DNA of 64,000 bases from Sphingopyxis panaciterrae. Lineage in GTDB: Bacteria > Pseudomonadota > Alphaproteobacteria > Sphingomonadales > Sphingomonadaceae. Positions 1-64,000 of this stretch are shown piece after piece. The DNA is taken from assembly GCF_011762125.1 (NCBI RefSeq), contig NZ_JAASQN010000001.1, positions 1,550,001 through 1,614,000 on the forward strand, written 5' to 3'. Each line of letters opens with the position of its first letter. The first letter of the stretch is position 1. Both the position numbers and the translations under genes were made by a program. The notes beneath the pieces are model-generated. The model saw only the letters and a program-made list of their open reading frames with translations, did no database searches and had not been told where the DNA came from.

Positions 1-406
1 GGCGCTCGGCATGGCCAATGCCGAACCGCTGAACGCGGATGGCGAGCGCGGCTCGATCGTCCTTACCGCGTCGGCGGCGGCGCAGGATGCGCAGGTCGGG
101 CAGGTCGGCTATGGCTCGCTCAAAGCCGGGGTGAACGGGCTGGTGCTGCCGATGGCGCGCGATCTGATGGATGTCGGCATCCGCGTCAATTCGATCATGC
201 CCGGCATCTTCGCGACCCCGCCGATGCTTGCCGTCAAGGACAAGGCACCCGCGATCTTCGAAGGTCTGGCGGCGTCGGTCCCCTTCCCGAAACGCCTCGG
301 CAAGCCCGAGGAGTTCGGATCGCTGGTACTCGAACTCGCGCGCAACAGCTATTTCAACGGGCAGAACCTCCGCCTCGACGGCGCGATCCGCATGCCGCCC
401 AAATAG
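1..406 (+). CDS. SDR family dehydrogenase, 5'-truncated
   Basis: C-terminal part of a short-chain dehydrogenase/reductase whose start lies before the window; the open frame runs in from base 2. Visible are the catalytic serine region (TASAAA), the YGSLK form of the YxxxK motif, and the PG-x-F-x-TP segment typical of the 3-hydroxyacyl-CoA dehydrogenase type II (HSD10-like) branch. The C-terminal RLGKPEEF and NGQNLRLDGA motifs are intact, so the 3' end is complete. Role inferred: NAD-dependent oxidation of a hydroxyl or 3-hydroxyacyl-CoA. The next gene follows after ten bases, suggesting co-transcription. The substrate cannot be read from the sequence. Confidence 0.85.
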   Translation, partial: ALGMANAEPLNADGERGSIVLTASAAAQDAQVGQVGYGSLKAGVNGLVLPMARDLMDVGIRVNSIMPGIFATPPMLAVKDKAPAIFEGLAASVPFPKRLGKPEEFGSLVLELARNSYFNGQNLRLDGAIRMPPK

Positions 407-416
407 GAATGATGAT

Positions 417-1436
417 TTGAACGCACCGCAGCAATTTCCCTTCGCACGCCAGTCCGCCGGCCCCGCGCCGCTGCGCCGTCCGGGATCGATCCGCCGCACG
501 ACCTCGATCGATTCCGACTGGCCGGACGGCTTTGGCGAACCGTGGGTCATGACCGGCCGCGCGCGTGATCTGCTGACTCCGTTCGCGGGCGATCCGGTCG
601 AACTCGCAAGCGGGGAATTCCGGATCAAGGCCTCGCCGCTGCGCGAGATCATGGAAATCGCGATTTCGAACGATCATCCGCGTGCGCAGGAGATGGTCGG
701 GGTGCGCGCCGGCGGTGCGAGCCGGACGGCGCTGGCCGAGGTGCTCGGGGACCTCCGCGGGACGCCGCTGTTCCAGGTGCTCGACGATTTCGCGGGCGCC
801 AGCCTGGTCGCGGGATGGATATGGTCGCGCTGGACCGACGACTGGCATAGCCGCATGGTCGCGAACCGCACCAGATCGACCGGCGGCAACAAGGGCCGCA
901 TGGTCAATATCTGCACCGGGTTCACCGAAGGCGGCAGTTCGCTGGCCGAAGACGGCAGCGTCGACCACAGCGATCAGTCGGCGACCGACGTCGGCCCGCT
1001 CGCGAACCCCGACGACCCGATCGGCTGGCACGAACTGGCGGTGCAACAGGGCCGCCCGCAGGCGCGCCGGGCGCGGCGGATCGATGTCTGGCGGGCCGAA
1101 GGCGTGCTGAAAGTCGATGCGGGTTTCCAGGACAGCGGACCCAATCCGCAGGGGACGCGCACCGCGATCCACGAATATCGTATCTATGCCGAAATCGACG
1201 AGGCGGAGGGAAGCTTGCTGTCGCTGCAGGCGCTGCCGCTGATCCTGCCGTTTCGCGAATGCCCCGGCGCATCGATGAAGGCATCGCGGATGGTCGGGCA
1301 GCATGTCGGCGAATTTCGCCAGGCGGTGCTCGATACGCTGGTCGGAACGATCGGCTGCACGCATCTCAACGATGTGCTGCGCGCATTGGCCGATGTTCCC
1401 GCACTTGCAGCTTTGTTGCCGAAAGCGCGCGATTGA
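417..1436 (+). CDS. DUF2889 family protein, TTG start
   Basis: About 339 residues. I choose TTG at 417 because an AGGA sits eight bases upstream at 405-408, directly after the stop of the preceding dehydrogenase. Earlier in-frame ATGs would overlap that gene deeply. The C-terminal half carries the motif region with CPGA, a VGQHVGEFR stretch and CTHLNDVLRAL, which I recognise as the DUF2889 family, conserved in proteobacterial catabolic regions and of unknown biochemical function. No signal peptide or membrane segment is visible. Its position behind an acyl-CoA-type SDR and before a TonB receptor suggests a role in the neighbouring catabolic pathway, but this is inference. Confidence 0.75.
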   Translation: MNAPQQFPFARQSAGPAPLRRPGSIRRTTSIDSDWPDGFGEPWVMTGRARDLLTPFAGDPVELASGEFRIKASPLREIMEIAISNDHPRAQEMVGVRAGGASRTALAEVLGDLRGTPLFQVLDDFAGASLVAGWIWSRWTDDWHSRMVANRTRSTGGNKGRMVNICTGFTEGGSSLAEDGSVDHSDQSATDVGPLANPDDPIGWHELAVQQGRPQARRARRIDVWRAEGVLKVDAGFQDSGPNPQGTRTAIHEYRIYAEIDEAEGSLLSLQALPLILPFRECPGASMKASRMVGQHVGEFRQAVLDTLVGTIGCTHLNDVLRALADVPALAALLPKARD

Positions 1437-1445
1437 CGGAATTTT

Positions 1446-1472
1446 TTACGCTTTCCGCAACGGAAAGCGTAA
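1446..1472. promoter_or_regulatory. 27-base perfect inverted repeat upstream of the TonB receptor
   Basis: Arms TTACGCTTTCCG and CGGAAAGCGTAA, 12 bases each, are separated by CAA. There is no T-run on the 3' side of the plus strand (TCCACTTG follows) and none suitable on the minus strand, so a simple intrinsic terminator is unlikely. A protein-binding operator is more likely. It lies ten bases after the DUF2889 stop and 26 bases before a second palindrome at 1498. Confidence 0.6.
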
Positions 1473-1497
1473 TCCACTTGTCTAGCTTATTAGACTT

Positions 1498-1509
1498 AGT
1501 TATATAACT
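1498..1509. promoter_or_regulatory. AGTTATATAACT palindromic operator, site 1
   Basis: Perfect 12-base palindrome located 45 bases before the chosen start of the TonB-dependent receptor. The identical core recurs at 8827 and 32930, and variants occur at 6656 and 26104, each upstream of a catabolic gene. The AT-rich core stands out in very GC-rich DNA. The binding protein is inferred to be the GntR-type regulator at 6802, but this is not shown by the sequence. Confidence 0.7.
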
Positions 1510-1554
1510 GGGCAAGCGAGGACGCCAGGAAGCCTCGTGGGGAGGATGTTGACC

Positions 1555-3960
1555 ATGATTTTCAAGCAGAATCGCGATTCGGCCCGATTGCTTGCGGCGG
1601 TCTCGCTCGGTGCGATTGCGCTTTCGGCCACCCCCGCCTTTGCCCAGGCGGCCCCCGAAGAGACGCAATATGACGACGACGCGATCGTCGTCATCGGGGT
1701 GACCAAGCAGGATGCAAATATCCAGGACACGCCGATCGCGATCACCGCGTTCAGCGGCGCGAAGCTGGAAGAGCAGGGGATCAACAAGGTCGAGGATATC
1801 GCGACCTTCACCCCCGGCTTCAACATTCGCGGCGCCGGCAACAATCCGACCGCCTTCTCGCTCGCGATGCGCGGACAGGTCCAGAACGACAATATTGCGA
1901 CGCTCGAACCGTCGGTCGGCACCTATCTCGACGAAATGTACGTCGCGCGCGCCTATGGCCTCAACGTCGAACTCGTCGATGTCGAAAGCGTCCAGGTGCT
2001 CAAGGGGCCGCAGGGCACGCTGTTCGGCCGCAACACCTCGGCGGGCGCGGTGCTGATCAAGACCGCCGATCCGCGCTATGACGAAATCTCGGGCCGCATC
2101 AGCGCGACCTATGGCCGCTTCGACGAACGCACCGGGCAGGCGGTGCTCAACCTCGGCCTTTCGGACAGCCTCGCGATCCGCGGCGCGCTCTATTATCAGA
2201 AGCGTGACGGCTACAAGACCGACGTCGACACCGGCAAGAAATACGAAGGCCGCGAAACGATCAACGGCCGCGTCAAGGTCGGCTGGAAGCCCACCGAGAC
2301 GTTCGAGGTCATCCTGTCGGGTGAATGGTATGACACCGACATCGACGGCCCGGCGCGTCAGAATCTCTTCTTCAACGCGCCCGCCGCCTTCGGCCCCGCC
2401 AAGCCGATCGTCGACGGACAGGCCGCGACCGACCGCGACCAGTTCGGCGGCAACGAGAATCTTGTCTCCGTCACCCCGCCATCGGCCGTTGCCGGCGCCA
2501 ACTCGCGCGGCATCTTCAATAAGACGAAGACGCAGACCTATCTTGCCAAATTCATCCTCGACACCAGCTTCGGGCAGGTACGCTGGATCAACGGCTATCG
2601 CGGTGTCCAGAGCCGCAACCTCCTTGACCTCGACGGGTCGAGCGTCGTCGGCCATTTCACCGAGGGAACGCAGAACCTGAAGCAATATTCGTCCGAAATG
2701 CAGCTCACCGGCACCGCCTTTGATGACCGGCTGAATTTCGCCACGGGCATCACCTATTTCCGCGAAACCGGCTTCGATCAGTCGCGCTCGAACCTGTTCA
2801 ACGGCAAATTCGCCGCCGGCCCGACGGTCGCGCCCGAATTCGTCGGCGCGGCCAACTGGTCGAACTTTTCGGGTACGCTCGATAACGACAGCTTCGGCAT
2901 GTACGGCCAGGTCAATTACAAGCTCGCCGACCGGCTGCGCTTCACCGGCGGTCTGCGCTATTCGATCGACGATCGCCGCGTGATCACCCAGACCGGCGAC
3001 GTCGCGAACAACAGCGATGTCTTCGTCCGCTGTACGCCATCGACGGTTGCCTTTCCGTGCCTCCGCTCGCGGCAGAAGACCTTCACCAACCTGTCGTACA
3101 CGGCGGGCGTCGATTTCGACCTTAGCGACGATATCCTGATCTATGCCAAGCACAGCAAGGGCTATCGTTCGGGCGCGATGCAGTTGCGCACGGTGACGCT
3201 CGAGGATTCGATCCCCGCCGATCCCGAACTCGTCTACGAACAGGAAGTCGGCATCAAGACGACCTTCCTCGACGGCCGCGGCAAGTTCAACGTCGCGGGC
3301 TATCATAACAAGGTGAAGGGCGCGCAGCGCAGCCCGGTCCTCGCGCCGAACGGCATCAGCCAGACGGTGATCGAGAATGCCGATACCGAAACCTGGGGGG
3401 TCGAGGTCGATACGTCGTTCGAAGTCGCCAAGGGCTTCACCATCTTCGCTTCGGGCGCGCTGACCGACCCGAAATATACGCGCTACGAAGGCAAGGCGCT
3501 CGCGGGATCGCCGCCGAACCAGGAAATCGTGACCGTCGACAAGCAGGATTATCTGCTGATCGGCATCGTCAAGAAGCAGTTCTCGGTCGGTGCCAACCTG
3601 AAGCAGGATCTTGGCAGTGTCGGGTTTGATGCGAATGTCGTCTATGCTTGGCAGGGCAAGATGCCGCAGATCGACATTCCCGCCAACATGTTCACATCGA
3701 CTGCCCCCGGCGGGCTCGGCCTTACGCCCGAACAGGCGGCACAGGTCGCCGCGGTCGCCCAGTCGGGTTCGCTCGGTATCCTCAACGCGCGCGCCGCGCT
3801 CAGCTTCGGTCCCGAGAAGAATTTCGAAATCGCGCTGTGGGGCAAGAATCTGCTCAACGACCAGGAACAGCAATACACACTGCTGCTCAGCAACATCTAC
3901 ATCGGCACCTCGTACAACGAACCGCGCAGCTATGGCGTGACCGCGAGCTATAAATTCTAG
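1555..3960 (+). CDS. TonB-dependent outer membrane receptor
   Basis: About 801 residues. ATG 1555 is preferred over GTG 1537 and ATG 1546 because GGAGG at 1541-1545 has the right spacing only for 1555. A signal peptide is clear (residues 1 to about 30, cleaved after AFA). The plug domain follows with the DTPIAIT and LKGPQGTLFGRNTSAG motifs. A 22-strand type barrel is expected and the protein ends in the aromatic-ending strand ASYKF. Family role: energy-dependent uptake of a large or poorly soluble compound across the outer membrane. It sits at the head of the catabolic region under two palindromes, so it probably imports the pathway substrate rather than iron. Two MFS genes nearby could carry the inner-membrane step. 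Confidence 0.95.
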   Translation: MIFKQNRDSARLLAAVSLGAIALSATPAFAQAAPEETQYDDDAIVVIGVTKQDANIQDTPIAITAFSGAKLEEQGINKVEDIATFTPGFNIRGAGNNPTAFSLAMRGQVQNDNIATLEPSVGTYLDEMYVARAYGLNVELVDVESVQVLKGPQGTLFGRNTSAGAVLIKTADPRYDEISGRISATYGRFDERTGQAVLNLGLSDSLAIRGALYYQKRDGYKTDVDTGKKYEGRETINGRVKVGWKPTETFEVILSGEWYDTDIDGPARQNLFFNAPAAFGPAKPIVDGQAATDRDQFGGNENLVSVTPPSAVAGANSRGIFNKTKTQTYLAKFILDTSFGQVRWINGYRGVQSRNLLDLDGSSVVGHFTEGTQNLKQYSSEMQLTGTAFDDRLNFATGITYFRETGFDQSRSNLFNGKFAAGPTVAPEFVGAANWSNFSGTLDNDSFGMYGQVNYKLADRLRFTGGLRYSIDDRRVITQTGDVANNSDVFVRCTPSTVAFPCLRSRQKTFTNLSYTAGVDFDLSDDILIYAKHSKGYRSGAMQLRTVTLEDSIPADPELVYEQEVGIKTTFLDGRGKFNVAGYHNKVKGAQRSPVLAPNGISQTVIENADTETWGVEVDTSFEVAKGFTIFASGALTDPKYTRYEGKALAGSPPNQEIVTVDKQDYLLIGIVKKQFSVGANLKQDLGSVGFDANVVYAWQGKMPQIDIPANMFTSTAPGGLGLTPEQAAQVAAVAQSGSLGILNARAALSFGPEKNFEIALWGKNLLNDQEQQYTLLLSNIYIGTSYNEPRSYGVTASYKF

Positions 3961-3968
3961 GACTGATC

Positions 3969-4093
3969 GACATTCAGTTCATGGTGAGCCGAAAATGGTG
4001 TTTTTGCGAGACCCGGAGCGCAGCGTACTTTCGGTACGTGAGCATCGGAAGCTCGCAAAAGCGCCATTTGCAGGCCGCCATGGGCTGAATGTC
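3969..4093. repeat. 125-base imperfect inverted repeat after the receptor gene
   Basis: Outer arms GACATTCAG (3969-3977) and CTGAATGTC (4085-4093) are perfect. Just inside are CATGG and CCATG. A further inner pair, TGTTTTTGCGAG and CTCGCAAAAGCG, and a short CGTACTTTCGGTACG hairpin lie in the centre. The whole can fold as one long stem with branches. It resembles dispersed intergenic elements of sphingomonads from memory, but I could not search for copies. No second copy is in this window. Confidence 0.6.
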
Positions 4094-4133
4094 GGTCGGT
4101 CCTCGGATCACAGGGCGCTCCCTCGGGAGCATT

Positions 4134-4171
4134 GGGGGAGGGACGGCCTTGGCCGGACCTCCCTCTTTTTT
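4134..4171 (+). terminator. Rho-independent terminator after the TonB receptor
   Basis: A GC-rich stem (GGGAGG paired with CCTCCC, enclosing CGGCC-TT-GGCCG) is followed directly by TCTTTTTT. It ends the receptor transcript. It stands only about 20 bases before the start codon of the MFS gene, so it could also act as an attenuator for read-through into that gene. Confidence 0.8.
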
Positions 4172-4190
4172 GTCCGGGAAAGGAAAAGCC

Positions 4191-5441
4191 ATGTCTTCAG
4201 AAAGTTCGAACCGCCGCGGACTGACCCTCGGCCTGCTCGTGATCGTCGCGATCCTGAGCTATGTCGATCGGCAGGTTTTCACGCTGTTCCAGGACGATAT
4301 CAAGATCGAACTCGGCCTCGACGACGGCCAGCTCGGCCTGCTCACCGGCATCGCCTTCGCCGCTTTTTATGCGATCGCCGCCTTTCCGATCGCGCGCTAC
4401 GCCGATCGCGGCGACCGGCGCGTCGTGATCGCGGTCTGCGTGTCGATCTGGAGCGCCGCAACCGCGGTGTCGGGCTTTGCGCACAGCTTCTGGCAGATGC
4501 TGCTCGCGCGGATCGGGCTTGCCGCGGCGGAAGCCGGCGCCGGCCCCGCCGGCCTGTCGCTGCTCACCGATATTTTCCCGAAGGGCCGCCGCACCACGGT
4601 CATCTCGATCATGCTTGCGGCCAATGCCGTCGGCCTTTCGGGCGGGCTCGCGCTCGCGGGCTGGCTGTCGCAATGGTACGACTGGCGCGCCGTCTTCCTG
4701 ATCGTCGGCCTGCCCGGCCTCGGCGTCGGGCTCGCCGTCTACCTGCTCGCCGCCGAACCGCGCCGCCGCGGGATGGCCGAACCGGTGGCACCGTCGCAGA
4801 CCAGCTTGGGCGAGGTTCTGCGCACCATGGCGTCGAACCCGTCGCTGCGCTGGGTCGGGCTGCTGCTCTGCATGGTTCCGCTCACCGGCTTCGCCTTCAT
4901 CCTGTGGGGGGCTTCCTTCTTCCAGCGCGTGCACGGGATGGACAAGACCGAAACCGGCTTCTGGCTCGGCGGCGCGATGGCCGCGGGGCTGGTCATCGGC
5001 AATCTCGTCGCCGGCTGGGTCAGCGACAAATATGGCCAGGCGAACCCGCGCTTCAACGGCTGGTTCGCGGGCATCGGCCTGCTGCTGTCCTTTCCCTTCG
5101 GCGTCGGCTTCGCGCTCGCAGGGAACGCTTATGTCGCGCTCGCCTGCTTCGTCGTCGTCAAATTCATGATGACGCTCCACCTCGGCCCGATCATCGCGCT
5201 CTGCTTCGCGCAGGTCCCGGTCCAGATGCGTGCGACGATGTCGGCCACGATCAACATGTTCATAGGCCTGGCCGGCGTCGGATTGGGCGGAACGGTCGCC
5301 GGCTATCTCAGCAAGGCGTTCACGCCGGACTATGGCGAACTGTCGCTCCAGCCGTCGCTGGCAATCCTGTCGGGATGCCTGCTCGTCGGCGGCATCGCGG
5401 CGATCATGGCCGGAAAGACGGCGCGGCCGATTGCAGAGTAA
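4191..5441 (+). CDS. MFS transporter, Spinster-like
   Basis: 416 residues from ATG 4191, chosen because GGGAAAGGAAAAG stands just upstream and the SYVDRQVF first-helix motif follows within 30 residues. Twelve hydrophobic segments are apparent. The DRGDRR loop between helices 2 and 3 and the GEAG-like AAEAGAGPAG motif in helix 4 match the Spinster-type branch of the major facilitator superfamily, common in sphingomonad catabolic clusters. Likely inner-membrane uptake or export of a pathway compound. Located behind the TonB receptor terminator and convergent with an amidohydrolase. Substrate unknown. Confidence 0.9.
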   Translation: MSSESSNRRGLTLGLLVIVAILSYVDRQVFTLFQDDIKIELGLDDGQLGLLTGIAFAAFYAIAAFPIARYADRGDRRVVIAVCVSIWSAATAVSGFAHSFWQMLLARIGLAAAEAGAGPAGLSLLTDIFPKGRRTTVISIMLAANAVGLSGGLALAGWLSQWYDWRAVFLIVGLPGLGVGLAVYLLAAEPRRRGMAEPVAPSQTSLGEVLRTMASNPSLRWVGLLLCMVPLTGFAFILWGASFFQRVHGMDKTETGFWLGGAMAAGLVIGNLVAGWVSDKYGQANPRFNGWFAGIGLLLSFPFGVGFALAGNAYVALACFVVVKFMMTLHLGPIIALCFAQVPVQMRATMSATINMFIGLAGVGLGGTVAGYLSKAFTPDYGELSLQPSLAILSGCLLVGGIAAIMAGKTARPIAE

Positions 5442-5447
5442 CCGGAA

Positions 5448-5490
5448 CCTTCCCTCCCGAACGCGGGAGGGGAAGGGGGGAGGGTTTTTA
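5448..5490 (+). terminator. Intrinsic terminator after the MFS gene
   Basis: Arms CCTTCCCTCCCG (5448-5459) and CGGGAGGGGAAGG (5464-5476) with a four-base loop. A second G-rich run ends in GGTTTTTA at 5483-5490. It separates the plus-strand MFS gene from the convergent minus-strand amidohydrolase. The stem is also of the CTCCCGC repeat type seen between other convergent genes in such genomes. Confidence 0.7.
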
Positions 5491-6603
5491 TGCCGCCACC
5501 TGCGTGCTCGTCACCACCACCGGGGCGATCCCGAACAGCCGCGCGGCGTTCAGTCCCAGGATATTCCGCCGCACATCGTCGCTGACCTGCATCCCCTCGA
5601 ACAGTTCGTCGACAATCCGGCGGCTGGCAGGGAAGGTGCCTTCGGCATGCGGATAGTCCGATCCCCACATCACATTCTTCGCGCCCGGCAGTCCCGCCGC
5701 AGCCGCGGCGATGCAGCCGCGATCGTGCTGAAAACTGGCCCAGACCTGGTCGTCGATAATCCGGCTCGGCGCGCGGCCAAGCTTGGGAAAGACGAAGTTC
5801 GCGTGCGCGACCGACACCTCGTCCATCCGCTCGGCGAGCGCGACGAGCCAGCTCGCGCCGCTTTCGATGAAAGCGACTTTCGCGCCGGGATTGCGGTCGA
5901 GCACACCGCCCGACACCAGATACATCACGCTCGTCTGTGCGTCGTTCATCTGGTTGGTGTAATTGATGATCCCAGCGCCGGGACCGCGTTCGACGATCAC
6001 GCTTTCCAGCCCCGTGCCCGTATGCATCACGAACACGATGCCCAGCGATGCGGCCTTTGCGAACACCGGATCCCACGCTTCGCTGTTATATTTGGGCAAG
6101 TCCTGCGGTGTGGTCGCGGGCAGCATCGCGGCGGTAAAGCCCTTTGATGCCAGATAATCGAGTTCGGCGAGGGTGTTCGAAAAATCGAGCACGGGCAGCA
6201 TGCCGCACCGCACGAAACGGTTCGGATGGCCGCCGAGGAAACCGTCGTTCCAGTCGTTGTACAGCCGCGCCGATGCGGCTTCAGCATCGGGATTGTCGAG
6301 GCAATAGAGCCACAGGCCGAGCGACGGGAAGCAGATTTCGGCGTCGATGCCTTCGAGTTCCATATCCTCGAGCCGTCCCGGTATCTCGCGGATGCCCTTG
6401 CGCTGGGCATCGCCCAGTTCCTTTTCGCGATGCTGTCCGACGCGCAGGCGATAGATGATCTTGTCCCTGGTTCCGGTGATCAGATATTCACCCTCCTTGC
6501 GCGCGTGGATCGCATGATCCTTCAGCGATGCGGGCAGGCCGTCGAGGAAGATGTCTGCCGGTTCCATGATGTGGCTGTCGGCGCTGAATATGAAGGGTTT
6601 CAT
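5488..6603 (-). CDS. Amidohydrolase 2 family protein (COG2159)
   Basis: 371 residues. The N-terminus has the metal-binding DxH (ADSHIMEP, D8 and H10). Later motifs are the VMHTGTG histidine and the WGSDYPHAEGTFP motif near residue 315 with the conserved aspartate. This is the amidohydrolase/decarboxylase superfamily that includes ACMSD and gamma-resorcylate decarboxylase; many members in actinobacterial and sphingomonad degradation clusters have no assigned reaction. Likely a cytosolic Zn-dependent hydrolase or decarboxylase acting on a ring or acyl intermediate. It is divergent from the GntR regulator gene, with a palindrome between them, suggesting direct regulation. Confidence 0.9.
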   Translation of the reverse strand: MKPFIFSADSHIMEPADIFLDGLPASLKDHAIHARKEGEYLITGTRDKIIYRLRVGQHREKELGDAQRKGIREIPGRLEDMELEGIDAEICFPSLGLWLYCLDNPDAEAASARLYNDWNDGFLGGHPNRFVRCGMLPVLDFSNTLAELDYLASKGFTAAMLPATTPQDLPKYNSEAWDPVFAKAASLGIVFVMHTGTGLESVIVERGPGAGIINYTNQMNDAQTSVMYLVSGGVLDRNPGAKVAFIESGASWLVALAERMDEVSVAHANFVFPKLGRAPSRIIDDQVWASFQHDRGCIAAAAAGLPGAKNVMWGSDYPHAEGTFPASRRIVDELFEGMQVSDDVRRNILGLNAARLFGIAPVVVTSTQVAA

Positions 6604-6655
6604 GCAGTGTCTCCTGTCGACTCACTGTCGGTCTTTACGGCATTAAAAGATACCT

Positions 6656-6667
6656 AGTTATATAAGT
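6656..6667. promoter_or_regulatory. AGTTATATAAGT operator variant, site 2
   Basis: Differs from the perfect AGTTATATAACT palindrome by one base. The flank CCTAGT...AAGTCA is shared with the degenerate site at 26104. It lies 53 bases upstream of the minus-strand amidohydrolase and about 135 bases before the GntR gene, a position suited to autoregulation and to control of the amidohydrolase. Confidence 0.6.
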
Positions 6668-6750
6668 CAAGAGCGAGTGGAGCTGGACATAAGGTCTTAG
6701 GAGGCTTAAATAGATATCTGATTGAATATCTTCTCCCGATGCTGTTGCCC

Positions 6751-6830
6751 CAAGCTTGTCGAAGGGGCCGCTCATGTGCGGGGATGCCGAAAGGAAGAAC
6801 AGTGCTTCGACAAGCTCAGCACGAACGGAA
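6751..6830. repeat. Sphingomonad REP-like inverted repeat
   Basis: Arms AGCTTGTCGAAG (6753-6764) and CTTCGACAAGCT (6805-6816) are perfect inverted copies, followed by CAGCACGAACGG. The CTTCGACAAGCTCAGCACGA sequence is one I recognise as a widespread intergenic repeat in sphingomonads. Here it overlaps the probable start of the GntR regulator gene rather than lying cleanly between genes. Confidence 0.75.
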
Positions 6831-7566
6831 GCGCGGAACCGGCGCTGAAACCCTTGCCAGCCGAACCGCTCGCCAACTCTCACAGCTCAGCCTCGCCTCT
6901 GATCCCGGCACCCATTTGGGCGCCGAGGACGACCTGCTTACCCGCTTCGGCGTCAGCCGGCCAACCCTCCGCCAGGCGGCGAAGCTGGTTGAGCGCGACC
7001 GCCTCATCAGCATCCGCCGCGGCGCGCAGGGCGGCTATTATGCCGAGCGTCCCGACGCGCGCGACGCGATCCAGTCGCTCGCGCGCTTCCTGCGCATGAA
7101 GGGCGCGAACCTTGGTCACGTGATTCAGGTTACCCGCCCGGTGTCCGAGGAAGCCGCCGTTGCTGCGGCGCGCCACCGCAGCGCCGCCGATGTCGCGGCT
7201 CTGCAAGCCTTCGTCTCGACGATCGATGCGCGCGACACGCCGCGCGACCTGATCGCCGCCGAAGTCGAAATGGCCCGGCTGGTGTCGCAGATGAGCGGCA
7301 ACCCGGTGGTCGAACTGATCCTCGAGATCGGCTACAGCTTTGGTCTCGACGAAAAGGGCGGCGACCTCTACGCCGATGCCGACCGGCGCGCGCGAACACG
7401 CGCGATGCAGCATAGCCTGTGCGCCGCGATCATCGACGGCGATGCGGATATCGCGCGCTTGATGATGCGGCGGCGGTCGGACCAGTTCGACGAATGGTTG
7501 AACCTGGGCGGTGCATCGGTCCCCGGCATGCCCCCAGTCGGATCGACGCAGAAGGAGCAGGAATGA
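6802..7566 (+). CDS. GntR-type transcriptional regulator, FadR/FCD branch
   Basis: About 254 residues from GTG 6802, chosen because AAGGAAG stands six bases upstream. ATG 6784 and 6739 are possible but lack good ribosome sites. The winged helix-turn-helix covers residues 41 to 80 (AEDDLLTRFGVSRPTLRQAAKL, then RRGAQGGYYA). The remainder is an all-helical FCD-like ligand domain. The usual metal-binding D...H of FCD is replaced (EVEMARLV), so its effector may differ from metal-dependent members. The first dozen codons come from a REP-like repeat. It overlaps the next gene by four bases. Best candidate reader of the AGTTATATAACT sites. Confidence 0.85.
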   Translation: MLRQAQHERKRGTGAETLASRTARQLSQLSLASDPGTHLGAEDDLLTRFGVSRPTLRQAAKLVERDRLISIRRGAQGGYYAERPDARDAIQSLARFLRMKGANLGHVIQVTRPVSEEAAVAAARHRSAADVAALQAFVSTIDARDTPRDLIAAEVEMARLVSQMSGNPVVELILEIGYSFGLDEKGGDLYADADRRARTRAMQHSLCAAIIDGDADIARLMMRRRSDQFDEWLNLGGASVPGMPPVGSTQKEQE

Positions 7567-8789
7567 GCATCGTCGAATATCGCGGGTTTGCAGGGGTTCG
7601 GCTCGAAGCCGAGGTGCTCGGTTCCGACAACGACCCTGCCGTCCTTCTGCTTCACGGGGCGGGGCAGACGCGGACGGTGTGGTCCAGCGTCGCACAGGCG
7701 CTCGAACAGGCGGGGCGCCGCGTGATCAGCCTCGATCTGCGCGGCCATGGTGGCAGCGAATGGCCCGAAGACGGGCGCTATGATTTCGAATCGCTGGTCG
7801 AGGATCTGCGCGCGGTGCTTGCGCAAATGGGGACGCGGCCCGTCGTCGTCGCCTCGACGCTGGGTGGCTGGATCGCCAGCGCCGCGCTCGAACGCGACGC
7901 GGCGGTTCTCGCGTCGGGCCTGGTTCTCGTTGACTCGCCTGTTCACGTCGACCCGGCGATGGCGCAGCGCGTCGGCGACCGGCTGCGCGAAGCGGCGACG
8001 CTCGCGCCGGGGCAGGCGCAATGGGATGTGCGCTTGTTCGATACGCTCGATACTTCGGCAATGGCCGACCGGCTCGACGGGGTTGCCGAGAAGATCGCAC
8101 TGCCGACGCTCTATGTACGCGGCGCGATCAGTGAACTCGTTTCGAAGGAGGATGCCGCTGCGTTCGTCGCCCGACTCCCCGACGGCGAACTGGTCGAGGT
8201 CGAGAATAGCGCGCTTGTCGTCATCGAGGATCGCGCCGATGCGCTCGGCGGCTATCTCATCGACTTTCTGGAACGCCGTGCCCCGCGCGGCTCGCCCGAA
8301 TATCGGGCGGGCAGCGATGCGCGTACCTTTCGCGATGCGCTCGGCTGCTTCGCGACGGGGGTGACCGTCGTCACCGCCATATGTCCCGACGGCAGCCCGG
8401 TCGGGCTGACCGCGAACAGCTTCACCTCGGTCTCGCTCGACCCCCCGATGCTGCTCGTCTGCATCGCCAATAGCGCCGGCAGTGCGCCCTATCTGCGCGA
8501 TGCCGAACGCTTCGCGGTCAATGTCCTCCAGATCGGCCAGCAGCCGACCTCGAACCGCTTTGCAGGGAAGGGCGAGGACCGCTTCGGCGTCACCCCGTGG
8601 GAGGTTGGCGAATATGGTACACCGGTGCTCACCGGATCGCTTTCCAGCTTTGAATGCGCACGCGATGCGCTGCACGACGGCGGCGACCATTTCATCCTCG
8701 TCGGCCGCGTGCTGAAGGCTATTTTCGAGCCACGCCGCGACCCCTTGCTCTACTTCCGCGGCAAATATCGCAAACTCCATTTCGCTTGA
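7563..8789 (+). CDS. Alpha/beta-hydrolase (degenerate) fused to flavin reductase
   Basis: 408 residues; ATG overlaps the GntR stop as ATGA, with AAGGAGCAGG upstream. Residues 1 to about 240 have an alpha/beta-hydrolase fold: oxyanion LLHGAG (29-34), LDLRGHGGS, and the nucleophile elbow at 97-102. All three catalytic positions appear changed: nucleophile Ser to Thr99 (ASTLGG), acid Asp to Glu191 (ISEL), His to Leu218 (NSALVVIEDR). Residues 254 to 408 are a flavin reductase-like FMN-binding domain (GCFATGVTVVTA, GLTANSFTSVSLDPP, GDHFILVGRV), of the HpaC/NtaB type that supplies reduced flavin to two-component monooxygenases. The hydrolase half may be a ligand-binding pseudoenzyme. No matching large oxygenase component lies beside it. 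Confidence 0.9.
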   Translation: MSIVEYRGFAGVRLEAEVLGSDNDPAVLLLHGAGQTRTVWSSVAQALEQAGRRVISLDLRGHGGSEWPEDGRYDFESLVEDLRAVLAQMGTRPVVVASTLGGWIASAALERDAAVLASGLVLVDSPVHVDPAMAQRVGDRLREAATLAPGQAQWDVRLFDTLDTSAMADRLDGVAEKIALPTLYVRGAISELVSKEDAAAFVARLPDGELVEVENSALVVIEDRADALGGYLIDFLERRAPRGSPEYRAGSDARTFRDALGCFATGVTVVTAICPDGSPVGLTANSFTSVSLDPPMLLVCIANSAGSAPYLRDAERFAVNVLQIGQQPTSNRFAGKGEDRFGVTPWEVGEYGTPVLTGSLSSFECARDALHDGGDHFILVGRVLKAIFEPRRDPLLYFRGKYRKLHFA

Positions 8790-8824
8790 CGACTGGACAA
8801 GCAGCCGCCAGCATCATATCGAAC

Positions 8825-8840
8825 CTAGTTATATAACTAG
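8825..8840. promoter_or_regulatory. AGTTATATAACT operator, site 3, extended to 16 bases
   Basis: CTAGTTATATAACTAG is a perfect 16-base palindrome with the common 12-base core at 8827-8838. It ends 17 bases before the start codon of the thiolase-fold gene that opens the 8858-14926 operon, overlapping the region where a promoter or leader would be. The most symmetric of the five sites. Confidence 0.75.
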
Positions 8841-8857
8841 AATCGGAGGAGAGGCGG

Positions 8858-10075
8858 ATGGCCTGGGTCAATCAGGACAAGTGCGCGATCGTCGGGGTCG
8901 GGGCGACCGACTATTATGTCCGTGGCAAAAGCTGGCCGCGCACGATCAACGACATGGCGGCCGAGGCGATCATGAACGCCTGCGCCGATGCGGGGATCAG
9001 CCACAAACAGATCGACGGCTTCTCCTATTATTCGACCGCGGGCGCGGGCTATCTCGACAAGTTCGATACCGCCAGCCTGATGGAAACATTGGGTATGCCG
9101 CATATCAGCTGGTCGGCGACATTGACCAGCGGCGGGGGCGGTTGTCCCGGCGCGATCGGCCTTGCGACCGCTGGCCTGATGAACGAGGATTGCACCTACA
9201 CCGTCACCTTGATGGCGCTGCAGCAATTGCCGCAGCATCGGCTCGGCGTCGTGTTTGGCGCCGCCGCGCCCAACCCGGAAAACAGTTTTCTCCAGCCGTC
9301 AGGTTTGGTCGGGCCCGGCCATCTGATGAGCGTCCTCGCGCGCCGGCACATGCACCTCTACGGCACGACGCAGGATGCGTTCGGCGAGGTCGTGATGGCG
9401 ACCCGCGCCAACACCCACAACCGGCCGAAAGCCGTGCGCAAGGAGCCGCTGACCAAGGACCAATATGATGCCTCGGTAATGCTGGCCGATCCGCTGCGGC
9501 GCCTCGACTTCTGTCTCGAAACCGACGGCGCGGTCGCCGTCATCACCACGACGATGGACCGCGCCAAGGACTGCCGCCACAAGCCCGCGGTCGTCCACGC
9601 CGCCGCGCATGGCGGTCAGCGCGAATGGGGCCGCGCCTTTGCGTGGATGGGCATGCCCGACCCGCATTTCGCCAGCTCCGGCCACAAGTTCACCGCCGAC
9701 CGCGTCTGGGCGCAATCGGGCCTCAGCGCCAGGGACATGGACGTCGCGCTGATCTATGATCATTTCAGCCCGATGGTGCTGATGCAGCTCGAAGACTATG
9801 GCTTCTGCGAAAAGGGCGAGGGCAATGATTATGTCCTCTCGGGGAAGCTGCGCTACGATCCCGCGACGGGCAAGGGCGTCAATGGCGGCACGCCGGTGAA
9901 CACCCACGGCGGCAACCTCAACGAAGCCTATATCATCGGCATGACCCATATCGTTGAGGGCGTCGAACAGGTGCGCGGTACCGCGATCAATCAGGTCAAG
10001 GATGCCGAATTCGCGCTCGTCTCGGGCGGTCCGGCGTCGCTCCCCGTCTCCAGCCTCATCCTGCGCAAGGACTGA
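8858..10075 (+). CDS. Thiolase-fold protein, Ltp2-like putative aldolase (copy 1)
   Basis: 405 residues of thiolase fold. The position of the nucleophilic cysteine reads LTSGGGG, with no Cys, and the GHP histidine motif is replaced by NTHGGNLNEAY. A YDHFS motif with Tyr300 is present. These features match the lipid-transfer/Ltp2 branch, whose members with a DUF35 partner act as retro-aldolases releasing a ketone and a short acyl-CoA in steroid side-chain degradation, using tyrosine chemistry. The DUF35 partner follows five bases later. First gene of an operon with a CoA-transferase, a kinase-like protein and an SDR, directly under the best palindrome. Aldolase role is inferred from the family and pairing. 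Confidence 0.85.
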   Translation: MAWVNQDKCAIVGVGATDYYVRGKSWPRTINDMAAEAIMNACADAGISHKQIDGFSYYSTAGAGYLDKFDTASLMETLGMPHISWSATLTSGGGGCPGAIGLATAGLMNEDCTYTVTLMALQQLPQHRLGVVFGAAAPNPENSFLQPSGLVGPGHLMSVLARRHMHLYGTTQDAFGEVVMATRANTHNRPKAVRKEPLTKDQYDASVMLADPLRRLDFCLETDGAVAVITTTMDRAKDCRHKPAVVHAAAHGGQREWGRAFAWMGMPDPHFASSGHKFTADRVWAQSGLSARDMDVALIYDHFSPMVLMQLEDYGFCEKGEGNDYVLSGKLRYDPATGKGVNGGTPVNTHGGNLNEAYIIGMTHIVEGVEQVRGTAINQVKDAEFALVSGGPASLPVSSLILRKD

Positions 10076-10080
10076 TCGAC

Positions 10081-10509
10081 ATGACCTACGGCCCCGCCCG
10101 CGCGATCCCCGGTGACCAGATCCGCATCACCACCAACCCCGATACCGAGCCTTTCTGGCAGGCGGCGAAGGAGGGCAAGCTCACTGCGTGCCAGTGCGGC
10201 GGGTGCGGCCATTTCCGCATGCCGCCGACCGCGATCTGCCCCGAGTGCGGCAGCCGCGCCAAGGAGTGGCCGACGCTCCCCGGCACCGCCACCGTGTTCA
10301 GTTACGCGATCTGCAACAAGAACCCCAGGAATGGCGAGGATTATGTCTATGTCCCCGTCGTCGTCGACCTCGACGGCGCTCCGGGTACACGCCTCAACGC
10401 CAATGTCTCGGGCTGCGACGCCGAGGACGTCCATATCGGGATGCAGGTGACCGTCGACTGGACGCCGATCCAGGACGGCTGGGTCCTCCCCAACTTCCGG
10501 AAAGCCTGA
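10081..10509 (+). CDS. Zn-ribbon OB-fold protein, DUF35 (copy 1)
   Basis: 142 residues. N-terminal helix (TEPFWQAAKEGKL), then a rubredoxin-like Zn ribbon with C39-x2-C42 and C53-x2-C56, then an OB fold with VPVVVDLDGAPGTRL. This is the DUF35 partner of thiolase-fold aldolases, forming a heterocomplex needed for activity and acyl-CoA binding (ChsH2-type). It lies five bases after its thiolase partner and four before the CoA-transferase. All four Zn ligands are intact. The order here is thiolase then DUF35, the reverse of copies 2 and 3. Confidence 0.9.
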   Translation: MTYGPARAIPGDQIRITTNPDTEPFWQAAKEGKLTACQCGGCGHFRMPPTAICPECGSRAKEWPTLPGTATVFSYAICNKNPRNGEDYVYVPVVVDLDGAPGTRLNANVSGCDAEDVHIGMQVTVDWTPIQDGWVLPNFRKA

Positions 10510-10513
10510 CGCG

Positions 10514-12709
10514 ATGCTCGGCGACCTCAAGATCGTCGAGATCGGCGAGGGCATGGCGGTGCAGGTCGCCGGGCTGATGCTCGCCGAACTCGGCGCCGAT
10601 GTGCTGAAGGTCGAGCGCCCCGGCGGCGACCCTGCACGCGGCACCGCGCCCTTCGCCAACTGGAACCGCGGCAAGAAGAGCCTCGCCCTCGATCTCGATA
10701 CCGGCGACGGCCGCGCCAAACTTGAAGAACGCCTCGCAGGCGCCGACGCGCTGCTTCACCAGTTCACACCGGCGCGCGCGAAGGTGCTCGGGCTCGACGA
10801 CGCCAGCCTCGCCGCGCGTTACCCGCACCTCGTCGTCACCGCCATCACCGGATCGCCCGTGAACCACCCTGACGTCGAGCGCGGCGACGACGAACTGCTC
10901 GTCGCCGCGCGCGTCGGCGCGCTGTACGAGAATGATGGCCACCGCGCCGGGCCGATCGTCTATCGCTACCGACAGGGCAGTTGGTCCGCCGCGCATCTCG
11001 CCGCCGCGGGCCTGCTCGCACGCCTCGTGAAGCGGCTGCAAACCGGGCAGGGCGGTGCAGCGCACACATCGATCTTCCAGGGCTTCCTCGCGACGCTTCC
11101 GCTCGTCTGGGCGCGCAACAGCGAAGGTCCGATGGTGAACCCCGTCACCTATCCGCCCGGTCCGCGCCCGATTGCGCAGCAATTGTTCCAGTGCAAGGGC
11201 GGCGACTGGCTCCAGATCATGGACCCGACCCGCCAGTTCGATTACGCCACGATGCCGACGATGTGGGACGTCATGGCCGAAACCGAGGTCGACCTCGAAA
11301 CCGAAGCCGGGCAGGCCGAAGCCTTCAGGCTTCGCCCGCGCGACAACTGGATCGCCGACATGCGCGCCGCCGATATCGCGGTCGAACCCGCTTATCCGAT
11401 GGGTGAAGTGCTCCGCCACGACGATGCCGAGGCGAACGGTTATGTGATCGAAGTCAATGATCCCGACCTCGGCAAGACCCGCCAGCCCAACACGCCCTTC
11501 CATAGCGACGCCGACCTGCCGCAAGGCCGCCCCGCTCCGCGCCTCGGCGAAGGCGGCAATGTCACATGGCCCGCCAAGCCCGCGCCCGCGCCTGGCACCG
11601 CGCCCGCCGAAATCCTCGAAGGCGTCCGCGTCCTCGACCTTGGCATGTTCCTCGCCGGTCCGATGGGCCCGTCGATGATGGGCGACATGGGCGCCAACGT
11701 GATCAAGGTCGAGGCGCTGACCGGCGACCGCATCCGCTTCATGCACCGCTATTACCAGGCCGCGGCGCGCAGCAAACGCAGCCTCGCGCTCGACCTCACC
11801 AACCCCGCTGCCCAGCCGATCCTCGAACGGCTGCTGCAGTGGGCCGAACTCGTCCACCACAATATGCGCTTCAAGGGCGCCGCCAAGCTAGGCCTCAGCG
11901 AAGAGGGCATTCGCCAATACAACCCCGATATCGCATTCAACTATTCAAGCGCCTATGGCCAGCGCGGCGCGCGCGGCAACTGGCCGGGCTATGACTCGAT
12001 CTTCAACGCGATCGCCGGCTGGGAGTTCGAAAATGCGGGGGAGGGCAACCGCCCCGTCTTCAACCGCCCCGGCACGATGGACGTCGCGACCGCGCAAAGC
12101 TGCCTCGTCGAACTGATGGCGTCGCTCTATGCCAAGCGCGCGACGGGCAGGGGCTATACGACGCAGACCTCGCTCCTCGGCATGGCCGCGTTCACGCAGG
12201 GCGAACGGCTGATCGGTCCCGACGGCGAACTGACCGACACTTATCATCTGACCAGCGACCAGACCGGCTTCTCGCCCTGGCACCGGATCTATGAATGCGC
12301 CGATGGCGCGTGGGTCGCGGTCGCTGCGCACAAGCCCGAGCAGCAGGCCGCGCTTGCCGAACTGCTCGGCGATGATCTTGAGGCCGGCGCCAAGACGCGT
12401 AACGCCGCCGACCTGCTCGCCGACCTCGAAGCCGCCGCCGTCCCAGCCGACGCCGTCAATTTCGAAAATGCGATGCACCGTTTCTTCGACGATCCGTTTA
12501 ATCGCGAACTGAACCTCGTGTCGGTCCTGCCGCAGCCGCTCTACGGCATCGTCGAACAGCCCGGCGCCTTCTGGAATTTCGGCGACACCCCGGTCGTTTT
12601 CAAACGCTGCTGCCCCGCAGTTGGCGAGCATAGCGATGAAATCCTTCGCGAAATCGGCTATTCAGACGACGAGATCACGGACTTCCGCGCCGCGAAAATC
12701 ATAGGATGA
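10514..12709 (+). CDS. Tandem family III CoA-transferase (two CaiB/BaiF halves)
   Basis: 731 residues, nearly twice the usual 400. Residues 1 to about 350 and about 372 to 731 each begin with a CaiB Rossmann start (LKIVEIG...ELGADVLKVERPGGDPARG and VRVLDLG...DMGANVIKVEALTGDRIR). In the second half the catalytic aspartate of the family is present in GTMDVATAQ (D523). In the first half the equivalent place reads YRYRQG (R151), so only the second half looks catalytic. Expected reaction: CoA transfer between acyl-CoA and a free carboxylate pathway intermediate. Tandem forms may fold as an intramolecular version of the interlocked dimer. Overlaps the next gene by four bases. Confidence 0.9.
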   Translation: MLGDLKIVEIGEGMAVQVAGLMLAELGADVLKVERPGGDPARGTAPFANWNRGKKSLALDLDTGDGRAKLEERLAGADALLHQFTPARAKVLGLDDASLAARYPHLVVTAITGSPVNHPDVERGDDELLVAARVGALYENDGHRAGPIVYRYRQGSWSAAHLAAAGLLARLVKRLQTGQGGAAHTSIFQGFLATLPLVWARNSEGPMVNPVTYPPGPRPIAQQLFQCKGGDWLQIMDPTRQFDYATMPTMWDVMAETEVDLETEAGQAEAFRLRPRDNWIADMRAADIAVEPAYPMGEVLRHDDAEANGYVIEVNDPDLGKTRQPNTPFHSDADLPQGRPAPRLGEGGNVTWPAKPAPAPGTAPAEILEGVRVLDLGMFLAGPMGPSMMGDMGANVIKVEALTGDRIRFMHRYYQAAARSKRSLALDLTNPAAQPILERLLQWAELVHHNMRFKGAAKLGLSEEGIRQYNPDIAFNYSSAYGQRGARGNWPGYDSIFNAIAGWEFENAGEGNRPVFNRPGTMDVATAQSCLVELMASLYAKRATGRGYTTQTSLLGMAAFTQGERLIGPDGELTDTYHLTSDQTGFSPWHRIYECADGAWVAVAAHKPEQQAALAELLGDDLEAGAKTRNAADLLADLEAAAVPADAVNFENAMHRFFDDPFNRELNLVSVLPQPLYGIVEQPGAFWNFGDTPVVFKRCCPAVGEHSDEILREIGYSDDEITDFRAAKIIG

Positions 12710-14079
12710 CGGCGCACGAGCTTCTCCCGCCCGGCCTCGCCGCCGCGGTCGAAACCGCCAGCGGCGCCCGCGTCGTCGCGGTCCGTCCACGCGGCGGCGG
12801 CGGCGCCTCGCGCGAGGGCGCCGAGCTCGACCTCCTATGGCCCGACGGCCGCGCCGCCAGCGCTTATATGAACTACGACGTCCACAAGGCGGGGGCGGGC
12901 GACGACGCCGCTTTCCTGCGTGAGGCTGCAGTGCTTCGTGCGCTCTCGGGGCCGCTCGCCCACGCTGGCGTTCGCGTCGCGCCCTACTACGCATCGGTCC
13001 CCGACCAGCGCGCCCTCGTCTGCGGCATGATCCCGGGTAAGGATCGCTTCGGCACCATCGCCGACGCAGCGCAGCGCGACACGCTCGCCGCCGATTTCAT
13101 GGCGCAGCTCGCCGCGCTCCATCGCATCGACGTCGTGGCAAATCCGGTCGAAGGCATGGGCCCGGTCGAACCCGCCGAAACCTTCATCCGCCGCCGCATC
13201 GCCGAGCTGCGTGCGGGGAACAGCGGTAAGGGCTGGGACCCGCTGATCCACCTGTCGCTGGGCTGGCTCGAAGCGAACATCCCCGCGAACATGCCCGCGT
13301 CGGTCATCGTCCATGGCGACGCAGGGCCGGGCAACTTCCTCTACGACGGCGACAAGATTACCGCGCTGCTCGACTGGGAACTCGTCCATTACGGCGACCC
13401 GATGGCCGACCTGGCGATGCTCGCGATCCGGATGCTGTTTCAGGGCTTCGTCCCGCTGCGGCAGGCTTTTGCCGCTTATGAAGCCGCGGGCGGGCACCGG
13501 GTCGACCTGCCGCGCCTGATCTACTGGCGTCTGCTCTTCCAGACCAGCTTCGCGCGCCGCTCGCGCTACGACGATCCCGCCGCGCCGCCGCCGCCCAACC
13601 TCGGCATGAACCTCGTCTATTCGACGATCCACCGCCGCGTCCTCTCGCACGCCCTCGCCGAAGCCGCGGGCATTGCCTTGCCGCCCGTTATGCTGCCCGA
13701 TGCGCCGATCGGCGCGCATGACAAGAGCTTTGCCATCGCACTCGACGACATCCGCGACACCATCGTCCCGCGCGTCGCCGACCAGCAGGCGGCGGTGAAA
13801 GCCAAGGGCATGGCGCGCCTGATCAAATGGTGGCGCGCGATCGAGCGTTTCGAACCCGGCTTCCACGCCGCCGAACAGGCCGAGATCGAAGCCGCGCTCG
13901 CGCAGGGCTTCGCCGACTATCGCGCGGCTTGGGCGGCCTTTCGCGATGCCGTCGCGGGCGACCGCATCGCCAACGACGCCGCGATCATCCTCTGCAACGC
14001 GCACGAGACGCGCGAAGCGGCGCTGATGGCCGATGCGATGGGCGGCCTCGCCGATACGAAATTCGCACCGCTGCAATAG
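12706..14079 (+). CDS. APH/ACAD10-type phosphotransferase family protein
   Basis: 457 residues; start ATG overlaps the CoA-transferase stop (ATGA). The kinase core has the Brenner motif HGDAGPGNF (catalytic Asp and Asn) followed by ALLDWELVHYGDPMADLAM, with the metal-binding Asp. This is the phosphotransferase fold of aminoglycoside kinases and of the ACAD10/11 kinase domains that phosphorylate 4-hydroxyacyl-CoA, which are common in acyl-CoA degradation clusters. A C-terminal helical extension of about 130 residues follows the core. In this operon an acyl-CoA or hydroxy-acid kinase role is more likely than drug resistance, but it is inference. Confidence 0.85.
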   Translation: MTAHELLPPGLAAAVETASGARVVAVRPRGGGGASREGAELDLLWPDGRAASAYMNYDVHKAGAGDDAAFLREAAVLRALSGPLAHAGVRVAPYYASVPDQRALVCGMIPGKDRFGTIADAAQRDTLAADFMAQLAALHRIDVVANPVEGMGPVEPAETFIRRRIAELRAGNSGKGWDPLIHLSLGWLEANIPANMPASVIVHGDAGPGNFLYDGDKITALLDWELVHYGDPMADLAMLAIRMLFQGFVPLRQAFAAYEAAGGHRVDLPRLIYWRLLFQTSFARRSRYDDPAAPPPPNLGMNLVYSTIHRRVLSHALAEAAGIALPPVMLPDAPIGAHDKSFAIALDDIRDTIVPRVADQQAAVKAKGMARLIKWWRAIERFEPGFHAAEQAEIEAALAQGFADYRAAWAAFRDAVAGDRIANDAAIILCNAHETREAALMADAMGGLADTKFAPLQ

Positions 14080-14101
14080 ACATCAGGAAAGGTTGAGGGA
14101 C

Positions 14102-14926
14102 ATGGCGAAAGATATCTTGGGCTACAAGGGCAAGCGCGTCGTCGTGATGGGGTGCTTCTCGGGCACCGGCGAAGCCTGCGCGCGCGCGCTGGTCGACCTC
14201 GGCGCCGAAGTGCACGGCGCCGACATCAAGCCGTCGCCGGTGAACCTTGCAAGCTTCACCGAAGTCGACCTCAAGAACCCTGACGCGATTGCGGCCGGCA
14301 TCGACAGCATCGGCGGCAAGATCGACGCGGTGTTCAACGTTTCCGGCCTGCCCCAGACCTTCCCCGGCGAGGACGTCGTCACCGTCAACTTCCTCGGCAT
14401 CCGCGCGTGGACTGAAGGCTGGATCCCGCACCTCAACCCCGGCGCCGCAATCGTCTCGGTCTCGTCGCTCGGCGGCATGAAGTGGCTGACGCGTCAGCCG
14501 CTCCTCCGCGAATTTATCGCGATCGAGGATTTTACCGAGGCGCGCCAATGGTATCGCGACCGCGCGGGCGAAGTGGGCGACCCTTACAGCCTCGCCAAGG
14601 AAGCGATCAACACCTGGACCCAGGTCCGCGCGCCCGACCTGATCGGCCGCGACATCCGCATCAACTGCACCATGCCCAGCCCGATCGATACCCCGATGCT
14701 CGGCGAATTCCGCAAGGTCGCGGGCGACGCGGTGCTCGGCGCCTTCGCCAAGGCCAAGGGCCGCTATTCGACCGCCGAGGAACAGGCGCTGCCGCTGATC
14801 CTGCTGGGCAGCGACGCCGCGAGCTTCATCAGCGGGGTATGCCTGCCGGTCGACGCGGGCCTAGCCGGCGGGCTCGCGACGGGCGTTCTTGATATTCAGA
14901 AGATGATTGCCGAGGCTTCCGCCTAA
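14102..14926 (+). CDS. SDR oxidoreductase, 3-alpha-hydroxysteroid dehydrogenase-like
   Basis: 274 residues from ATG 14102, with AGGAAAGGTTGAGGG upstream. The dinucleotide motif is GCFSGTG (17-23), the NAG-equivalent is NVSG (79-82), catalytic serines lie near 121, and Y162-x3-K166 is present. The compact N-terminus with a short beta-2 to beta-3 region and VNFLGIRA resembles the 3-alpha-hydroxysteroid/carbonyl reductase branch (HsdA-like), whose members act on bulky alicyclic alcohols. Last gene of the 8858-14926 operon, followed by a repeat hairpin. Actual substrate unknown. Confidence 0.85.
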   Translation: MAKDILGYKGKRVVVMGCFSGTGEACARALVDLGAEVHGADIKPSPVNLASFTEVDLKNPDAIAAGIDSIGGKIDAVFNVSGLPQTFPGEDVVTVNFLGIRAWTEGWIPHLNPGAAIVSVSSLGGMKWLTRQPLLREFIAIEDFTEARQWYRDRAGEVGDPYSLAKEAINTWTQVRAPDLIGRDIRINCTMPSPIDTPMLGEFRKVAGDAVLGAFAKAKGRYSTAEEQALPLILLGSDAASFISGVCLPVDAGLAGGLATGVLDIQKMIAEASA

Positions 14927-14931
14927 TGCTT

Positions 14932-15012
14932 GTCATTGCGAGGAGCGAAGCGACGCGGCAATCCAGAGTAGGTGCAAACCGCTCTGGATTGCTTCGCTTC
15001 GCTCGCAATGAC
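14932..15012. repeat. Long REP-type hairpin between convergent genes
   Basis: Arms of about 34 bases start GTCATTGCGAGGAGCGAAGC and end in the inverted copy GCTTCGCTCGCAATGAC, with CAATCCAGAG and CTCTGGATTG as inner arms. It fills the gap between the SDR stop and the convergent TetR gene. This GTCATTGCGAG hairpin is a familiar dispersed repeat in alphaproteobacteria. It probably also acts as a bidirectional transcription barrier. Confidence 0.8.
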
Positions 15013-15022
15013 AATGTGTGAA

Positions 15023-15685
15023 CTACCCGCGCGCGCCCAGCATCATCGCAATGCTGTGTGCCGCCGCCGCCTTCAGGTCGGCATAGCCGACGCCTTCGCT
15101 ATGGCTGCTCATCGGGCCGATCGCCGACAAGCGCTCGAGGATCATCAGCACCGTGCCGGCGCACGACCGCGGCGACAGTTGCGCCGGGGTGCGTCCCGCG
15201 GCTTGCGCTCGCATCACCTGTTCGCTGATCGCATCCATCATCGGCCGCGCCTGTGTCATCCGGGCTTCGTAGAAGCGCGGGTCGCCTTCCTCGGCCGCCA
15301 GGTTGCGGACGACGAAGATCGTCCGGTTGCGATTCCAGATGTCGGTGTAGCATTCGACGAAGGCCAGCGCGGCCGTGTCCGCTCCCGGCGCCAGCCAGTC
15401 GCGCGCGATGATCGCCTCCAGTTCGGGCGAGGACTGGCTCGCATTTTCCAGCGCGGCGAGCACGGCTTCGGGCACGCCCTTGAAATAGACATAGAAGGTC
15501 GCGGGCGACGTCTGCGCCGCGCGCGCGACATCGACGACCGACACGTCGCGCAGCCCGTGCGTTTCGAGCAGCGCGACGGTCGCGTCGATCAGCTGCTGCC
15601 GCGTCCGCTGCCCCTTGGCGCCGAGCCGGCGTCCGCTGCCTTCGGCGGCGATATCCGCCGTCTTGATTGCCTGTTGCTGCGTCAA
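15023..15685 (-). CDS. TetR family transcriptional regulator
   Basis: 220 residues from a TTG at 15685, preferred because AGGGGCAGGA stands eight bases upstream. A longer frame reaches an ATG at 15745 but would carry a basic tail atypical of the family. The helix-turn-helix is clear: RTRQQLIDATVALLETHG, VSVVDVARAAQTSPATFYVYFKG. The C-terminal ligand domain is variable. The gene is divergent from the SDR-MFS-DUF35-thiolase operon, with a TTGACGTATCGTCAA palindrome between them, so it probably represses that operon and itself. The ligand is probably an acyl-CoA or free acid of the pathway (inferred). Confidence 0.9.
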   Translation of the reverse strand: MTQQQAIKTADIAAEGSGRRLGAKGQRTRQQLIDATVALLETHGLRDVSVVDVARAAQTSPATFYVYFKGVPEAVLAALENASQSSPELEAIIARDWLAPGADTAALAFVECYTDIWNRNRTIFVVRNLAAEEGDPRFYEARMTQARPMMDAISEQVMRAQAAGRTPAQLSPRSCAGTVLMILERLSAIGPMSSHSEGVGYADLKAAAAHSIAMMLGARG

Positions 15686-15749
15686 ATGGCTTGTCCTGCC
15701 CCTTATTTTCGCCGCCACCCTAACAGCAGGCTTGCGATATGGCAAAAAG

Positions 15750-15764
15750 TTGACGTATCGTCAA
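15750..15764. promoter_or_regulatory. TTGACGTATCGTCAA operator beside tetR, site A
   Basis: Perfect inverted repeat with arms TTGACG and CGTCAA around TAT. It lies 64 bases upstream of the chosen tetR start and 37 bases before the chosen SDR start at 15802. Size and place are typical for a TetR dimer site in a divergent promoter. A relative with the same outer five bases on both sides stands at 26072. Confidence 0.75.
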
Positions 15765-15801
15765 AAAATAGATGAAAACCATGGAAAATTGGGGATTCGG
15801 G

Positions 15802-16584
15802 ATGGAGAGGCTTGCCGATAAGGTGGCGGTGGTGACCGGGGGGTCAAAGGGAATGGGACGCCATTTCGTCGCGGCGCTGGTCGCGTCGGGCGTGAAGGTC
15901 GCGTGCCTCGCGCGGCCCTCCGAAGAGTTTGATACACTCGCCGGGGAGTTCGGTGACGCGGTGCTGCCGGTTGTCTGCGACGTCGCCTCATCGGAGGCGG
16001 TGAACGCCGCCATCGCGCAGGTGGCCGCCCATTTCGGCCGCATCGACGTCGTCGTCGCCAACGCGGCCGTCTATCACCCCTTCGCCTTCGAAGCGGGCAG
16101 CGACGCAATCGTTCGCAGCCATGTCGATATCAACATCCTCGGCGTCGCCTGGCTGATCCGCGCCGCAATCCCGCATCTGCGCAAAACCAAAGGGCAGGTG
16201 ATCGCGATCAGCAGCGAATCGGTGAACATGCCCTTTCCGATGCTTGCGCTCTATGCCGCGACCAAGGCCGCGGTCGAAACGCTCTGTCACGGCCTGCGCG
16301 ACGAACTGCGCAGCGACGATATCCGCGTCACCATATTGCGTTCCGGTTCGGTCAAAGGCGGATCGAGCGGCAAGGCCTGGTCGCAGGAAACCGTTGCGGC
16401 TTTCTACAAGAAAATCGTCGAAACGGGCCATGCGTCGATGACCGGCGAGGGTGCGACACCCGAATCGATGGCGCAGGCCCTGCTCTCGGTGATCGGGCTT
16501 CCCGCCGATATCGGCGTCGACCTGATCGAGGTCCGCGCGGCGCAGGTCGGGGTTCCCGAGGGCGCGAAGACGGCCGCCGGATAG
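15802..16584 (+). CDS. SDR family oxidoreductase
   Basis: 260 residues from ATG 15802 (MERLADKVAVVTGG). ATGs at 15772 and 15781 are in frame and possible but would extend before the usual SDR start. Motifs: TGGSKGMG (12-19), NAA (87-89), serines near 138, Y151-x3-K155. Classical SDR, substrate unknown. First gene of a tightly packed operon with an MFS transporter, DUF35 and thiolase-fold protein, all with overlapping or touching ends, under the TetR-type palindrome. Confidence 0.85.
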   Translation: MERLADKVAVVTGGSKGMGRHFVAALVASGVKVACLARPSEEFDTLAGEFGDAVLPVVCDVASSEAVNAAIAQVAAHFGRIDVVVANAAVYHPFAFEAGSDAIVRSHVDINILGVAWLIRAAIPHLRKTKGQVIAISSESVNMPFPMLALYAATKAAVETLCHGLRDELRSDDIRVTILRSGSVKGGSSGKAWSQETVAAFYKKIVETGHASMTGEGATPESMAQALLSVIGLPADIGVDLIEVRAAQVGVPEGAKTAAG

Positions 16585-17984
16585 TGGGCGATCGCCGCAA
16601 ACTGACGCTGCTGATCGGCGCGCTCTGGATCGCCGAGGTCACCGGATCGTTCGAAACCGCGATGATCCTCGCCGCGCTCAAACGGCTGATCCAGGACTTC
16701 GGCAATCCCGCGATGGTGGGGTGGCTGATCACCGGCTATCTCATCGTCGGTGCTGCGATCGCGGCGATCGTCGGGCGCCTCGGCGACCTGTTCGGACGGC
16801 GGCGGGTGCTCGTCGCCGTGCTCGCGATCGGCGCGATCGGATCGCTGATCAGCGCGCTCTCGACCAACTTTCCGGTCCTGCTCGCGGGCCGCCTGATGCA
16901 GGGCGTGACCGGCGCGATCCTGCCGCTCTGCATTGGTCTGGTGCATGAAAATCTGGGCAAGGACCGCGCCCCGATGGCGATCGGGCTGATGATTTCAGGG
17001 GCATCGATCGGCACCGCCGCCGGTCTCGTCGTCGGCGGCATGATCGTCGACAGCTTCAGCTGGCACGGCATCTTCTTCACCAGCGCCGGGCTGTGCGTCG
17101 CGGCAGCGCTTGCCGCGCTCGCCTTCGTCCCGCCGTCGATCCGGCGGCCCTCGGCACAGGCCGTCGACTGGTTTTCGGGCCTCGCCTTCGCGCCCGGGGT
17201 CGCGCTCATCCTCGTCTATTTCAGCATGGGCAAGGATTGGGGCTGGGCGAACGGCTGGTCGCTCGCCGCGCTCGTTTCGGGCTTGCTGCTCACCCTCTGG
17301 TGGTGGCGGCAAAGCCTTGCCAGCCCGAACCCGTTGATCGCGGTGCGCAGCTTTTCGAACCGCACTATCGCGATCGGCGGCGCGGTCACCGCACTCGTGT
17401 CGATGAGCACGCTCCAGATCACCGTCTTTTTTTCGCTGCTGATGCAGGCGCCGGTATGGACCGTCGCGGGACTCGGTTTTTCGGCGACCCTCGCGGGGCT
17501 GGCAAAGCTGCCCTCGAACCTCAGCTCGACCTTTGCGGGACCGCTCGGCGGCTGGCTCGCGGGGCGCGGCGGGGGGCGGTTCGCGCTGATCGTCGGCGGC
17601 CTGCTCACCACGACGGGCTGGCTGTTGTGGTTCGTCGTCGACGTGAACAGTTTCCCCGTTGTTGTCGCGCAACTCATCCTGATCAGCTTCGGTGCGACGA
17701 TGCTCTTCTCGGTCGCGCCGACGATCATCGCGCAGGCCTCGCCCCCCGAACGGATCAGCGAGATTTCGGGGATGCTTACCGTCATCCGCCAGTTGTTCCT
17801 CGGCATCGGCGCGCAGATGGTGACGACGCTGCTGGCCATCGATACCGTGCGCCGCGGTGACGAGGTTTATCCGTCGCCCTTCGCCTACGACCTCACCGTC
17901 ATCGTCATCGCCGCGATCTGCGTCGCCGCGATCGCGACATCTTTCGCGCTTCCGCGACAACTTCCGGCACAGGAAAATCCATGA
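16584..17984 (+). CDS. MFS transporter, DHA2-like with 14 helices
   Basis: 466 residues; GTG start shares its first base with the SDR stop (TAGTG). The length and about 14 hydrophobic segments fit the DHA2 drug:proton antiporter branch (EmrB/QacA-type). GRLGDLFGRRR between helices 2 and 3 and LAGRLMQGVTGAILPL in helix 4 are typical motifs. May export a toxic intermediate or import substrate. Overlaps the next gene by four bases, so it is translationally coupled to the aldolase pair. Confidence 0.9.
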   Translation: MGDRRKLTLLIGALWIAEVTGSFETAMILAALKRLIQDFGNPAMVGWLITGYLIVGAAIAAIVGRLGDLFGRRRVLVAVLAIGAIGSLISALSTNFPVLLAGRLMQGVTGAILPLCIGLVHENLGKDRAPMAIGLMISGASIGTAAGLVVGGMIVDSFSWHGIFFTSAGLCVAAALAALAFVPPSIRRPSAQAVDWFSGLAFAPGVALILVYFSMGKDWGWANGWSLAALVSGLLLTLWWWRQSLASPNPLIAVRSFSNRTIAIGGAVTALVSMSTLQITVFFSLLMQAPVWTVAGLGFSATLAGLAKLPSNLSSTFAGPLGGWLAGRGGGRFALIVGGLLTTTGWLLWFVVDVNSFPVVVAQLILISFGATMLFSVAPTIIAQASPPERISEISGMLTVIRQLFLGIGAQMVTTLLAIDTVRRGDEVYPSPFAYDLTVIVIAAICVAAIATSFALPRQLPAQENP

Positions 17985-18376
17985 GACCGCTCCCCGAACT
18001 CACTCCCGAAAACACCGCCTTCTGGACCGGCGGCGCCGAAGGCAAGCTGATGATCGCCTTTTGCACCGCCTGCGACGACGCGATCCACCCGCCGCAGTTG
18101 ATCTGTCCGAAATGTTGGAACGAAACCATTGAATTTAAAGAGGTTTCTGGCATCGGAACGGTCTACACCTTTACCGTGAACCACCAGCCTTGGACCCCCG
18201 GGCTTGCGGTTCCCTTTGCGCTCGCGGTGGTCGACCTCGACGGTGCGCCGGGCGTCCGCGTCACCGCCGAAGTGGTGAACACCAATCCCGAAACCGTCCG
18301 GATCGGACAAGCGCTCCGTGTCACTTTCGCCAACATCGAAGACATCTGGTTCCCGCAGTGGGAGCCCGCACAATGA
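17981..18376 (+). CDS. Zn-ribbon OB-fold protein, DUF35 (copy 2)
   Basis: 131 residues. Zn ribbon C28-x2-C31 and C42-x2-C45 intact, followed by the OB fold with TVYTFTVNHQPWTPG and VVDLDGAPGVRV. DUF35 partner of the thiolase-fold protein that begins within its stop codon (ATGA overlap). The VNHQPWTPGL segment is closely echoed by VNHKAWVPGL in copy 3, so copies 2 and 3 appear closer to each other than to copy 1. Confidence 0.9.
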   Translation: MRPLPELTPENTAFWTGGAEGKLMIAFCTACDDAIHPPQLICPKCWNETIEFKEVSGIGTVYTFTVNHQPWTPGLAVPFALAVVDLDGAPGVRVTAEVVNTNPETVRIGQALRVTFANIEDIWFPQWEPAQ

Positions 18377-19542
18377 CCCTCAATGCCGCGATCACCGGCA
18401 TCGGCATGTCCGACATCGGCCGCAAGACGAACCGTCCCGCCATGCTTCATCTCGCCGAGGCCGCGAAGCGCGCGCTCGAAAGCGCCGGGCTGACGAAGGA
18501 CGACATCGACGGCATCTGCACCTATCCGGGCAAGGCCGACAATTCGCCTGGCATGTCGCCGCTCGGCACCGGCGAGGTGCGGAACGCGCTCGGGCTCAAG
18601 ACGCGCTGGCACAGCGCGGTCCCCGATGGGCCCGCCCAGATGGCACCGATCATGGTCGCCGCGATGGCGGTCGCGACCGGGCAGGCGCGCCACGTCCTTT
18701 GCTTCCGCGCGCTCACCGAAAGCAGCTCGCAAACCGCCACCCGGCGCGCGAGTATCCCCGGCGCGGGCCGCGCGCGGCTTGGCGGCTGGTATTCCTATCT
18801 GGTTCCCGCAAACGCGATGTCGGCGTCGAACTGGGCGGGGTGGATGGCGACGCGCTATTTCCACGAGTTCGGAATGACGCGCGAGCATCTCGGCATGGTC
18901 GCGACCGGCCAGCGCGCCTTTGCGCAGCATAATCCGGCCGCGGTCATGCAATCGCCGCTGACGATGGAGGATTATCTCGGCGCGCGGATGATCTCCTCGC
19001 CGCTCGGCCTCTTCGATTGCGACGTGCCGATCGACGGCGCCTGCGTCATCATCGTCTCGGCCGCCGACGCCGCAAAGGACTGCGCGAACCCGCCACTGAC
19101 GATCGATGCCCTGGGTTCGGCGCTCCATTCACAGGAAACATGGGATCAGCGCGCCGACCTCACGACGATGGGCGCACACGACGCTTGCGCCGACCTCTGG
19201 TCGCGCACCGACCTGAAACCCGCCGACGTCGATGTCCTCGCGCTGTACGACGGCTTCAGCATTTTCGTGCCCTATTGGCTCGAAGCCTTCGGTTTCTGCG
19301 GCCATGGTGAAGCGAAGGATTTCATTGCGGCGGGGCATATCGGCCCCGGCGGACGCTTTCCGGTGAATACCGGGGGCGGGCAATTGTCGGGCGGGCGGCT
19401 GCACGGCTTCGGCCTGCTGCACGAAGCCTGCACGCAGCTTTGGGGGCAAGGGGGCGGCCGTCAGGTCGATGGCGCGAAGGTCGCGGTCTGCGGCATGGGG
19501 GGCGGGTTTATCGCCGGATCGATGCTGCTGCGGCGGGGTTAA
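18373..19542 (+). CDS. Thiolase-fold protein, Ltp2-like putative aldolase (copy 2)
   Basis: 389 residues. The nucleophile-cysteine position is lost (HSAVPDGPAQ region). Tyr292 in LYDGFS and a NTGGGQLSGGRLHG loop replace thiolase motifs. The end LWGQGGGRQV with CGMGGGF is typical of this branch. Expected to form a complex with the DUF35 protein before it and to cleave a beta-hydroxyacyl-CoA by retro-aldol reaction, by analogy with Ltp2-ChsH2. Last gene of the tetR-divergent operon. LFDCDVPIDGA and NTGGG-x-LSGGRLH are nearly identical to copy 3, indicating an ancestral duplication of the pair. Confidence 0.87.
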   Translation: MTLNAAITGIGMSDIGRKTNRPAMLHLAEAAKRALESAGLTKDDIDGICTYPGKADNSPGMSPLGTGEVRNALGLKTRWHSAVPDGPAQMAPIMVAAMAVATGQARHVLCFRALTESSSQTATRRASIPGAGRARLGGWYSYLVPANAMSASNWAGWMATRYFHEFGMTREHLGMVATGQRAFAQHNPAAVMQSPLTMEDYLGARMISSPLGLFDCDVPIDGACVIIVSAADAAKDCANPPLTIDALGSALHSQETWDQRADLTTMGAHDACADLWSRTDLKPADVDVLALYDGFSIFVPYWLEAFGFCGHGEAKDFIAAGHIGPGGRFPVNTGGGQLSGGRLHGFGLLHEACTQLWGQGGGRQVDGAKVAVCGMGGGFIAGSMLLRRG

Positions 19543-19548
19543 GCCATC

Positions 19549-19567
19549 TCCTCCCGCTTGCGGAGGG
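19549..19567. repeat. Short CTCCCGC-type hairpin between convergent genes
   Basis: TCCTCCCGC-TT-GCGGAGGGGA forms a short stem with one bulged base just after the thiolase-fold stop and before the convergent oxidoreductase stop. No T-run follows. Possibly a weak terminator or a remnant of the repeat type seen at 5448. Confidence 0.4.
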
Positions 19568-19570
19568 GAA

Positions 19571-20680
19571 TCAGAGGTTGACCCACCGCCGCTGATCGCT
19601 GGACCTCGCCGCTGCCTCTACCACCTCCTGCACATGCAGCGCCTGCGCAAAATCAGGCGTCGCTCTTCCTTCGCCGTTGATGGCATCGCGCATCTTCGCA
19701 AAGATCGAAGCCAGCGCCAGCAATCCGGTTTCGGGCCGTCCGGCGACCGCATGGCAACCGGGCACGGCCAGATGTTCCGGCTCGATCGTAATCGCTTCCA
19801 TCGCCGCACTTCCCAGCGCCGCGTCTTGCGTCCCGAACAGCCGCGTGTCGTGCGCCATCGGAAAAACCGGCGCGCGCGCTTCGAGCCGTCCCTTGGATCC
19901 CCACACCGAAAAACGGAACCCGTCGCCGCCGATCTTGCACCAGTTCGCCTCCAGCCGCGCCGGCAAGCCTGACGCATGGCGCAGCAGCAGTGAAGTGCGA
20001 TCGGGCACCTGCGGGCGGATGATCTCGCCATCCAGCGGCCATGCGTTCAACGCCAGCGACTGATCCGCGGTTGCCGACGCGACCGGGCCAAAGAAATGCA
20101 CCAGCAGGTGCAGCATATGACTGCCCAGATTGCGCCCCGCGCTCGCGCCGTTGGCAGGGTCGGCGAACCAGACATAGCCCGGCACGTTGGTCTGCGCGGC
20201 GCTGAACAGCGGCACGTCGAAAGCGACATCGGCGCCGAAGGTATCGCCGATCCACCCTGCTTCGATCATCGCCTTCATCTGTACCATCGCGGGCACCGCC
20301 TGCATGAAGGCGTCGACCACCGCGACGGTTCCGGCCGCTTGCCAAGCGCTGGTCATCGCCTGCGCATCGCTCAGGTTTTTCGCGAACGGTATGCCGTTAT
20401 AGACATGCTTGCCCGCGCCGAGCGCGGCCATCACCATGGCGTGGCGCAGCGGCGGGCGCGTGCCGCAATCGACGACGTCGATGTCGGGATCGGCCGCCAT
20501 TTCACGAAAGTCGTGAAAAGCGCGGCCGACCTTGAACTCGTCCGCCGCCTTCGCCGCCGTTTCGGGCCGCGAAGTGCAGATGGCGGTGACCTCGACGCCG
20601 TCAAGGCTGCGCCACGCGGGCAGGTGCGCCTTGGCACCCCAGGCGGCACTGATGATGCCGACGCGGAGGGGAAGGGGCAT
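19571..20680 (-). CDS. Gfo/Idh/MocA family oxidoreductase
   Basis: 369 residues. N-terminal Rossmann domain beginning VGIISAAWGAKAHLPAW, with the second-domain motif AGKHVYNGIPFAKN, where the usual EKP is IPF-like. In the canonical family EKP holds the catalytic lysine; here a lysine remains two residues later in FAK. C-terminal alpha/beta domain with GRNLGSHMLHL (the family's G-x-H motif). NAD(P)-dependent oxidation or reduction of an alicyclic alcohol or ketone is expected. Last gene of a leftward series headed by the amidohydrolase at 26022; 14 bases after the CoA-transferase stop. Confidence 0.87.
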   Translation of the reverse strand: MPLPLRVGIISAAWGAKAHLPAWRSLDGVEVTAICTSRPETAAKAADEFKVGRAFHDFREMAADPDIDVVDCGTRPPLRHAMVMAALGAGKHVYNGIPFAKNLSDAQAMTSAWQAAGTVAVVDAFMQAVPAMVQMKAMIEAGWIGDTFGADVAFDVPLFSAAQTNVPGYVWFADPANGASAGRNLGSHMLHLLVHFFGPVASATADQSLALNAWPLDGEIIRPQVPDRTSLLLRHASGLPARLEANWCKIGGDGFRFSVWGSKGRLEARAPVFPMAHDTRLFGTQDAALGSAAMEAITIEPEHLAVPGCHAVAGRPETGLLALASIFAKMRDAINGEGRATPDFAQALHVQEVVEAAARSSDQRRWVNL

Positions 20681-20694
20681 CGCGGCTTTCTCCC

Positions 20695-21927
20695 TCAGGC
20701 GATTGCCTTCCTGTTTTTCAGATCCTCGATGCGGTCCCAGTCGAGCCCCAGTTCCATCAGGAACAATTCGGTGTGCTCCGAAGCTTCGGGCGCGCGCGTG
20801 TTTTCGACGCCGGCATGATCGAATTGCACCGGATTGGCGACCAGCCGGATCGGGGCCCCGCCATCGGCGCTCTCGACCTCGAAAATCAAATCATTCGCCA
20901 ATACCTGCTCGTCGCTCGCGACGTCGTGCACGGACTGATAGGCGGCCCATTGCCCCTTCATCGTTTTCAGATGCCGGGTCCAATAATCATAGGGTTGCGC
21001 GGCAATCGCCTGTTTTACGAGTGGATAGGCCTCGGTTGCATTCGCCATGATCGCCTCGGCGGTTGAGAATCGCGCGTCGTTCGCCGCCTCGGGGATGCCG
21101 AGATGCCCGAAAACATCCTCGATATAGGGCCCGGGCGACAGCACGGTCAGGTTGATGAATTTGCCGTCCGACGTCTTGAACACGCCCATGAAAGGATTGG
21201 TGCCGACCGCCTGGTTGCCGCCGGGCATCTGATTTTCGAACGGGTCGGTACCCAATTCCATCGCGACGTCGACCGAACAGGCCGTCGCCCATATACCAGA
21301 CGAAAGCAGCGACACATCGACCTCGGTCGCCTCGCCGGTGCGCTCGCGGTGAAACAGCGCGGCAGCGATCCCGCCCGCGATGTTCATGCCGCCGATCGTA
21401 TCGCCATATGCGGGTCCGGGCTGCGTCAACGGTCCGTCCAATGCCTTGGGGGTCACAAGCACCGCCGAACCGCCGCGTGCCCAATAAGCGGTCGAATCGA
21501 ACCCGCCTTTGTCGCGCTCGGGCCCCTTGTCGCCGAAGGCGCTGCCGCGGACATAAATGATGTCGGGGTTTGCGGCGCGGATATGCTCGATATCGATCTT
21601 CAGTTTCTGCCGTGCCGAGGGCAGGTAATTGGTCAGGAAGACGTCGGCGGTCTTCGCGATTTCATAGAGCAGTTCGCGGCCTTCTTCGGTCGAGATGTCG
21701 ATCCCGACGCTGCGCTTGCCGCGGTTCGGATGTTGCATCAGCGACGAGCGTTGCGGATTGACCGCCAGCCTTTGCAACATCTGGATGCCGCGCTGCGCGT
21801 CGCCACGCACCGGATGCTCGATCTTGATCACATCGGCGCCCCAGTCGGTCATCACGCCACCGGCGGCGGGCACGAAGGTGAATTGTGCGACTTCGAGGAC
21901 GCGAATGCCGGTCATCACTTTGGTCAT
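20695..21927 (-). CDS. Family III CoA-transferase (CaiB/BaiF)
   Basis: 410 residues, usual family length. VRVLEVAQFTFVPAAGGVMTDWGADVIKIEHP start, NRGKRSVGIDI, and the catalytic aspartate in PAYGDTIGGMN, followed by RERTGEATEVDVSLL. Moves CoA from a donor acyl-CoA to a carboxylate intermediate. In line with aldehyde dehydrogenase and P450 upstream, it could activate an acid produced by oxidising a methyl or alcohol group: P450 to alcohol, ALDH to acid, then CoA ester (inferred order). Confidence 0.92.
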   Translation of the reverse strand: MTKVMTGIRVLEVAQFTFVPAAGGVMTDWGADVIKIEHPVRGDAQRGIQMLQRLAVNPQRSSLMQHPNRGKRSVGIDISTEEGRELLYEIAKTADVFLTNYLPSARQKLKIDIEHIRAANPDIIYVRGSAFGDKGPERDKGGFDSTAYWARGGSAVLVTPKALDGPLTQPGPAYGDTIGGMNIAGGIAAALFHRERTGEATEVDVSLLSSGIWATACSVDVAMELGTDPFENQMPGGNQAVGTNPFMGVFKTSDGKFINLTVLSPGPYIEDVFGHLGIPEAANDARFSTAEAIMANATEAYPLVKQAIAAQPYDYWTRHLKTMKGQWAAYQSVHDVASDEQVLANDLIFEVESADGGAPIRLVANPVQFDHAGVENTRAPEASEHTELFLMELGLDWDRIEDLKNRKAIA

Positions 21928-21938
21928 GCGCTTTTCCC

Positions 21939-23414
21939 CTATTCGGCGTGAAAGCCGATCACCTTCTGGTAGGTGAATTCGTTGAGGCCATCCTCGCCAT
22001 ATTCGCGGCCGTAGCCCGAACGCTTGATGCCGCCGAACGGCGCGTCCGACTGCATCGTTCCGGCGCCGCCGTTGATCGACACGCCGCCGGTGCGCAGTTT
22101 GAGCGCCATGCGATAGGCTTGCCCCGAATCTGCCGAATAAATCGCGCCCGACAGTCCGAAATCGCTGTGGTTGGCCATGGCGATCGCTTCGTCGTCATCG
22201 TCGAAGCCGATGACCGCGCCGATCGGTCCGAACACCTCCTCTTGCGCGAGGCGGCTCTCGTTTTTTACATCGTCGAACAGGGTGGGTTCGTAATAATAGC
22301 CCTTGTCGAGCCCGGCGGGCCGCTTGCCGCCGGCGACCAGCGTTGCGCCTTCATCCTGTGCGATCGCGACATAATCCTCCGTGCGTTTGCGCGCGACTTC
22401 GCGGATCAGCGGGCCGTAATTGACGGTGGGGTCGACCGGATTGCCGATCTTGATGTGCCCGAGCATCGCTTTCATCGCCGCGACGAACTGCGGACGAACG
22501 CTGTTGTGGACGAGATGGCGTGTCGTGAGCGCACAGCCTTGGCCGCCGTGCGTCGTGAACCCCATGATCCCCGCCGCCGCAGCCTTCTGGATATCGGCAT
22601 CGGCACGGACGATCAGTGCCGACTTGCCGCCAAGCTCCATCACGATCCGCTTCAGCGTCGGTGCGGACTGCGCCTGGATCATCGCCCCGACCTTGTCCGA
22701 ACCGGTGAAGTGCACCAGATCGACGCGCGGATCGGTGGTGAGCAGTTTTCCCGTTTCGATATCGCCGGTGACGATGCTCAGTACGCCCTTGGGCAGTCCG
22801 ACCTCGTCGGCGATTTCGCCGAGGATCAGCGCCTGCATCGGCGTGTAGGGCGAAGGCTTGAGGACGACCGTACAACCGACCGCAAGCGCAGGGATGACCT
22901 TGCCGATATTGAGGAAGAAGGGAAAATTATAGGGCGAGATCGCGGCGACGACGCCGACCGGCTCGCGGCTCACGACCCCGGTGCCCAGCGTCGTGGTGCC
23001 TTGGGCATTGGGCGTGAGCTCGATCGGCAGCGAACTGATCGCGGGCCGCGCCGCAACTTCGATTGTCCGCCGCGCATGCTTCATCGGAATACCATATTGC
23101 AGAAACTCGGCGAGTATCCGCGTTGACCCCGCCTCGGCGACGATCATATCGACGATCGCGCTCTTGCGCGCTTCGATCGCATTCAGAAAGCGCGTCAGGA
23201 TCGCCTGCCGTTCGATCACCGGCATAAAGGCCCAGTCGCCCTGGTCGAACGCACGCCGCGCCGCGCCGATCGCGGCATCGACCTGTGCCGCGCTGCCGAC
23301 CGGCGCCTCGATCAGCAGGCTTTCATCGGCGGGGTTGATCACCGCCTCGCGCTGGTCGGTCTTGGCCCATTCGCCGCCCACATAAATGGCGTCGGCATAT
23401 TTCAGAAATGCCAT
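21939..23414 (-). CDS. Aldehyde dehydrogenase family protein
   Basis: 491 residues, complete. Cofactor region with PYNFPFFL and VVLKPSPYTP, catalytic general base in MELGGKSALI, nucleophile in GGQGCALTTR, and the C-terminal APFGGIKRSGYGREYG motif. NAD-dependent oxidation of an aldehyde to an acid in the cytosol. Eleven bases after the CoA-transferase downstream and ten from the P450 upstream, so one transcript. Aldehyde substrate inferred to come from the P450 product. Confidence 0.93.
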   Translation of the reverse strand: MAFLKYADAIYVGGEWAKTDQREAVINPADESLLIEAPVGSAAQVDAAIGAARRAFDQGDWAFMPVIERQAILTRFLNAIEARKSAIVDMIVAEAGSTRILAEFLQYGIPMKHARRTIEVAARPAISSLPIELTPNAQGTTTLGTGVVSREPVGVVAAISPYNFPFFLNIGKVIPALAVGCTVVLKPSPYTPMQALILGEIADEVGLPKGVLSIVTGDIETGKLLTTDPRVDLVHFTGSDKVGAMIQAQSAPTLKRIVMELGGKSALIVRADADIQKAAAAGIMGFTTHGGQGCALTTRHLVHNSVRPQFVAAMKAMLGHIKIGNPVDPTVNYGPLIREVARKRTEDYVAIAQDEGATLVAGGKRPAGLDKGYYYEPTLFDDVKNESRLAQEEVFGPIGAVIGFDDDDEAIAMANHSDFGLSGAIYSADSGQAYRMALKLRTGGVSINGGAGTMQSDAPFGGIKRSGYGREYGEDGLNEFTYQKVIGFHAE

Positions 23415-23424
23415 ATTCTTGTCC

Positions 23425-24696
23425 TTATTTGGCGTCCCAGACGATCGGCAGGTTGCGGATCGACAGCAGTCCCGGAATGACGGTCGTATCGGCGCCCGGC
23501 TTCAACCGGAACGGCGGCACGCGCGACAGAAACTCCTGCAACAGCACGCGCAGCTCGCGCCGTGCCAGATGCGCGCCCAGGCAGATATGCACGCCGCCGA
23601 TCAACGTGAAGTGGCGGTTGTTCTTGCGCTCGGGATCGAAATCGCGCGGGCAGGCGAACTGCTTTTCGTCGAAATTTCCCGAACTGTTGAGGCAGGCGAT
23701 CCAGTCGCCTTCCTTCAGTTCGACGCCGTGCCAGGTGAAATCCTTCTTGATCCGGCGCCCCGAATTGACGAGCGGCTGGACGCGCAGGAACTCTTCGACC
23801 GCGCTGTTGATAATCTCCGGGTTTGCACGGATGCGGGCCTGCAATTCGGTGTCCATCGCCATGCGCCGGAACATCTGGCTGATCGTCGAGGCCACGGTGT
23901 CGAGGCCGCCGAGCCACAGGAACCAGGTCATGCCGATCGTCTCGTCGTCGCTCAGCGGCTTGCCGTCGATCCGGCCGTTGGCGATATAGCTGCCCAGCGT
24001 CTCGTCGGGACTTGCCTGTTTCTCGGCGATGAAACCGCGAAGATAGGCCAGGATGCCGGTCACCGCTTTCGCTTTCGCCGCGATATCGGGATCATGCAGG
24101 ATCGCATATTCCCATTCGAGGAACTGGTCGAACATGCTGAAGGGAAAACCCATCAGATTGAGGAACACGCGAACCGGATAGATGCGCCCGAAATCATAAG
24201 CGATATCGACCTCGCCGTCTTTGGCGACGGCGTCGATCATCTCGTTGACGATCGCACGGATTTTGGGCTCCATGTCGTTCATCGCGACCGGGGTGAACCA
24301 GGGGTTCAGGAATTTGCGATAGCGGCCATGGTCCGGCGGGTCGATGCCGAGCGGAATCGACGGAAAGGTTTCGCCCGCCAGCGCCTGAAACTGCGCCGCC
24401 CCCTCTGTCGAGAAAATGTCGTTATCTTCGTAGACGCGGCGGATGTCGTCATAATGCGACACCGTCCACGCACCATGCTGGCGTCCGCTCGTCGGCCAGG
24501 GGTAATAGAGGATCCGCGGCACGCCTTCCGAACGCAGCACGTCCGACGGCAGGTAGGGGTCGGGCAGGTCGAACTCGATCTGACCCTGCGCAAAGCGCGT
24601 GTCGAGGACCAGCTCAGGCGGAACATGCGTTGGCACCGGCGGTGCGTCCGCCGGGGCGGGGGCGATCGGGCAACGGGAAAGCATCGTCTCGGTCAT
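23425..24696 (-). CDS. Cytochrome P450, CYP101-like
   Basis: 423 residues. I-helix acid-alcohol pair in LGGLDTVASTIS, K-helix ExxR in EEFLRVQPLVNSGRR, heme cysteine C372 in GGVHICLGAHLARRE. Sequence blocks (GGLDTV, GV-L-x-GD, ACPRDFD, HLARREL) resemble P450cam of the CYP101 family, which hydroxylates terpenoids and is expanded in Novosphingobium. The conserved Phe of the FxxGxxxCxG heme signature reads Leu (LIGGVHIC). No ferredoxin or ferredoxin reductase gene lies nearby, so redox partners must be encoded elsewhere. Likely hydroxylates an alicyclic or side-chain carbon. Confidence 0.93.
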   Translation of the reverse strand: MTETMLSRCPIAPAPADAPPVPTHVPPELVLDTRFAQGQIEFDLPDPYLPSDVLRSEGVPRILYYPWPTSGRQHGAWTVSHYDDIRRVYEDNDIFSTEGAAQFQALAGETFPSIPLGIDPPDHGRYRKFLNPWFTPVAMNDMEPKIRAIVNEMIDAVAKDGEVDIAYDFGRIYPVRVFLNLMGFPFSMFDQFLEWEYAILHDPDIAAKAKAVTGILAYLRGFIAEKQASPDETLGSYIANGRIDGKPLSDDETIGMTWFLWLGGLDTVASTISQMFRRMAMDTELQARIRANPEIINSAVEEFLRVQPLVNSGRRIKKDFTWHGVELKEGDWIACLNSSGNFDEKQFACPRDFDPERKNNRHFTLIGGVHICLGAHLARRELRVLLQEFLSRVPPFRLKPGADTTVIPGLLSIRNLPIVWDAK

Positions 24697-24708
24697 ATCC
24701 GCCTCCGC

Positions 24709-26022
24709 TCAGGCCGAAGCGAACATGCGTTCGATGTCGCCCGAAGTGACCGGGCGCCGCGCCTGGCCGATCGCGTCCATGCTGTCGGTTTTCAGCCCGC
24801 CCAGATTGTGCCGCGGGCTGACGTCGACGTCCTTGCCGAGCTCGCGCAGGTGCGCAACCGTACAATATTCGCGTCCGCCATTAAGGGCGAAGGCATCGAA
24901 ACTATATTCGCGCATGACGTTGAGGTGGGTGATCTTGTCGATCACCTGCCGGTCGAGCCCGTTGACCGATGCCCACAGATATTCTGGGACGTTCGGCCAA
25001 ACGGTATCCGAATGCGGATAATCACATTCATAGGCGACCATGTCGGTGTTCATATAATCGAGGTTCTTCACCCCGAACTGGTCGTCGATGAAGCAGCAGA
25101 TGATGTGCCGCTTGAACAGGTCCGACGGACGTTCGCCGCCGAAATCGGTGAAGGTCCATTCGTGATGATGCTCGTGCGTAAAATCGGCGCGCTCGAGGAA
25201 ATAAGGGATCCAGCCGATGCCGCCTTCGCTCAGCGCCATGCGCAGGTCGGGATAGCGCTGCCAGAATTTCGCGAAGGTCCAGTCGGCGGCCGAATTGGCG
25301 ATCGAGATCGGCATTGCCGTGATCCACGCGTCGATCGGGCTTTCGGGCGACGGATGCATCGCCCGCGCGCCGGTGCCGATATGGCAGTTGATGACCATCT
25401 TGTAGTCGGAGCAGGCCTTCCAGAAGGGCTCCCAATATTCGTTATGGATGCTCGGCAGGCCGATGTTCGACGGATTGTCCGAAAAGCTGACGGCGTGGAC
25501 GCCAAGGTCGCTCATCCGCTTCAGTTCGGCGAGGGTGTCATCCATGTTCCACATCGGGATCAGGCACATCGGGATGAAGCGGCCCGGCGCGGTCGCGCAC
25601 CATTCCTGCACATGCCAGTCGTTCCACGCGCGGCAGGCGAGCAGCGATTCCTCGGGGTCCTTTTGCGCCATGGCGACAAAGGTGCCGCCGGCGAAGCTCG
25701 GCATCGTCGGGAAGTTGAGCGAGGCGAGCACGCCATTGGCGTTCATGTCGTCGACGCGCAGCTTCGGATCATAGGTCCCGGGGCGGAGCTGGTCGAAGGC
25801 GCTTGGCTCCATGCCATATTCGCTGCGCGGACGGCCGACCACGGCGTTGAGGCCGATCGTCGGGAAGCGCTGGCCGTTCCATGACCAGATGTCCTTGCCG
25901 TCGTCCTGGACGATGCGGGGCGCGCGATCCTTCTTGCCCTCCGGATAATGGCGGATGAATGCTTCGGGCGGTTCGACCGCGTGATCGTCGACGCTGATGA
26001 TGACCATGTCGTCCATTTGCAC
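24709..26022 (-). CDS. Amidohydrolase 2 family protein (COG2159), second copy
   Basis: 437 residues from GTG 26022, chosen because GAGGAGAG stands about seven bases upstream. ATG 26016 and ATG 26058 are alternatives. VDDHAVEPPEAF gives the metal-binding DxH near the start; a central INCHIGTG histidine and a C-terminal ECDYPHSDTVWP motif with the metal Asp follow. This is a larger form than the 371-residue relative at 5488, typical of the actinobacterial and sphingomonad catabolic branch. Reaction unknown; hydrolysis or decarboxylation of a ring-derived intermediate is likely. First gene of the leftward unit that continues to 19571. Confidence 0.9.
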   Translation of the reverse strand: MQMDDMVIISVDDHAVEPPEAFIRHYPEGKKDRAPRIVQDDGKDIWSWNGQRFPTIGLNAVVGRPRSEYGMEPSAFDQLRPGTYDPKLRVDDMNANGVLASLNFPTMPSFAGGTFVAMAQKDPEESLLACRAWNDWHVQEWCATAPGRFIPMCLIPMWNMDDTLAELKRMSDLGVHAVSFSDNPSNIGLPSIHNEYWEPFWKACSDYKMVINCHIGTGARAMHPSPESPIDAWITAMPISIANSAADWTFAKFWQRYPDLRMALSEGGIGWIPYFLERADFTHEHHHEWTFTDFGGERPSDLFKRHIICCFIDDQFGVKNLDYMNTDMVAYECDYPHSDTVWPNVPEYLWASVNGLDRQVIDKITHLNVMREYSFDAFALNGGREYCTVAHLRELGKDVDVSPRHNLGGLKTDSMDAIGQARRPVTSGDIERMFASA

Positions 26023-26071
26023 GGCGACTCTCCTCTCATGTTGCTTATCGTTGCACACATCATCGCAAAAA

Positions 26072-26086
26072 TTGACGATGTGTCAA
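26072..26086. promoter_or_regulatory. TTGACGATGTGTCAA, TetR-type operator, site B
   Basis: Imperfect palindrome TTGAC-N5-GTCAA sharing 11 of 15 bases, including both outer arms, with the site at 15750 beside tetR. It lies between the divergent amidohydrolase (start 26022) and DUF35 gene (start 26141). Suggests that the TetR protein also controls this promoter pair. Confidence 0.55.
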
Positions 26087-26103
26087 CTCTTGGTTTATGA
26101 CCT

Positions 26104-26115
26104 AGTGTAATAAGT
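26104..26115. promoter_or_regulatory. Degenerate AGTTATATAACT-type site 4
   Basis: CCTAGTGTAATAAGTCA matches the site at 6656 (CCTAGTTATATAAGTCA) at all but three positions and the perfect palindrome at eight of twelve. It lies 25 bases before the DUF35 start codon, the same spacing as sites 3 and 5. Together with site B it makes this intergenic stretch a double-operator region. Confidence 0.45.
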
Positions 26116-26140
26116 CAGGACAGCCGACCAGGAGAGGAAG

Positions 26141-26545
26141 ATGATCGCACGAACGCTGCCGGTAATCGACCGGGACAATGAGGCCTATTGGACTTGGGGC
26201 CGCGACGGAAAGCTTGCGATCCACCGCTGCGGCGACTGCGATTATTTTGTCCATCCGCCCGTGCCGTTCTGCCCCCGATGCGAAGGCCGCAACGTCGCGC
26301 CGCGGGCGGTATCGGGGCGGGGCAGAGTGGTGACCTTCACGGTCAATCACAAGGCGTGGGTTCCCGGCCTGCGGGTTCCCTACATCCTCGCGCTCGTCGC
26401 GATTGAGGAGCAGGATGATGTCCGCTTGGCCTGCAATATCGTTGATTGTCATGCCGGGGAAGTGACCTTCGGCATGGCGGTGGAAGTCCTGTTCGAGCAA
26501 GCAGAAGACCTGTGGGCCCCGCTGTTCCGACCGGTGCAATCATGA
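26141..26545 (+). CDS. Zn-ribbon OB-fold protein, DUF35 (copy 3)
   Basis: 134 residues from ATG 26141, with GGAGAGGAAG just upstream. Zn ribbon C30-x2-C33 and C44-x2-C47, then the OB fold with VVTFTVNHKAWVPG and YILALVAIEEQ. Partner of the following thiolase-fold protein, with which it overlaps by four bases. Probably forms the same kind of aldolase complex as copies 1 and 2. Confidence 0.9.
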   Translation: MIARTLPVIDRDNEAYWTWGRDGKLAIHRCGDCDYFVHPPVPFCPRCEGRNVAPRAVSGRGRVVTFTVNHKAWVPGLRVPYILALVAIEEQDDVRLACNIVDCHAGEVTFGMAVEVLFEQAEDLWAPLFRPVQS

Positions 26546-27726
26546 CCGCCTTCGCCGAGAAAAACACAGCGATCTCCGGCGTCGGCATGTCTGAAGTCTC
26601 GCGCGGGGCCACCAAGTCCGCACTGGCGCTCACCGCCGATGCCGCGCTCGAAGCCATCGCCGATGCGGGCCTTACCCGCGCTGACATCGATGGGATTGCG
26701 ACCTGGCCCGGCGAGCGCGCAGATGGTTCGGGCTTCGCGCCCGTCGGCTGCGCGGCGTTGCAGGACGCACTGCGGCTGGAGGTCGGCTGGTATGCCGGCG
26801 GCGGCGAAGCGCCGGGGCAATATGGCGCGGTCTTCAATGCGATCGGTGCGATTGCGGCGGGGCTGTGCCGCAATGTCCTGATCTTTCGAACCATGTATGA
26901 AGCAACGGCGCGCAAGACCGCTTATGCCAATTCGCTGCTGCGCGAGGGTCAGCGGCAGGCCGGCCCCTTTGTATGGTATGCGCCTTATTACACCTATGCC
27001 GCGGCGCTGCAGCAGGCGCTATTCTTCAATCTCTATGTTCACAAGAGCGGCATCACGCCCGAACAGGTCGGACAGATTGCCGTGAACCAGCGCCGCAACG
27101 CCGCGCTCAATCCGAATGCGATCTATCGGACGCCGATCACGCTCGACGACTATCTGGCTTCGCCGATCATCGCGACGCCGCTGCGTCTTTATGACTGCGA
27201 TGTGCCGATCGACGGCGCTGCGGCAATCATTGTTTCGCGAATGGACGTCGCGCGCGATTTGCCGAATCCGCCCATCCGGGTCGAGGCGATCGGATCGTCG
27301 ATGCGCTATCGCAACAGCTGGACCCAGCTGGCCGAACTCGACACGCAAGCGCAGCCCAAGGTTGCCGAGATGATGTGGAGCCGCACCAACCTGAAGCCCG
27401 CTGATGTCGATATCGCGCAGCTTTACGACGGTTTCAGCTTTCACACGATCAACTGGCTCGAAAATTTCGGCTTTTGCGAACGCTATGGCGCGAAGGATTT
27501 CATCGCGGGTGGAACGCGGATCGCGCTGGACGGCGAATTGCCGGTCAATACCGGCGGTGGCGCGCTGTCGGGTGGAAGGCTCCACGCCTATGGTGCGGTG
27601 CACGAGGCCTGCACGCAATTATGGGGCCGGGGCGGCGAGCGGCAGGTCAAGGGTGATCCGCAAATTTGCGCGACATCCACCTCGGGCGGTCCGCTGGCCG
27701 GCGCGATGCTGCTGGTTCGCGACTAA
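26542..27726 (+). CDS. Thiolase-fold protein, Ltp2-like putative aldolase (copy 3)
   Basis: 394 residues. No cysteine at the thiolase nucleophile position (AGGGEAPGQYG). Tyr295 in LYDGFS, and NTGGGALSGGRLHAYGAVHEACTQLWG. Close to copy 2 along the whole length. Transcribed with its DUF35 partner as a two-gene unit. The stop touches the stop of the convergent amidohydrolase at 27723. Retro-aldol cleavage of a different side-chain intermediate from those of copies 1 and 2 is the likely reason for three pairs (inferred). Confidence 0.87.
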   Translation: MTAFAEKNTAISGVGMSEVSRGATKSALALTADAALEAIADAGLTRADIDGIATWPGERADGSGFAPVGCAALQDALRLEVGWYAGGGEAPGQYGAVFNAIGAIAAGLCRNVLIFRTMYEATARKTAYANSLLREGQRQAGPFVWYAPYYTYAAALQQALFFNLYVHKSGITPEQVGQIAVNQRRNAALNPNAIYRTPITLDDYLASPIIATPLRLYDCDVPIDGAAAIIVSRMDVARDLPNPPIRVEAIGSSMRYRNSWTQLAELDTQAQPKVAEMMWSRTNLKPADVDIAQLYDGFSFHTINWLENFGFCERYGAKDFIAGGTRIALDGELPVNTGGGALSGGRLHAYGAVHEACTQLWGRGGERQVKGDPQICATSTSGGPLAGAMLLVRD

Positions 27727-29060
27727 CTTTGCCAGGCGATGACGCCGCCGATCAGCGTCAAATGCACGCTGGCGAGCGCATCGCGATCCTGCGGCCAGTC
27801 GTAGAGGATCAGGTCGGCGGGCGCGCCGACGGCAAGCGGCGTGGCCTGATAGAGTTGGAGCGCCGCCCTGCGATCGATCGCTTCCCCGGCGCCAATCACA
27901 TCGCCGCCGCGCGTGCGCCGGTCGGTTGCGGCGCGCAAGGCGATCCACGGATTGGCATCGCCATAGGGTGCGTCGGACCCGCCGAGCACATGAACGCCGC
28001 GGCGCTGCAACGAACCCAGACGATAGAGATCGTCCAGTTCTTCGCGGGCGACCTGTTCGAGATAACGGTCGCCGCGGTCGTGAATGAAATTGGGTTGAGT
28101 GACGACGGTCAGTCCCGCCGCTGCGATATCGCCGATCAGGCTGTCCGCGATCACCCCGCCATGTTCGATCCGGTCGCCGGGCCGCGATCCTCCCCCGACC
28201 GCCAGCGCCTCCAGATAAAAGAGCAATTCGCCCATCGTCACGCAATGTGCGGCGACGTTTCGGCCTAGCGTGCGGGCGGCCGCGATACGCGCAGCCGCGC
28301 TCTCGACAGTCGGCAAATCGTCCTCGTCGAACAGCAGCTTGAGCGGGCCGATCCGATAGCCGGCGCCCGGTGGCAGGCTTTCGGTCCCCATCATAACAAG
28401 TCGTTGCGGCATCGCACCCGCGAGCAATGCCGCTTCCTCGGCGCCGTTGGCGGCGCCGGCATCGGTCACCCCGGTCACCCCCCATTGCACCAGCCTGGCA
28501 CCGAGCGCCGCCAGCGAGGGCGCCGCGGCGCCGACCCGATCGCGCAGCCATGCATCGCCGCGCCGGATACGTCCGTTCGGGCGGCCGTCGACGTCTTGCT
28601 CGACACAGGCGGGGAAGGGGGGCTCGCCAAGCTTCGCCACGCCCGCGCTGTTGAGGATCCAATATCCCCCGGTGCGGTCCTGCACGCGCAACGGCTGGTC
28701 GGGCAGCCAGGCGTCCAGAAGGTCGCGATCGGGCAATCCGGCCGCGCGCTCGTCATAACCGGTCGCCCGAACCCACCCGCCCGGCGCCGGGCGCGCGGCG
28801 CGCAATTTTGCGATGATTATGTCGATGCTGCGGGCATCGGCAAGGTCGACCGACGCCATCTGCGCCGCGGTCGCGAGAAGGTGCAGATGATGATCGTGCA
28901 GTCCCGGTCCCAAAATGCACCCTTGCGCGTCGATTTCCAGGCCCGTTCCCGTCAGGCTGGTATCGAGCGCGGCAATGATTCCGCGGCGGATTCCGACCGA
29001 GATCGATCGGCCGTCGAGATCGCGCGCGTTGCGGACGAGAAGGTCGAAAGCCGCGTTCAT
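27723..29060 (-). CDS. Amidohydrolase family protein, YtcJ-like
   Basis: 445 residues. N-terminal composite beta domain (LLVRNARDLDG), then the metal motif GLHDHHLHLL, a GVTGVTDAG strand, AAHCVTMGE histidine, RIEHGG histidine and GGSDAPYGDANPW aspartate, ending with ALQLYQATPLAVGAPADLILYDW. This is the amidohydrolase 3 type, cytosolic. It hydrolyses amides, ureas or lactams in characterised relatives; in this cluster a cyclic ester, enol lactone or amide is possible. Overlaps the CoA-transferase-like gene upstream by four bases; last gene of the leftward unit from 32841. Confidence 0.88.
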   Translation of the reverse strand: MNAAFDLLVRNARDLDGRSISVGIRRGIIAALDTSLTGTGLEIDAQGCILGPGLHDHHLHLLATAAQMASVDLADARSIDIIIAKLRAARPAPGGWVRATGYDERAAGLPDRDLLDAWLPDQPLRVQDRTGGYWILNSAGVAKLGEPPFPACVEQDVDGRPNGRIRRGDAWLRDRVGAAAPSLAALGARLVQWGVTGVTDAGAANGAEEAALLAGAMPQRLVMMGTESLPPGAGYRIGPLKLLFDEDDLPTVESAAARIAAARTLGRNVAAHCVTMGELLFYLEALAVGGGSRPGDRIEHGGVIADSLIGDIAAAGLTVVTQPNFIHDRGDRYLEQVAREELDDLYRLGSLQRRGVHVLGGSDAPYGDANPWIALRAATDRRTRGGDVIGAGEAIDRRAALQLYQATPLAVGAPADLILYDWPQDRDALASVHLTLIGGVIAWQS

Positions 29061-30022
29061 GCCAGCATTTCCGCGAAATACGCAGCCGTTCCCGCGAGCG
29101 GGATATCCAGCAGCCCGCCTTCACCCTTTGCCATCGCCTCGAGTGCGTGCGTCGCGGCGGTCAGTCCGGTCAGCGGGTCGGCAAGTGCGTCGCCCATGAA
29201 TTGCGGTGCGCCGTCCTGCCAGCGGACGAGCCCGCCCGCAGCGGCGCAGTCGTCGCCAAACCCGATGCGCATCGCCGGTGCGCCGTACCAGCCGTGCGCG
29301 GTAATGCCGATCCACAGCAGGTCGGGGTTGAGCGCGAACAGCCGATCTTCGTCGAGCCCGGTACGGGCGAGGGCATGCGGGCGCCCGGAGGTGATCAGCG
29401 CTCGTGCGCCGGCGATCATCGCCAGCAGTTCGGGATCGTCGAGCGCCATCGTCAAACGCTGCTTGGCACTGTTGAGCCGTGTGTCGAGCGCCGGAGTGTG
29501 TCGCAGCGTCGGATCGGGACGGGCGGCGCTCTCGATCTTTATGACCCGGTGGCCCGCTTCGGCGAGCAGGGCGCCGCAATAGGGGCCCGCCCACAAGGCC
29601 GACAGGTCGACGATCACGCCGTCCTTGTGCTGACCGCCCCGCAGCGGGCGGCAGGCCAGCGGCGACGCCTCGCCCACCACCGCGACCGGCAGGTGGAGGG
29701 CAATGGCGGCGGCCGTCATATCATCGGCGTCTCGGTCGGCGGCAGCGGCGATCACCGCATCCCAGCGGTCGGCGTCGAACGACGCGCCGGTCCAGGCGGG
29801 AACCAGATCATAATCCTCGTCGCGTGCCAGCGATACCGCGATCCAGCCGTTACGGCAGGCGACAAGGCGGCTATGCCGGTTCGGCGACCACAGGCCGGGC
29901 TCGCCGAGCGCAAGGTCCTCGTGACGCGACAGGGCACTGCGGGCGTCGAAGGCGATCCTGCCGTCCGAAGCGGCGGCCAAACGGTCGCCCGCCGCCGCAA
30001 CGGCATCGACGAGGCCGGTCAC
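29057..30022 (-). CDS. CoA-transferase family III-like protein with permuted domain order
   Basis: 321 residues from GTG 30022, which overlaps the stop of the crotonase gene (GTGA) and has GAGGAG six bases upstream. Residues 1 to about 125 resemble the small C-terminal CaiB domain (NRHSRLVACRNGWIAVSLARDEDY; ...IALHLPVAVVGEAS). Then, at residue 134, comes a CaiB N-terminal Rossmann start (VIVDLSALWAGPYCGALLAEAGHRVIKIES), AKQRLTMAL, and the catalytic Asp in DALADPLTG (D282). The order is therefore reversed from ordinary CaiB, like the middle of a tandem protein such as the one at 10514. Probably still a CoA-transferase. Permutation is my reading from motif order. Confidence 0.75.
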   Translation of the reverse strand: MTGLVDAVAAAGDRLAAASDGRIAFDARSALSRHEDLALGEPGLWSPNRHSRLVACRNGWIAVSLARDEDYDLVPAWTGASFDADRWDAVIAAAADRDADDMTAAAIALHLPVAVVGEASPLACRPLRGGQHKDGVIVDLSALWAGPYCGALLAEAGHRVIKIESAARPDPTLRHTPALDTRLNSAKQRLTMALDDPELLAMIAGARALITSGRPHALARTGLDEDRLFALNPDLLWIGITAHGWYGAPAMRIGFGDDCAAAGGLVRWQDGAPQFMGDALADPLTGLTAATHALEAMAKGEGGLLDIPLAGTAAYFAEMLA

Positions 30023-31011
30023 GGTCGCTCCTCGACCGCATGGACAAGCCCCCATTCGCAGGCAAGCGCCGCGCCGACGCGCTTGCCCGACAACAGCATC
30101 CAACAGGTGCGATGGCGTCCGATCGCACGCGCGATCGTCGCCGTTCCTCCCGCACCGGGGATCAGCCCCATCGCCAGTTCGGGGAGCTGGAACCATGCGT
30201 CCGGCGCCGCGATCCGGCGATGGGCTGCGGTGGCAACTTCGATGCCCGACCCGATACACGCGCCGTGCAATCGGACCGTCGCGCGCTCGCCCAGCGCATC
30301 GAGCGCGCGCGCGCAACTGTGCAACAGGCGGACGGCGTGCGCCTCGGCGAGGTCTTTCGCCGTGCCGAACTCGGCAAGCGCGCCGCCGGTCGAAAAGCAG
30401 CGCCCCGCGCCGCGCAGGGTGACCTGCGGCTTGCTCGGATCGTCGAGTGCATTGGCGAGGGCTTCATACAGCGCGTCGCGCATGTTCGCCGTCATGGCAT
30501 TGCGGTTGGCGGGGTCGTTGAGGATGAGGGTAACATCATCGCCTTCGCGCTCGACCGCAACGGGTTCGGCGGGCGTTGGTCCGCTGTCCGCCACGTCTTC
30601 TTTCGCTCTCCAGTGCGCGAATTCGTTGCCGCCGAGCAATGTAGAATAGGCCAGGGATTCGGCCAGCAGCGCGTCGGCGAGCGGAAGGGAGGCGGTCAGT
30701 CGCAGCAGTTGTGCCCCGATCGTGGCGGCAAGCGGATTTGCCTTCACGGCATCGGCAAGCCGTGCGATCTGCGCGTCGGCATTGCGCGCGTCGAGCGAAA
30801 CCCACGGTCGCGGCGCATTCGCGGCGGTCGTGAGCAGCAGGTCGAAATCATCTGCGACGATCGAAGGAAGCGCTCCTTCCCGGTCTGCCCCGATCACCAG
30901 CGCCTGAATCTGGACCATGGGTGGCCGCCATGTCCGCGCATCGACAACCAGCACCGGCTGCCCTCCCGGTGCGGAGAGCCGGTCGGCGTCGAGATGATCG
31001 GGGCCGCTCAT
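30019..31011 (-). CDS. Enoyl-CoA hydratase/isomerase family protein with permuted segments
   Basis: 330 residues against about 260 for a plain crotonase. Residues 150 to 330 carry the crotonase front: LNDPANRNAMT, oxyanion GAGRCFSTGG (201-210) and CIGSGIE (252-258), Glu278 in PELAMGLIPGAGGT. It stops at GLVHAVEERP, without the usual C-terminal trimerisation helices. A segment resembling those helices lies at the front instead (residues 84 to 134: LADAVKANPLAATIGAQLL, ESLAYSTLLGGNEFAHW). Hydration or isomerisation of an enoyl-CoA is the family role. Nine bases from the acyl-CoA synthetase and overlapping the permuted CoA-transferase. Confidence 0.8.
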   Translation of the reverse strand: MSGPDHLDADRLSAPGGQPVLVVDARTWRPPMVQIQALVIGADREGALPSIVADDFDLLLTTAANAPRPWVSLDARNADAQIARLADAVKANPLAATIGAQLLRLTASLPLADALLAESLAYSTLLGGNEFAHWRAKEDVADSGPTPAEPVAVEREGDDVTLILNDPANRNAMTANMRDALYEALANALDDPSKPQVTLRGAGRCFSTGGALAEFGTAKDLAEAHAVRLLHSCARALDALGERATVRLHGACIGSGIEVATAAHRRIAAPDAWFQLPELAMGLIPGAGGTATIARAIGRHRTCWMLLSGKRVGAALACEWGLVHAVEERP

Positions 31012-31020
31012 CGCGCCTTC

Positions 31021-32526
31021 CTATCCGGCGCAGACCTCTTCCGCCAGTTCGGCCTTGAGCACGCGGCGGAGCAGCTTTCCGGTTTCATTATAGGGGAGTT
31101 CGCTACGCACGAACCATTGTTCGGGGGTTTTCGTCGAGCGCAGCCGGGCCTTGATGGTTGCCGCCATGCCGACGGTGTCGGGCGCGCCCGATCGGGACAC
31201 GATTACCGCGACGACCTTTTCGCCCCATTGGACGCACGGAATCCCGAGCACCGCGCAATCGGCGATGTCGTCGAAGCCGCGCAGCACATCCTCGATCTCG
31301 CCCGGCGAGATATTCTCGCCGCCGCGCACGATGACGTCGTCGAGCCGCCCCTCGACGAACAGATAGCCGCCGTCGTCGAGCCAGCCCGCGTCATTGGTTG
31401 CGAACCAGCCGTCGTCGGCGATGGCCTTTCTATGCAGATATTCGCCCGACACCTGCTCGCCGCGAACATGGATTTCACCATGTTCGCCGGGGCCGCACGG
31501 CGAGCCATCCTCGCGGCGGATTTCGAGTTCGATGCTGGGGAGCGGCTGGCCGACCGACGCGATGCGGCGGCGGATCGCCGGGTCGTCGGAGGCGAAGGCG
31601 GCGCGATGATCATCGGCGCCGAGCAACGCGATCGTCGAACTGGTCTCGGTGAGACCATAGGCGTTGACGAAATCGACCTGCGGCAACATCGCCAGCGCGC
31701 GCGCGATCACCGGTTCGGGCATCTTGCCGCCACCGTAGGAGAGCGCGCGAAGGGCGGGCAGCGTCTCGCCGGTCTCGACCATCACGTCGAGGATGCGATC
31801 GAGCATCGTCGGGACGACCATCGCATGGGTAATGGCTTCGGCCGCGGCGACCCGGACCCAATCCTCGGCGGTGAAAGCGGGCAGATAGACGATCCGCCGC
31901 CCGCCATAGGCCGAGGTCAGGATCGCCGAGATTCCGGCGATATGATAAGATGGCACGCTGACCAGCGCGGCCTGGTCCTCGTCCGCCCCAAGGAATTCGA
32001 CCGTCGCCATGACATAGGAGGTCAGGTTCGCATGACGGAGCACGGCCGCCTTGGGATCGCCGGTGGTGCCGCTGGTGAACAGCAGCACGGCGATGTCGTT
32101 TTCGGCTTCGGGCAGGTCGACCTTCGCGCGCGCGCCGCCCGTCATGAATTCAGCCTCGAAGCGGCTGCGCGCGACCAGTTCCACACCGTCCACCGGCGCG
32201 ATACGGCGCAGCATGTCGTCGTCGGCGATCAACACCGCCGGAGCGCTGCGGGCGACCAGCTTATTGAGATCGGCATCGGCGAGGCGATAGTTGAGCGGCA
32301 CGAAGGGCGTTCCCGCCATGCCGCTCGCAAAGAGCAGGACGGGAAGGGCGTCGCCGTTCATGCCGAGGAAGGCGGTGTTGGCCTTTCCCTCGGAGAGCAA
32401 CCAGGCCGCAACCCGGCTGGCACGCGCCCGATAGGCGTGGAAATCCATGCCGTCGCCGCTGCCGCCGAGCGCGAGGCGTTCGGGGCAGGCATCGGCGGCG
32501 ATATCGAGCAGAAGCGGCGTACGCAT
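31021..32526 (-). CDS. Acyl-CoA synthetase (AMP-forming)
   Basis: 501 residues. Adenylate-binding loop FTSGTTGDPKAA, substrate-site NAYGLTETSS, hinge GRLDDVIVRGGENISPGEIE, and catalytic lysine in NETGKLLRR. Complete ANL-family enzyme. Activates a carboxylic acid to its CoA thioester with ATP; probably starts or re-enters the pathway. Six bases after the small unknown gene and nine before the crotonase-like gene, so part of one leftward unit. Confidence 0.93.
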   Translation of the reverse strand: MRTPLLLDIAADACPERLALGGSGDGMDFHAYRARASRVAAWLLSEGKANTAFLGMNGDALPVLLFASGMAGTPFVPLNYRLADADLNKLVARSAPAVLIADDDMLRRIAPVDGVELVARSRFEAEFMTGGARAKVDLPEAENDIAVLLFTSGTTGDPKAAVLRHANLTSYVMATVEFLGADEDQAALVSVPSYHIAGISAILTSAYGGRRIVYLPAFTAEDWVRVAAAEAITHAMVVPTMLDRILDVMVETGETLPALRALSYGGGKMPEPVIARALAMLPQVDFVNAYGLTETSSTIALLGADDHRAAFASDDPAIRRRIASVGQPLPSIELEIRREDGSPCGPGEHGEIHVRGEQVSGEYLHRKAIADDGWFATNDAGWLDDGGYLFVEGRLDDVIVRGGENISPGEIEDVLRGFDDIADCAVLGIPCVQWGEKVVAVIVSRSGAPDTVGMAATIKARLRSTKTPEQWFVRSELPYNETGKLLRRVLKAELAEEVCAG

Positions 32527-32532
32527 GCAAAA

Positions 32533-32841
32533 TCAGTCCGACGCGGGAAGCGGCTTGGCGCCCTTGACGGTCATCGCGGCACCGTTGAAGGCGAGCGAGC
32601 CTTGCCCGGCCTTGGCGCCGAGCACTTCGAGCCCGCTATCCTCGTCGACATAGCGTTTGCCGATGGCGACGCCCTCGGCAAAGTCGGCGCTGACGGCGCC
32701 CGACGGCGTGGCAGCATCGTCGATCGGTAGCACCGTTGCGCCGCCGCACTGGAGTTCGCCCGCTGTCCGGGGCGGGCGCACGACGACCAGTTGCGCGTCG
32801 CATACCGCGCTCTTCCAGCGCGAACCCGGTTTGAGGTCCAT
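32533..32841 (-). CDS. Small conserved-looking protein, unknown function
   Basis: 102 residues from ATG 32841 with GGAAAGG at suitable spacing; an ATG nine bases earlier lacks room for a ribosome site. I do not recognise a named family. Visible are CDAQLVVVRPP and LQCGG, two cysteines about 22 residues apart, and a C-terminal LGAKAGQGSLAFNG and KGAKPLPASD. No signal peptide or membrane segment. It opens the leftward unit with an acyl-CoA synthetase, which suggests an accessory role there, but no function is assigned. Confidence 0.7.
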   Translation of the reverse strand: MDLKPGSRWKSAVCDAQLVVVRPPRTAGELQCGGATVLPIDDAATPSGAVSADFAEGVAIGKRYVDEDSGLEVLGAKAGQGSLAFNGAAMTVKGAKPLPASD

Positions 32842-32901
32842 TTCGTTCATCCTTTCCCGTCGGCGTCCGGCCTTGCCATCGTGTCGGCTTTGACCTGCCA
32901 A

Positions 32902-32917
32902 TATGTCAATCGACATA
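32902..32917. promoter_or_regulatory. TATGTC-N4-GACATA inverted repeat
   Basis: Six-base arms around AATC, in the divergent promoter between the small gene (start 32841) and the acyl-CoA synthetase (start 32964), next to the palindrome at 32930. Overlaps a TTGAC...GTCAA pair with ten-base spacing, unlike sites A and B. Weak evidence for a second regulator. Confidence 0.35.
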
Positions 32918-32929
32918 GAAAGTAAACGT

Positions 32930-32941
32930 AGTTATATAACT
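32930..32941. promoter_or_regulatory. AGTTATATAACT palindromic operator, site 5
   Basis: Perfect copy of the 12-base palindrome, 22 bases before the start of the plus-strand acyl-CoA synthetase and 88 bases upstream of the minus-strand small gene. Same spacing to the plus-strand start as site 3, so probably overlapping the transcription start or the region just after it. Confidence 0.7.
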
Positions 32942-32963
32942 GAAAAGAGAAAGAGGGATTGCG

Positions 32964-34505
32964 ATGCATCCAAGGCATTTTGCGCGAACCGCGCCCGGGC
33001 GTCCGGCAATCGTCATGGCGGCGGATGGCGCCGCGACCAGCTATGCGGCGCTCGAGGAGATCGCGAACCGCGGCGCCAATCTTTTCCGCTCGCTCGGAAT
33101 CGAGGCGGGCGACACGATCGCGATCTGGCTCAAAAATGGCCTCGAATATTATCATGTCTATTGGGCCGCGCAACGCGCCGGCCTCTATGTCTGTCCGATT
33201 TCGACGCAGCTGACGGCCGAGGAGGCAGCCTATATCCTGGCCGACAGCGGTTCGAAGCTGCTCGTCACCCACGCCGATGTGGCCGCTGCCGCGGCACTGG
33301 TTCGGGGCCGCGCGACGCTCGTCCCCGGGGTGGCGACGATTTTCGATGCCGGGCCGGGGCTTGGCGGGCTGCCGTCATGGCATGCCGCCCTGGCGGGTCA
33401 GCCGACGGGCCCGATCGCCGACGAATCGGCGGGCTATCATCTCGTCTATTCGTCGGGAACCACGGGGCGGCCGAAGGGTATCCGCCTGCCGCTATCGGGC
33501 GAGGCGACCGACGCGCCGCATATGCTCGCCGACCGGATATCGGGACGTTACGGTGTCGGCGAGGGGAGCATATTGCTGTGCCCGGCGCCGCTCTATCACA
33601 CCGCGCCGCTGGTCTATGGCATGGCGGCGCACCGGCTGGGCGCGACGCTGGTGGTGATGGATCGCTTCCATGCCGAGGAAACGCTGCGCCTGATCGAACG
33701 CCACCGCGTGACCTTCATGCAAATGGTGCCGACGATGTTCGTGCGCCTGCTTGCGCTTCCCGAGGAGATTCGCAGGCGTTACAATCTCTCCTCGCTCGAA
33801 AAGATCGTCCATGCCGCGGCGCCATGCCCGGTCGAGATCAAGCGGCGGATGATCGAATGGCTCGGCCCGATCATCTACGAATATTACGGCGGATCGGAAG
33901 GCAATGGATCGACGTTCATCACGCCCGAAGAATGGCTCGATCATCCCGGATCGGTCGGCCGCGCCGATTGGGGCACACTCCATATCTGCGACGACGCGGG
34001 GCGGGAGGTGCCGGCGGGTGTCGACGGGCTCGTCTATTTCGCGGGCGGGTGGGATTTCCAGTATCTGAACGACGCCCAGAAGACGCGCGATGCGCGCCAT
34101 CCCGTCCATTCGGGCTGGAGCACGCTCGGCGATATCGGGCATGTCGATGACGAAGGATATCTCTACCTCACCGACCGCAAGAGCTTCATGATCATCTCCG
34201 GCGGCGTGAACATCTACCCGCAGGAGACCGAAAATCTGCTCATCCTGCATCCCGAAGTTGCCGATGCCGCGGTGATCGGCGTGCCGCACCCCGACATGGG
34301 CGAAGAGGTGAAGGCGGTGATTCAGCCGCAGCGCTGGGAAGATGCAGGCCCCGACCTGGCGGCGCGTCTGATCGACCATTGCCGCGCGCACCTCAGCCAT
34401 GTCAAATGTCCGCGCTCGATTGACTTCGATCCTGCCCTGCCGCGCCATGACACGGGAAAGCTCTACAAGCAGGAAATCCGGGCGCGCTACTGGCCCGGAA
34501 AATGA
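32964..34505 (+). CDS. Acyl-CoA synthetase (AMP-forming), FadD-like
   Basis: 513 residues from ATG 32964, with AGAGGG upstream. VYSSGTTGRPKGI loop, YYGGSEG substrate motif, DRKSFMIISGGVNIYPQETE hinge, and catalytic lysine in HDTGKLYK. The YEYYGGSE form resembles steroid- and bile-acid-type FadD relatives rather than long-chain FadD, though this cannot be proved here. Single gene under site 5, convergent with an MFS gene 15 bases away. Together with the synthetase at 31021 the region encodes two different acid-activating enzymes. Confidence 0.92.
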   Translation: MHPRHFARTAPGRPAIVMAADGAATSYAALEEIANRGANLFRSLGIEAGDTIAIWLKNGLEYYHVYWAAQRAGLYVCPISTQLTAEEAAYILADSGSKLLVTHADVAAAAALVRGRATLVPGVATIFDAGPGLGGLPSWHAALAGQPTGPIADESAGYHLVYSSGTTGRPKGIRLPLSGEATDAPHMLADRISGRYGVGEGSILLCPAPLYHTAPLVYGMAAHRLGATLVVMDRFHAEETLRLIERHRVTFMQMVPTMFVRLLALPEEIRRRYNLSSLEKIVHAAAPCPVEIKRRMIEWLGPIIYEYYGGSEGNGSTFITPEEWLDHPGSVGRADWGTLHICDDAGREVPAGVDGLVYFAGGWDFQYLNDAQKTRDARHPVHSGWSTLGDIGHVDDEGYLYLTDRKSFMIISGGVNIYPQETENLLILHPEVADAAVIGVPHPDMGEEVKAVIQPQRWEDAGPDLAARLIDHCRAHLSHVKCPRSIDFDPALPRHDTGKLYKQEIRARYWPGK

Positions 34506-34520
34506 TCGGCCGTTCGCTCG

Positions 34521-35798
34521 TTACTCGGTGTCGGCAAGGAAGTTTCGGCTCGCCATAGCAAACAGGATGGCGGCGGGGGCCAGGACGATCGCCATGATCA
34601 TCAGCGCATAGCGCAGGCTTTCGATGCCAAAGCTGGGCGCCAGAAGGTCGCTGATCCACCCCGTCGCGAGCGGCCCCAGCGTCAGCCCGATCGCGTTGAT
34701 CGACGCCATGACGATGGCTGAAGCCGTGGCCCGGCGCGTCGGGCCGCAGATATGCTGGACGGCGGCGAAGACCGCCGGCAGCGCGGCGAACAGCAGCGCC
34801 ATCAACACTCCGGCCCAGACCAGAAATCCGGCGAGCGACTGGGAACCGAAGGCGAGCCACGTCACGGGCATGGCGATGACATAGCTGCCCGCCGGCCACC
34901 ACACGAGCCATCGCGGGTCGCGCCGGGTGAGCCGGTCGCACACGATGCCGCCGACGATCGAACCGATGATCGTCCCGATCGCGCTGCTGATTCCGTAAGT
35001 GGTTCCGACCACCGCCACATCGAGATGCATCACGCGCATCAGATAGGCCGGAATGAAGATGATCGGTCCATAGGCAAAGAGCGAATAGATGGTGAAGCCG
35101 GTGATCAGGAAGCGGAAGGACGGCTTGTTCATGAGCGCCGCCGTTTCGCGGCGGAAAGCGGGGCGCGATCCGGGCGTCGTTGCCAAAGGCGGGCGCGGTG
35201 GTTCGCGCAGGATGAGCACGGCGAGCAGGGCGATCGGCAGCGACGCCACGCCCATGACGATAAAAGCCATGCGCCAGCCATAGCTATGGGCCAGCCAGCC
35301 GCCGGCGACGAGCGCTAGGGTGCCGCCAAACGTGACGGCCGATGACAGGACGGCGAAGGCCTTGGCGCGCGCGCTCGGCGGAAAATAGTCTGCGACCAGG
35401 GCATGGCTGACCGGTACCGCGCCGCCCTCGCCGACGCCCACGCCCATGCGGGCAATGAACAGAAACACGAGCGAGGTTGCGAAACCGCACAGGACGGTCA
35501 TGACGGTCCACAGCATGAAGGCAATGATCAACCAGAGCTTGCGGTTTCCGTGATCGGCCGCCCGCGCGAAGGGGATGCAGGACGCGGCATAGCAAAGGGC
35601 AAAGGGCGCGCCGCCGAGCGCACCCAGCATGCGGTCCGACAAGCCATATTCAATCCGGATATTCTCGAGGACGACGGGCAGCAGTTGCCGGTCCGCATAG
35701 CTTGCCACCGCGATCAGGAAGAGCACGATGAGGAAAAGCCAGCGCTGCTTTTCGGGAAAATGATCCCACGGCTGCCATTCCGTCGTCGCTCGCGTCAT
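34521..35798 (-). CDS. MFS transporter, Spinster-like (second)
   Basis: 425 residues with about 12 hydrophobic segments. ASYADRQLLPVVLENI in helix 1, GVGEGGAVPVSHALVADYFPPSARAKA in the helix 4 to 5 region, as in the Spinster-like and hexuronate-type branches. Related in motif layout to the transporter at 4191 (SYVDRQVF). Likely inner-membrane uptake of the acid that the adjoining synthetase activates. Expressed leftward from its own upstream region, in which I saw no clear palindrome. Confidence 0.9.
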   Translation of the reverse strand: MTRATTEWQPWDHFPEKQRWLFLIVLFLIAVASYADRQLLPVVLENIRIEYGLSDRMLGALGGAPFALCYAASCIPFARAADHGNRKLWLIIAFMLWTVMTVLCGFATSLVFLFIARMGVGVGEGGAVPVSHALVADYFPPSARAKAFAVLSSAVTFGGTLALVAGGWLAHSYGWRMAFIVMGVASLPIALLAVLILREPPRPPLATTPGSRPAFRRETAALMNKPSFRFLITGFTIYSLFAYGPIIFIPAYLMRVMHLDVAVVGTTYGISSAIGTIIGSIVGGIVCDRLTRRDPRWLVWWPAGSYVIAMPVTWLAFGSQSLAGFLVWAGVLMALLFAALPAVFAAVQHICGPTRRATASAIVMASINAIGLTLGPLATGWISDLLAPSFGIESLRYALMIMAIVLAPAAILFAMASRNFLADTE

Positions 35799-36125
35799 GG
35801 TCGCCCGTCTTCCCCCGATGCGCGCTCAGCATTGCGATCGGCAAGGCATGGCGGCTTTTCGCTATCGGGGGATAGAAGGGGTGTTAGGCACGCAGGGACA
35901 AGTCAATAATACTCAGTCATTGGCGCAAATATTCTGATTCTGGACAGCAGAGAAGCAGCACGATTATCCTGATCGCAACAGAGTGGGCGATCTGTTCGCG
36001 GCCAACGCCCCCAAAACAAATGAACGCGATCATATGCAACTTTCAGCCTGGCCGGGCGGATTATCCGGAATGGGCGGGAAAATCGTTGAATACATCGCAA
36101 TCGGATAACGAGAGAGGAATGCGTT
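35799..36125. other. 327-base intergenic region at the edge of the catabolic cluster
   Basis: No open frame with a credible start. Contains AT-richer stretches near 35905-35935 (AATAATACTCAGTCATT) that could hold promoters for the leftward MFS gene, and GGATAACGAGAGAGGAATG just before the dipeptidase-like gene as its ribosome site. No repeat or palindrome of the cluster types was found. It probably separates cluster-specific from housekeeping genes. Confidence 0.5.
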
Positions 36126-37142
36126 ATGGCAACGGTGGATCAATCAACCATGGCTTCGCTGGCGGACATCGCACCGCTCGCCGACGGCATCTTGTGCGAC
36201 ATGCTGTTTCCCGCGCCGCCGGCGGAGGTCGAGGAAGAACTGCTGGCGCGCCGCCAGACCGGCTATTCCTATACGTCGTTGACGCTCGCGCAGGACAATG
36301 AAGCGGCGCCGTCGCAGGTCTATGCCGCGCTGGCGAAGATGCGACATGCGCTCAGCCTCCATCCCGACGATTTCATACTCGTCGATAGCGTCGACGACAT
36401 TCGCGAGGCCAAGCGCACCGGCAAGATCGGGGTGGGTTTCCACTTCCAGGGCAGCGAGGCCGTGGGCCGTGATCTCGCCAACGTCGGCGCCTATTACAAG
36501 CTCGGCGTCCGCTGGATGCTGATGGCCTATAATTTCCAGAACAATGTCGGGACCGGATGTATCGAAGCGCAGAAGAATGACGGCGGTCTGTCGGCGTTCG
36601 GCCGCGACCTGGTCGCCGAAATGAACCGCGTCGGCATGCTCGTCGATTGCTCGCATTCGGGATATCGCACGACGATGGATGCGATGGAGGTGTCGACCCA
36701 TGCGTGCATCTTCTCGCACTCGAATCCGCGCGCGTTATACGATCATCCACGCAACATTCGCGATGACCAGATCAAGGCCTGCGCCGCGACGGGAGGCGTG
36801 ATCGGCGTTAATGGCGTCGGGCAGTTCATCGGCGAGCCAGGCGGGGTCCAACTGGACACCATCATAAGCATCATCGATTATCTGGCCGATCTGGTGGGCC
36901 CGCAGCATGTCGCGCTGGGCCTCGACTATATGACTCCCGGGCACTGCAAGGCGCTCTATGATTTTTACAAGGGCAATGTGGCGAAGAAGATCGGCATGCC
37001 CGAACTTCCCTGGGCGTTCCTGAGCCCCTCGACCATCCCGGCCCTGCTCGAAAAGCTGCTGGCCAAGGGGTATAGCGCCGACGATCTTCGTGGAATCATG
37101 GGGGAAAACTTCCTGCGCGTCGCCGCCGAGGTTTGGAAATAG
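36126..37142 (+). CDS. Peptidase M19 (membrane dipeptidase) family protein, metal ligands altered
   Basis: 338 residues. Family motifs include GVRWMLMAYN-x-QNN-x-G, GLSAFGRDLVAEMNRVGMLVDCSHSG, SHSNPRALYDHPRN and a C-terminal MGENFLRVA. Of the binuclear Zn ligands, His177 and His198 remain, but the N-terminal HxD reads ILC (I22, C24) and the bridging Glu reads Gln108 (FHFQGSE). It may thus bind one metal or none and not be a dipeptidase. No signal peptide or membrane anchor is visible. Stands alone after the catabolic region, which may mean a pathway hydrolase role. Confidence 0.85.
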   Translation: MATVDQSTMASLADIAPLADGILCDMLFPAPPAEVEEELLARRQTGYSYTSLTLAQDNEAAPSQVYAALAKMRHALSLHPDDFILVDSVDDIREAKRTGKIGVGFHFQGSEAVGRDLANVGAYYKLGVRWMLMAYNFQNNVGTGCIEAQKNDGGLSAFGRDLVAEMNRVGMLVDCSHSGYRTTMDAMEVSTHACIFSHSNPRALYDHPRNIRDDQIKACAATGGVIGVNGVGQFIGEPGGVQLDTIISIIDYLADLVGPQHVALGLDYMTPGHCKALYDFYKGNVAKKIGMPELPWAFLSPSTIPALLEKLLAKGYSADDLRGIMGENFLRVAAEVWK

Positions 37143-37296
37143 CGCATTGACGGGGATATAAGCCGTTGCGCGTCGTCTGCGGACGCCGCGCGTGCGGCAA
37201 ATCAGCGATTGTCACGGATCTCCCATCGAACGACAGGCCCCATTGCAAATCACCAGGACAGGCGTAGAAAGCGCGGCCGGGGCGAGGGAGTGATTT

Positions 37297-37569
37297 ATGC
37301 TCATGATCGTTGCGATGCTGCTTTCGGCCATCGTCGGCGCCGTCACCGATGACCTTGGCCTGCCGATATGGCTGATCTTTTTCATCTTCGCGGGCGGCGC
37401 GGCGCTATTGTTCCAGAAGGGCGGTCAGGCCGATCGCCTGACGCGGCAAATGACTTCGCGCCGGCGCCGGCGAAGAGCCGCGGCGGGGCATATTATCTTC
37501 TATTTTCTATGCCTGTCGCTTGCCGGAACCGCAGCTTACATCGCAACCGCCGGGGGCGCACCGACCTGA
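37297..37569 (+). CDS. Small hypothetical membrane protein
   Basis: 90 residues with GCGAGGGAG before the ATG. Two or three hydrophobic segments (residues 1-17, 22-40, 65-84) flank a strongly basic loop ([13 protein letters not shown]). No family recognised. The frame is short and lies in GC-rich DNA, so it is less certain than its neighbours, but the hydrophobic layout and ribosome site support it. Confidence 0.55.
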   Translation: MLMIVAMLLSAIVGAVTDDLGLPIWLIFFIFAGGAALLFQKGGQADRLTRQMTSRRRRRRAAAGHIIFYFLCLSLAGTAAYIATAGGAPT

Positions 37570-37609
37570 CGCCGCCGCTGGCGCAAGGCCCGCCGGTATA
37601 TTCGGAATT

Positions 37610-37685
37610 TGGTGAGCCCTGCTGGGTTCGAACCAGCGACCTACTGATTAAAAGTCAGTTGCTCTACCGACTGAGCTAAGGGCCC
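37610..37685 (-). tRNA. tRNA-Lys (UUU anticodon)
   Basis: On the minus strand a full cloverleaf can be drawn: acceptor GGGCCCT with AGGGCTC, anticodon stem ACTGA/TCAGT with loop CTTTTAA giving anticodon TTT, T-arm GCTGG-TTCGAAC-CCAGC, discriminator A and an encoded CCA end (37610-37612). 76 bases, no intron. Confidence 0.97.
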
Positions 37686-37728
37686 ATCGCGGCGCCGGCA
37701 AAGGCCGTGCCCGAAGTGAGCCGTCGCC

Positions 37729-38238
37729 CTAGTGCGCCTGTGCGTTTCGGTCAACCGGCTTTGCCCGGTTCAATTGCACGGCAAGTTGCCGGATGCTTCG
37801 TGCCGCGATCGGATGGCGCCATTGCGGGGCGACAGCAGACAGCGGACCAAGAACGAAATCGCGCTCCGTCATTGCGGGATGGGGGATCGTCAGCGCCGGA
37901 TCGCTCCACGAACCGCCGGACCAGAGCAGGATATCGAGATCGAGTGTCCGCGCGCTCCAGCGCTGGCCGGTGCGACGCCCGAACGCCGCTTCGATCGCCT
38001 GTAGCCGCTCAAGCATTTCGGGGGGACGGAGCGGCGAAGCGACGAGAGCGACGGCATTGGCGTAGCGGCGGCGCGACGGGCCCAGCGGCGCGCTGGCGAT
38101 GATCGGGCTGGCATCGACGGGCTCGATATCGTCGCTTTCGAGCGCGGTGAGCGCCGCCATCAACACCTGGCGCGGATCGCCGAAGCGCCCATGACGCCGG
38201 TTCGAGCCAAGGCCGATCGCATAAAGTGCCAAAGGCAT
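37729..38238 (-). CDS. folK: 2-amino-4-hydroxy-6-hydroxymethyldihydropteridine diphosphokinase
   Basis: 169 residues from ATG 38238 (MPLALYAIGLGSN); ATG 38265 would add nine residues. IGLGSNR at the start, SPIIASAPLG, YANAVALV, and the pyrophosphate-transfer motif RTGQRWSARTLDLDILLW with the paired Asp residues, then IPHPAMTERDFVLGPL. Transfers pyrophosphate from ATP to the pterin in folate synthesis, in the cytosol. Divergent from the uracil-DNA glycosylase gene, with start regions almost touching. Confidence 0.95.
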   Translation of the reverse strand: MPLALYAIGLGSNRRHGRFGDPRQVLMAALTALESDDIEPVDASPIIASAPLGPSRRRYANAVALVASPLRPPEMLERLQAIEAAFGRRTGQRWSARTLDLDILLWSGGSWSDPALTIPHPAMTERDFVLGPLSAVAPQWRHPIAARSIRQLAVQLNRAKPVDRNAQAH

Positions 38239-38288
38239 GGGAGAGGGTGGTGTTGCATCGCGCATGCGCCGGCGCCTATCGCAGCGGC

Positions 38289-38978
38289 GTGGATATTGGT
38301 AGTCCCTTGCCCGGCACCGAGCCGCCGCGCGATTGTCAGCGCTGCCCGCGACTCGTTGCGCTTCGCCGCGAATGCCAAGCCGAGCATCCCGATTGGTGGA
38401 GCGCGCCGGTCCATGCGTTTGGCGACCCGGATGCCTGGCTAGCCTTTGCGGGACTGGCGCCGGGCAAGCATGGCGCCAACCGCACCGGGCGGCCATTCAC
38501 CGGGGACTATGCCGGGGACCTGCTTTTTGCGACGCTCGCGGAATATGGGCTGAGCAAGGGGCGTTATGATGCACGGATCGACGACGGATTGACGCTCGAA
38601 GGCGCGATCATCGTCAACAGCGTCAAATGTCTGCCGCCGCAGAATAAACCAACCCCTGCCGAGATTGCCAGTTGCCGGCCCTTTTTCGAGGCGCAGCTTG
38701 CCGCCTTGCCAACGGTCGGCGTGATCATCGCGCTCGGGCGGATCGCGCATGACGCCGCGTTACGCGCCTTTGGTGAGCGGCTCGCCGCGCATCCATTCGC
38801 GCATGGAGCGGTTCATAGGCTGCCGGGCGGGCGCCATCTGGTCGATAGCTATCATTGCTCGCGCTACAACACGAACACCGGGCGGCTGACCGCGGCCATG
38901 TTTGCCGATGTCTTTCGGACCGCGCTGCGGCTGAAAGATCAGACGAGCGGGCCGAATTCCTCGACCAGCCCGCGGTAG
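38289..38978 (+). CDS. Uracil-DNA glycosylase, family 5 (UDGb) type
   Basis: About 229 residues from GTG 38289; an ATG at 38226 is in frame but would overlap the folK start. CQRC near the N-terminus and the later CLPP...C positions give the four 4Fe-4S cysteines. GLAPGKHGANRTGRPFTGD is the uracil pocket and water-activating motif, and VDSYHCSRYNTNTGRLT is the DNA-binding motif of family 5. Removes uracil and related deaminated bases from DNA. The 3' end overlaps the convergent rppH gene by 40 bases. Confidence 0.9.
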   Translation: MDIGSPLPGTEPPRDCQRCPRLVALRRECQAEHPDWWSAPVHAFGDPDAWLAFAGLAPGKHGANRTGRPFTGDYAGDLLFATLAEYGLSKGRYDARIDDGLTLEGAIIVNSVKCLPPQNKPTPAEIASCRPFFEAQLAALPTVGVIIALGRIAHDAALRAFGERLAAHPFAHGAVHRLPGGRHLVDSYHCSRYNTNTGRLTAAMFADVFRTALRLKDQTSGPNSSTSPR

Positions 38979-39415
38979 AGCGTGCGTTTGAACGGGACGA
39001 TCAGCTTTTCGATCTCGTTCAGTTCGGCCCATTTCCAGGCCCGAAATTCCTGATCGTCGGTGTGGATGTTCACGTCGCTGTCGGCGCCCATGAAACGCAT
39101 CAGGAACCAGTGCTGGCGCTGGCCGCGATATTTACCGCTCCACATCTTGCCGATCAGATGGTCGGGCAGGTCGTAGAAATATTCCTCGCGACTCCGTGCG
39201 ATGATCTCGACGAGCCCGCCGTGAATGCCGGTTTCCTCGCCCAGTTCGCGAATCGCGGCCTCTTCGGCTTCCTCGCCGGGATCGATGCCGCCCTGCGGCA
39301 TCTGCCATGCCTCGCTCGTCGTATCGAGCCGCTGGCCGACGAAAATGCGGCCGTCGCGATTGGCGAGCATCACACCCGCGCAGGGGCGATAGGGAAGGGC
39401 ATTATGGTCGATCAT
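38939..39415 (-). CDS. rppH: RNA pyrophosphohydrolase, Nudix family
   Basis: 158 residues. N-terminal YRPCAGVMLAN, Nudix box GGIDPGEEAEEAAIRELGEETGI complete with the REx2EE glutamates, then QRQHWFLMRF and WAELNEIEKLIVPFKR, as in alphaproteobacterial RppH/IalA. Removes pyrophosphate from 5' ends of mRNA or from dinucleoside polyphosphates. Start codon overlaps the stop of the upstream esterase (ATGA), so the two are co-transcribed. Confidence 0.93.
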   Translation of the reverse strand: MIDHNALPYRPCAGVMLANRDGRIFVGQRLDTTSEAWQMPQGGIDPGEEAEEAAIRELGEETGIHGGLVEIIARSREEYFYDLPDHLIGKMWSGKYRGQRQHWFLMRFMGADSDVNIHTDDQEFRAWKWAELNEIEKLIVPFKRTLYRGLVEEFGPLV

Positions 39416-40359
39416 GCGGCTCCGTTAGCCTCGGCGACGATCGCCTTCAATATGGTCAATGCGCTGTGGATGTCATCCTTCGCACTCGGGATGCCCTGCG
39501 CAAGGCAGATATAGCCGTGAATCGTGCCTTTGGCTTCGCGATAGGTGGTCGGCACGCCCGCTTCGATCAGCTTGGCGGCATAGGCGCGGCCCTGATCGCG
39601 CAGCGGATCGAGGCTGGCGGTGATCAGCAGCGTCGGCGGCAGGCCTTCGGCGGGAAAATCGATCGGCGCCGCCCGGCGATCGCCCGGATCGGCGGCATAA
39701 TGGTTGCCGAACCAGGTCATGCTGCCTTCGGTCAGCAGATGGCCTTCACCAAAGTCGCGATAGCTTTGCCAGTCATTGTGCGTTGTCACCGCAGGATAGA
39801 TGGGATGGATGGCGATGACCGGCTTCGACGCGGGAGCGTCGCGCAGCGCGAGCGCGGTGACAATGGTCAGATTGCCGCCCGCGCTGTCGCCCGACAGGAC
39901 GAGGCCGGTGGACGGGATATTGTCGGCGACCCACCGCGTCGCTGCTTCGCAGTCCTCGGGTGCGGCAGGAAAGGGATGTTCGGGCGCGAGCCGATAGTCG
40001 ACAGCGATCACCGGCATATCGAGAATACGTGCGGCTTCGGCGCAATAGGGATCGTGCGTCGCGAGGTCGCCGATCACCCAGCCGCCGCCATGATAAAAGA
40101 CCATCACCGGGCCGGCCTCGCGGTCCGGGCGATTGTCATAGATACGGATCGGAATGTCACCCGCCGGGCCGGGGATCGTACGATCTTCGACCCTGGCGAT
40201 GTCGCCACGCGGCACGTCGGCGAGCTGGCCCATCACGCGCATCATCTCGCGCGCGCCTTCTGGCGGCATCTCTTCCATCTTGGGGCCGTCCTGCGCGTTG
40301 AGGAAGGCAAGGAACGCCGCGACGTCGGGGCGTGTGTAATGGGTGGTGCCGTCGGTCAT
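39412..40359 (-). CDS. Alpha/beta-hydrolase, HSL-type esterase
   Basis: 315 residues. HGGGWVIGD oxyanion motif, nucleophile elbow GDSAGGN, acid in SLDPLRDQG and histidine in GTIHGY. Complete triad of the hormone-sensitive-lipase (bacterial family IV) esterases. Hydrolyses short- to medium-chain esters. Unlike the hydrolase domain at 7563 its active site is intact. Cotranscribed with rppH. Confidence 0.92.
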   Translation of the reverse strand: MTDGTTHYTRPDVAAFLAFLNAQDGPKMEEMPPEGAREMMRVMGQLADVPRGDIARVEDRTIPGPAGDIPIRIYDNRPDREAGPVMVFYHGGGWVIGDLATHDPYCAEAARILDMPVIAVDYRLAPEHPFPAAPEDCEAATRWVADNIPSTGLVLSGDSAGGNLTIVTALALRDAPASKPVIAIHPIYPAVTTHNDWQSYRDFGEGHLLTEGSMTWFGNHYAADPGDRRAAPIDFPAEGLPPTLLITASLDPLRDQGRAYAAKLIEAGVPTTYREAKGTIHGYICLAQGIPSAKDDIHSALTILKAIVAEANGAA

Positions 40360-40559
40360 CGTGCATTCCTCTCCGGATCATTGGGGCGCTGCGCTCTGAC
40401 TCGCAGCTATTCGGCATCACCCGGTCATAATCAATGGCAAATCGAAACCCACTCGTGCCTTTCGCTTTGCGGCGCACAATTTTTTCTGAATTGCGGCTTG
40501 TCCCCGAGAGGCCTAGGCCAGCTAAAGCTTTGCAGTATTTTATTGAGGCAGAAGATATA

Positions 40560-42419
40560 ATGGCGACAGCGGTAGAGGACCGGGCCGACAAGCGGCAGTC
40601 CCCCCTTTCGGATGCAGTGGTGGTGCGGTTCGCCGGTGACTCCGGCGACGGGATGCAGTTGACGGGCGGCCAGTTCACGCTGTCTTCGGCGCTCGCGGGC
40701 AATGATTTCGCGACCTTCCCCGATTTTCCTGCCGAGATTCGCGCGCCGCAGGGCACGCTGTTCGGCGTGTCGGCTTTCCAGATCAACTTCGGGTCGTCCG
40801 CGATCGACACTGCAGGCGACGCGCCCGACGTACTCGTCGCGATGAACCCTGCGGCGCTCAAGACCAACGTGCCGCAGCTCAAGCAGGGCGGCCTCATTAT
40901 TGCGGACGAGGGCGAGTTCAACGACCGCAACCTTGCCAAGGCGAAATATGACGCCAACCCGCTCGACGACGGCAGCCTCGCGAAATGGCAGTTGCTGAAG
41001 CTCAACATCAGCCAGCTGACGATGGATGCGGTCAAGCCCTTCGGTCTCGGCAACAAGGAAGCGCTGCGCTGCAAGAATATGTGGACGCTGGGGCTGGCGC
41101 TGTGGATGTTCGACCGCGATCGCCAGCCGCTGATCGACTGGCTGAACGGTAAATTCGCCAAGGCGCCGGATCTGGCTGCCGCCAACATCGCCGCGCTCAA
41201 TGCAGGCCACGCCTATGGCGAGACCGCCGAACTCGCAGGGCCGCTCAAGCAGCATCATGTCGATCCCGCGCCGGTGGCGCCCGGGCTCTATCGTACGCTG
41301 ACCGGCGCCGAAGGCATCGCCCTCGGCCTTGTCGCCGGCGCGCAGCTTGCCAAGCTGCCGATGTTCTTCGGCGGCTATCCGATCACGCCGGCGTCGGCGA
41401 TCCTGCATCATCTGTCGCGGCTCAAGGAATATGACGTCACGACCTTCCAGGCCGAGGATGAAATCGCCGCGATCTGCTCGGCGATCGGTGCGAGCTATGG
41501 CGGCTCGCTGGGCGTGACCAGCTCGTCGGGCCCCGGCATCGCGCTGAAGGGCGAGGCGATGGGCCTTGCGATCATGACCGAACTGCCGCTCGTCATCGTC
41601 AATTCGCAGCGTGGCGGCCCGTCGACCGGCCTGCCGACCAAGACCGAGCAGTCGGATCTCTATCAGGCGGTCTATGGCCGCAACGGCGATGCGCCGATGC
41701 CGGTGATCGCCGCACGCTCGCCCGGGGACGCGTTCGAATGCGCGGTCGAAGCGTGCCGCATTGCTGTCCGGTACATGACCCCGGTGATGCTGTTGACTGA
41801 TGGCTATATTGCGAACGCCGCCGAGCCTTGGAAGGTGCCCGACCTTGAAAGCTTCGATGCCTTCCCGGTCGAGTTCCTGACCGAAGTGCCCGAGGGCGGC
41901 TTCAAGCCCTATGGCCGTGACGAGAATTTGAAGCGCCCATGGGTCAAGCCCGGCACGCCCGGCCTGCTGCACCGTATCGGCGGGATCGAGAAGGAAATCG
42001 ACACCGGCCACATCAACTATGCGCCAGACAATCACCAGGCGATGACCGATATCCGCAAGGACAAGATCGACGGCATCAAGGTGCCCGATCAGGTTGTCGA
42101 ACTCGGCGCCGAAGGCGGCAGGCTCGCGGTCGTCGGCTGGGGCTCGACCTTCGGCCCGATTCATCAGGCCGTGCGCCGCAAACGGGCCGAGGGCCAGGAC
42201 GTCAGCCACATCCATATCCGCCATATCTGGCCGTTGCCCGCCAATCTCGGCGAATTGCTGAAAAGCTATGACAAGGTGATCGTCCCCGAAATGAACACAG
42301 GCCAGCTCAAGACCGTGCTGCGCGACCAGTATCTGGTCGATGCCAAGGCCGTGAACAAGGTGTCGGGCCAGCCCTTCACCATCGCCGAAATCGAAGCCGC
42401 GATCGAGGGAGCGCTCTGA
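40560..42419 (+). CDS. korA: 2-oxoacid:acceptor oxidoreductase alpha subunit (gamma-alpha fusion)
   Basis: 619 residues from ATG 40560. N-terminal gamma-like domain (VVRFAGDSGDGMQLTGGQF, FPAEIRAPQGTLFGVSAFQI), then the pyrimidine-binding alpha domain (GGYPITPASAILHHL, FQAEDEIAAICSAIGASYGG, RGGPSTGLPTKTEQSDL). With KorB it forms a thiamine-diphosphate enzyme converting 2-oxoglutarate (or another 2-oxoacid) and CoA to acyl-CoA with reduced ferredoxin. The stop overlaps the korB start by one base (TGATG). Confidence 0.93.
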   Translation: MATAVEDRADKRQSPLSDAVVVRFAGDSGDGMQLTGGQFTLSSALAGNDFATFPDFPAEIRAPQGTLFGVSAFQINFGSSAIDTAGDAPDVLVAMNPAALKTNVPQLKQGGLIIADEGEFNDRNLAKAKYDANPLDDGSLAKWQLLKLNISQLTMDAVKPFGLGNKEALRCKNMWTLGLALWMFDRDRQPLIDWLNGKFAKAPDLAAANIAALNAGHAYGETAELAGPLKQHHVDPAPVAPGLYRTLTGAEGIALGLVAGAQLAKLPMFFGGYPITPASAILHHLSRLKEYDVTTFQAEDEIAAICSAIGASYGGSLGVTSSSGPGIALKGEAMGLAIMTELPLVIVNSQRGGPSTGLPTKTEQSDLYQAVYGRNGDAPMPVIAARSPGDAFECAVEACRIAVRYMTPVMLLTDGYIANAAEPWKVPDLESFDAFPVEFLTEVPEGGFKPYGRDENLKRPWVKPGTPGLLHRIGGIEKEIDTGHINYAPDNHQAMTDIRKDKIDGIKVPDQVVELGAEGGRLAVVGWGSTFGPIHQAVRRKRAEGQDVSHIHIRHIWPLPANLGELLKSYDKVIVPEMNTGQLKTVLRDQYLVDAKAVNKVSGQPFTIAEIEAAIEGAL

Positions 42420-43456
42420 TGAACGAGATGACCACCATCGCACGCCCGACGACGCTCAAGGATTGGGAAACCGATCAGGAAGTCCGCTGGTGCCCGGGCT
42501 GCGGCGACTATGCGATCCTGAAGGCGGTACAGCGCACGATGCCGGAAATCGGCACGACGCCCGAAAATACCGTGTTCATCAGCGGCATCGGCTGCTCGTC
42601 ACGCTTCCCCTATTATATGGAAACCTATGGTTTCCACACGATCCACGGCCGCGCGCCGGCGTTCGCGACGGGGCTGAAACTCGCCAATCCGGGCCTCGAT
42701 ATCTGGATCGTCACCGGCGACGGCGACGGCTTGTCGATCGGCGGCAACCACACGATGCACCTGATCCGCCGCAATCTTGATTGCCAGATCATGCTGTTCA
42801 ACAACGAGATTTACGGCCTGACAAAAGGCCAATATTCGCCGACGAGCCGTGTGGGCACGACCAGCCCGTCGACGCCCTATGGTTCGGTTGATCGTCCTGC
42901 GCAGCCTGCGGCCTTCGCGCTCGGTGCCGGTGCACGCTTCGTTGCGCGCGGGTTCGACGTGTCGAAGGAACTGCCGAACGTGCTGAAGGCAGCGCATGCG
43001 CACAAGGGCGCCGCCTTCATCGAAATCTTCCAGAATTGCATCGTCTACAACAAGGATGTGTTCGAAGATTTCGCCGCGCCGAAGGGCGCCGAAGACCGTC
43101 AGCTCTGGTTGAAGCAGGGTGAACCGATGGTCTTTGCCAAAGGCACCAAGGGGATCACGCTCGATGCCGAGGCGCTGACGCTCAAGGTCGTCGATGTCGT
43201 AGACGGCGACTGGAAGGCGGCGGGCGTGATCGTCCACGACGTCACCAACCGCAGCGTCGCCCACATGCTTGTCGAAATGCGCTTCGGTGAATTCCCGATG
43301 GCACTTGGCGTTCTCTACGATGACCCGCGCCCGACCTTCGAGGCCGATGTCGTACGCCAGAACGCCGCAGCGCGCGAAGGCAAGACCGCCGACCTGCAAA
43401 GCCTGCTCAAAAAGGGGCAGACCTGGACCGTGACCGAGGGCGGACCCGAACTTTAA
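42419..43456 (+). CDS. korB: 2-oxoacid:acceptor oxidoreductase beta subunit
   Basis: 345 residues. WCPGCGDYAIL at the N-terminus, thiamine-diphosphate/Mg motif GDGDGLSIGGNH, and LFNNEIYGLTKGQYSPTS. Lacks an 8Fe ferredoxin domain and has few cysteines, like aerobic KorB proteins. Partner of KorA. The palindromic CCGCGAGCTCGCGG after the stop is short and not followed by a T-run. Confidence 0.93.
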   Translation: MNEMTTIARPTTLKDWETDQEVRWCPGCGDYAILKAVQRTMPEIGTTPENTVFISGIGCSSRFPYYMETYGFHTIHGRAPAFATGLKLANPGLDIWIVTGDGDGLSIGGNHTMHLIRRNLDCQIMLFNNEIYGLTKGQYSPTSRVGTTSPSTPYGSVDRPAQPAAFALGAGARFVARGFDVSKELPNVLKAAHAHKGAAFIEIFQNCIVYNKDVFEDFAAPKGAEDRQLWLKQGEPMVFAKGTKGITLDAEALTLKVVDVVDGDWKAAGVIVHDVTNRSVAHMLVEMRFGEFPMALGVLYDDPRPTFEADVVRQNAAAREGKTADLQSLLKKGQTWTVTEGGPEL

Positions 43457-43497
43457 GCCTCTTGCCGCGAGCTCGCGGGTCAGGTTTATAAGTCCCG

Positions 43498-44451
43498 ATG
43501 GACAATCTGACCCACAGCCTCGTCGGCGCGCTTCTTGGCCAGCTTGGCCTCAAGAAGAAGACCGGCCTCGCAATGCCGACGTTGATCATCGCGGCGAACC
43601 TGCCCGATATCGATGCGGCATGTGCCACTTACGGGATCGAGTCGCTCGCGATGCGGCGCGGTGTCACGCATGGACCGATTGCGCTGCTCTTGCTGCCGCT
43701 CATCCTGTGGGGGCTGATGCTTGCCTTCGATCGCTGGCAGGGACGGCGCGGCAAGCGGCCTGCGGCTAGGCTGCCGATCCACCGCGGCTGGTTGCTCGCG
43801 CTCGCCTATATCGGTTGCTTCAGCCACCCGGCGCTCGACTGGCTCAACAATTACGGCATCCGCCTGCTTGAGCCCTTCAGTCATCGCTGGTTCTACGGCG
43901 ACACATTGTTCATCATCGACCTGTGGATATGGATCGCGCTCGGCCTCTCAGTCTGGCTGTCGCTCCGGCGCGAACGGCGTGGCGCGGCGAACTGGCAGCG
44001 CCCCGCATGGATCGGCTTCGCCGCAGTTTCGGCCTATATCTTTGTAAACGGCCTGATCACCGGCGCGGCGGAAAACATGGCGGCCGAGTCGCTGCGGGCA
44101 AGCGGAAAGGGCGATGCTTTGGCCGTCGCCAGCCCGCCGCCCCTTGCTTTCTGGAAACGTGACATCTTCTGGCGCACCGCCGATCGGTACGGCAGCGCCA
44201 GTTACACGCCCGGCGTCGGCGGGCATGTCGACATTACCGGCGTACCGATCGGTCTCGATGATCCGCGTCTGGCGACATGGATCAAGGCCGATCCGGCGGC
44301 GCGCGCCTTTCTGTTCTGGGCGCGGATGCCGGTTGCCGAGGCGGACGGGAAAGCGATCGTGCTTCGCGATCAGCGTTATATGCAGCCGCTTGCACGCGAT
44401 CGTTTTACCGTCCGTGTCACCGCTCCCGACACCGCAAGCTCCCCCGAATGA
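43498..44451 (+). CDS. Membrane-bound metal-dependent hydrolase (YbcI/DUF457-like)
   Basis: 317 residues. MDNLTHSLVGALLGQLG start, ANLPDIDA, GVTHGPIALLLL and SHPALDWLNNYG are the conserved His/Asp motifs of the LexA-binding inner-membrane hydrolase family. About five membrane segments in the first 190 residues, then a soluble C-terminal part. Reaction unknown in the family. Starts about 40 bases after korB and may be co-transcribed with it. Confidence 0.85.
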   Translation: MDNLTHSLVGALLGQLGLKKKTGLAMPTLIIAANLPDIDAACATYGIESLAMRRGVTHGPIALLLLPLILWGLMLAFDRWQGRRGKRPAARLPIHRGWLLALAYIGCFSHPALDWLNNYGIRLLEPFSHRWFYGDTLFIIDLWIWIALGLSVWLSLRRERRGAANWQRPAWIGFAAVSAYIFVNGLITGAAENMAAESLRASGKGDALAVASPPPLAFWKRDIFWRTADRYGSASYTPGVGGHVDITGVPIGLDDPRLATWIKADPAARAFLFWARMPVAEADGKAIVLRDQRYMQPLARDRFTVRVTAPDTASSPE

Positions 44452-44537
44452 CCCGTGGCGGAGGCCCGATTGTGTGACGTCATGACGGTGCATAACAGCC
44501 GATTGTCAGACGCCCGCGTTTACGGCAGGATGGCACT

Positions 44538-45818
44538 ATGAACACACATGTCAGTCCCAGGCGCGGCAAGGAACTGCTGCGCGCGGACCGGGCCTATCGC
44601 TCGGGTGGACTGATGGCGCGGTTGATCGCATTGGCGCCGGCACGCCTGTTTCACCGCATGCTCGACCGGATCGATGGCGGGCTTGGCCTGGGCACGATCG
44701 AGGGGCATTTGCCCGATGGCAGCGTCCGGCTGCTCGGCGGACGCGGCAAGGGGCCTGTCGCGGTCGTGCATCTGCATAGCTGGGCGGCGCTCGTCCGCCT
44801 CGCGCTGTCGGGTTCGGTAGGCTGGTACAATGCGTGGGAACGCAGCGAATGGTCGTCGCCCGATCCGGTGCCGCTGTTCGACCTGTTCATGCGCAATGGC
44901 GAAGCGCTCGGCAATGTCGGCCGCGCGCACGGGCCCTGGCGCTGGCTGAACAAGATGGCGCACGCACTGCGCCGCAACGACCGGCGCGGAGCGCGGCGGA
45001 ACATCCATGCCCATTATGATTTGGGAAATGATTTCTATAGCTTGTGGCTCGATGCAGGGATGAATTATTCGAGCGCGCTGTTTCTGAAGCCCGATCAGAC
45101 GCTCGAAGAGGCGCAGACCGCCAAGGTGGATGCGATCCTCGACCGGCTCGATCTCCGCTCGGGCAGCCGGCTGCTCGAGATCGGCTGCGGGTGGGGCGCG
45201 CTCGCCGAAAGGGCCGTCGAACGTCATGACGTGCTCTACACCGGTATCACCCTGTCGCCATCGCAGGCGGAAATAGCCGATGCACGGTTGCATGCGATCG
45301 ACCTGTCGACACGTTCGCGGATCGAGATTTGCGACTATCGCGATGCGCAGGGTCCCTATGACGCGATTGCGAGCGTCGAGATGGTAGAGGCGGTGGGCGA
45401 AGCTTATTGGCCCGCTTATCTTGATGCGATCGCGCGACTGTTGCGCCCGGGCGGCAAGGCTGCGATCCAGTATATATTGATCAACGATGCGCTGTTCGAA
45501 CGCTATGCGGCGAGCAGCGACTTCATTCAGGCCTATATCTTTCCAGGCGGCTGTCTGATTTCGGAAAGCCGCTTCCGCGCGCTCGCCGAAGCGCGCGGGC
45601 TGGTCTGGCGCGATGTGCGTCGTTTCGGCGGCGATTACGCCGAAACCCTGCGCCAGTGGCGCGCGCGCTTCGACGCGGCGGTCGGGGCGGGGCAATTGCC
45701 GACGGGTTTCGACGACCGTTTCGTCCGGCTGTGGCGCTACTATCTTCAATATTGCGAGGGCGGATTCCGCGGCGGCGGAATCGACGTCGCCCAGGTCACG
45801 CTCGAAAAAACAGCCTGA
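44538..45818 (+). CDS. Cyclopropane-fatty-acyl-phospholipid synthase family methyltransferase
   Basis: 426 residues. HAHYDLGNDFYSLWLDAGMNYSSALF, then the SAM-binding motif LEIGCGWGALAERAV, TGITLSPSQ, VEMVEAVGEAYW and YIFPGGCLIS. Matches CFA synthase and related methyltransferases, which add a methylene or methyl from S-adenosylmethionine to unsaturated acyl chains of phospholipids. Length fits. 19 bases before the beta-lactamase-like gene. Confidence 0.9.
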   Translation: MNTHVSPRRGKELLRADRAYRSGGLMARLIALAPARLFHRMLDRIDGGLGLGTIEGHLPDGSVRLLGGRGKGPVAVVHLHSWAALVRLALSGSVGWYNAWERSEWSSPDPVPLFDLFMRNGEALGNVGRAHGPWRWLNKMAHALRRNDRRGARRNIHAHYDLGNDFYSLWLDAGMNYSSALFLKPDQTLEEAQTAKVDAILDRLDLRSGSRLLEIGCGWGALAERAVERHDVLYTGITLSPSQAEIADARLHAIDLSTRSRIEICDYRDAQGPYDAIASVEMVEAVGEAYWPAYLDAIARLLRPGGKAAIQYILINDALFERYAASSDFIQAYIFPGGCLISESRFRALAEARGLVWRDVRRFGGDYAETLRQWRARFDAAVGAGQLPTGFDDRFVRLWRYYLQYCEGGFRGGGIDVAQVTLEKTA

Positions 45819-45837
45819 AAACAGGGGAGAGAGGTTT

Positions 45838-47022
45838 ATGCGAAGATATCTGGCGGCGGTGCTGCTGTGCACCGCTGCGGCGGGGTGCAATGCGCCCGCA
45901 TCCGCCCCGAAGACTGACCATATATCGAAGGATTTGCCAAAGGACTTGAATGTGCTGTTCTGGACCCAGGATCAACGCGACGCGGCCTTCCGCACGATGG
46001 AAACGGTGCCCAAGGTCGTCGTCAACACGGTCCCGGCGGGCGGCGCCGTCTATCCGCTGCCGCAGGGCAAGCCGATCGATATCGGATTGGACGTCGACGC
46101 CTATATGGGGAAACAGCGCAATGCCGGCCTGATCATCGTCCAGGACGGCAAGATCCGGCTCGAAAAATATGCACTCGGCTATGACGCATCGGGGCGCTGG
46201 ACCAGCTTTTCGGTGGCGAAGAGCTTTACCTCGACACTTGTCGGCGCGGCGGTGAAGGATGGCTATATCAAGAGCCTCGACGACAAGGTGACGGCCTATA
46301 TTCCGGGCCTCAAGGGTTCGGCCTATGACGATGTGTCGGTGAAGCAGTTGCTCACCATGACCTCGGGCGTGAAATGGAACGAGGATTATACCGATCCCAA
46401 ATCCGATGTCGCGCAGTTCAATCTGCAAAAACCGGTGCCCGGCGAGGACATAACCGTCAGCTATATGAAGACCTTGCCGCGCGAAGCGCCTGCGGGGTCG
46501 AAGTGGGTTTACAAGACCGGCGAGACGAATTTGATCGGCGTGCTCGTCTCCAGCGCGACGGGCAAGACGCTTGCGGCCTATCTGTCCGAAAAGGTCTGGA
46601 AACCCTTCGGTATGGAACGGGACGCGGTGTGGATGCTCGGGCCGACGGGGCATGAGATCAGCGGCTGCTGCGTGTCGGCAAGCCTCAAGGACTATGCCCG
46701 TTTCGGCCAGTTCATCCTGAACGGCGGCGTCGCCGGCGGGCAGAAGGTGCTGCCCGACGACTGGCTGCGCGCGGCGACGACCAAACAGGCGTCGATCGAC
46801 CTGCCGGGCCGCGGCTATGGCTATCAATGGTGGACGAACGACGACGGCAGCTTCGCGGCGCAAGGCATCTTTGGCCAGGGCATCTTCATCGACCCGAAAC
46901 GCAAGCTGGTGATCGCATCGAACGGCAATTGGCCGACCGCAACCGACCCCGAAGGCGTCGGCGCGGCGCGCGAAGCCTTCTATAAATCGGTGCAAACCGC
47001 GGTGGACAAGGAAGCGAAATAA
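45838..47022 (+). CDS. Beta-lactamase-fold serine hydrolase, lipoprotein
   Basis: 394 residues from ATG 45838 with GGGGAGAGAGG upstream. Lipobox AAAGC near residue 17 predicts a lipoprotein. SVAKSFTST holds the SxxK nucleophile, YKTGETN the second motif, and the SGVKWNEDY region is typical of class C-like serine hydrolases/esterases (COG1680). Acts in the periplasm, probably on esters or peptidoglycan-like substrates; antibiotic hydrolysis is not implied. Confidence 0.9.
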   Translation: MRRYLAAVLLCTAAAGCNAPASAPKTDHISKDLPKDLNVLFWTQDQRDAAFRTMETVPKVVVNTVPAGGAVYPLPQGKPIDIGLDVDAYMGKQRNAGLIIVQDGKIRLEKYALGYDASGRWTSFSVAKSFTSTLVGAAVKDGYIKSLDDKVTAYIPGLKGSAYDDVSVKQLLTMTSGVKWNEDYTDPKSDVAQFNLQKPVPGEDITVSYMKTLPREAPAGSKWVYKTGETNLIGVLVSSATGKTLAAYLSEKVWKPFGMERDAVWMLGPTGHEISGCCVSASLKDYARFGQFILNGGVAGGQKVLPDDWLRAATTKQASIDLPGRGYGYQWWTNDDGSFAAQGIFGQGIFIDPKRKLVIASNGNWPTATDPEGVGAAREAFYKSVQTAVDKEAK

Positions 47023-47034
47023 GCCAAATCAATC

Positions 47035-47060
47035 GTCGCCCTCGCGAAAGCGGGGGCGAC
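47035..47060. repeat. GTCGCCC-type hairpin between convergent genes
   Basis: Arms GTCGCCCTCGC and GCGGGGGCGAC with a GAAA tetraloop and one G-T pair, between the serine hydrolase stop and the convergent membrane protein stop. No T-run. The CGCGAAAGCGGG core is common in sphingomonad intergenic repeats. May block transcription in both directions. Confidence 0.6.
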
Positions 47061-47065
47061 AGATG

Positions 47066-47452
47066 TCAGTCGGCGATGGTACCAGCGGCGCGCTGCGCGA
47101 TCCACACCCCAGCCAGCGGAATCGCGACGCCGAACGCCATGATCCACCATGCATCGGCGAGCGTGGCGGCACGATAGAGCGCCGCACCGATCACCGCGCC
47201 CGCGACGACCCAGCCCGCGCCGGTTCCGCGCGACGCGCGCATCGCGATCCAGCCGCCGGCAAAGGTGCCGACGAACCAGCCGACGAGCAGCGCGATCGTC
47301 GATCCGATCGGAATGAGAACTTCGCCGCTGTTCGGATCATAGGCATCGGGTGAAAATTCGCTGCCGGCATATTGGGCGAGCCACAGCAGAGCGAACGCCA
47401 CCGCGATGCCGATGACGGTCGCGATGATCGAGCGAAAAATATTGTTGGTCAT
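47066..47452 (-). CDS. Hypothetical four-helix membrane protein
   Basis: 128 residues with four hydrophobic segments (about 6-27, 50-70, 80-97, 102-121). FVGTFAGGWIAMRASRG is the most conserved-looking stretch. No known domain recognised. Ends next to a repeat hairpin and starts 58 bases from the SDR stop. Confidence 0.7.
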   Translation of the reverse strand: MTNNIFRSIIATVIGIAVAFALLWLAQYAGSEFSPDAYDPNSGEVLIPIGSTIALLVGWFVGTFAGGWIAMRASRGTGAGWVVAGAVIGAALYRAATLADAWWIMAFGVAIPLAGVWIAQRAAGTIAD

Positions 47453-47510
47453 TCCGATGCCCCCAAGCCGATCTTCATGCGGCGGTTAGCGCAGGAAAGC
47501 AAATATCGCG

Positions 47511-48245
47511 TTAAGCGTCCGCCATCACCTTGGGCAGCGCATGAAATGCGGTGCTGTCAAAGCCTTCGGTCATCAGATTGGCGACAAACTCGCCGACCGC
47601 CACCGGATCCTTGATGCTCTGCGGATCTTCGCCGGGATAGGCGCGCGCGCGCATCTGGGTGCGGGTGCCTCCCGGGTCGAGGATCGCCGTACGCACCGTC
47701 GAGATATTGCGCATTTCTGCGCCATAGCTGGTAACCAGCGTCTCGAGCGCGGCTTTCGATGCCGCATAGGCGCCCCAATAGGCGCGCGGATCGCGCGCGA
47801 CGCCGCTCGACAGTGCGAGCAGGCGGCCATTCGCCGCGCGACGCAGCAGCGGATCGAAATTGGCGATCAGCGCCTGCTGGGCGATCAGGTTCAGCGTCAG
47901 CAGCTTGTTGAATTCCTTGCCATCGATCGCCGCGACCGGGGTCAGCGTGCCGAGCATCGCGGCGTTGAGCACGAGCATGTCGAGCTTTTGCCAGCGCTCG
48001 GCCATTGCCGCCGCGAGGCGCGCGATGCTGTCGCCGTCGGTCAGGTCGAGCGGCGCGATCGTCGCGCTGCCGCCGGCATTGTGGATGCGGTCTTCGAGTT
48101 CCTCGAGCCCGCCTGCGGTGCGCGCGGTGATCACGACATGGGCGCCCCGCGCCGCTAGTGCTTCGGCGATCGCTTCGCCGATCCCGCGGCTCGCGCCCGT
48201 GACGAGCGCGACCTGGCCCGCCAATTCCTCATTCAAATTGGTCAT
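47511..48245 (-). CDS. SDR family dehydrogenase
   Basis: 244 residues from ATG 48245, four bases after the purF stop. TGASRGIG dinucleotide motif, NAA motif (LNAAML), LSSGVA serine, YAASK catalytic pair. Similar to the YciK-type SDRs found behind purF in sphingomonads. Substrate unknown. Translationally close to purF, so probably one transcript. Confidence 0.9.
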   Translation of the reverse strand: MTNLNEELAGQVALVTGASRGIGEAIAEALAARGAHVVITARTAGGLEELEDRIHNAGGSATIAPLDLTDGDSIARLAAAMAERWQKLDMLVLNAAMLGTLTPVAAIDGKEFNKLLTLNLIAQQALIANFDPLLRRAANGRLLALSSGVARDPRAYWGAYAASKAALETLVTSYGAEMRNISTVRTAILDPGGTRTQMRARAYPGEDPQSIKDPVAVGEFVANLMTEGFDSTAFHALPKVMADA

Positions 48246-48249
48246 TGTG

Positions 48250-49707
48250 TCAGACAACCCGTTCGGCAAGCAGCGAAAATTGGTCTTCCAGTGCATGCTC
48301 GTCGAAATCGGTCAGCGTCGTCGGATAGTCGCCGGTGAAGCAGGCGTCGCAATATTTCGGGGCATCGTCGCTGCGCTTCGCTTCGCCAAGGGCGCGATAG
48401 AGGCCGTCGATTGTAACGAAGGACAGGCTGTCGGCGTTGATGAAATTCGCCATCTGCCCGACGGTCATCTGCGCCGCGAGCAGTTTTGCACGCTCGGGCG
48501 TATCGACGCCGTAGAAACAGCTATGCTGCGTCGGCGGGCTCGCGATCCGCATATGTACTTCGGCGGCGCCGGCATCGCGCATCATCTGCACGATCTTGAG
48601 GCTGGTCGTACCGCGGACGATCGAATCGTCGATCAGTACGACCCGCTTGCCCGCGATCAGCGCGCGATTGGCATTATGCTTCAGCTTGACGCCCAGATGG
48701 CGGACCTTGTCGCCGGGCTGGATGAAGGTGCGGCCGACATAATGCGAGCGGATGATGCCCAGCTCGAACGGAATGCCCGATTCCTGGGCATAGCCGATTG
48801 CGGCAGGCGTTCCCGAATCGGGTACCGGAATGACAAGGTCGGCCTCGACGGGGTTTTCGCGCGCCAGCTCGGCGCCGATCGCCTTGCGCACCGAATAGAC
48901 GCTCGTGCCGTCGACGATCGAATCGGGGCGCGAGAAATAGACATATTCGAAGATGCACGGGCGCGCCGCGCGCTCGGCGAAGGGATGGTGCGACGTCAGT
49001 TCGCCGTCGCGGATGATGACCAGTTCACCGGGCTCGACCGAGCGGACGAATTCGGCGCCGACGACATCGAGCGCGACCGTTTCCGATGCGAAAATATAGG
49101 CATCACCGAGCTTGCCGATGACGAGCGGGCGAATACCCAGCGGATCGCGGCAGCCGATCATCCCCTCGGCGGTCAGGCAGATCAGCGAATAGGCGCCCTC
49201 GACCTGCTTCAGCGCGTCGATGAAGCGATCGAGAAGCGTGCGGTAATTCGACGTCGCGACAAGGTGGATGATCACTTCGGTATCGCTGGTCGACTGGAAA
49301 ATCGAACCGCGGCGGACCAGAATGCGCTTGAGCGCCGTCGCGTTGGAAATATTGCCGTTGTGGGCGACCGCGAAACCGCCGGTCGACAGGTCGGCAAACA
49401 AAGGCTGGACGTTGTTCAGCGCTGTTTCGCCCGTCGTCGCATAACGGACGTGGCCTACCGACGAGGCGCCTGCGAGCTGGCGCATGATCTCGTCGCGGTC
49501 GAAATTGCCCGCGACATGGCCCATCGCGCGGTGCGTATGGAACTCCTTGCCGTCGAAGGCAGTGATACCCGCGGCTTCCTGTCCGCGGTGCTGCAGGGCA
49601 TGGAGGCCCAGCGCGACAACCGCGGCGGCGCTCTCGGCGCCATGAATACCAAAGATGCCGCACTCCTCGCGGAGTTTGTCGTCGTCGAAAGGATGGGTCG
49701 TCAGCAT
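48250..49707 (-). CDS. purF: Amidophosphoribosyltransferase
   Basis: 485 residues from ATG 49707. A short propeptide precedes the N-terminal nucleophile cysteine in CGIFGI (residue 16), glutaminase motifs HRGQEAAG and HNGNISN follow, then the PRPP loop VVLIDDSIVRGTTS and C-terminal KYCDACFTGDYP with cysteines for an Fe-S cluster as in the Bacillus type. First committed step of purine synthesis: PRPP and glutamine to phosphoribosylamine. Confidence 0.97.
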   Translation of the reverse strand: MLTTHPFDDDKLREECGIFGIHGAESAAAVVALGLHALQHRGQEAAGITAFDGKEFHTHRAMGHVAGNFDRDEIMRQLAGASSVGHVRYATTGETALNNVQPLFADLSTGGFAVAHNGNISNATALKRILVRRGSIFQSTSDTEVIIHLVATSNYRTLLDRFIDALKQVEGAYSLICLTAEGMIGCRDPLGIRPLVIGKLGDAYIFASETVALDVVGAEFVRSVEPGELVIIRDGELTSHHPFAERAARPCIFEYVYFSRPDSIVDGTSVYSVRKAIGAELARENPVEADLVIPVPDSGTPAAIGYAQESGIPFELGIIRSHYVGRTFIQPGDKVRHLGVKLKHNANRALIAGKRVVLIDDSIVRGTTSLKIVQMMRDAGAAEVHMRIASPPTQHSCFYGVDTPERAKLLAAQMTVGQMANFINADSLSFVTIDGLYRALGEAKRSDDAPKYCDACFTGDYPTTLTDFDEHALEDQFSLLAERVV

Positions 49708-49851
49708 GTCGATCCAGGTGCAGGGGGGCAGTGACTGGGGCGCATATAGGGACGCTTGCCGCAAATGTCGCCCCCCATATTCACGGCTTCGTCACATAGG
49801 CTTTCAACCATGGGGTGACAGCGGCTTCCCTCCTGCTCTAAAGCGCGGTTT

Positions 49852-50232
49852 ATGGACAATCAGCGCGATACCACCGACCAGTTTCTGCCGCGTTTCGACG
49901 CCGCCGGGCTGGTGACCGCCATAGTGACCGACGCCGCGACCGGAAGGCTGCTGATGGTCGCACATATGAATGCCGACGCGATCGCGCTGACACAGGCGAC
50001 GGGGCAGGCGCATTTCTGGTCGCGTTCGCGCGCTGCGCTCTGGCGCAAGGGCGAAACCTCGGGCAACGGTTTGACGCTGGTCGAGATGCGCGTCGATTGC
50101 GACCAGGACGCGCTATTGCTGCGCGTGACGCCCGCCGGCCCCGCATGCCACACCGGGCGCCGGTCCTGCTTCTATCGCCGTGTCGAGGCCGACGGCCGCC
50201 TGACCTTCATAGACGACGATGCGCAGGGCTAG
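49852..50232 (+). CDS. hisI: Phosphoribosyl-AMP cyclohydrolase
   Basis: 126 residues. [31 protein letters not shown] and the metal-binding [12 protein letters not shown] with [11 protein letters not shown] define HisI. Opens the purine ring of PR-AMP in the third step of histidine synthesis. No HisE domain fused. The stop overlaps the start of the next gene by 14 bases. Divergent from purF across about 145 bases. Confidence 0.95.
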
Positions 50233-50758
50233 CGCCGCGCTTCTTGCCGGGGTGCTATTGCTTGCCGGATGCGGGCGGCCGCCGCCCGAACAGAATGAAA
50301 AGGCGATCGATGCGGGCAATCCGCTCGAGATTGCGGCGCGCGAGCGCGGTATCGTTCGCCCGGAGGCGCAGGTTCCGACCGGGGTCTTCGAGCGTTCGCA
50401 CGATCTGGGCCGCGACGCCATGTGCGTCGTTCCCGACGGCGCGGGGCGCTGGCGCTTCGTCGTCACGGCGGCCTTTGGTCCCGGTCTGTCCTGTACGGCC
50501 ACCGGGCAGATCGCGCAGGAGGGTGACGGCTGGCGCATGCGTTTCCCGGCTGCAGAGGGCTGCGAAGCGCTGGTTCACGAGGATGAGGATGAACTGCGAC
50601 TGCCCGGAAATCTGCCGCCGCAGTGCGACCGGCTTTGCCCCGATCGCGCATCGCTTTCGGGTTTGCGCCTCCCGCGCGCCAGCTGGTCCGAACAGGACGC
50701 GAAACGCTTGCAGATCAGGGACAGGCAGGGCAATATGATCCGGCCTTGCGGCAACTGA
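50219..50758 (+). CDS. Hypothetical lipoprotein
   Basis: 179 residues. Signal peptide with lipobox LLAGC at residues 14-18, so probably attached to a membrane and facing the periplasm. The mature part has seven cysteines, including CVVPDG, SCTATG, EGCEAL and QCDRLCPD, which may form disulfides. No domain recognised. Overlaps hisI in another frame, consistent with translational coupling. Confidence 0.8.
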
Positions 50759-50788
50759 TCCACCGCACTTTCCGGCAATTTGCCAGCC

Positions 50789-50804
50789 TTGACGTTCACG
50801 TCAA
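50789..50804. promoter_or_regulatory. TTGACGT-TC-ACGTCAA operator upstream of merR
   Basis: Perfect inverted repeat with seven-base arms, 20 bases before the MerR start codon. It matches the ACGTNNACGT type of site used by LiuR-like MerR regulators of branched-chain and fatty-acid breakdown, and fits the DNA-distorting spacer position of MerR promoters. It is distinct from the TTGAC-N5-GTCAA sites of the catabolic region because of its spacing. Confidence 0.75.
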
Positions 50805-50824
50805 CGGAAACTAGTCTTGCTGGC

Positions 50825-51256
50825 ATGACCGACGAATACGGCCACGCCCATATCGACACGCCCGACCACCTTGGGCGCGAGCAATTCAGCATCACCGATC
50901 TGTCGTCCGAATTCGGCGTGACCGCCCGGGCGCTTCGTTTCTACGAGGATGAAGGGTTGATCAGCCCGTCGCGTAAAGGGCTGTCGCGCATCTATTCGAA
51001 GCGGGACCGCGCCCGGCTCGCCTGGATATTGCGCGCCAAGCGTACCGGCTTCAGCCTCGCCGATATTCGCGAGATGATCGACCTTTACGACGTCGGCGAC
51101 GGCCGCAGGCTGCAGCGTCAGGTTACGATCGAGAAATGCCAGGAACGCATTGCATTGCTTCGTCGCCAGCGCGACGATATTGACAGTGCTGTAGATGAGC
51201 TGTCACGCTTTATCGAAACGGTGCAAAAGGTCGACGCCCGCGAAAACGCGGACTGA
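50825..51256 (+). CDS. MerR family regulator, LiuR-like
   Basis: 143 residues from ATG 50825. DNA-binding domain near the N-terminus (ITDLSSEFGVTARALRFYEDEGLISPSRKG, RIYSKRDRARL), followed by a long dimerisation helix (RLQRQVTIEKCQERIALLRRQRDDID). Belongs to the MerR branch that controls leucine/isovalerate and acyl-CoA degradation. The acyl-CoA dehydrogenase starts 63 bases downstream, so it is its likely target along with the carboxylase block near 56-60 kb (inferred). Confidence 0.9.
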   Translation: MTDEYGHAHIDTPDHLGREQFSITDLSSEFGVTARALRFYEDEGLISPSRKGLSRIYSKRDRARLAWILRAKRTGFSLADIREMIDLYDVGDGRRLQRQVTIEKCQERIALLRRQRDDIDSAVDELSRFIETVQKVDARENAD

Positions 51257-51319
51257 AACCTCAAGACCCCTCCCCGGGCGAGCAAACACCGACAGACCTG
51301 TTTTTCAGAAAGATTTCGC

Positions 51320-53122
51320 ATGCCCGCTTATCGCGCTCCCGTTCAAGATACGCTGTTCCTCCTCAACGACGTGCTCGAAATCGAGCGCTATGCCAATCTC
51401 CCCGGTTTCGCCAATGCGACGCCCGACATGGTCGAGGCGGTGCTGACCGAAGCCGGCAAGTTCTGCGAGGAAATATTGTTCCCGATCAACCAGTCGGGGG
51501 ATTTGGAAGGCTGTACGCGCCATGATGATGGCTCGGTGACGACCCCCAAAGGCTTCAAAGCGGCGTATAAGGCCTATTGCGACGCCGGCTGGGGCCTCCT
51601 GACCGCGCCCGAGGAATTCGGCGGTCAGGGACTGCCGCACGTCATCGGCTTTCCGGTCGAGGAATATCGCAACGCCGCCAATCAGGCCTTCGCCATGTAT
51701 CCCGGCCTGTCGCAGGGCGCGACCGCGGCGATCCTCGCCAAGGGATCGGACGAACAGAAGGCGACCTATGTTCCGAAGATGGTGTCGGGCGAATGGACCG
51801 GCACGATGAACCTAACCGAGGCGCATTGCGGTACCGATCTCGGCCTTATCCGCACGCGCGCGGTGCCGAACGGCGATGGCAGCCACGCAGTGACCGGGAG
51901 CAAGATCTTCATTTCGTCGGGCGAACACGACCTGGCCGACAATATCATCCACCTCGTTCTCGCGAAGACCCCCGACGCCCCCGACAGCGTCAAGGGCATC
52001 TCGCTGTTCATCGTTCCCAAATTCCTCGTGAACGACGACGGCTCGCTGGGCGAACGCAACATGCTGCAATGCGGTTCGATCGAGCATAAGATGGGCATCC
52101 ATGCCAATTCGACCTGCGTCATGAATTATGACGGTGCGAAGGGATGGATGGTCGGGGAGGAGAATAAGGGCCTTGCCGCAATGTTCATCATGATGAATGC
52201 TGCGCGGCTCGGCGTCGGCATTCAGGGACTGGGGCAGGCCGACGTCGCATTCCAGAATGCCGTTGCCTATGCGCAGGACCGCCGTCAGGGCCGCGCACTC
52301 ACCGGGCCGCAGGATCCGCAGGAAAAGGCCGATCCGCTGTTTGTCCATCCCGATGTACGCCGCATGCTGATGGACGGCAAGGCGACCGTCGAGGGACTGC
52401 GCGCGCTTTGCACATGGGGCGCCCTCCAGGTCGATCTTTCGCACGTCGCGGAAACCGAGGAAGAACGCCAGAGCGCCGATGACCTCGTCAGCCTGCTGAC
52501 CCCGGTGATCAAGGGCTATGGCACCGACAAGGGCTATGACGTCGCGACCAACGCACAGCAGGTGTTCGGCGGCCACGGTTACATCGAGGAACAGGGCATG
52601 AGCCAATATGTCCGCGATGCCCGCATCACCATGATCTACGAAGGCGCAAACGGCGTGCAGGCGATGGACCTCGTCGGTCGCAAGCTTGCGCAGAACGGTG
52701 GCCGCGCGATCCAGGCCTTTTTCGCGGTCGTCGACGGCGAATGCGCGGCGGCAAAGAAAAAACCCGCCTTTGCCGACTTCGCCACCCGCCTCGAAAAGGC
52801 GAATGGGGAGCTTAAGGCTGCGACGATGTGGTTCATGCAGAACGGCATGACGAACCCCAATAATATCGGCGCCGGCGCGCATCACTATATGCATATTCTC
52901 GGCATCGTCGCCTTGGGATCGATGTGGCTGATGATGGCCGAAGCGGCGCAGAAGGCGCTCGACGAAGGCCGCGGTGACAAGGCGTTCCTCGAGGCAAAGC
53001 TCGTCACCGCGCGTTATTTCGGCGAGCGTTTCCTGCCCGACGCGGGATCGTTGCGTCGCAAGATCGAGGCGGGCAGTGACGCGATGATGGCGCTGGCGCC
53101 CGAGCAGTTCTTCGCGGCCTGA
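51320..53122 (+). CDS. Acyl-CoA dehydrogenase, DmdC-like long form
   Basis: 600 residues, the long form of the family. FAD-site motif GTMNLTEAHCGTDLG, SGSKIFIS-type strand (TGSKIFISSGEHD), and the catalytic glutamate in MIYEGANGVQAMDLVGRK. Resembles DmdC (3-methylmercaptopropionyl-CoA dehydrogenase) and AidB-like long acyl-CoA dehydrogenases, commonly annotated for general acyl-CoA oxidation. Located behind the LiuR-like regulator. Electrons would go to ETF. Confidence 0.93.
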   Translation: MPAYRAPVQDTLFLLNDVLEIERYANLPGFANATPDMVEAVLTEAGKFCEEILFPINQSGDLEGCTRHDDGSVTTPKGFKAAYKAYCDAGWGLLTAPEEFGGQGLPHVIGFPVEEYRNAANQAFAMYPGLSQGATAAILAKGSDEQKATYVPKMVSGEWTGTMNLTEAHCGTDLGLIRTRAVPNGDGSHAVTGSKIFISSGEHDLADNIIHLVLAKTPDAPDSVKGISLFIVPKFLVNDDGSLGERNMLQCGSIEHKMGIHANSTCVMNYDGAKGWMVGEENKGLAAMFIMMNAARLGVGIQGLGQADVAFQNAVAYAQDRRQGRALTGPQDPQEKADPLFVHPDVRRMLMDGKATVEGLRALCTWGALQVDLSHVAETEEERQSADDLVSLLTPVIKGYGTDKGYDVATNAQQVFGGHGYIEEQGMSQYVRDARITMIYEGANGVQAMDLVGRKLAQNGGRAIQAFFAVVDGECAAAKKKPAFADFATRLEKANGELKAATMWFMQNGMTNPNNIGAGAHHYMHILGIVALGSMWLMMAEAAQKALDEGRGDKAFLEAKLVTARYFGERFLPDAGSLRRKIEAGSDAMMALAPEQFFAA

Positions 53123-53131
53123 TGCCGCAGT

Positions 53132-53167
53132 GACGCGCCGCCGCAACCAAAGCCGCCGCGGCGCGTC
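53132..53167. repeat. GC-rich inverted repeat after the acyl-CoA dehydrogenase
   Basis: Arms GACGCGCCGC and GCGGCGCGTC are perfect, 16 bases apart. Could terminate or pause the acyl-CoA dehydrogenase transcript, but no T-run follows and the next start codon is only ten bases further on. Confidence 0.45.
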
Positions 53168-53176
53168 TCAGCGGGC

Positions 53177-54673
53177 ATGAGCGAGGGCGCGCTTTCCCCT
53201 ATCGTTGCCGAAGGCCGCAATTGCTGGCGGATCGAACGCGCCGACAAGGCGCGGATGATCGTCGATGCCGCGGATTATTACGCGCTGCTCGAACGTTTGA
53301 TGGCGGGCGCGAAGGAACGCATCCTGCTGATCGGATGGGATTTCGACCCGCGCATTCCGCTCTTGCCGGACGAAAGGGGCAGGGGCGAACCGCTCGGCAA
53401 TTATCTGCTCCGGCTCGCGCATGATTGCCCCGACCGCGATATCGACATCCTCCGCTGGAATTTCGGCGGCCTCAAGCAGTTCCTGTCGCCGACCATCGTT
53501 GCGATGATCGCGCGATGGAAACTGACGCGATCGATCAGTTTCCGCCTCGACAGCGCGCATCCCGTCGGGTGCAGCCATCATCAGAAGGTCGCGGTGTTCG
53601 ACGATCATTTGGCGGTGTGCGGCGGCATTGACGTCGGGTCGCGGCGCTGGGACACGCGCGATCACAAGGATGGCGACACACGGCGGACCGACCCCGACGG
53701 CGATGCCTATATGCCGTGGCACGATTCGACGATGATCCTGGCGGGGCCGGTCGGCAACGCCCTTGCCGATCTCGGCAATGAGCGCTGGCAGCGGGCGACG
53801 AAGAAGGCGCTGCGCGACGTGAATGGCGACGGCGAGAATTGGCCCGACGACCTCGAACCCGATTTCCACGGCGTCGAGGTCGCGATTTCGCGCACGCGCG
53901 CCGAATATGAGGACTGCGGGGAAATCCGCGAGATCGAACAACTCTATCTCGACATGATCGCCGCCGCGAAGCGCTTCATTTATTTCGAAAATCAATATTT
54001 CACCTCGGCCAAGATCGCCGCCGCGATCGCCGAACGGCTGAACGAAGATGACCCGCCCGAATTCGTCATGGTCATGCCCGAAACCGCCGACGGCTGGCTC
54101 GAACAGATGGCGATGGACGCGGCACGGGTGAAATTGGTGCGCGAGATCGCCAAGACGAAGCATGGCGACCGGCTGAAGGTCTATTATCCGCGCACGCACG
54201 ACGGCGAGTCCATCTATGTTCACGCCAAGACCGCCGTGGTCGACGACCGCATGATCCGGGTCGGCTCGGCGAACATGAACAATCGCTCGATGGGGCTCGA
54301 CAGCGAGTGCGACGTGACCATCGACGCGGCGCTGTCGGCGAACACCGGGGTCGAACCGACGATCCGCCGTCTCCGCGAATCGCTGATCGCCGAACATCTG
54401 GGGGTCGAGCCCGTCGAGGTCGGGCGCCGGTTCGAAACCACCGGCTCGCTGATCGAAACGATCGAAGGGCTGCGGGGCGAAGGCCGCTCGCTCGAATTGC
54501 TCGACCTGACCCAGCCGGGGCCGTTCGACGATTATATCGCCGAGCATGAACTGCTCGACCCCGAAAGCCCCGATGCGATGTTCGAAACCCTGACCGAGCG
54601 CGGGCTGCGCAAAAGCTGGCATCGCGGCCGCGACTGGATGAGGCGGCACCGTCCGTTTGGAGAGAAGAGCTAA
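53177..54673 (+). CDS. Phospholipase D family protein
   Basis: 498 residues with two HKD motifs: HHQKVAVFDDHLAVCGGID and VHAKTAVVDDRMIRVGSANMNNRSMGLDSE. Both histidine-lysine-aspartate sets are complete, so it is probably active as a phosphodiesterase or transphosphatidylase on phospholipids. No signal peptide visible. Typical length for bacterial PLD-like proteins of this class. Followed by a repeat hairpin. Confidence 0.92.
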   Translation: MSEGALSPIVAEGRNCWRIERADKARMIVDAADYYALLERLMAGAKERILLIGWDFDPRIPLLPDERGRGEPLGNYLLRLAHDCPDRDIDILRWNFGGLKQFLSPTIVAMIARWKLTRSISFRLDSAHPVGCSHHQKVAVFDDHLAVCGGIDVGSRRWDTRDHKDGDTRRTDPDGDAYMPWHDSTMILAGPVGNALADLGNERWQRATKKALRDVNGDGENWPDDLEPDFHGVEVAISRTRAEYEDCGEIREIEQLYLDMIAAAKRFIYFENQYFTSAKIAAAIAERLNEDDPPEFVMVMPETADGWLEQMAMDAARVKLVREIAKTKHGDRLKVYYPRTHDGESIYVHAKTAVVDDRMIRVGSANMNNRSMGLDSECDVTIDAALSANTGVEPTIRRLRESLIAEHLGVEPVEVGRRFETTGSLIETIEGLRGEGRSLELLDLTQPGPFDDYIAEHELLDPESPDAMFETLTERGLRKSWHRGRDWMRRHRPFGEKS

Positions 54674-54691
54674 ACCACCACCCGCCCATCG

Positions 54692-54767
54692 TCATCCCGG
54701 CGAAGGCCGGGATCTCGACCTATCACGATGACGCACCGGTGAGATCCCGGCCTTCGCCGGGATGACA
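54692..54767. repeat. TCATCCCGGCGAAGGCCGGGA-type double hairpin
   Basis: Two inverted units (TCATCCCGGC...GCCGGGATCTC and GAGATCCCGGCC...GCCGGGATGA) form both short local stems and one long stem, between the convergent PLD and lyase genes. A well-known dispersed repeat type in sphingomonads and Caulobacter relatives. May limit read-through. Confidence 0.8.
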
Positions 54768-54773
54768 GGCCTT

Positions 54774-55625
54774 TCAATCCGCCAACGAAAGGATGTGCTG
54801 CGCCTGCTTGAGGTGCGGCGCGTCGACCATCTTGCCGTCGATCTGCAGCACGCCGACGCCGGGATTGGCGGCGAAGGCGTCGACGATCGCCTGCGCGCGC
54901 GCCACTTCGTCGGGTGCCGGGGTAAAGGCGGCATTGATCGGCGCGACCTGCGACGGATGGATCGCCATCATGCCGGTAAAGCCGTCGCGTCGCGCGCGGG
55001 CGGCATAAGCGGCGAGCCCCGCCTCGTCCTTGATTGCCGGAAACACCGTGTCGATCGCGGCGACACCGGCGCCGTGCGCGGCGAACAGGGTCAGCGACCG
55101 CGCGACATCATAGGGCGCGGTATAGCTGCCATCCTCGTTGCGGCTCGTCGTTGCGCCGATCGCTGCCGGCAGATCCTCGGCGCCCCAGGTCAGCCCGAGC
55201 AGGCGATCCTTGACCTCGCGATAGCTGCCGAGGGTGAAGATCGCCGCCGCCGTTTCGGTCGCGATCGGCAGGATCGGCGGCAGCGACGCGTCGCGCGCGG
55301 ATTCGCTACGCAATATCGTGTCGAGTTGCTGGATGCTCGGCGCGCCCTCCGCCTTGGGCAGCATGATCGCGTCGGGCCGCGCACCGGCAATCACGGCGAC
55401 GTCGGCCGCGGTCATATGGCCGTCGAGCGGATTGACGCGCACGAGCGTGATGACCTCGCGCTCGCCCGCCAGATAGTCGGCGATCGCGGCGCGCGCCGCC
55501 TCCTTGTTCGCGAGCGATACCGAATCCTCAAGGTCGAGGATGATCGCATCGGCGCCCGACGCCGCCGCCTTGGCAAAGCGTTCGGGCCGGTCACCGGGGA
55601 CGAAAAGGAGCGAGCGCAGACGCAT
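54774..55625 (-). CDS. HpcH/HpaI aldolase/citrate lyase beta-like protein
   Basis: 283 residues from ATG 55625, which shares one base with the MaoC stop. LRSLLFVPGDRPERFAKA start, DAIILDLEDSV metal/acid motif, RVNPLDG arginine, LPKAEG and GLTWGAEDLPAAIGA motifs of the CitE-like lyases (malyl-CoA, citramalyl-CoA, beta-methylmalyl-CoA). Cleaves or hydrolyses a 3-hydroxyacyl-CoA. It pairs with the adjacent MaoC hydratase, which could make its substrate. Last gene of the leftward unit. Confidence 0.9.
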   Translation of the reverse strand: MRLRSLLFVPGDRPERFAKAAASGADAIILDLEDSVSLANKEAARAAIADYLAGEREVITLVRVNPLDGHMTAADVAVIAGARPDAIMLPKAEGAPSIQQLDTILRSESARDASLPPILPIATETAAAIFTLGSYREVKDRLLGLTWGAEDLPAAIGATTSRNEDGSYTAPYDVARSLTLFAAHGAGVAAIDTVFPAIKDEAGLAAYAARARRDGFTGMMAIHPSQVAPINAAFTPAPDEVARAQAIVDAFAANPGVGVLQIDGKMVDAPHLKQAQHILSLAD

Positions 55626-56077
55626 CAATGATCTTTCTTCTTGAGCAGTGCGGAACGTTCGCACTGACAGACGATTTCGCCGCGCTGGTTGATCGCGCGG
55701 TGCAGGAAGGTCACGATACCCGCATTCGGCCGCGATTTGGACTCCTTGAGACCGATGACCTCGCTTTCCGCACGAAGCGTGTCGCCGATGAACACCGGCT
55801 TCGGCATCACCAGCCGGTCATAGCCCAGGTTCGCGACCAGCGTGCCCAGCGTCGTGTCGCCGACCGACAGCCCGACCATCAGGCTGAAGGTGAAGGTGCC
55901 GTTGACGAGGATCTGTCCGAATTCCGACGCCTTCGCCGCCTCGATGTCGAGGTGCAGCGGCTGCGGATTATGCGTCATCGTCGTGAACAGCAGATTGTCG
56001 GTTTCGGTCACCGTGCGGCGAATGTCATGCTTCAGCGTGTCGCCGACCTGCCATTCGTCGAAAAATCGTCCAGCCAT
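55625..56077 (-). CDS. MaoC family (R)-specific hydratase
   Basis: 150 residues. Hot-dog fold with [12 protein letters not shown], where the hydratase dyad Asp/Asn-His is expected, and the [17 protein letters not shown] helix. Resembles the mesaconyl-CoA or 3-methylglutaconyl-like hydratase branch. Adds water to an enoyl-CoA; the CitE-like lyase beside it may cleave the product. Three bases from the GNAT gene. Confidence 0.9.
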
Positions 56078-56080
56078 AAA

Positions 56081-56539
56081 TCAATCCCTTAGATGAAGTT
56101 TCATGCCGACATGGCTCTGTACGAAGCCGAGCCGGGCGTAAAAGCGATGCGCGTCGGTACGCGTGGCCGACGACGTGAGCTGGACGAGCTTGCAATCGCG
56201 CGCGCGGCATTGTTCGACCGCCCACAAGATCATCCGTTCGCCCAGCCGCTGCCCGCGCAGGTCGGCCGCGATGCGCACCGCCTCGATCAATCCGCGCCAG
56301 CTCCCCCGGAACGAGAGCCCGGGGAGGAAGCTCAATTGCATCGTCCCGACGATGCGGCCATCCCGTTCGGCGGCGATCAGCCGCTGGTTGGGGTCGGCAT
56401 CGATCACCCTGAACGCCGCAAGATAGCGCGGGTCGCCGGGATCGGCTTCGCGGTCCGCCGGAATCGTTTCTTCGGCTAGCATCGCCAGGATGGCGGGCAG
56501 ATCCTCCGCGGTCGCGTCGCGCAGGATCAGCTCGCTCAT
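56081..56539 (-). CDS. GNAT family N-acetyltransferase
   Basis: 152 residues. Acetyl-CoA-binding region RIAADLRGQRLGERMILWAVEQCRARDCKLVQLTSS, then DAHRFYARLGFVQSH. Standard single-domain GNAT. Substrate unknown; the gene often sits in leucine-degradation operons of alphaproteobacteria. Overlaps the carboxylase gene by four bases. Confidence 0.9.
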   Translation of the reverse strand: MSELILRDATAEDLPAILAMLAEETIPADREADPGDPRYLAAFRVIDADPNQRLIAAERDGRIVGTMQLSFLPGLSFRGSWRGLIEAVRIAADLRGQRLGERMILWAVEQCRARDCKLVQLTSSATRTDAHRFYARLGFVQSHVGMKLHLRD

Positions 56540-58413
56540 TCGGCTGCCTCGATCCGCACGAGCAATGCCTCGACCTGCACCTGCGCGCCGGCTTCGGCGT
56601 TCAGTTCGGCAACCACACCGTCGAACGGCGCAGTCAGGCTATGCTCCATCTTCATCGCCTCCAGCGTCAGCAGCTTCTGCCCCTTCACCACCGTGTCGCC
56701 TTGCGCGACGTCGACCGCGATGATCTTGCCCGGCATCGGCGACAGGATCGCGCCGTCGCCGGCGGCACTGCCCGCCGCGCCGTCGGTCCGGTCGGCGGTA
56801 ACCAGCATCGTCGCGCCTTCGTGCACCATCAACAGCGCGCTGCCGCCGTCGATCGTCTCGAAATGGCTCGCGACATAGCCGTTTGCCCGGGCATCGGCTT
56901 CGAAGCAGGTGCGCTGTCCGTTGATGCGCAGCGCCCGCTCGCGGCTTGGGGCGCGATTGAGGCGGAAGCCCGCCAGTTCGGCGGGGGCATGGTCGCCATC
57001 AGCCTCCAGCCGTTCCGCCGCTGCCGTCAACTCGTCGGCGGGGGGCAGGGGATTGGCCATCAGCGCCTCGCCGCGGCGTTCGATCAACCCAGTATCGACA
57101 TCACCGTTGCGGAAATCTTCGTCGCCGAGCAGGCGATAGAGGAAACCCGCATTGGTCTTCACCGGCCACACCCCCAGCGTCGACAGCTCCTGGCGCAGAT
57201 AATCGATCGCTTCCTCGCGCTGCCCGCCCGCGGTGATTACCTTGGCAATCATCGGGTCATAGAAGGGCGAAACCTCGCTGCCTTCCTCGATCCCCGTGTC
57301 GACGCGCGACGACAGCGGCAGCATCAGGACATCCAGCGTGCCGGTGCTCGGCAGGAACCCCGTCGCCGGGTCTTCGGCGTAGAGGCGCGCTTCCATCGCC
57401 CAGCCGCGGATTTCCAGCTCGTCCTGCGCGAGCGGTAGCGGCTCGCCGCTCGCGACGCGGAGCTGCCATTCGACCAGGTCGACGCCGGTGATTTCCTCGG
57501 TCACCGGATGCTCGACCTGCAGGCGGGTGTTCATTTCCATGAACCAGATGCGGTCGGCGCGCAGGCCTTCGCTGCCGTCGGCGATGAATTCGATCGTTCC
57601 CGCGCCGACATAATCGACCGCCTGTCCCGCGCGCACCGCCGCGGCGCACAACGCTTCGCGCGTTTCGGCGCTCATGCCGGGGGCGGGAGCTTCCTCAATC
57701 ACCTTCTGGTGACGCCGCTGCAACGAGCAGTCGCGCTCGAACAGGTGGACGACATGGCCGTGGGTGTCGCCGAAGATTTGCACTTCGATATGGCGCGGGC
57801 TCAGAATATATTTCTCGATCAGCACATGGTCGTTGCCGAACGATGCCGCCGCCTCGCGCTGGCACGACGCCAGCGCATCGATGAAGTCGGCCGCGTCGTC
57901 GACCTTGCGCATCCCCTTGCCGCCGCCGCCCGCGACCGCCTTGATCAGCACCGGATAGCCGATTTCGGCGGCTTGGTTTGCAAGGAAGGCGGGGTCCTGA
58001 TTGTCCCCCATATAGCCGGGCGTCACCGGCACGCCGGCCTCGGCCATCAGCTTCTTCGCGGCGTCCTTCAGGCCCATTGCGGTGATCGACGACGGCTTGG
58101 GCCCGACCCAGACGAGCCCGGCGTCGAGCACCGCCTGTGCGAACTCGGCATTTTCGGAGAGGAAGCCGTATCCCGGATGGACCGCCTCGGCGCCGGTCGC
58201 CTTCGCGGCGGCGATGATCTTTTCACCAACCAGATAGGATTCGCGCGCTGGCGACGGCCCGATATGCACGGCTTCGTCCGCCATGCGGACATGCAGCGCT
58301 TCGGCATCGGCATCCGAATAGACGGCAACGGTGCGGATGCCCATCGCCCGCGCGGTGCGGATGATACGGCAGGCGATTTCGCCGCGATTGGCGATGAGAA
58401 GGGAGTTGATCAT
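56536..58413 (-). CDS. Acyl-CoA carboxylase biotin-containing subunit, MccA/LiuD-like
   Basis: 625 residues from ATG 58413 (MINSLLIANRGEIACRI). Biotin carboxylase domain with GGGGKGMRKV ATP loop and EMNTRLQVEHPVTE, a BT-type middle region, and the C-terminal biotinyl domain with LEAMKMEHSL (the biotinylated lysine). Works with the carboxyltransferase at 58887 as 3-methylcrotonyl-CoA carboxylase in leucine breakdown or a related acyl-CoA carboxylase. Confidence 0.93.
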   Translation of the reverse strand: MINSLLIANRGEIACRIIRTARAMGIRTVAVYSDADAEALHVRMADEAVHIGPSPARESYLVGEKIIAAAKATGAEAVHPGYGFLSENAEFAQAVLDAGLVWVGPKPSSITAMGLKDAAKKLMAEAGVPVTPGYMGDNQDPAFLANQAAEIGYPVLIKAVAGGGGKGMRKVDDAADFIDALASCQREAAASFGNDHVLIEKYILSPRHIEVQIFGDTHGHVVHLFERDCSLQRRHQKVIEEAPAPGMSAETREALCAAAVRAGQAVDYVGAGTIEFIADGSEGLRADRIWFMEMNTRLQVEHPVTEEITGVDLVEWQLRVASGEPLPLAQDELEIRGWAMEARLYAEDPATGFLPSTGTLDVLMLPLSSRVDTGIEEGSEVSPFYDPMIAKVITAGGQREEAIDYLRQELSTLGVWPVKTNAGFLYRLLGDEDFRNGDVDTGLIERRGEALMANPLPPADELTAAAERLEADGDHAPAELAGFRLNRAPSRERALRINGQRTCFEADARANGYVASHFETIDGGSALLMVHEGATMLVTADRTDGAAGSAAGDGAILSPMPGKIIAVDVAQGDTVVKGQKLLTLEAMKMEHSLTAPFDGVVAELNAEAGAQVQVEALLVRIEAAE

Positions 58414-58431
58414 GGGTTTATCCAATGGCTT

Positions 58432-58881
58432 TCAAATCTGTCCCGTGTCGCGCCAGGCCAGCGCTATGGTCTTTTGATCGGTTAGATAGTCGACAAAGAT
58501 GGTCGTCAGATCCTTCAGGCTGAACGTCGAACTGTTCTGCCGACCGGGCCTGTCATCGATGAGATCATAGAGCGGTCCAGGTGGCCCCAGCCGCGACTGA
58601 AGCAGATAGCCGCCATAGACCGCCTCGGCCGTCATGACGCAACGATCGCAGGTTTCGACGCTGATCTCTTCGCACTGCACCTTGCCGAAACAGGGCTGGA
58701 GCGCTTTTCTGAGCTGGCGCGCGCTACGGACCTTTACTTCGTGGCTTTGCCCGTCGGTGGTGGCGATTACGAGCGTCGCGGGAGTGAAGGCCGGCTCGGG
58801 CGCGGCGTGCGCCGCAAACGGCATCGCAGCCACGAGGCCGGATAGCAGGACAAGACGCACGGATTTCGGGAATAGAGGCAT
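58432..58881 (-). CDS. Small exported protein of unknown function
   Basis: 149 residues from ATG 58881. Signal peptide about 26 residues (LVLLSGLVAAMPFAAHA). Mature part has four cysteines (CFGKVQCEEISVETCDRC), perhaps two disulfides, and an LKDLTTIFVDYLTDQKTIALAW tail. Not recognised. Lies between the two carboxylase subunit genes, an odd place for a periplasmic protein; five bases after the carboxyltransferase stop. Confidence 0.75.
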   Translation of the reverse strand: MPLFPKSVRLVLLSGLVAAMPFAAHAAPEPAFTPATLVIATTDGQSHEVKVRSARQLRKALQPCFGKVQCEEISVETCDRCVMTAEAVYGGYLLQSRLGPPGPLYDLIDDRPGRQNSSTFSLKDLTTIFVDYLTDQKTIALAWRDTGQI

Positions 58882-58886
58882 CCGCG

Positions 58887-60485
58887 TCACATCCTGAACA
58901 CGCCGAACCCGCGGTCCTCGACCGGAGCGTTCAGCGTTGCTGCGAAGGCCAGTCCGAGCACGTCGCGCGTCTGGGCGGGGTCGATGATGCCATCGTCCCA
59001 CAGGCGCGCGGTGGCGTGATAAGGATTGCCTTCATCCTCATATTTCTGGCGGATCGGCGCCTTGAAGGCTTCGGCTTCCTCGGGCGTCCATTTGTCGGCG
59101 TCGCGGTGGACGGTCGCCAGCACGCTTGCGGCCTGCTCGCCGCCCATCACGCTGATCCGCGCGTTGGGCCAGCTGAACAGGAAGCGCGGGGAGTAAGCGC
59201 GTCCGCACATGCCGTAATTGCCCGCGCCAAAGCTGCCGCCGATCAGCACCGTGATCTTCGGCACCGTCGCCGTCGCGACCGCGGTGACCAGCTTCGCGCC
59301 ATGTTTGGCGATGCCCTCGGCCTCATATTTGCCGCCGACCATGAAGCCCGAGATGTTCTGGAGGAAGAGCAAGGGGATGCGCCGCTGCTGCGCCAGTTCG
59401 ATGAAATGCGCGCCTTTGACCGCGCTCTCGCTGAATAGCACGCCGTTGTTGGCGAGGATCGCCACGGGAATGCCCCAGATATGCGCGAAACCGCAGACGA
59501 GGCTCGATCCGTAATTCGCCTTGAACTCGTGAAACTCGCTGCCGTCGACGATGCGCGCAATCACTTCGTGGACGTCATAGGGCGCGCGCACGTCGCTGGG
59601 GACGATGCCGTAGAGTTCTTCCGGATCATATTTCGGCGCCCGCGGTTCCTTGATCGCGACCTCGAACCCGCTTTCATCGCCGAGATGACTGACGATATCG
59701 CGCACGATCGTCAGCGCATGCTCGTCATTCTCGGCGAGATGGTCGACGACGCCCGATTTCTTGGCGTGCAGGTCGCCGCCGCCCAGATCCTCGGCGCTGA
59801 TTTCTTCGCCCGTCGCGGCCTTCACCAGCGGCGGGCCGGCGAGGAAGATCGTGCCCTGATTGCGCACGATCACCGTCTCGTCGCTCATCGCGGGGACATA
59901 GGCGCCGCCCGCGGTGCAGCTTCCCATCACGCAGGCGATCTGCGGAATGCGCTTCGCCGACATATTCGCCTGGTTGAAGAAGATGCGCCCGAAATGGTCG
60001 CGGTCGGGAAACACCTGGTCCTGATGCGGCAGATTGGCACCGCCGCTGTCGACCAGATAGATGCACGGCAGGCGGTTCGCCTCGGCGATCTCCTGCGCGC
60101 GAAGATGCTTCTTCACCGTCAGCGGATAATAAGTGCCGCCCTTCACCGTCGCATCGTTGCACACGATCATGCACTGACGCCCCGACACGCGGCCGATGCC
60201 GGCGATCATCCCGGCGCCCGGAACCTCGCCTTCGTACATGTCGCCCGCGGCGAGCTGGCCGATCTCGAGGAAGGGCGATCCCTGGTCGAGCACCCGCTCG
60301 ACGCGCTGGCGCGGCAGCAGCTTGCCGCGGCTCGTGTGCCGCTCGCGCGCCTTTTCATTGCCGCCCAGCGCGGCCTCGCCGACCCGCGTCCATAATTCGT
60401 CGCGGAGCGCGCGATTATGCGCGTCGTTGGCGCGATAGGTCTCGCTGTCCCGATTGACCATGGTTCCCAAAACTGGTGCACTCAC
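58887..60485 (-). CDS. Acyl-CoA carboxylase carboxyltransferase subunit, MccB/LiuB-like
   Basis: 532 residues. [28 protein letters not shown] start, [34 protein letters not shown] and [20 protein letters not shown] with the oxyanion glycines. This is the carboxyltransferase of 3-methylcrotonyl-CoA carboxylase type, distinguished by NLPHQD. Joins the biotin subunit at 56536. Head of the leftward unit; upstream it faces the M13 peptidase gene. Confidence 0.94.
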
Positions 60486-60642
60486 GTCCTGATCTCTCCC
60501 GTCATTGCCTGCCGGACTAACTTGCCGCTCGTCGATTGGAAAGGACCGCAGGCCGAAATTGGTTGGTATTGAAACCGGATTGTCACAGGCCTAGACCCTT
60601 CGCCCATCCCCGGAAAAATCCCCGAGAAACAAGGTCGCCGCC

Positions 60643-62727
60643 ATGAAAAAAACCGTCTTCGCCATCTTGCTGTCCACCGCCGCGATCGTCGCCGGCCCCG
60701 TCGCCTGTTCGAAGGGCGAGAAGCAGGAGGCCAGCTACACCGTCGGGACCGAAATCGGCATCAACAAGGCGGCGATGAATACCGCCGTCAAACCCGGCGA
60801 CGATTTCTACGCCTACGCCAATGGCAATTGGCAAAAGACCATCGAGATCCCCGCCGACCGTTCGGCGATCGGCGCCTTTCTGGTCGCGCAGCTCGAAACC
60901 GAAAAGCGGAACCGCGAACTGATCGACGCGATCGTCAAGGGCAATGCCGGCGCCGATACCAACGAAGGGCGCATCGCCGCCTTCTACAAGGCCTATACCG
61001 ACACGAAGGCCATCGACGCCGCCGGGATGAAGCCCGTCGCGGCCGACCTCGCGCGCTTCGATGCCATCGCCGACAAGGCCGCGCTGTCGAAGATATTGGG
61101 TGAACAGGTCCGCGCCGACGTCGATCCGCTCAACGCGACCAACTTCTTCACCGAAAATCTCTTCGGCATCTTCGTGACGCAGGGTCTCGCGACCCCCGGC
61201 GATACCATCCCCTATATGCTGCAGGGCGGCCTTGGGCTTCCCGAACGCGAATATTATCTGTCGGCGGATCCGAAGATGGCGGGCATCCGCACCGCTTATC
61301 AGGCGTATATCGCCAAGCTGCTCACAGCGGCGGGACAGGCCGACGCCGCGGCAAAGGCGAAGCGTATCTACGATCTGGAGGTCAAGATCGCCAAAGCCCA
61401 TGTCACGCGCGAACAGAGCGAGGATTTCACCAAGTCCGCCGGCGTCTGGACGAAGGATGATTTCGCCAAAAAGGCACCGGGCATCGACTGGCCGGCCTTC
61501 CTCGCCGCTGCCAAGCTCGACGGCGCGGCGAAATTCGGCGCCTATCATGCCGCGGCGATCACCGGCCTGTCGGCACTTGTGGCGTCGGAGCCGCTCGATG
61601 CGTGGAAGGACTGGCTGACGTTTCATCAGATCAACAGCCACGCCGACGTGCTGCCCAGCGCGATCGATAACGCGCATTTCGCCTTTTACGGCACGACGCT
61701 GTCGGGCACACCGCAGCAGCGCCCCCGCGACAAGCGCGCTCTTGCGGCGCTCGACACCTATCTCGGCGACGCGGTGGGCAAGGCCTATGCCGACAAATAT
61801 TTCCCCGCCTCGGCCAAGGCCGAAGTCGGCGACATGGCGACGAACATCAAGGCGGCCTTTGCCAAACGCGTGAACGGCATCGACTGGATGGCGCCCGAAA
61901 CCAAGAAGGAAGCGATCAAGAAGGTCGAAACCATTGCTGTGGGGGTCGGTTATCCCGAAACCTGGCGCGATTATGGCCGCTACACGATCAGCGCCGGCAA
62001 CGCCTATGCGAACGAGGTTGCCGGGCAACAGGCCGAATATGCGCACCAGCTCGCGAAGATCGGCAAGCCGATGGACAAGGGCGAATGGTGGATGGTTCCG
62101 CAGACGGTCAACGCCGTGAACCTGCCGGTCCAGAACGCGCTGAACTTCCCCGCTGCGATTCTTCAGCCGCCCTTCTTCAACGCGCAGGCCGATCCCGCCT
62201 ATAATTATGGCGCGATCGGTGCGGTCATCGGGCATGAGATCAGCCACAGCTTCGACAATAATGGCGCGGCGTTCGATTCGACCGGCGCGTTGCGCAACTG
62301 GTGGACCGCGGCGGATCTGGCGAAGTTCAACGCCGCGGGCGCGGCGCTCGCCGCGCAGTACGACAGCTACAAACCGTTCCCCGACCTCGCGCTCAATGGC
62401 AAGCTGACGCTGGGAGAGAATATCGCCGACGTCGCGGGGCTTCAGGCCGCCTACGACGCCTACCATGCCTCGCTGAAGGGCAAGGAAGCGCCGGTGATCG
62501 ACGGCTTCACCGGCGACCAGCGCTTCTTTATCGCTTTTGCGCAAACCTGGGCGACCAAGATGCGCGACGAAGCGCTGCGCCAGCGCGTTGCGACCGACGG
62601 CCACGCGCCGGGCAACTACCGCGCGCTCACCGTCCGCAATCTCGACGCCTGGTACAAGGCGTTCGACGTCCGCGAAGGCGACAAGCTGTACCTCGCGCCC
62701 GACAAGCGCGTGCGCGTCTGGGGATAA
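60643..62727 (+). CDS. M13 family metallopeptidase, lipoprotein
   Basis: 694 residues. Signal peptide ending in a PVAC lipobox (Cys about residue 22), so membrane-attached in the periplasm. Zn site HEISHSFDNNGAAFD (HExxH) and the third ligand in GENIADVAGLQAAYDAY, plus VNAVNLP-type substrate strand, as in neprilysin/PepO. Cleaves oligopeptides. Located between parts of the leucine-type block on the opposite strand. Confidence 0.94.
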   Translation: MKKTVFAILLSTAAIVAGPVACSKGEKQEASYTVGTEIGINKAAMNTAVKPGDDFYAYANGNWQKTIEIPADRSAIGAFLVAQLETEKRNRELIDAIVKGNAGADTNEGRIAAFYKAYTDTKAIDAAGMKPVAADLARFDAIADKAALSKILGEQVRADVDPLNATNFFTENLFGIFVTQGLATPGDTIPYMLQGGLGLPEREYYLSADPKMAGIRTAYQAYIAKLLTAAGQADAAAKAKRIYDLEVKIAKAHVTREQSEDFTKSAGVWTKDDFAKKAPGIDWPAFLAAAKLDGAAKFGAYHAAAITGLSALVASEPLDAWKDWLTFHQINSHADVLPSAIDNAHFAFYGTTLSGTPQQRPRDKRALAALDTYLGDAVGKAYADKYFPASAKAEVGDMATNIKAAFAKRVNGIDWMAPETKKEAIKKVETIAVGVGYPETWRDYGRYTISAGNAYANEVAGQQAEYAHQLAKIGKPMDKGEWWMVPQTVNAVNLPVQNALNFPAAILQPPFFNAQADPAYNYGAIGAVIGHEISHSFDNNGAAFDSTGALRNWWTAADLAKFNAAGAALAAQYDSYKPFPDLALNGKLTLGENIADVAGLQAAYDAYHASLKGKEAPVIDGFTGDQRFFIAFAQTWATKMRDEALRQRVATDGHAPGNYRALTVRNLDAWYKAFDVREGDKLYLAPDKRVRVWG

Positions 62728-62732
62728 GATAG

Positions 62733-62771
62733 GACAGGGCGGGGCGGTCATTCCGTTCCGCCCGCCTTGTC
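62733..62771. repeat. Bulged GC hairpin between convergent genes
   Basis: GACAGGGCGGGGCGG and CCGCCCGCCTTGTC can pair with one bulge across a ten-base loop. It begins five bases after the peptidase stop and covers the last codons of the convergent membrane protein gene. Possible terminator for the peptidase transcript; no T-run. Confidence 0.4.
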
Positions 62772-63035
62772 TGCGGTGCCCGGCGCTTCCTTCAGGATCA
62801 GATAGCGATAGACGCCGATCGCGTTGATGATCAGCAGCGCTATATTCTGCCAGCCGATGCCTTCGCTGTCGCTTTGCAGAAAGCCCCATGCGACGAGCGC
62901 GATGCTGCTCGTCACGAAGATGACGAACGCCCAGCCGGTCCAGCGCCGGCCAAGGTTGAGCGATACGATCAGCGCCGCGAGCGTCGCCGCGCCCGCGCCA
63001 TAATATTGCAGCGCATCGAGCAGCGTGTCGCTCAT
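62748..63035 (-). CDS. Hypothetical three-helix membrane protein
   Basis: 95 residues with three hydrophobic segments (about 13-28, 34-52, 62-82) and a polar C-terminus. WTGWAFVIFVTSSIALVAWG and NIALLIINAIGVYRYL resemble small membrane proteins of the YgjV/PnuC-like size class, not securely named. Overlaps the VOC gene by four bases and so belongs to the same transcript. Confidence 0.75.
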   Translation of the reverse strand: MSDTLLDALQYYGAGAATLAALIVSLNLGRRWTGWAFVIFVTSSIALVAWGFLQSDSEGIGWQNIALLIINAIGVYRYLILKEAPGTADKAGGTE

Positions 63036-63457
63036 GAAGCGCTCGCCGTCGCGCCATGCACATATTCGAGCTTCAACCCGTCGGGATCGGCAAAGAACAG
63101 TGCATAATAGGTCGGGCCATATTGCGGATAATCGGCGGGCGCGTCGAGGATCGTGGCGCCGATGCTGCGCAGCAATTGATCAAGCGCGTCGACATCGTCA
63201 CGGCTTTCGGCGGTCCATGCAAGATGATGCAGGCCCGGCGAATAGCGATCGTGCGTCCGGGCGGCGCCTTCGCCGCGCGCTTCGATGATGCCGACCGAAT
63301 GAAAGGGCTCGCCGTCCCGGTCCCAGTCGCTGCCATGGTCATGGTCGGCCGATCGGCGATAGCCGAGGAAGCCGAGCACCGCGTCATAGAAGATGCGCGA
63401 GCGCGGGGCGTCGGTGACCGTCAGGTCGACATGATGGATGAGTCCGCGCACATTCAT
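63032..63457 (-). CDS. VOC/glyoxalase superfamily protein
   Basis: 141 residues from ATG 63457, overlapping the upstream gene by four bases. VRGLIHHVDLTVTDAPRSRIFYDAVLGFLGY at the front, GLHHLAWTAESRDDVD in the middle and FADPDGLKLEYVH at the end give the metal-ligand histidines and glutamate of the vicinal-oxygen-chelate fold. Function may be isomerase, dioxygenase-like or resistance; the substrate is unknown. Confidence 0.88.
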   Translation of the reverse strand: MNVRGLIHHVDLTVTDAPRSRIFYDAVLGFLGYRRSADHDHGSDWDRDGEPFHSVGIIEARGEGAARTHDRYSPGLHHLAWTAESRDDVDALDQLLRSIGATILDAPADYPQYGPTYYALFFADPDGLKLEYVHGATASAS

Positions 63458-63804
63458 GTCAAGGCGCCGATCAGGGCGAAGATGCCCGCGCCGCTCAGTG
63501 CCGGCCACGCGATATGCTGGCCCTTCGTATAGGCGACGTTGAACAAACCGGTCGCGAGCCATCCCGCGCCGATGACCGCCACCAAGCCGCTCGGGGTTCC
63601 GGGCCACGCAACGGCCACCGCGGAAATCAGCATCAGCACCGATGTTGCATGCCAGGCAAAGCGAATGATGCGGCGCGTCAGCGGTTCGGAAAGCGGGCCG
63701 TCGCGCCGCTGCAATAGCGGCGCGATCAGGCGCCGATAGCCCAGCACCGAATGAACCCCGGCCGTCGTCACCATGAAGGCGGCCGACAGCCAGAGCCAGG
63801 TCAC
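63454..63804 (-). CDS. Hypothetical four-helix membrane protein
   Basis: 116 residues from GTG 63804, which overlaps the TGA stop of the acyl-CoA dehydrogenase gene (GTGA). Four hydrophobic segments (about 3-20, 48-67, 73-90, 97-113). No family recognised. Translational coupling ties it to the isovaleryl-CoA-dehydrogenase-like gene. Confidence 0.8.
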   Translation of the reverse strand: MTWLWLSAAFMVTTAGVHSVLGYRRLIAPLLQRRDGPLSEPLTRRIIRFAWHATSVLMLISAVAVAWPGTPSGLVAVIGAGWLATGLFNVAYTKGQHIAWPALSGAGIFALIGALT

Positions 63805-64000
63805 GCGCCGGCGCCGATCAGTTCGCGGCCGATCAGCATGCGGCGGATTTCATTGGTGCCCGCGCCGATATCGAGCAGCTTGGCGTCGCGCCAATAGCGT
63901 TCGACCGGCCAGTCCTTGGTATAGCCCGCGCCGCCCAGCGCCTGGATCGCTTCGCCCGCGACCTTCACCGCGCTCTCGCTCGCGAGCAGGATGCAGCCCG
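63801..64000 (-). CDS. Acyl-CoA dehydrogenase, isovaleryl-CoA dehydrogenase-like, 5' part outside window
   Basis: The last 65 codons of a gene that enters from the right edge. The frame reads ILLASESAVKVAGEAIQALG, GGAGYTKDWPVERYWRDAK, LLDIGAGTNEIRRMLIGREL. The IGAGTNEIRRMLIGREL end is the C-terminus of short-chain acyl-CoA dehydrogenases, and the layout fits isovaleryl-CoA dehydrogenase. With the nearby 3-methylcrotonyl-CoA carboxylase subunits this supports a leucine-degradation locus. The catalytic Glu is not within the window. Confidence 0.88.
   Translation of the reverse strand, partial: GCILLASESAVKVAGEAIQALGGAGYTKDWPVERYWRDAKLLDIGAGTNEIRRMLIGRELIGAGA

What the first reader, a model, noticed from the sequence alone, without database searches (positions are those of the whole stretch)
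1498..32941. A 12-base palindrome, AGTTATATAACT, marks five promoters of one catabolic region
Perfect copies occur at 1498, 8827 (extended to 16 bases) and 32930, a one-mismatch copy at 6656 and a degenerate one at 26104. Each stands 20 to 55 bases before a catabolic gene: TonB receptor, amidohydrolase, thiolase-fold operon, DUF35-thiolase pair, acyl-CoA synthetase. I noticed none elsewhere in the window. This defines a regulon spanning over 30 kb. The GntR-type protein at 6802, next to site 2, is the likely reader, because FadR-branch regulators bind short GT...AC palindromes.
Basis: partly seen in the sequence, partly recalled or inferred. Interest (0 to 1): 0.85.

Follow-up and report, generated by a model that had tools for sequence, protein, structure and literature searches.

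The report
Shared operator of a 75-kb catabolic island

Summary
AGTTATATAACT occurs at 1498, 8827 and 32930, with one mismatch at 6656 (0.07 expected at <=2 mismatches). All six perfect copies in the 4.84-Mb genome lie within 69 kb. The degenerate 26104 copy is weak but kept in three relatives. The regulon is larger than reported: at least 11 operators over 75 kb, five in the window, mostly in short divergent gaps. The consensus is longer: AGTTATATAACT-AGGTNA, a palindrome plus a third half-site. The named reader is probably wrong. Another FCD-GntR protein (g051, C1:1533899-1534669, 15-16 kb left of the window) is favoured: it accompanies the sites in genomes without a 6802 ortholog (Sphingopyxis G100; 9 of 9 mini-loci), and related sites precede g051-like genes in distant lineages (15 of 57). 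The 6802 protein more likely reads AGRTAYCT, found mainly at its own divergon. Operators appear to overlap core promoters, so repression by occlusion is likely. Ligand and substrate are unknown; nothing was tested by experiment. It is ordinary in kind, with an operator that departs from the usual FadR-type spacing.

The parts
1492..1509 (-). Operator AGTTATATAACTAAGTCT before the TonB receptor
   Evidence: score 31.0; <=2-mismatch site before g070 orthologs in 7 of 7 windows
1478..1506 (+). Candidate sigma70 promoter TTGTCT-17-TATATA; the -10 is the palindrome centre
   Evidence: Read by eye; spacing kept in G038, G105, G441, G418, not in G424 and G471; not listed by the consensus scan of 1300-9000
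1555..3960 (+). g070 TonB-dependent receptor
   Evidence: Pfam PF00593, PF07715
5488..6603 (-). g072 amidohydrolase
   Evidence: Pfam PF04909
6650..6667 (-). Operator ACTTATATAACTAGGTAT, 52 bp before g072
   Evidence: score 33.2; <=2 mismatches before g072 in 10 of 14 windows
6648..6655 (+). AGATACCT element abutting the operator
   Evidence: AGRTAYCT in 14 of 16 g072 windows and 7 of 13 g073 windows, 28 of 1151 windows in all; g072 and g073 windows share the gap
6712..6719 (+). AGATATCT element, candidate own operator of g073
   Evidence: PF07729 31.4 bits over cut-off 24.3; PF00392 26.0 bits under cut-off 27
8821..8838 (-). Operator AGTTATATAACTAGGTTC before the thiolase-fold operon
   Evidence: 32.5; <=2 mismatches before g075 in 10 of 14 windows
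8858..10075 (+). g075 thiolase-fold (lipid-transfer-protein-like) protein
   Evidence: PF22691; nearest solved chain 6ok1 lipid-transfer protein
10081..10509 (+). g076 DUF35/ChsH2-type partner
   Evidence: PF01796, PF12172
26098..26115 (-). Weak operator ACTTATTACACTAGGTCA between g089 and g090
   Evidence: Score 13.9; 15.8 G038, 14.9 G105, 21.2 G441 in the same gap
26141..27726 (+). g090-g091 DUF35 + thiolase-fold pair
32924..32941 (-). Operator AGTTATATAACTACGTTT between g096 and g097
   Evidence: 32.4; site before g096 in 3 of 8 windows (G038, G105, G000)
32964..34505 (+). g097 acyl-CoA synthetase
   Evidence: PF00501 (protein taken from 33015)
15023..15685 (-). g080 TetR protein, considered and not favoured as reader
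   Evidence: PF00440; no <=2-mismatch site before it in 8 of 8 windows, though a 42% homolog in G100 has one 70 bp upstream

Best explanation
AGTTATATAACTAGGTNA is the operator of an FCD-type GntR repressor (g051, outside the window at C1:1533899-1534669, i.e. window -16101 to -15331). Without its ligand, g051 sits on one operator in each short, mostly divergent gap of the island. There it covers the -10, the spacer or the start point and shuts the promoters on either side: TonB import, acyl-CoA ligases, acyl-CoA dehydrogenase pairs, DUF35-thiolase pairs, amidohydrolase. A pathway intermediate bound by the FCD domain, perhaps an acyl-CoA or acid, would release it and switch the island on. The g073 GntR is a second, local regulator of the g072/g073 divergon through AGRTAYCT. 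Shown here by sequence comparison: the operators, their conservation, their co-occurrence with g051 and related sites before g051-like genes. Inferred: binding, repression, ligand, and the role of g073.
For: (1) Clustering and placement. (2) Same genus: of 60 genomes scanned, 16 of 17 with a g051 ortholog (>=70% identity) hold >=2 perfect copies; of 43 without it, 42 hold none and one holds one. (3) Census over fetched islands: 160 of 1117 upstream windows hold a <=2-mismatch site against 4 for the reversed motif; heads of operons are hit (g029 13/13, g070 7/7, g072 10/14, g075 10/14), internal genes such as g035, g041, g043-g045, g049, g050, g076, g077 in none of their 12-29 windows each. (4) Genomes without g073: Sphingopyxis G100, and 9 of 9 mini-loci with a 47-50% g051-like protein, in which a <=2-mismatch site precedes the thiolase and a second conserved footprint (TAACTAAGTGATACAA in 9 of 9) precedes the dehydrogenase-g051 operon. 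(5) Upstream of 57 g051-like rows, 12 hold a profile hit >=13 and 9 a TAACTA[AGC]GT core, 15 in union, nearly all 75-155 bp before the gene. (6) Third half-site 7-12 nt from the centre: arm score >=4 of 5 in 87 of 106 sites, 0 of 106 six bases further out; such extra boxes and single mid-gap sites are described for FadR-subfamily regulators (PMC4494728, sections 15, 17 read). (7) g051 has GntR + FCD domains. (8) Overlap with promoter-like hexamers.
Against: No binding or expression data. In Sphingopyxis g051 has no good site at its own promoter (best profile score 10.5 or less, -2.6 in this genome). g051 and g073 share the helix sequence SRPTLR. GT-N6-AC is not the usual FadR-type spacing (PMC4494728). 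Raw genome-wide counts beat the reversed control in only 5 of 25 family genomes with a g051-like gene. G466 (53%) has no profile hit above 10 in 20 kb read; G481 (51%) has no <=1-mismatch copy and two moderate hits; G445, G159 and G381 are also poor. The second mini-locus footprint is 2-4 mismatches from the 12-mer (4 in five of nine). Beside two mini-loci listed, other regulators lie near (OmpR-like in G247, TetR-like in G305, by eye), not shared. The profile was trained on sites that include G100, the mini-loci and G441, so their scores are partly circular. The consensus scan of 1300-9000 found 1 promoter against 1.8 expected and none that I propose.
Confidence: 0.75

Rival explanations
1. 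One reading: the GntR at 6802 (g073) reads AGTTATATAACT across the island.
For: A site lies in the g072/g073 gap of many orthologs (<=2 mismatches in 9 of 11 g073 windows); g073 orthologs occur in 22 of 80 Sphingopyxis genomes, nearly the same ones as the motif; same helix SRPTLR as g051.
Against: No ortholog in G100 or in the mini-locus genomes that keep sites: their matches at E <= 1e-8 are the g051-like gene itself and, in G100 and G305, one other weak GntR. Not found in G109 either, but that assembly is fragmented. AGRTAYCT is concentrated at its own divergon. In G424 and G471 the site stays with g072/g070 while g073 has moved.
Confidence: 0.1
2. Both GntR proteins read the same operator and compete or form mixed complexes, one repressing and one fine-tuning.
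For: Identical SRPTLR helix; AGATACCT abuts the palindrome at 6648-6667, so a g073 element and the shared operator touch there.
Against: AGRTAYCT is in 28 of 1151 windows, 21 of them at g072/g073, so g073 has no visible reason to act at most other operons.
Confidence: 0.07
3. Another regulator (TetR g056 or g080, the MarR-like g045, or an unknown protein elsewhere) reads the palindrome.
For: g056 and g080 orthologs also travel with the island; g045 matches MarR_2; a 42% g080 homolog in G100 has a 2-mismatch site 70 bp upstream.
Against: None of the three was hit in the mini-locus stretches (tblastn at 1e-10), and no <=2-mismatch site precedes g045, g056 or g080 in 20, 23 and 8 windows. A protein elsewhere in the genome was not excluded.
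Confidence: 0.05
4. The palindrome is a shared core-promoter element (back-to-back -10 boxes), not an operator.
For: TATATA at its centre, place in divergent gaps.
Against: Clustered in one region in this genome and tied to g051, with a third half-site whose side does not follow gene direction.
Confidence: 0.03

Closest known systems
FadR subfamily (FCD domain) of GntR regulators, as described by Suvorova et al. 2015 (PMC4494728; abstract, sections 10, 15, 17 and passages read)
   Same: GntR + FCD domains; single site near the middle of a divergent gap; extra weaker half-site 7-12 nt from the palindrome centre
   Different: GT and AC are 6 nt apart, not 2-3; no TKGT/ACMA box
NanR of E. coli (PMC8012715, abstract in the listing and passages read; PDB 6on4)
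   Same: Nearest solved relative of g051 (E 4.8e-15) and best NCBIfam match; more than two half-sites in the operator
   Different: NCBIfam 105.5 bits, far below the cut-off of 260; NanR sites are GGTATA direct repeats, here an inverted pair plus one half-site; NanR's cooperative binding rests on a 32-residue N-terminal extension, whereas the GntR domain of g051 starts at residue 14
Atu1419 of Agrobacterium fabrum (PMC7797058, passages read)
   Same: FCD-GntR repressor of a catabolic pathway; 10-mer palindromes over the -10 or between -35 and -10
   Different: ATGTATACAT; tetramer; three genes repressed
BioR (seen only as named in PMC4494728)
   Same: FadR-subfamily exception with an A/T-rich palindrome, TTATMKATAA
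   Different: Two bases between the TTAT and ATAA blocks, none here; biotin role recalled, not looked up
PheR of Sphingobium (PMC13273656, passages read)
   Same: Sphingomonad repressor tying TonB uptake to catabolism
   Different: IclR family, GCAACG core

Membership tests
GntR regulator, FadR (FCD) subfamily: g051 | N-terminal GntR winged helix | tested here: met
   PF00392 63.6 bits, cut-off 27
GntR regulator, FadR (FCD) subfamily: g051 | C-terminal FCD domain | tested here: met
   PF07729 67.1 bits, cut-off 24.3
GntR regulator, FadR (FCD) subfamily: g051 | Typical operator with GT and AC 2-3 nt apart (usual, not universal) | tested here: not met
   Consensus of 78 de-duplicated sites is AGTTATATAACT, GT-N6-AC; BioR and NanR are published exceptions (PMC4494728)
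GntR regulator, FadR (FCD) subfamily: g051 | Binds the operator and lets go on ligand | not testable with these tools
   Needs protein
NanR subfamily | NCBIfam NF003011 cut-off | tested here: not met
   105.5 bits against 260
Single-operator divergon regulon | Same site before orthologous operons in several genomes | tested here: met
Single-operator divergon regulon | Transcription starts overlapped by the site | tested here: inconclusive
   Conserved hexamers by eye; consensus scan of 1300-9000 negative

The most novel reading that the evidence does not exclude
A clade of FCD-GntR proteins, spread from Sphingopyxis and Novosphingobium to more distant alphaproteobacteria, reads a non-canonical operator of three half-sites at 6-bp steps (AGTTAT-ATAACT-AGGTNA), perhaps with more than one dimer as in NanR. 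One protein thereby silences a 75-kb island of eleven operators and probably a distant TonB/MFS pair, with a second GntR nested inside the island on its own element.
Probability: 0.4. Interest if true: 0.6.

Novelty: new variant of a known kind. Interest (0 to 1): 0.5.

Why it matters
It names a testable master switch for a large uncharacterised degradation island of sphingomonads. Its genes (three DUF35-thiolase pairs, adjacent acyl-CoA dehydrogenase pairs, two CYP101-like P450s, ligases, CoA-transferases) suggest side-chain removal from a cyclic or isoprenoid compound; that is inference. A g051 deletion should switch the island on without knowing the substrate, and operator-reporter fusions could then be used to find the inducer. 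It also adds an operator geometry outside the usual FadR-type consensus.

Tried and rejected
Rejected: g073 as island-wide reader (see rivals). Rejected: self-regulation of g051 through AGTTARACAACT at -25 in L144, L152 and L153: no AGGTNA arm, low profile score, not kept in the other Sphingopyxis. Rejected as evidence: raw genome-wide counts, where the reversed control is often higher (103 against 22; higher in 4 of 10 genomes; motif higher in only 5 of 25). Rejected as a clean control: a reversed profile, because the motif is nearly palindromic and it scored up to 18.8; replaced by simulated sequence. Single perfect copies in five genomes of other families of the order and in G028 were scored only: 15.9 to 24.5, but 30.7 for L024, not followed. 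Substrate: Pfam, NCBIfam and solved-structure look-ups gave families only; no substrate is claimed. Literature: the 12-mer is in one paper of the searched library, on mouse genetics; the listings (20 of 23, 3 of 3, 3 of 3, 20 of 24, 4 of 4 and 5 of 830 papers shown) held no title or abstract start describing this regulon. That covers only an open-licence library. A Caenibius tardaugens bile-salt paper (PMC12882949, passages read) names TetR and AraC regulators and other palindromes. No structure was predicted: a single-protein model would not decide the DNA question.

Limits of the counts: 13 of the 80 held Sphingopyxis genomes were never scanned for the motif. The census covers the stretches I fetched; related genomes count apart, both sides of a divergent gap count, and genes under 45% identity were left out. 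L160, G122 and G183 are one genome, G009 and G120 another, and several of L144-L158 are the same genomes as G handles. The profile leaves out G000 but not its close relatives. Of 11 genomes of the two mini-locus genera with a g051-like gene, 2 (G267, G319) had no thiolase hit in the stretch read and are not in the 9 of 9. The confidence was lowered from 0.80 to 0.75, and one rival from 0.06 to 0.05, on rechecking: regulators beside two mini-loci had been left out, and the shares summed to more than one.
Full report
CHECKING THE OBSERVATION. In the window AGTTATATAACT with up to two mismatches occurs four times against 0.07 expected. In the own genome (window = C1:1550001-1614000) six perfect copies exist, all between C1:1513774 and C1:1582930. 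The genus is Sphingopyxis, judged from record titles of close g051 relatives, among them one whose coordinates match a same-genus handle. The fifth, degenerate place at 26104 has four mismatches but keeps the third half-site, and the same gap scores 15.8, 14.9 and 21.2 in G038, G105 and G441; most other genomes tested there score low.

ANATOMY. A simple gene caller shows a catabolic island of roughly 85 to 90 kb. In this genome the sites lie in short gaps, mostly between divergent genes, usually 19-54 bp before a start codon, with a few flanking genes at 75-81 bp and the called start of g073 at 248 bp (g097 counted from the ATG at 32964). A profile trained on sites of other genomes and run over 154 kb of this genome ranks ten places at 23.9 or more, all in intergenic gaps of the island: C1:1508564, 1513768, 1517928, 1524578, 1531490, 1544900 and window 1492, 6650, 8821, 32924. 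Window 26098 follows at 13.9 and the next place has 10.4. In twenty simulated sequences of the same size nothing reached 16. One place far outside the island, C1:312744, between a TonB-receptor-like and an MFS-like gene (by eye), scores 28.5.

THE MOTIF IS LONGER. Among 106 physical sites the palindrome has an AGGTNA arm on one side in most cases: 87 of 106 reach 4 of 5 arm letters on the better side, none of 106 six bases further out with the same better-of-two rule. The arm lies 7-12 nt from the palindrome centre, where Suvorova et al. describe extra half-sites for GntR regulators (PMC4494728, section 17). It is not tied to gene direction: upstream at g070 and g075, downstream at g029 and g072.

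CONSERVATION. Of 60 same-genus genomes, 17 hold a perfect copy, 16 of these two or more. Set against g051 orthologs at >=70% identity, 16 of 17 genomes with g051 hold two or more perfect copies (G017 holds only mismatched ones), and 42 of 43 without it hold none. Of seven further Sphingopyxis genomes with g051 scanned at one mismatch, six hold perfect copies and G100 two one-mismatch copies. In fetched stretches, 160 of 1117 upstream windows hold a <=2-mismatch site, against 4 for the reversed motif. Sites follow the same genes through rearrangements. Novosphingobium sp. KCTC 2891 has two copies of the island and sites in both. In a draw of 397 genomes of the family, 28 had a g051-like match at E <= 1e-45; in 25 of them raw motif counts beat the reversed control in only 5, so the case rests on where the sites lie.

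WHO READS IT. Four regulators that I tested travel with the island in Sphingopyxis (of 80 genomes: g051 in 24 at >=70% identity, g073 in 22, g056 in 23, g080 in 23 with the G100 match only 42%), so presence alone does not decide. Three things speak for g051. First, genomes without g073. G100 keeps four sites scoring 23-33; its best g073 hits are another GntR at 30% and g051 itself. Nine small-genome relatives (G165, G247, G305, G347, G359, G383, G394, G414, G444) carry a mini-locus with a 47-50% g051-like protein. In 9 of 9 a <=2-mismatch site stands between a hydratase-like gene and a thiolase, and a second conserved footprint containing TAACTAAGTGATACAA stands before the dehydrogenase-g051 operon, though there the 12-mer differs at 2 to 4 places. 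Their g073 matches are at the g051-like gene, plus one other weak GntR in G305. In the two mini-loci whose genes I listed, an OmpR-like (G247) and a TetR-like gene (G305) lie nearby; they are not shared (by eye). Second, upstream of 57 g051-like rows, 15 hold a profile hit >=13 or a TAACTA[AGC]GT core, including 42% paralogs; none of these is in Sphingopyxis except a paralog in G105. Third, the g072/g073 divergon has its own element AGRTAYCT (14 of 16 g072 windows, 7 of 13 g073 windows, 28 of 1151 in all), which explains g073 without the shared motif. Against: Sphingopyxis g051 itself lacks a good site, both proteins share SRPTLR, and G466, G481, G445, G159 and G381 have g051-like genes with few or weak sites nearby.

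HOW IT PROBABLY WORKS. Promoter-like hexamers put the operator at the -10 (g070: TTGTCT-17-TATATA), just after the -10 (g075: TGGACA-17-TATCNA) or in the spacer (g072, g034, g026). These were read by eye; the consensus scan of 1300-9000 did not list those it covered. Overlap with the core promoter points to repression by occlusion, as for the FCD-GntR repressor Atu1419, whose palindromes lie over the -10 or between -35 and -10 (PMC7797058, passages read). The ligand is unknown.

WHAT IS KNOWN. g051 has GntR and FCD domains; its nearest solved relative is NanR and its best NCBIfam match is NanR at less than half the cut-off. It is an FCD-GntR protein but not NanR. Its operator departs from the usual GT-N2-3-AC. 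The listings showed no description of this regulon.

VERDICT. Observation confirmed and widened. In my judgement the regulon is real (about 0.97), g051 is the likely reader (about 0.85), repression is the likely mode (about 0.75), and the substrate is unknown.

Noticed in passing
6712-6719 and 6648-6655: A second conserved element, AGRTAYCT, found mainly at the g072/g073 divergon; candidate own operator of g073.
   Followed up: yes
about 6748-6828: A repeat-like insertion (CTTGTCGAAGGG ... CTTCGACAAGCTCAGCACGAACGG) between the operator and g073 that changes the g073 N-terminus; a similar one in loci L068 and L069, not in most orthologs.
   Followed up: partly
own genome C1:312744-312755 (locus L011, 1501): A site scoring 28.5 between a TonB-receptor-like and an MFS-like gene, over 1 Mb from the island: possible further target.
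   Followed up: partly
7563-8789: g074 fuses an alpha/beta hydrolase with a flavin reductase domain; mini-loci seem to carry both as separate genes near g051-like (by eye).
   Followed up: no
G124 C6 and C29 (Novosphingobium sp. KCTC 2891): Two diverged copies of the island, each with its own g051, g073 and operators.
   Followed up: no
locus L153: A record titled Gammaproteobacteria carries a Sphingopyxis-like g051 locus (84% identity); possibly misassigned.
   Followed up: no
G056 C1:1002236-1002893: The g080 TetR ortholog is split in two adjacent pieces; in G101 the g073 match holds one internal TGA.
   Followed up: no
G128 contig C434: In an alphaproteobacterial MAG with a 44% g051-like protein, 5 of 6 genome-wide <=1-mismatch sites (two overlapping) lie on one 26-kb contig with island homologs; the genome-wide reversed control has 11.
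   Followed up: partly
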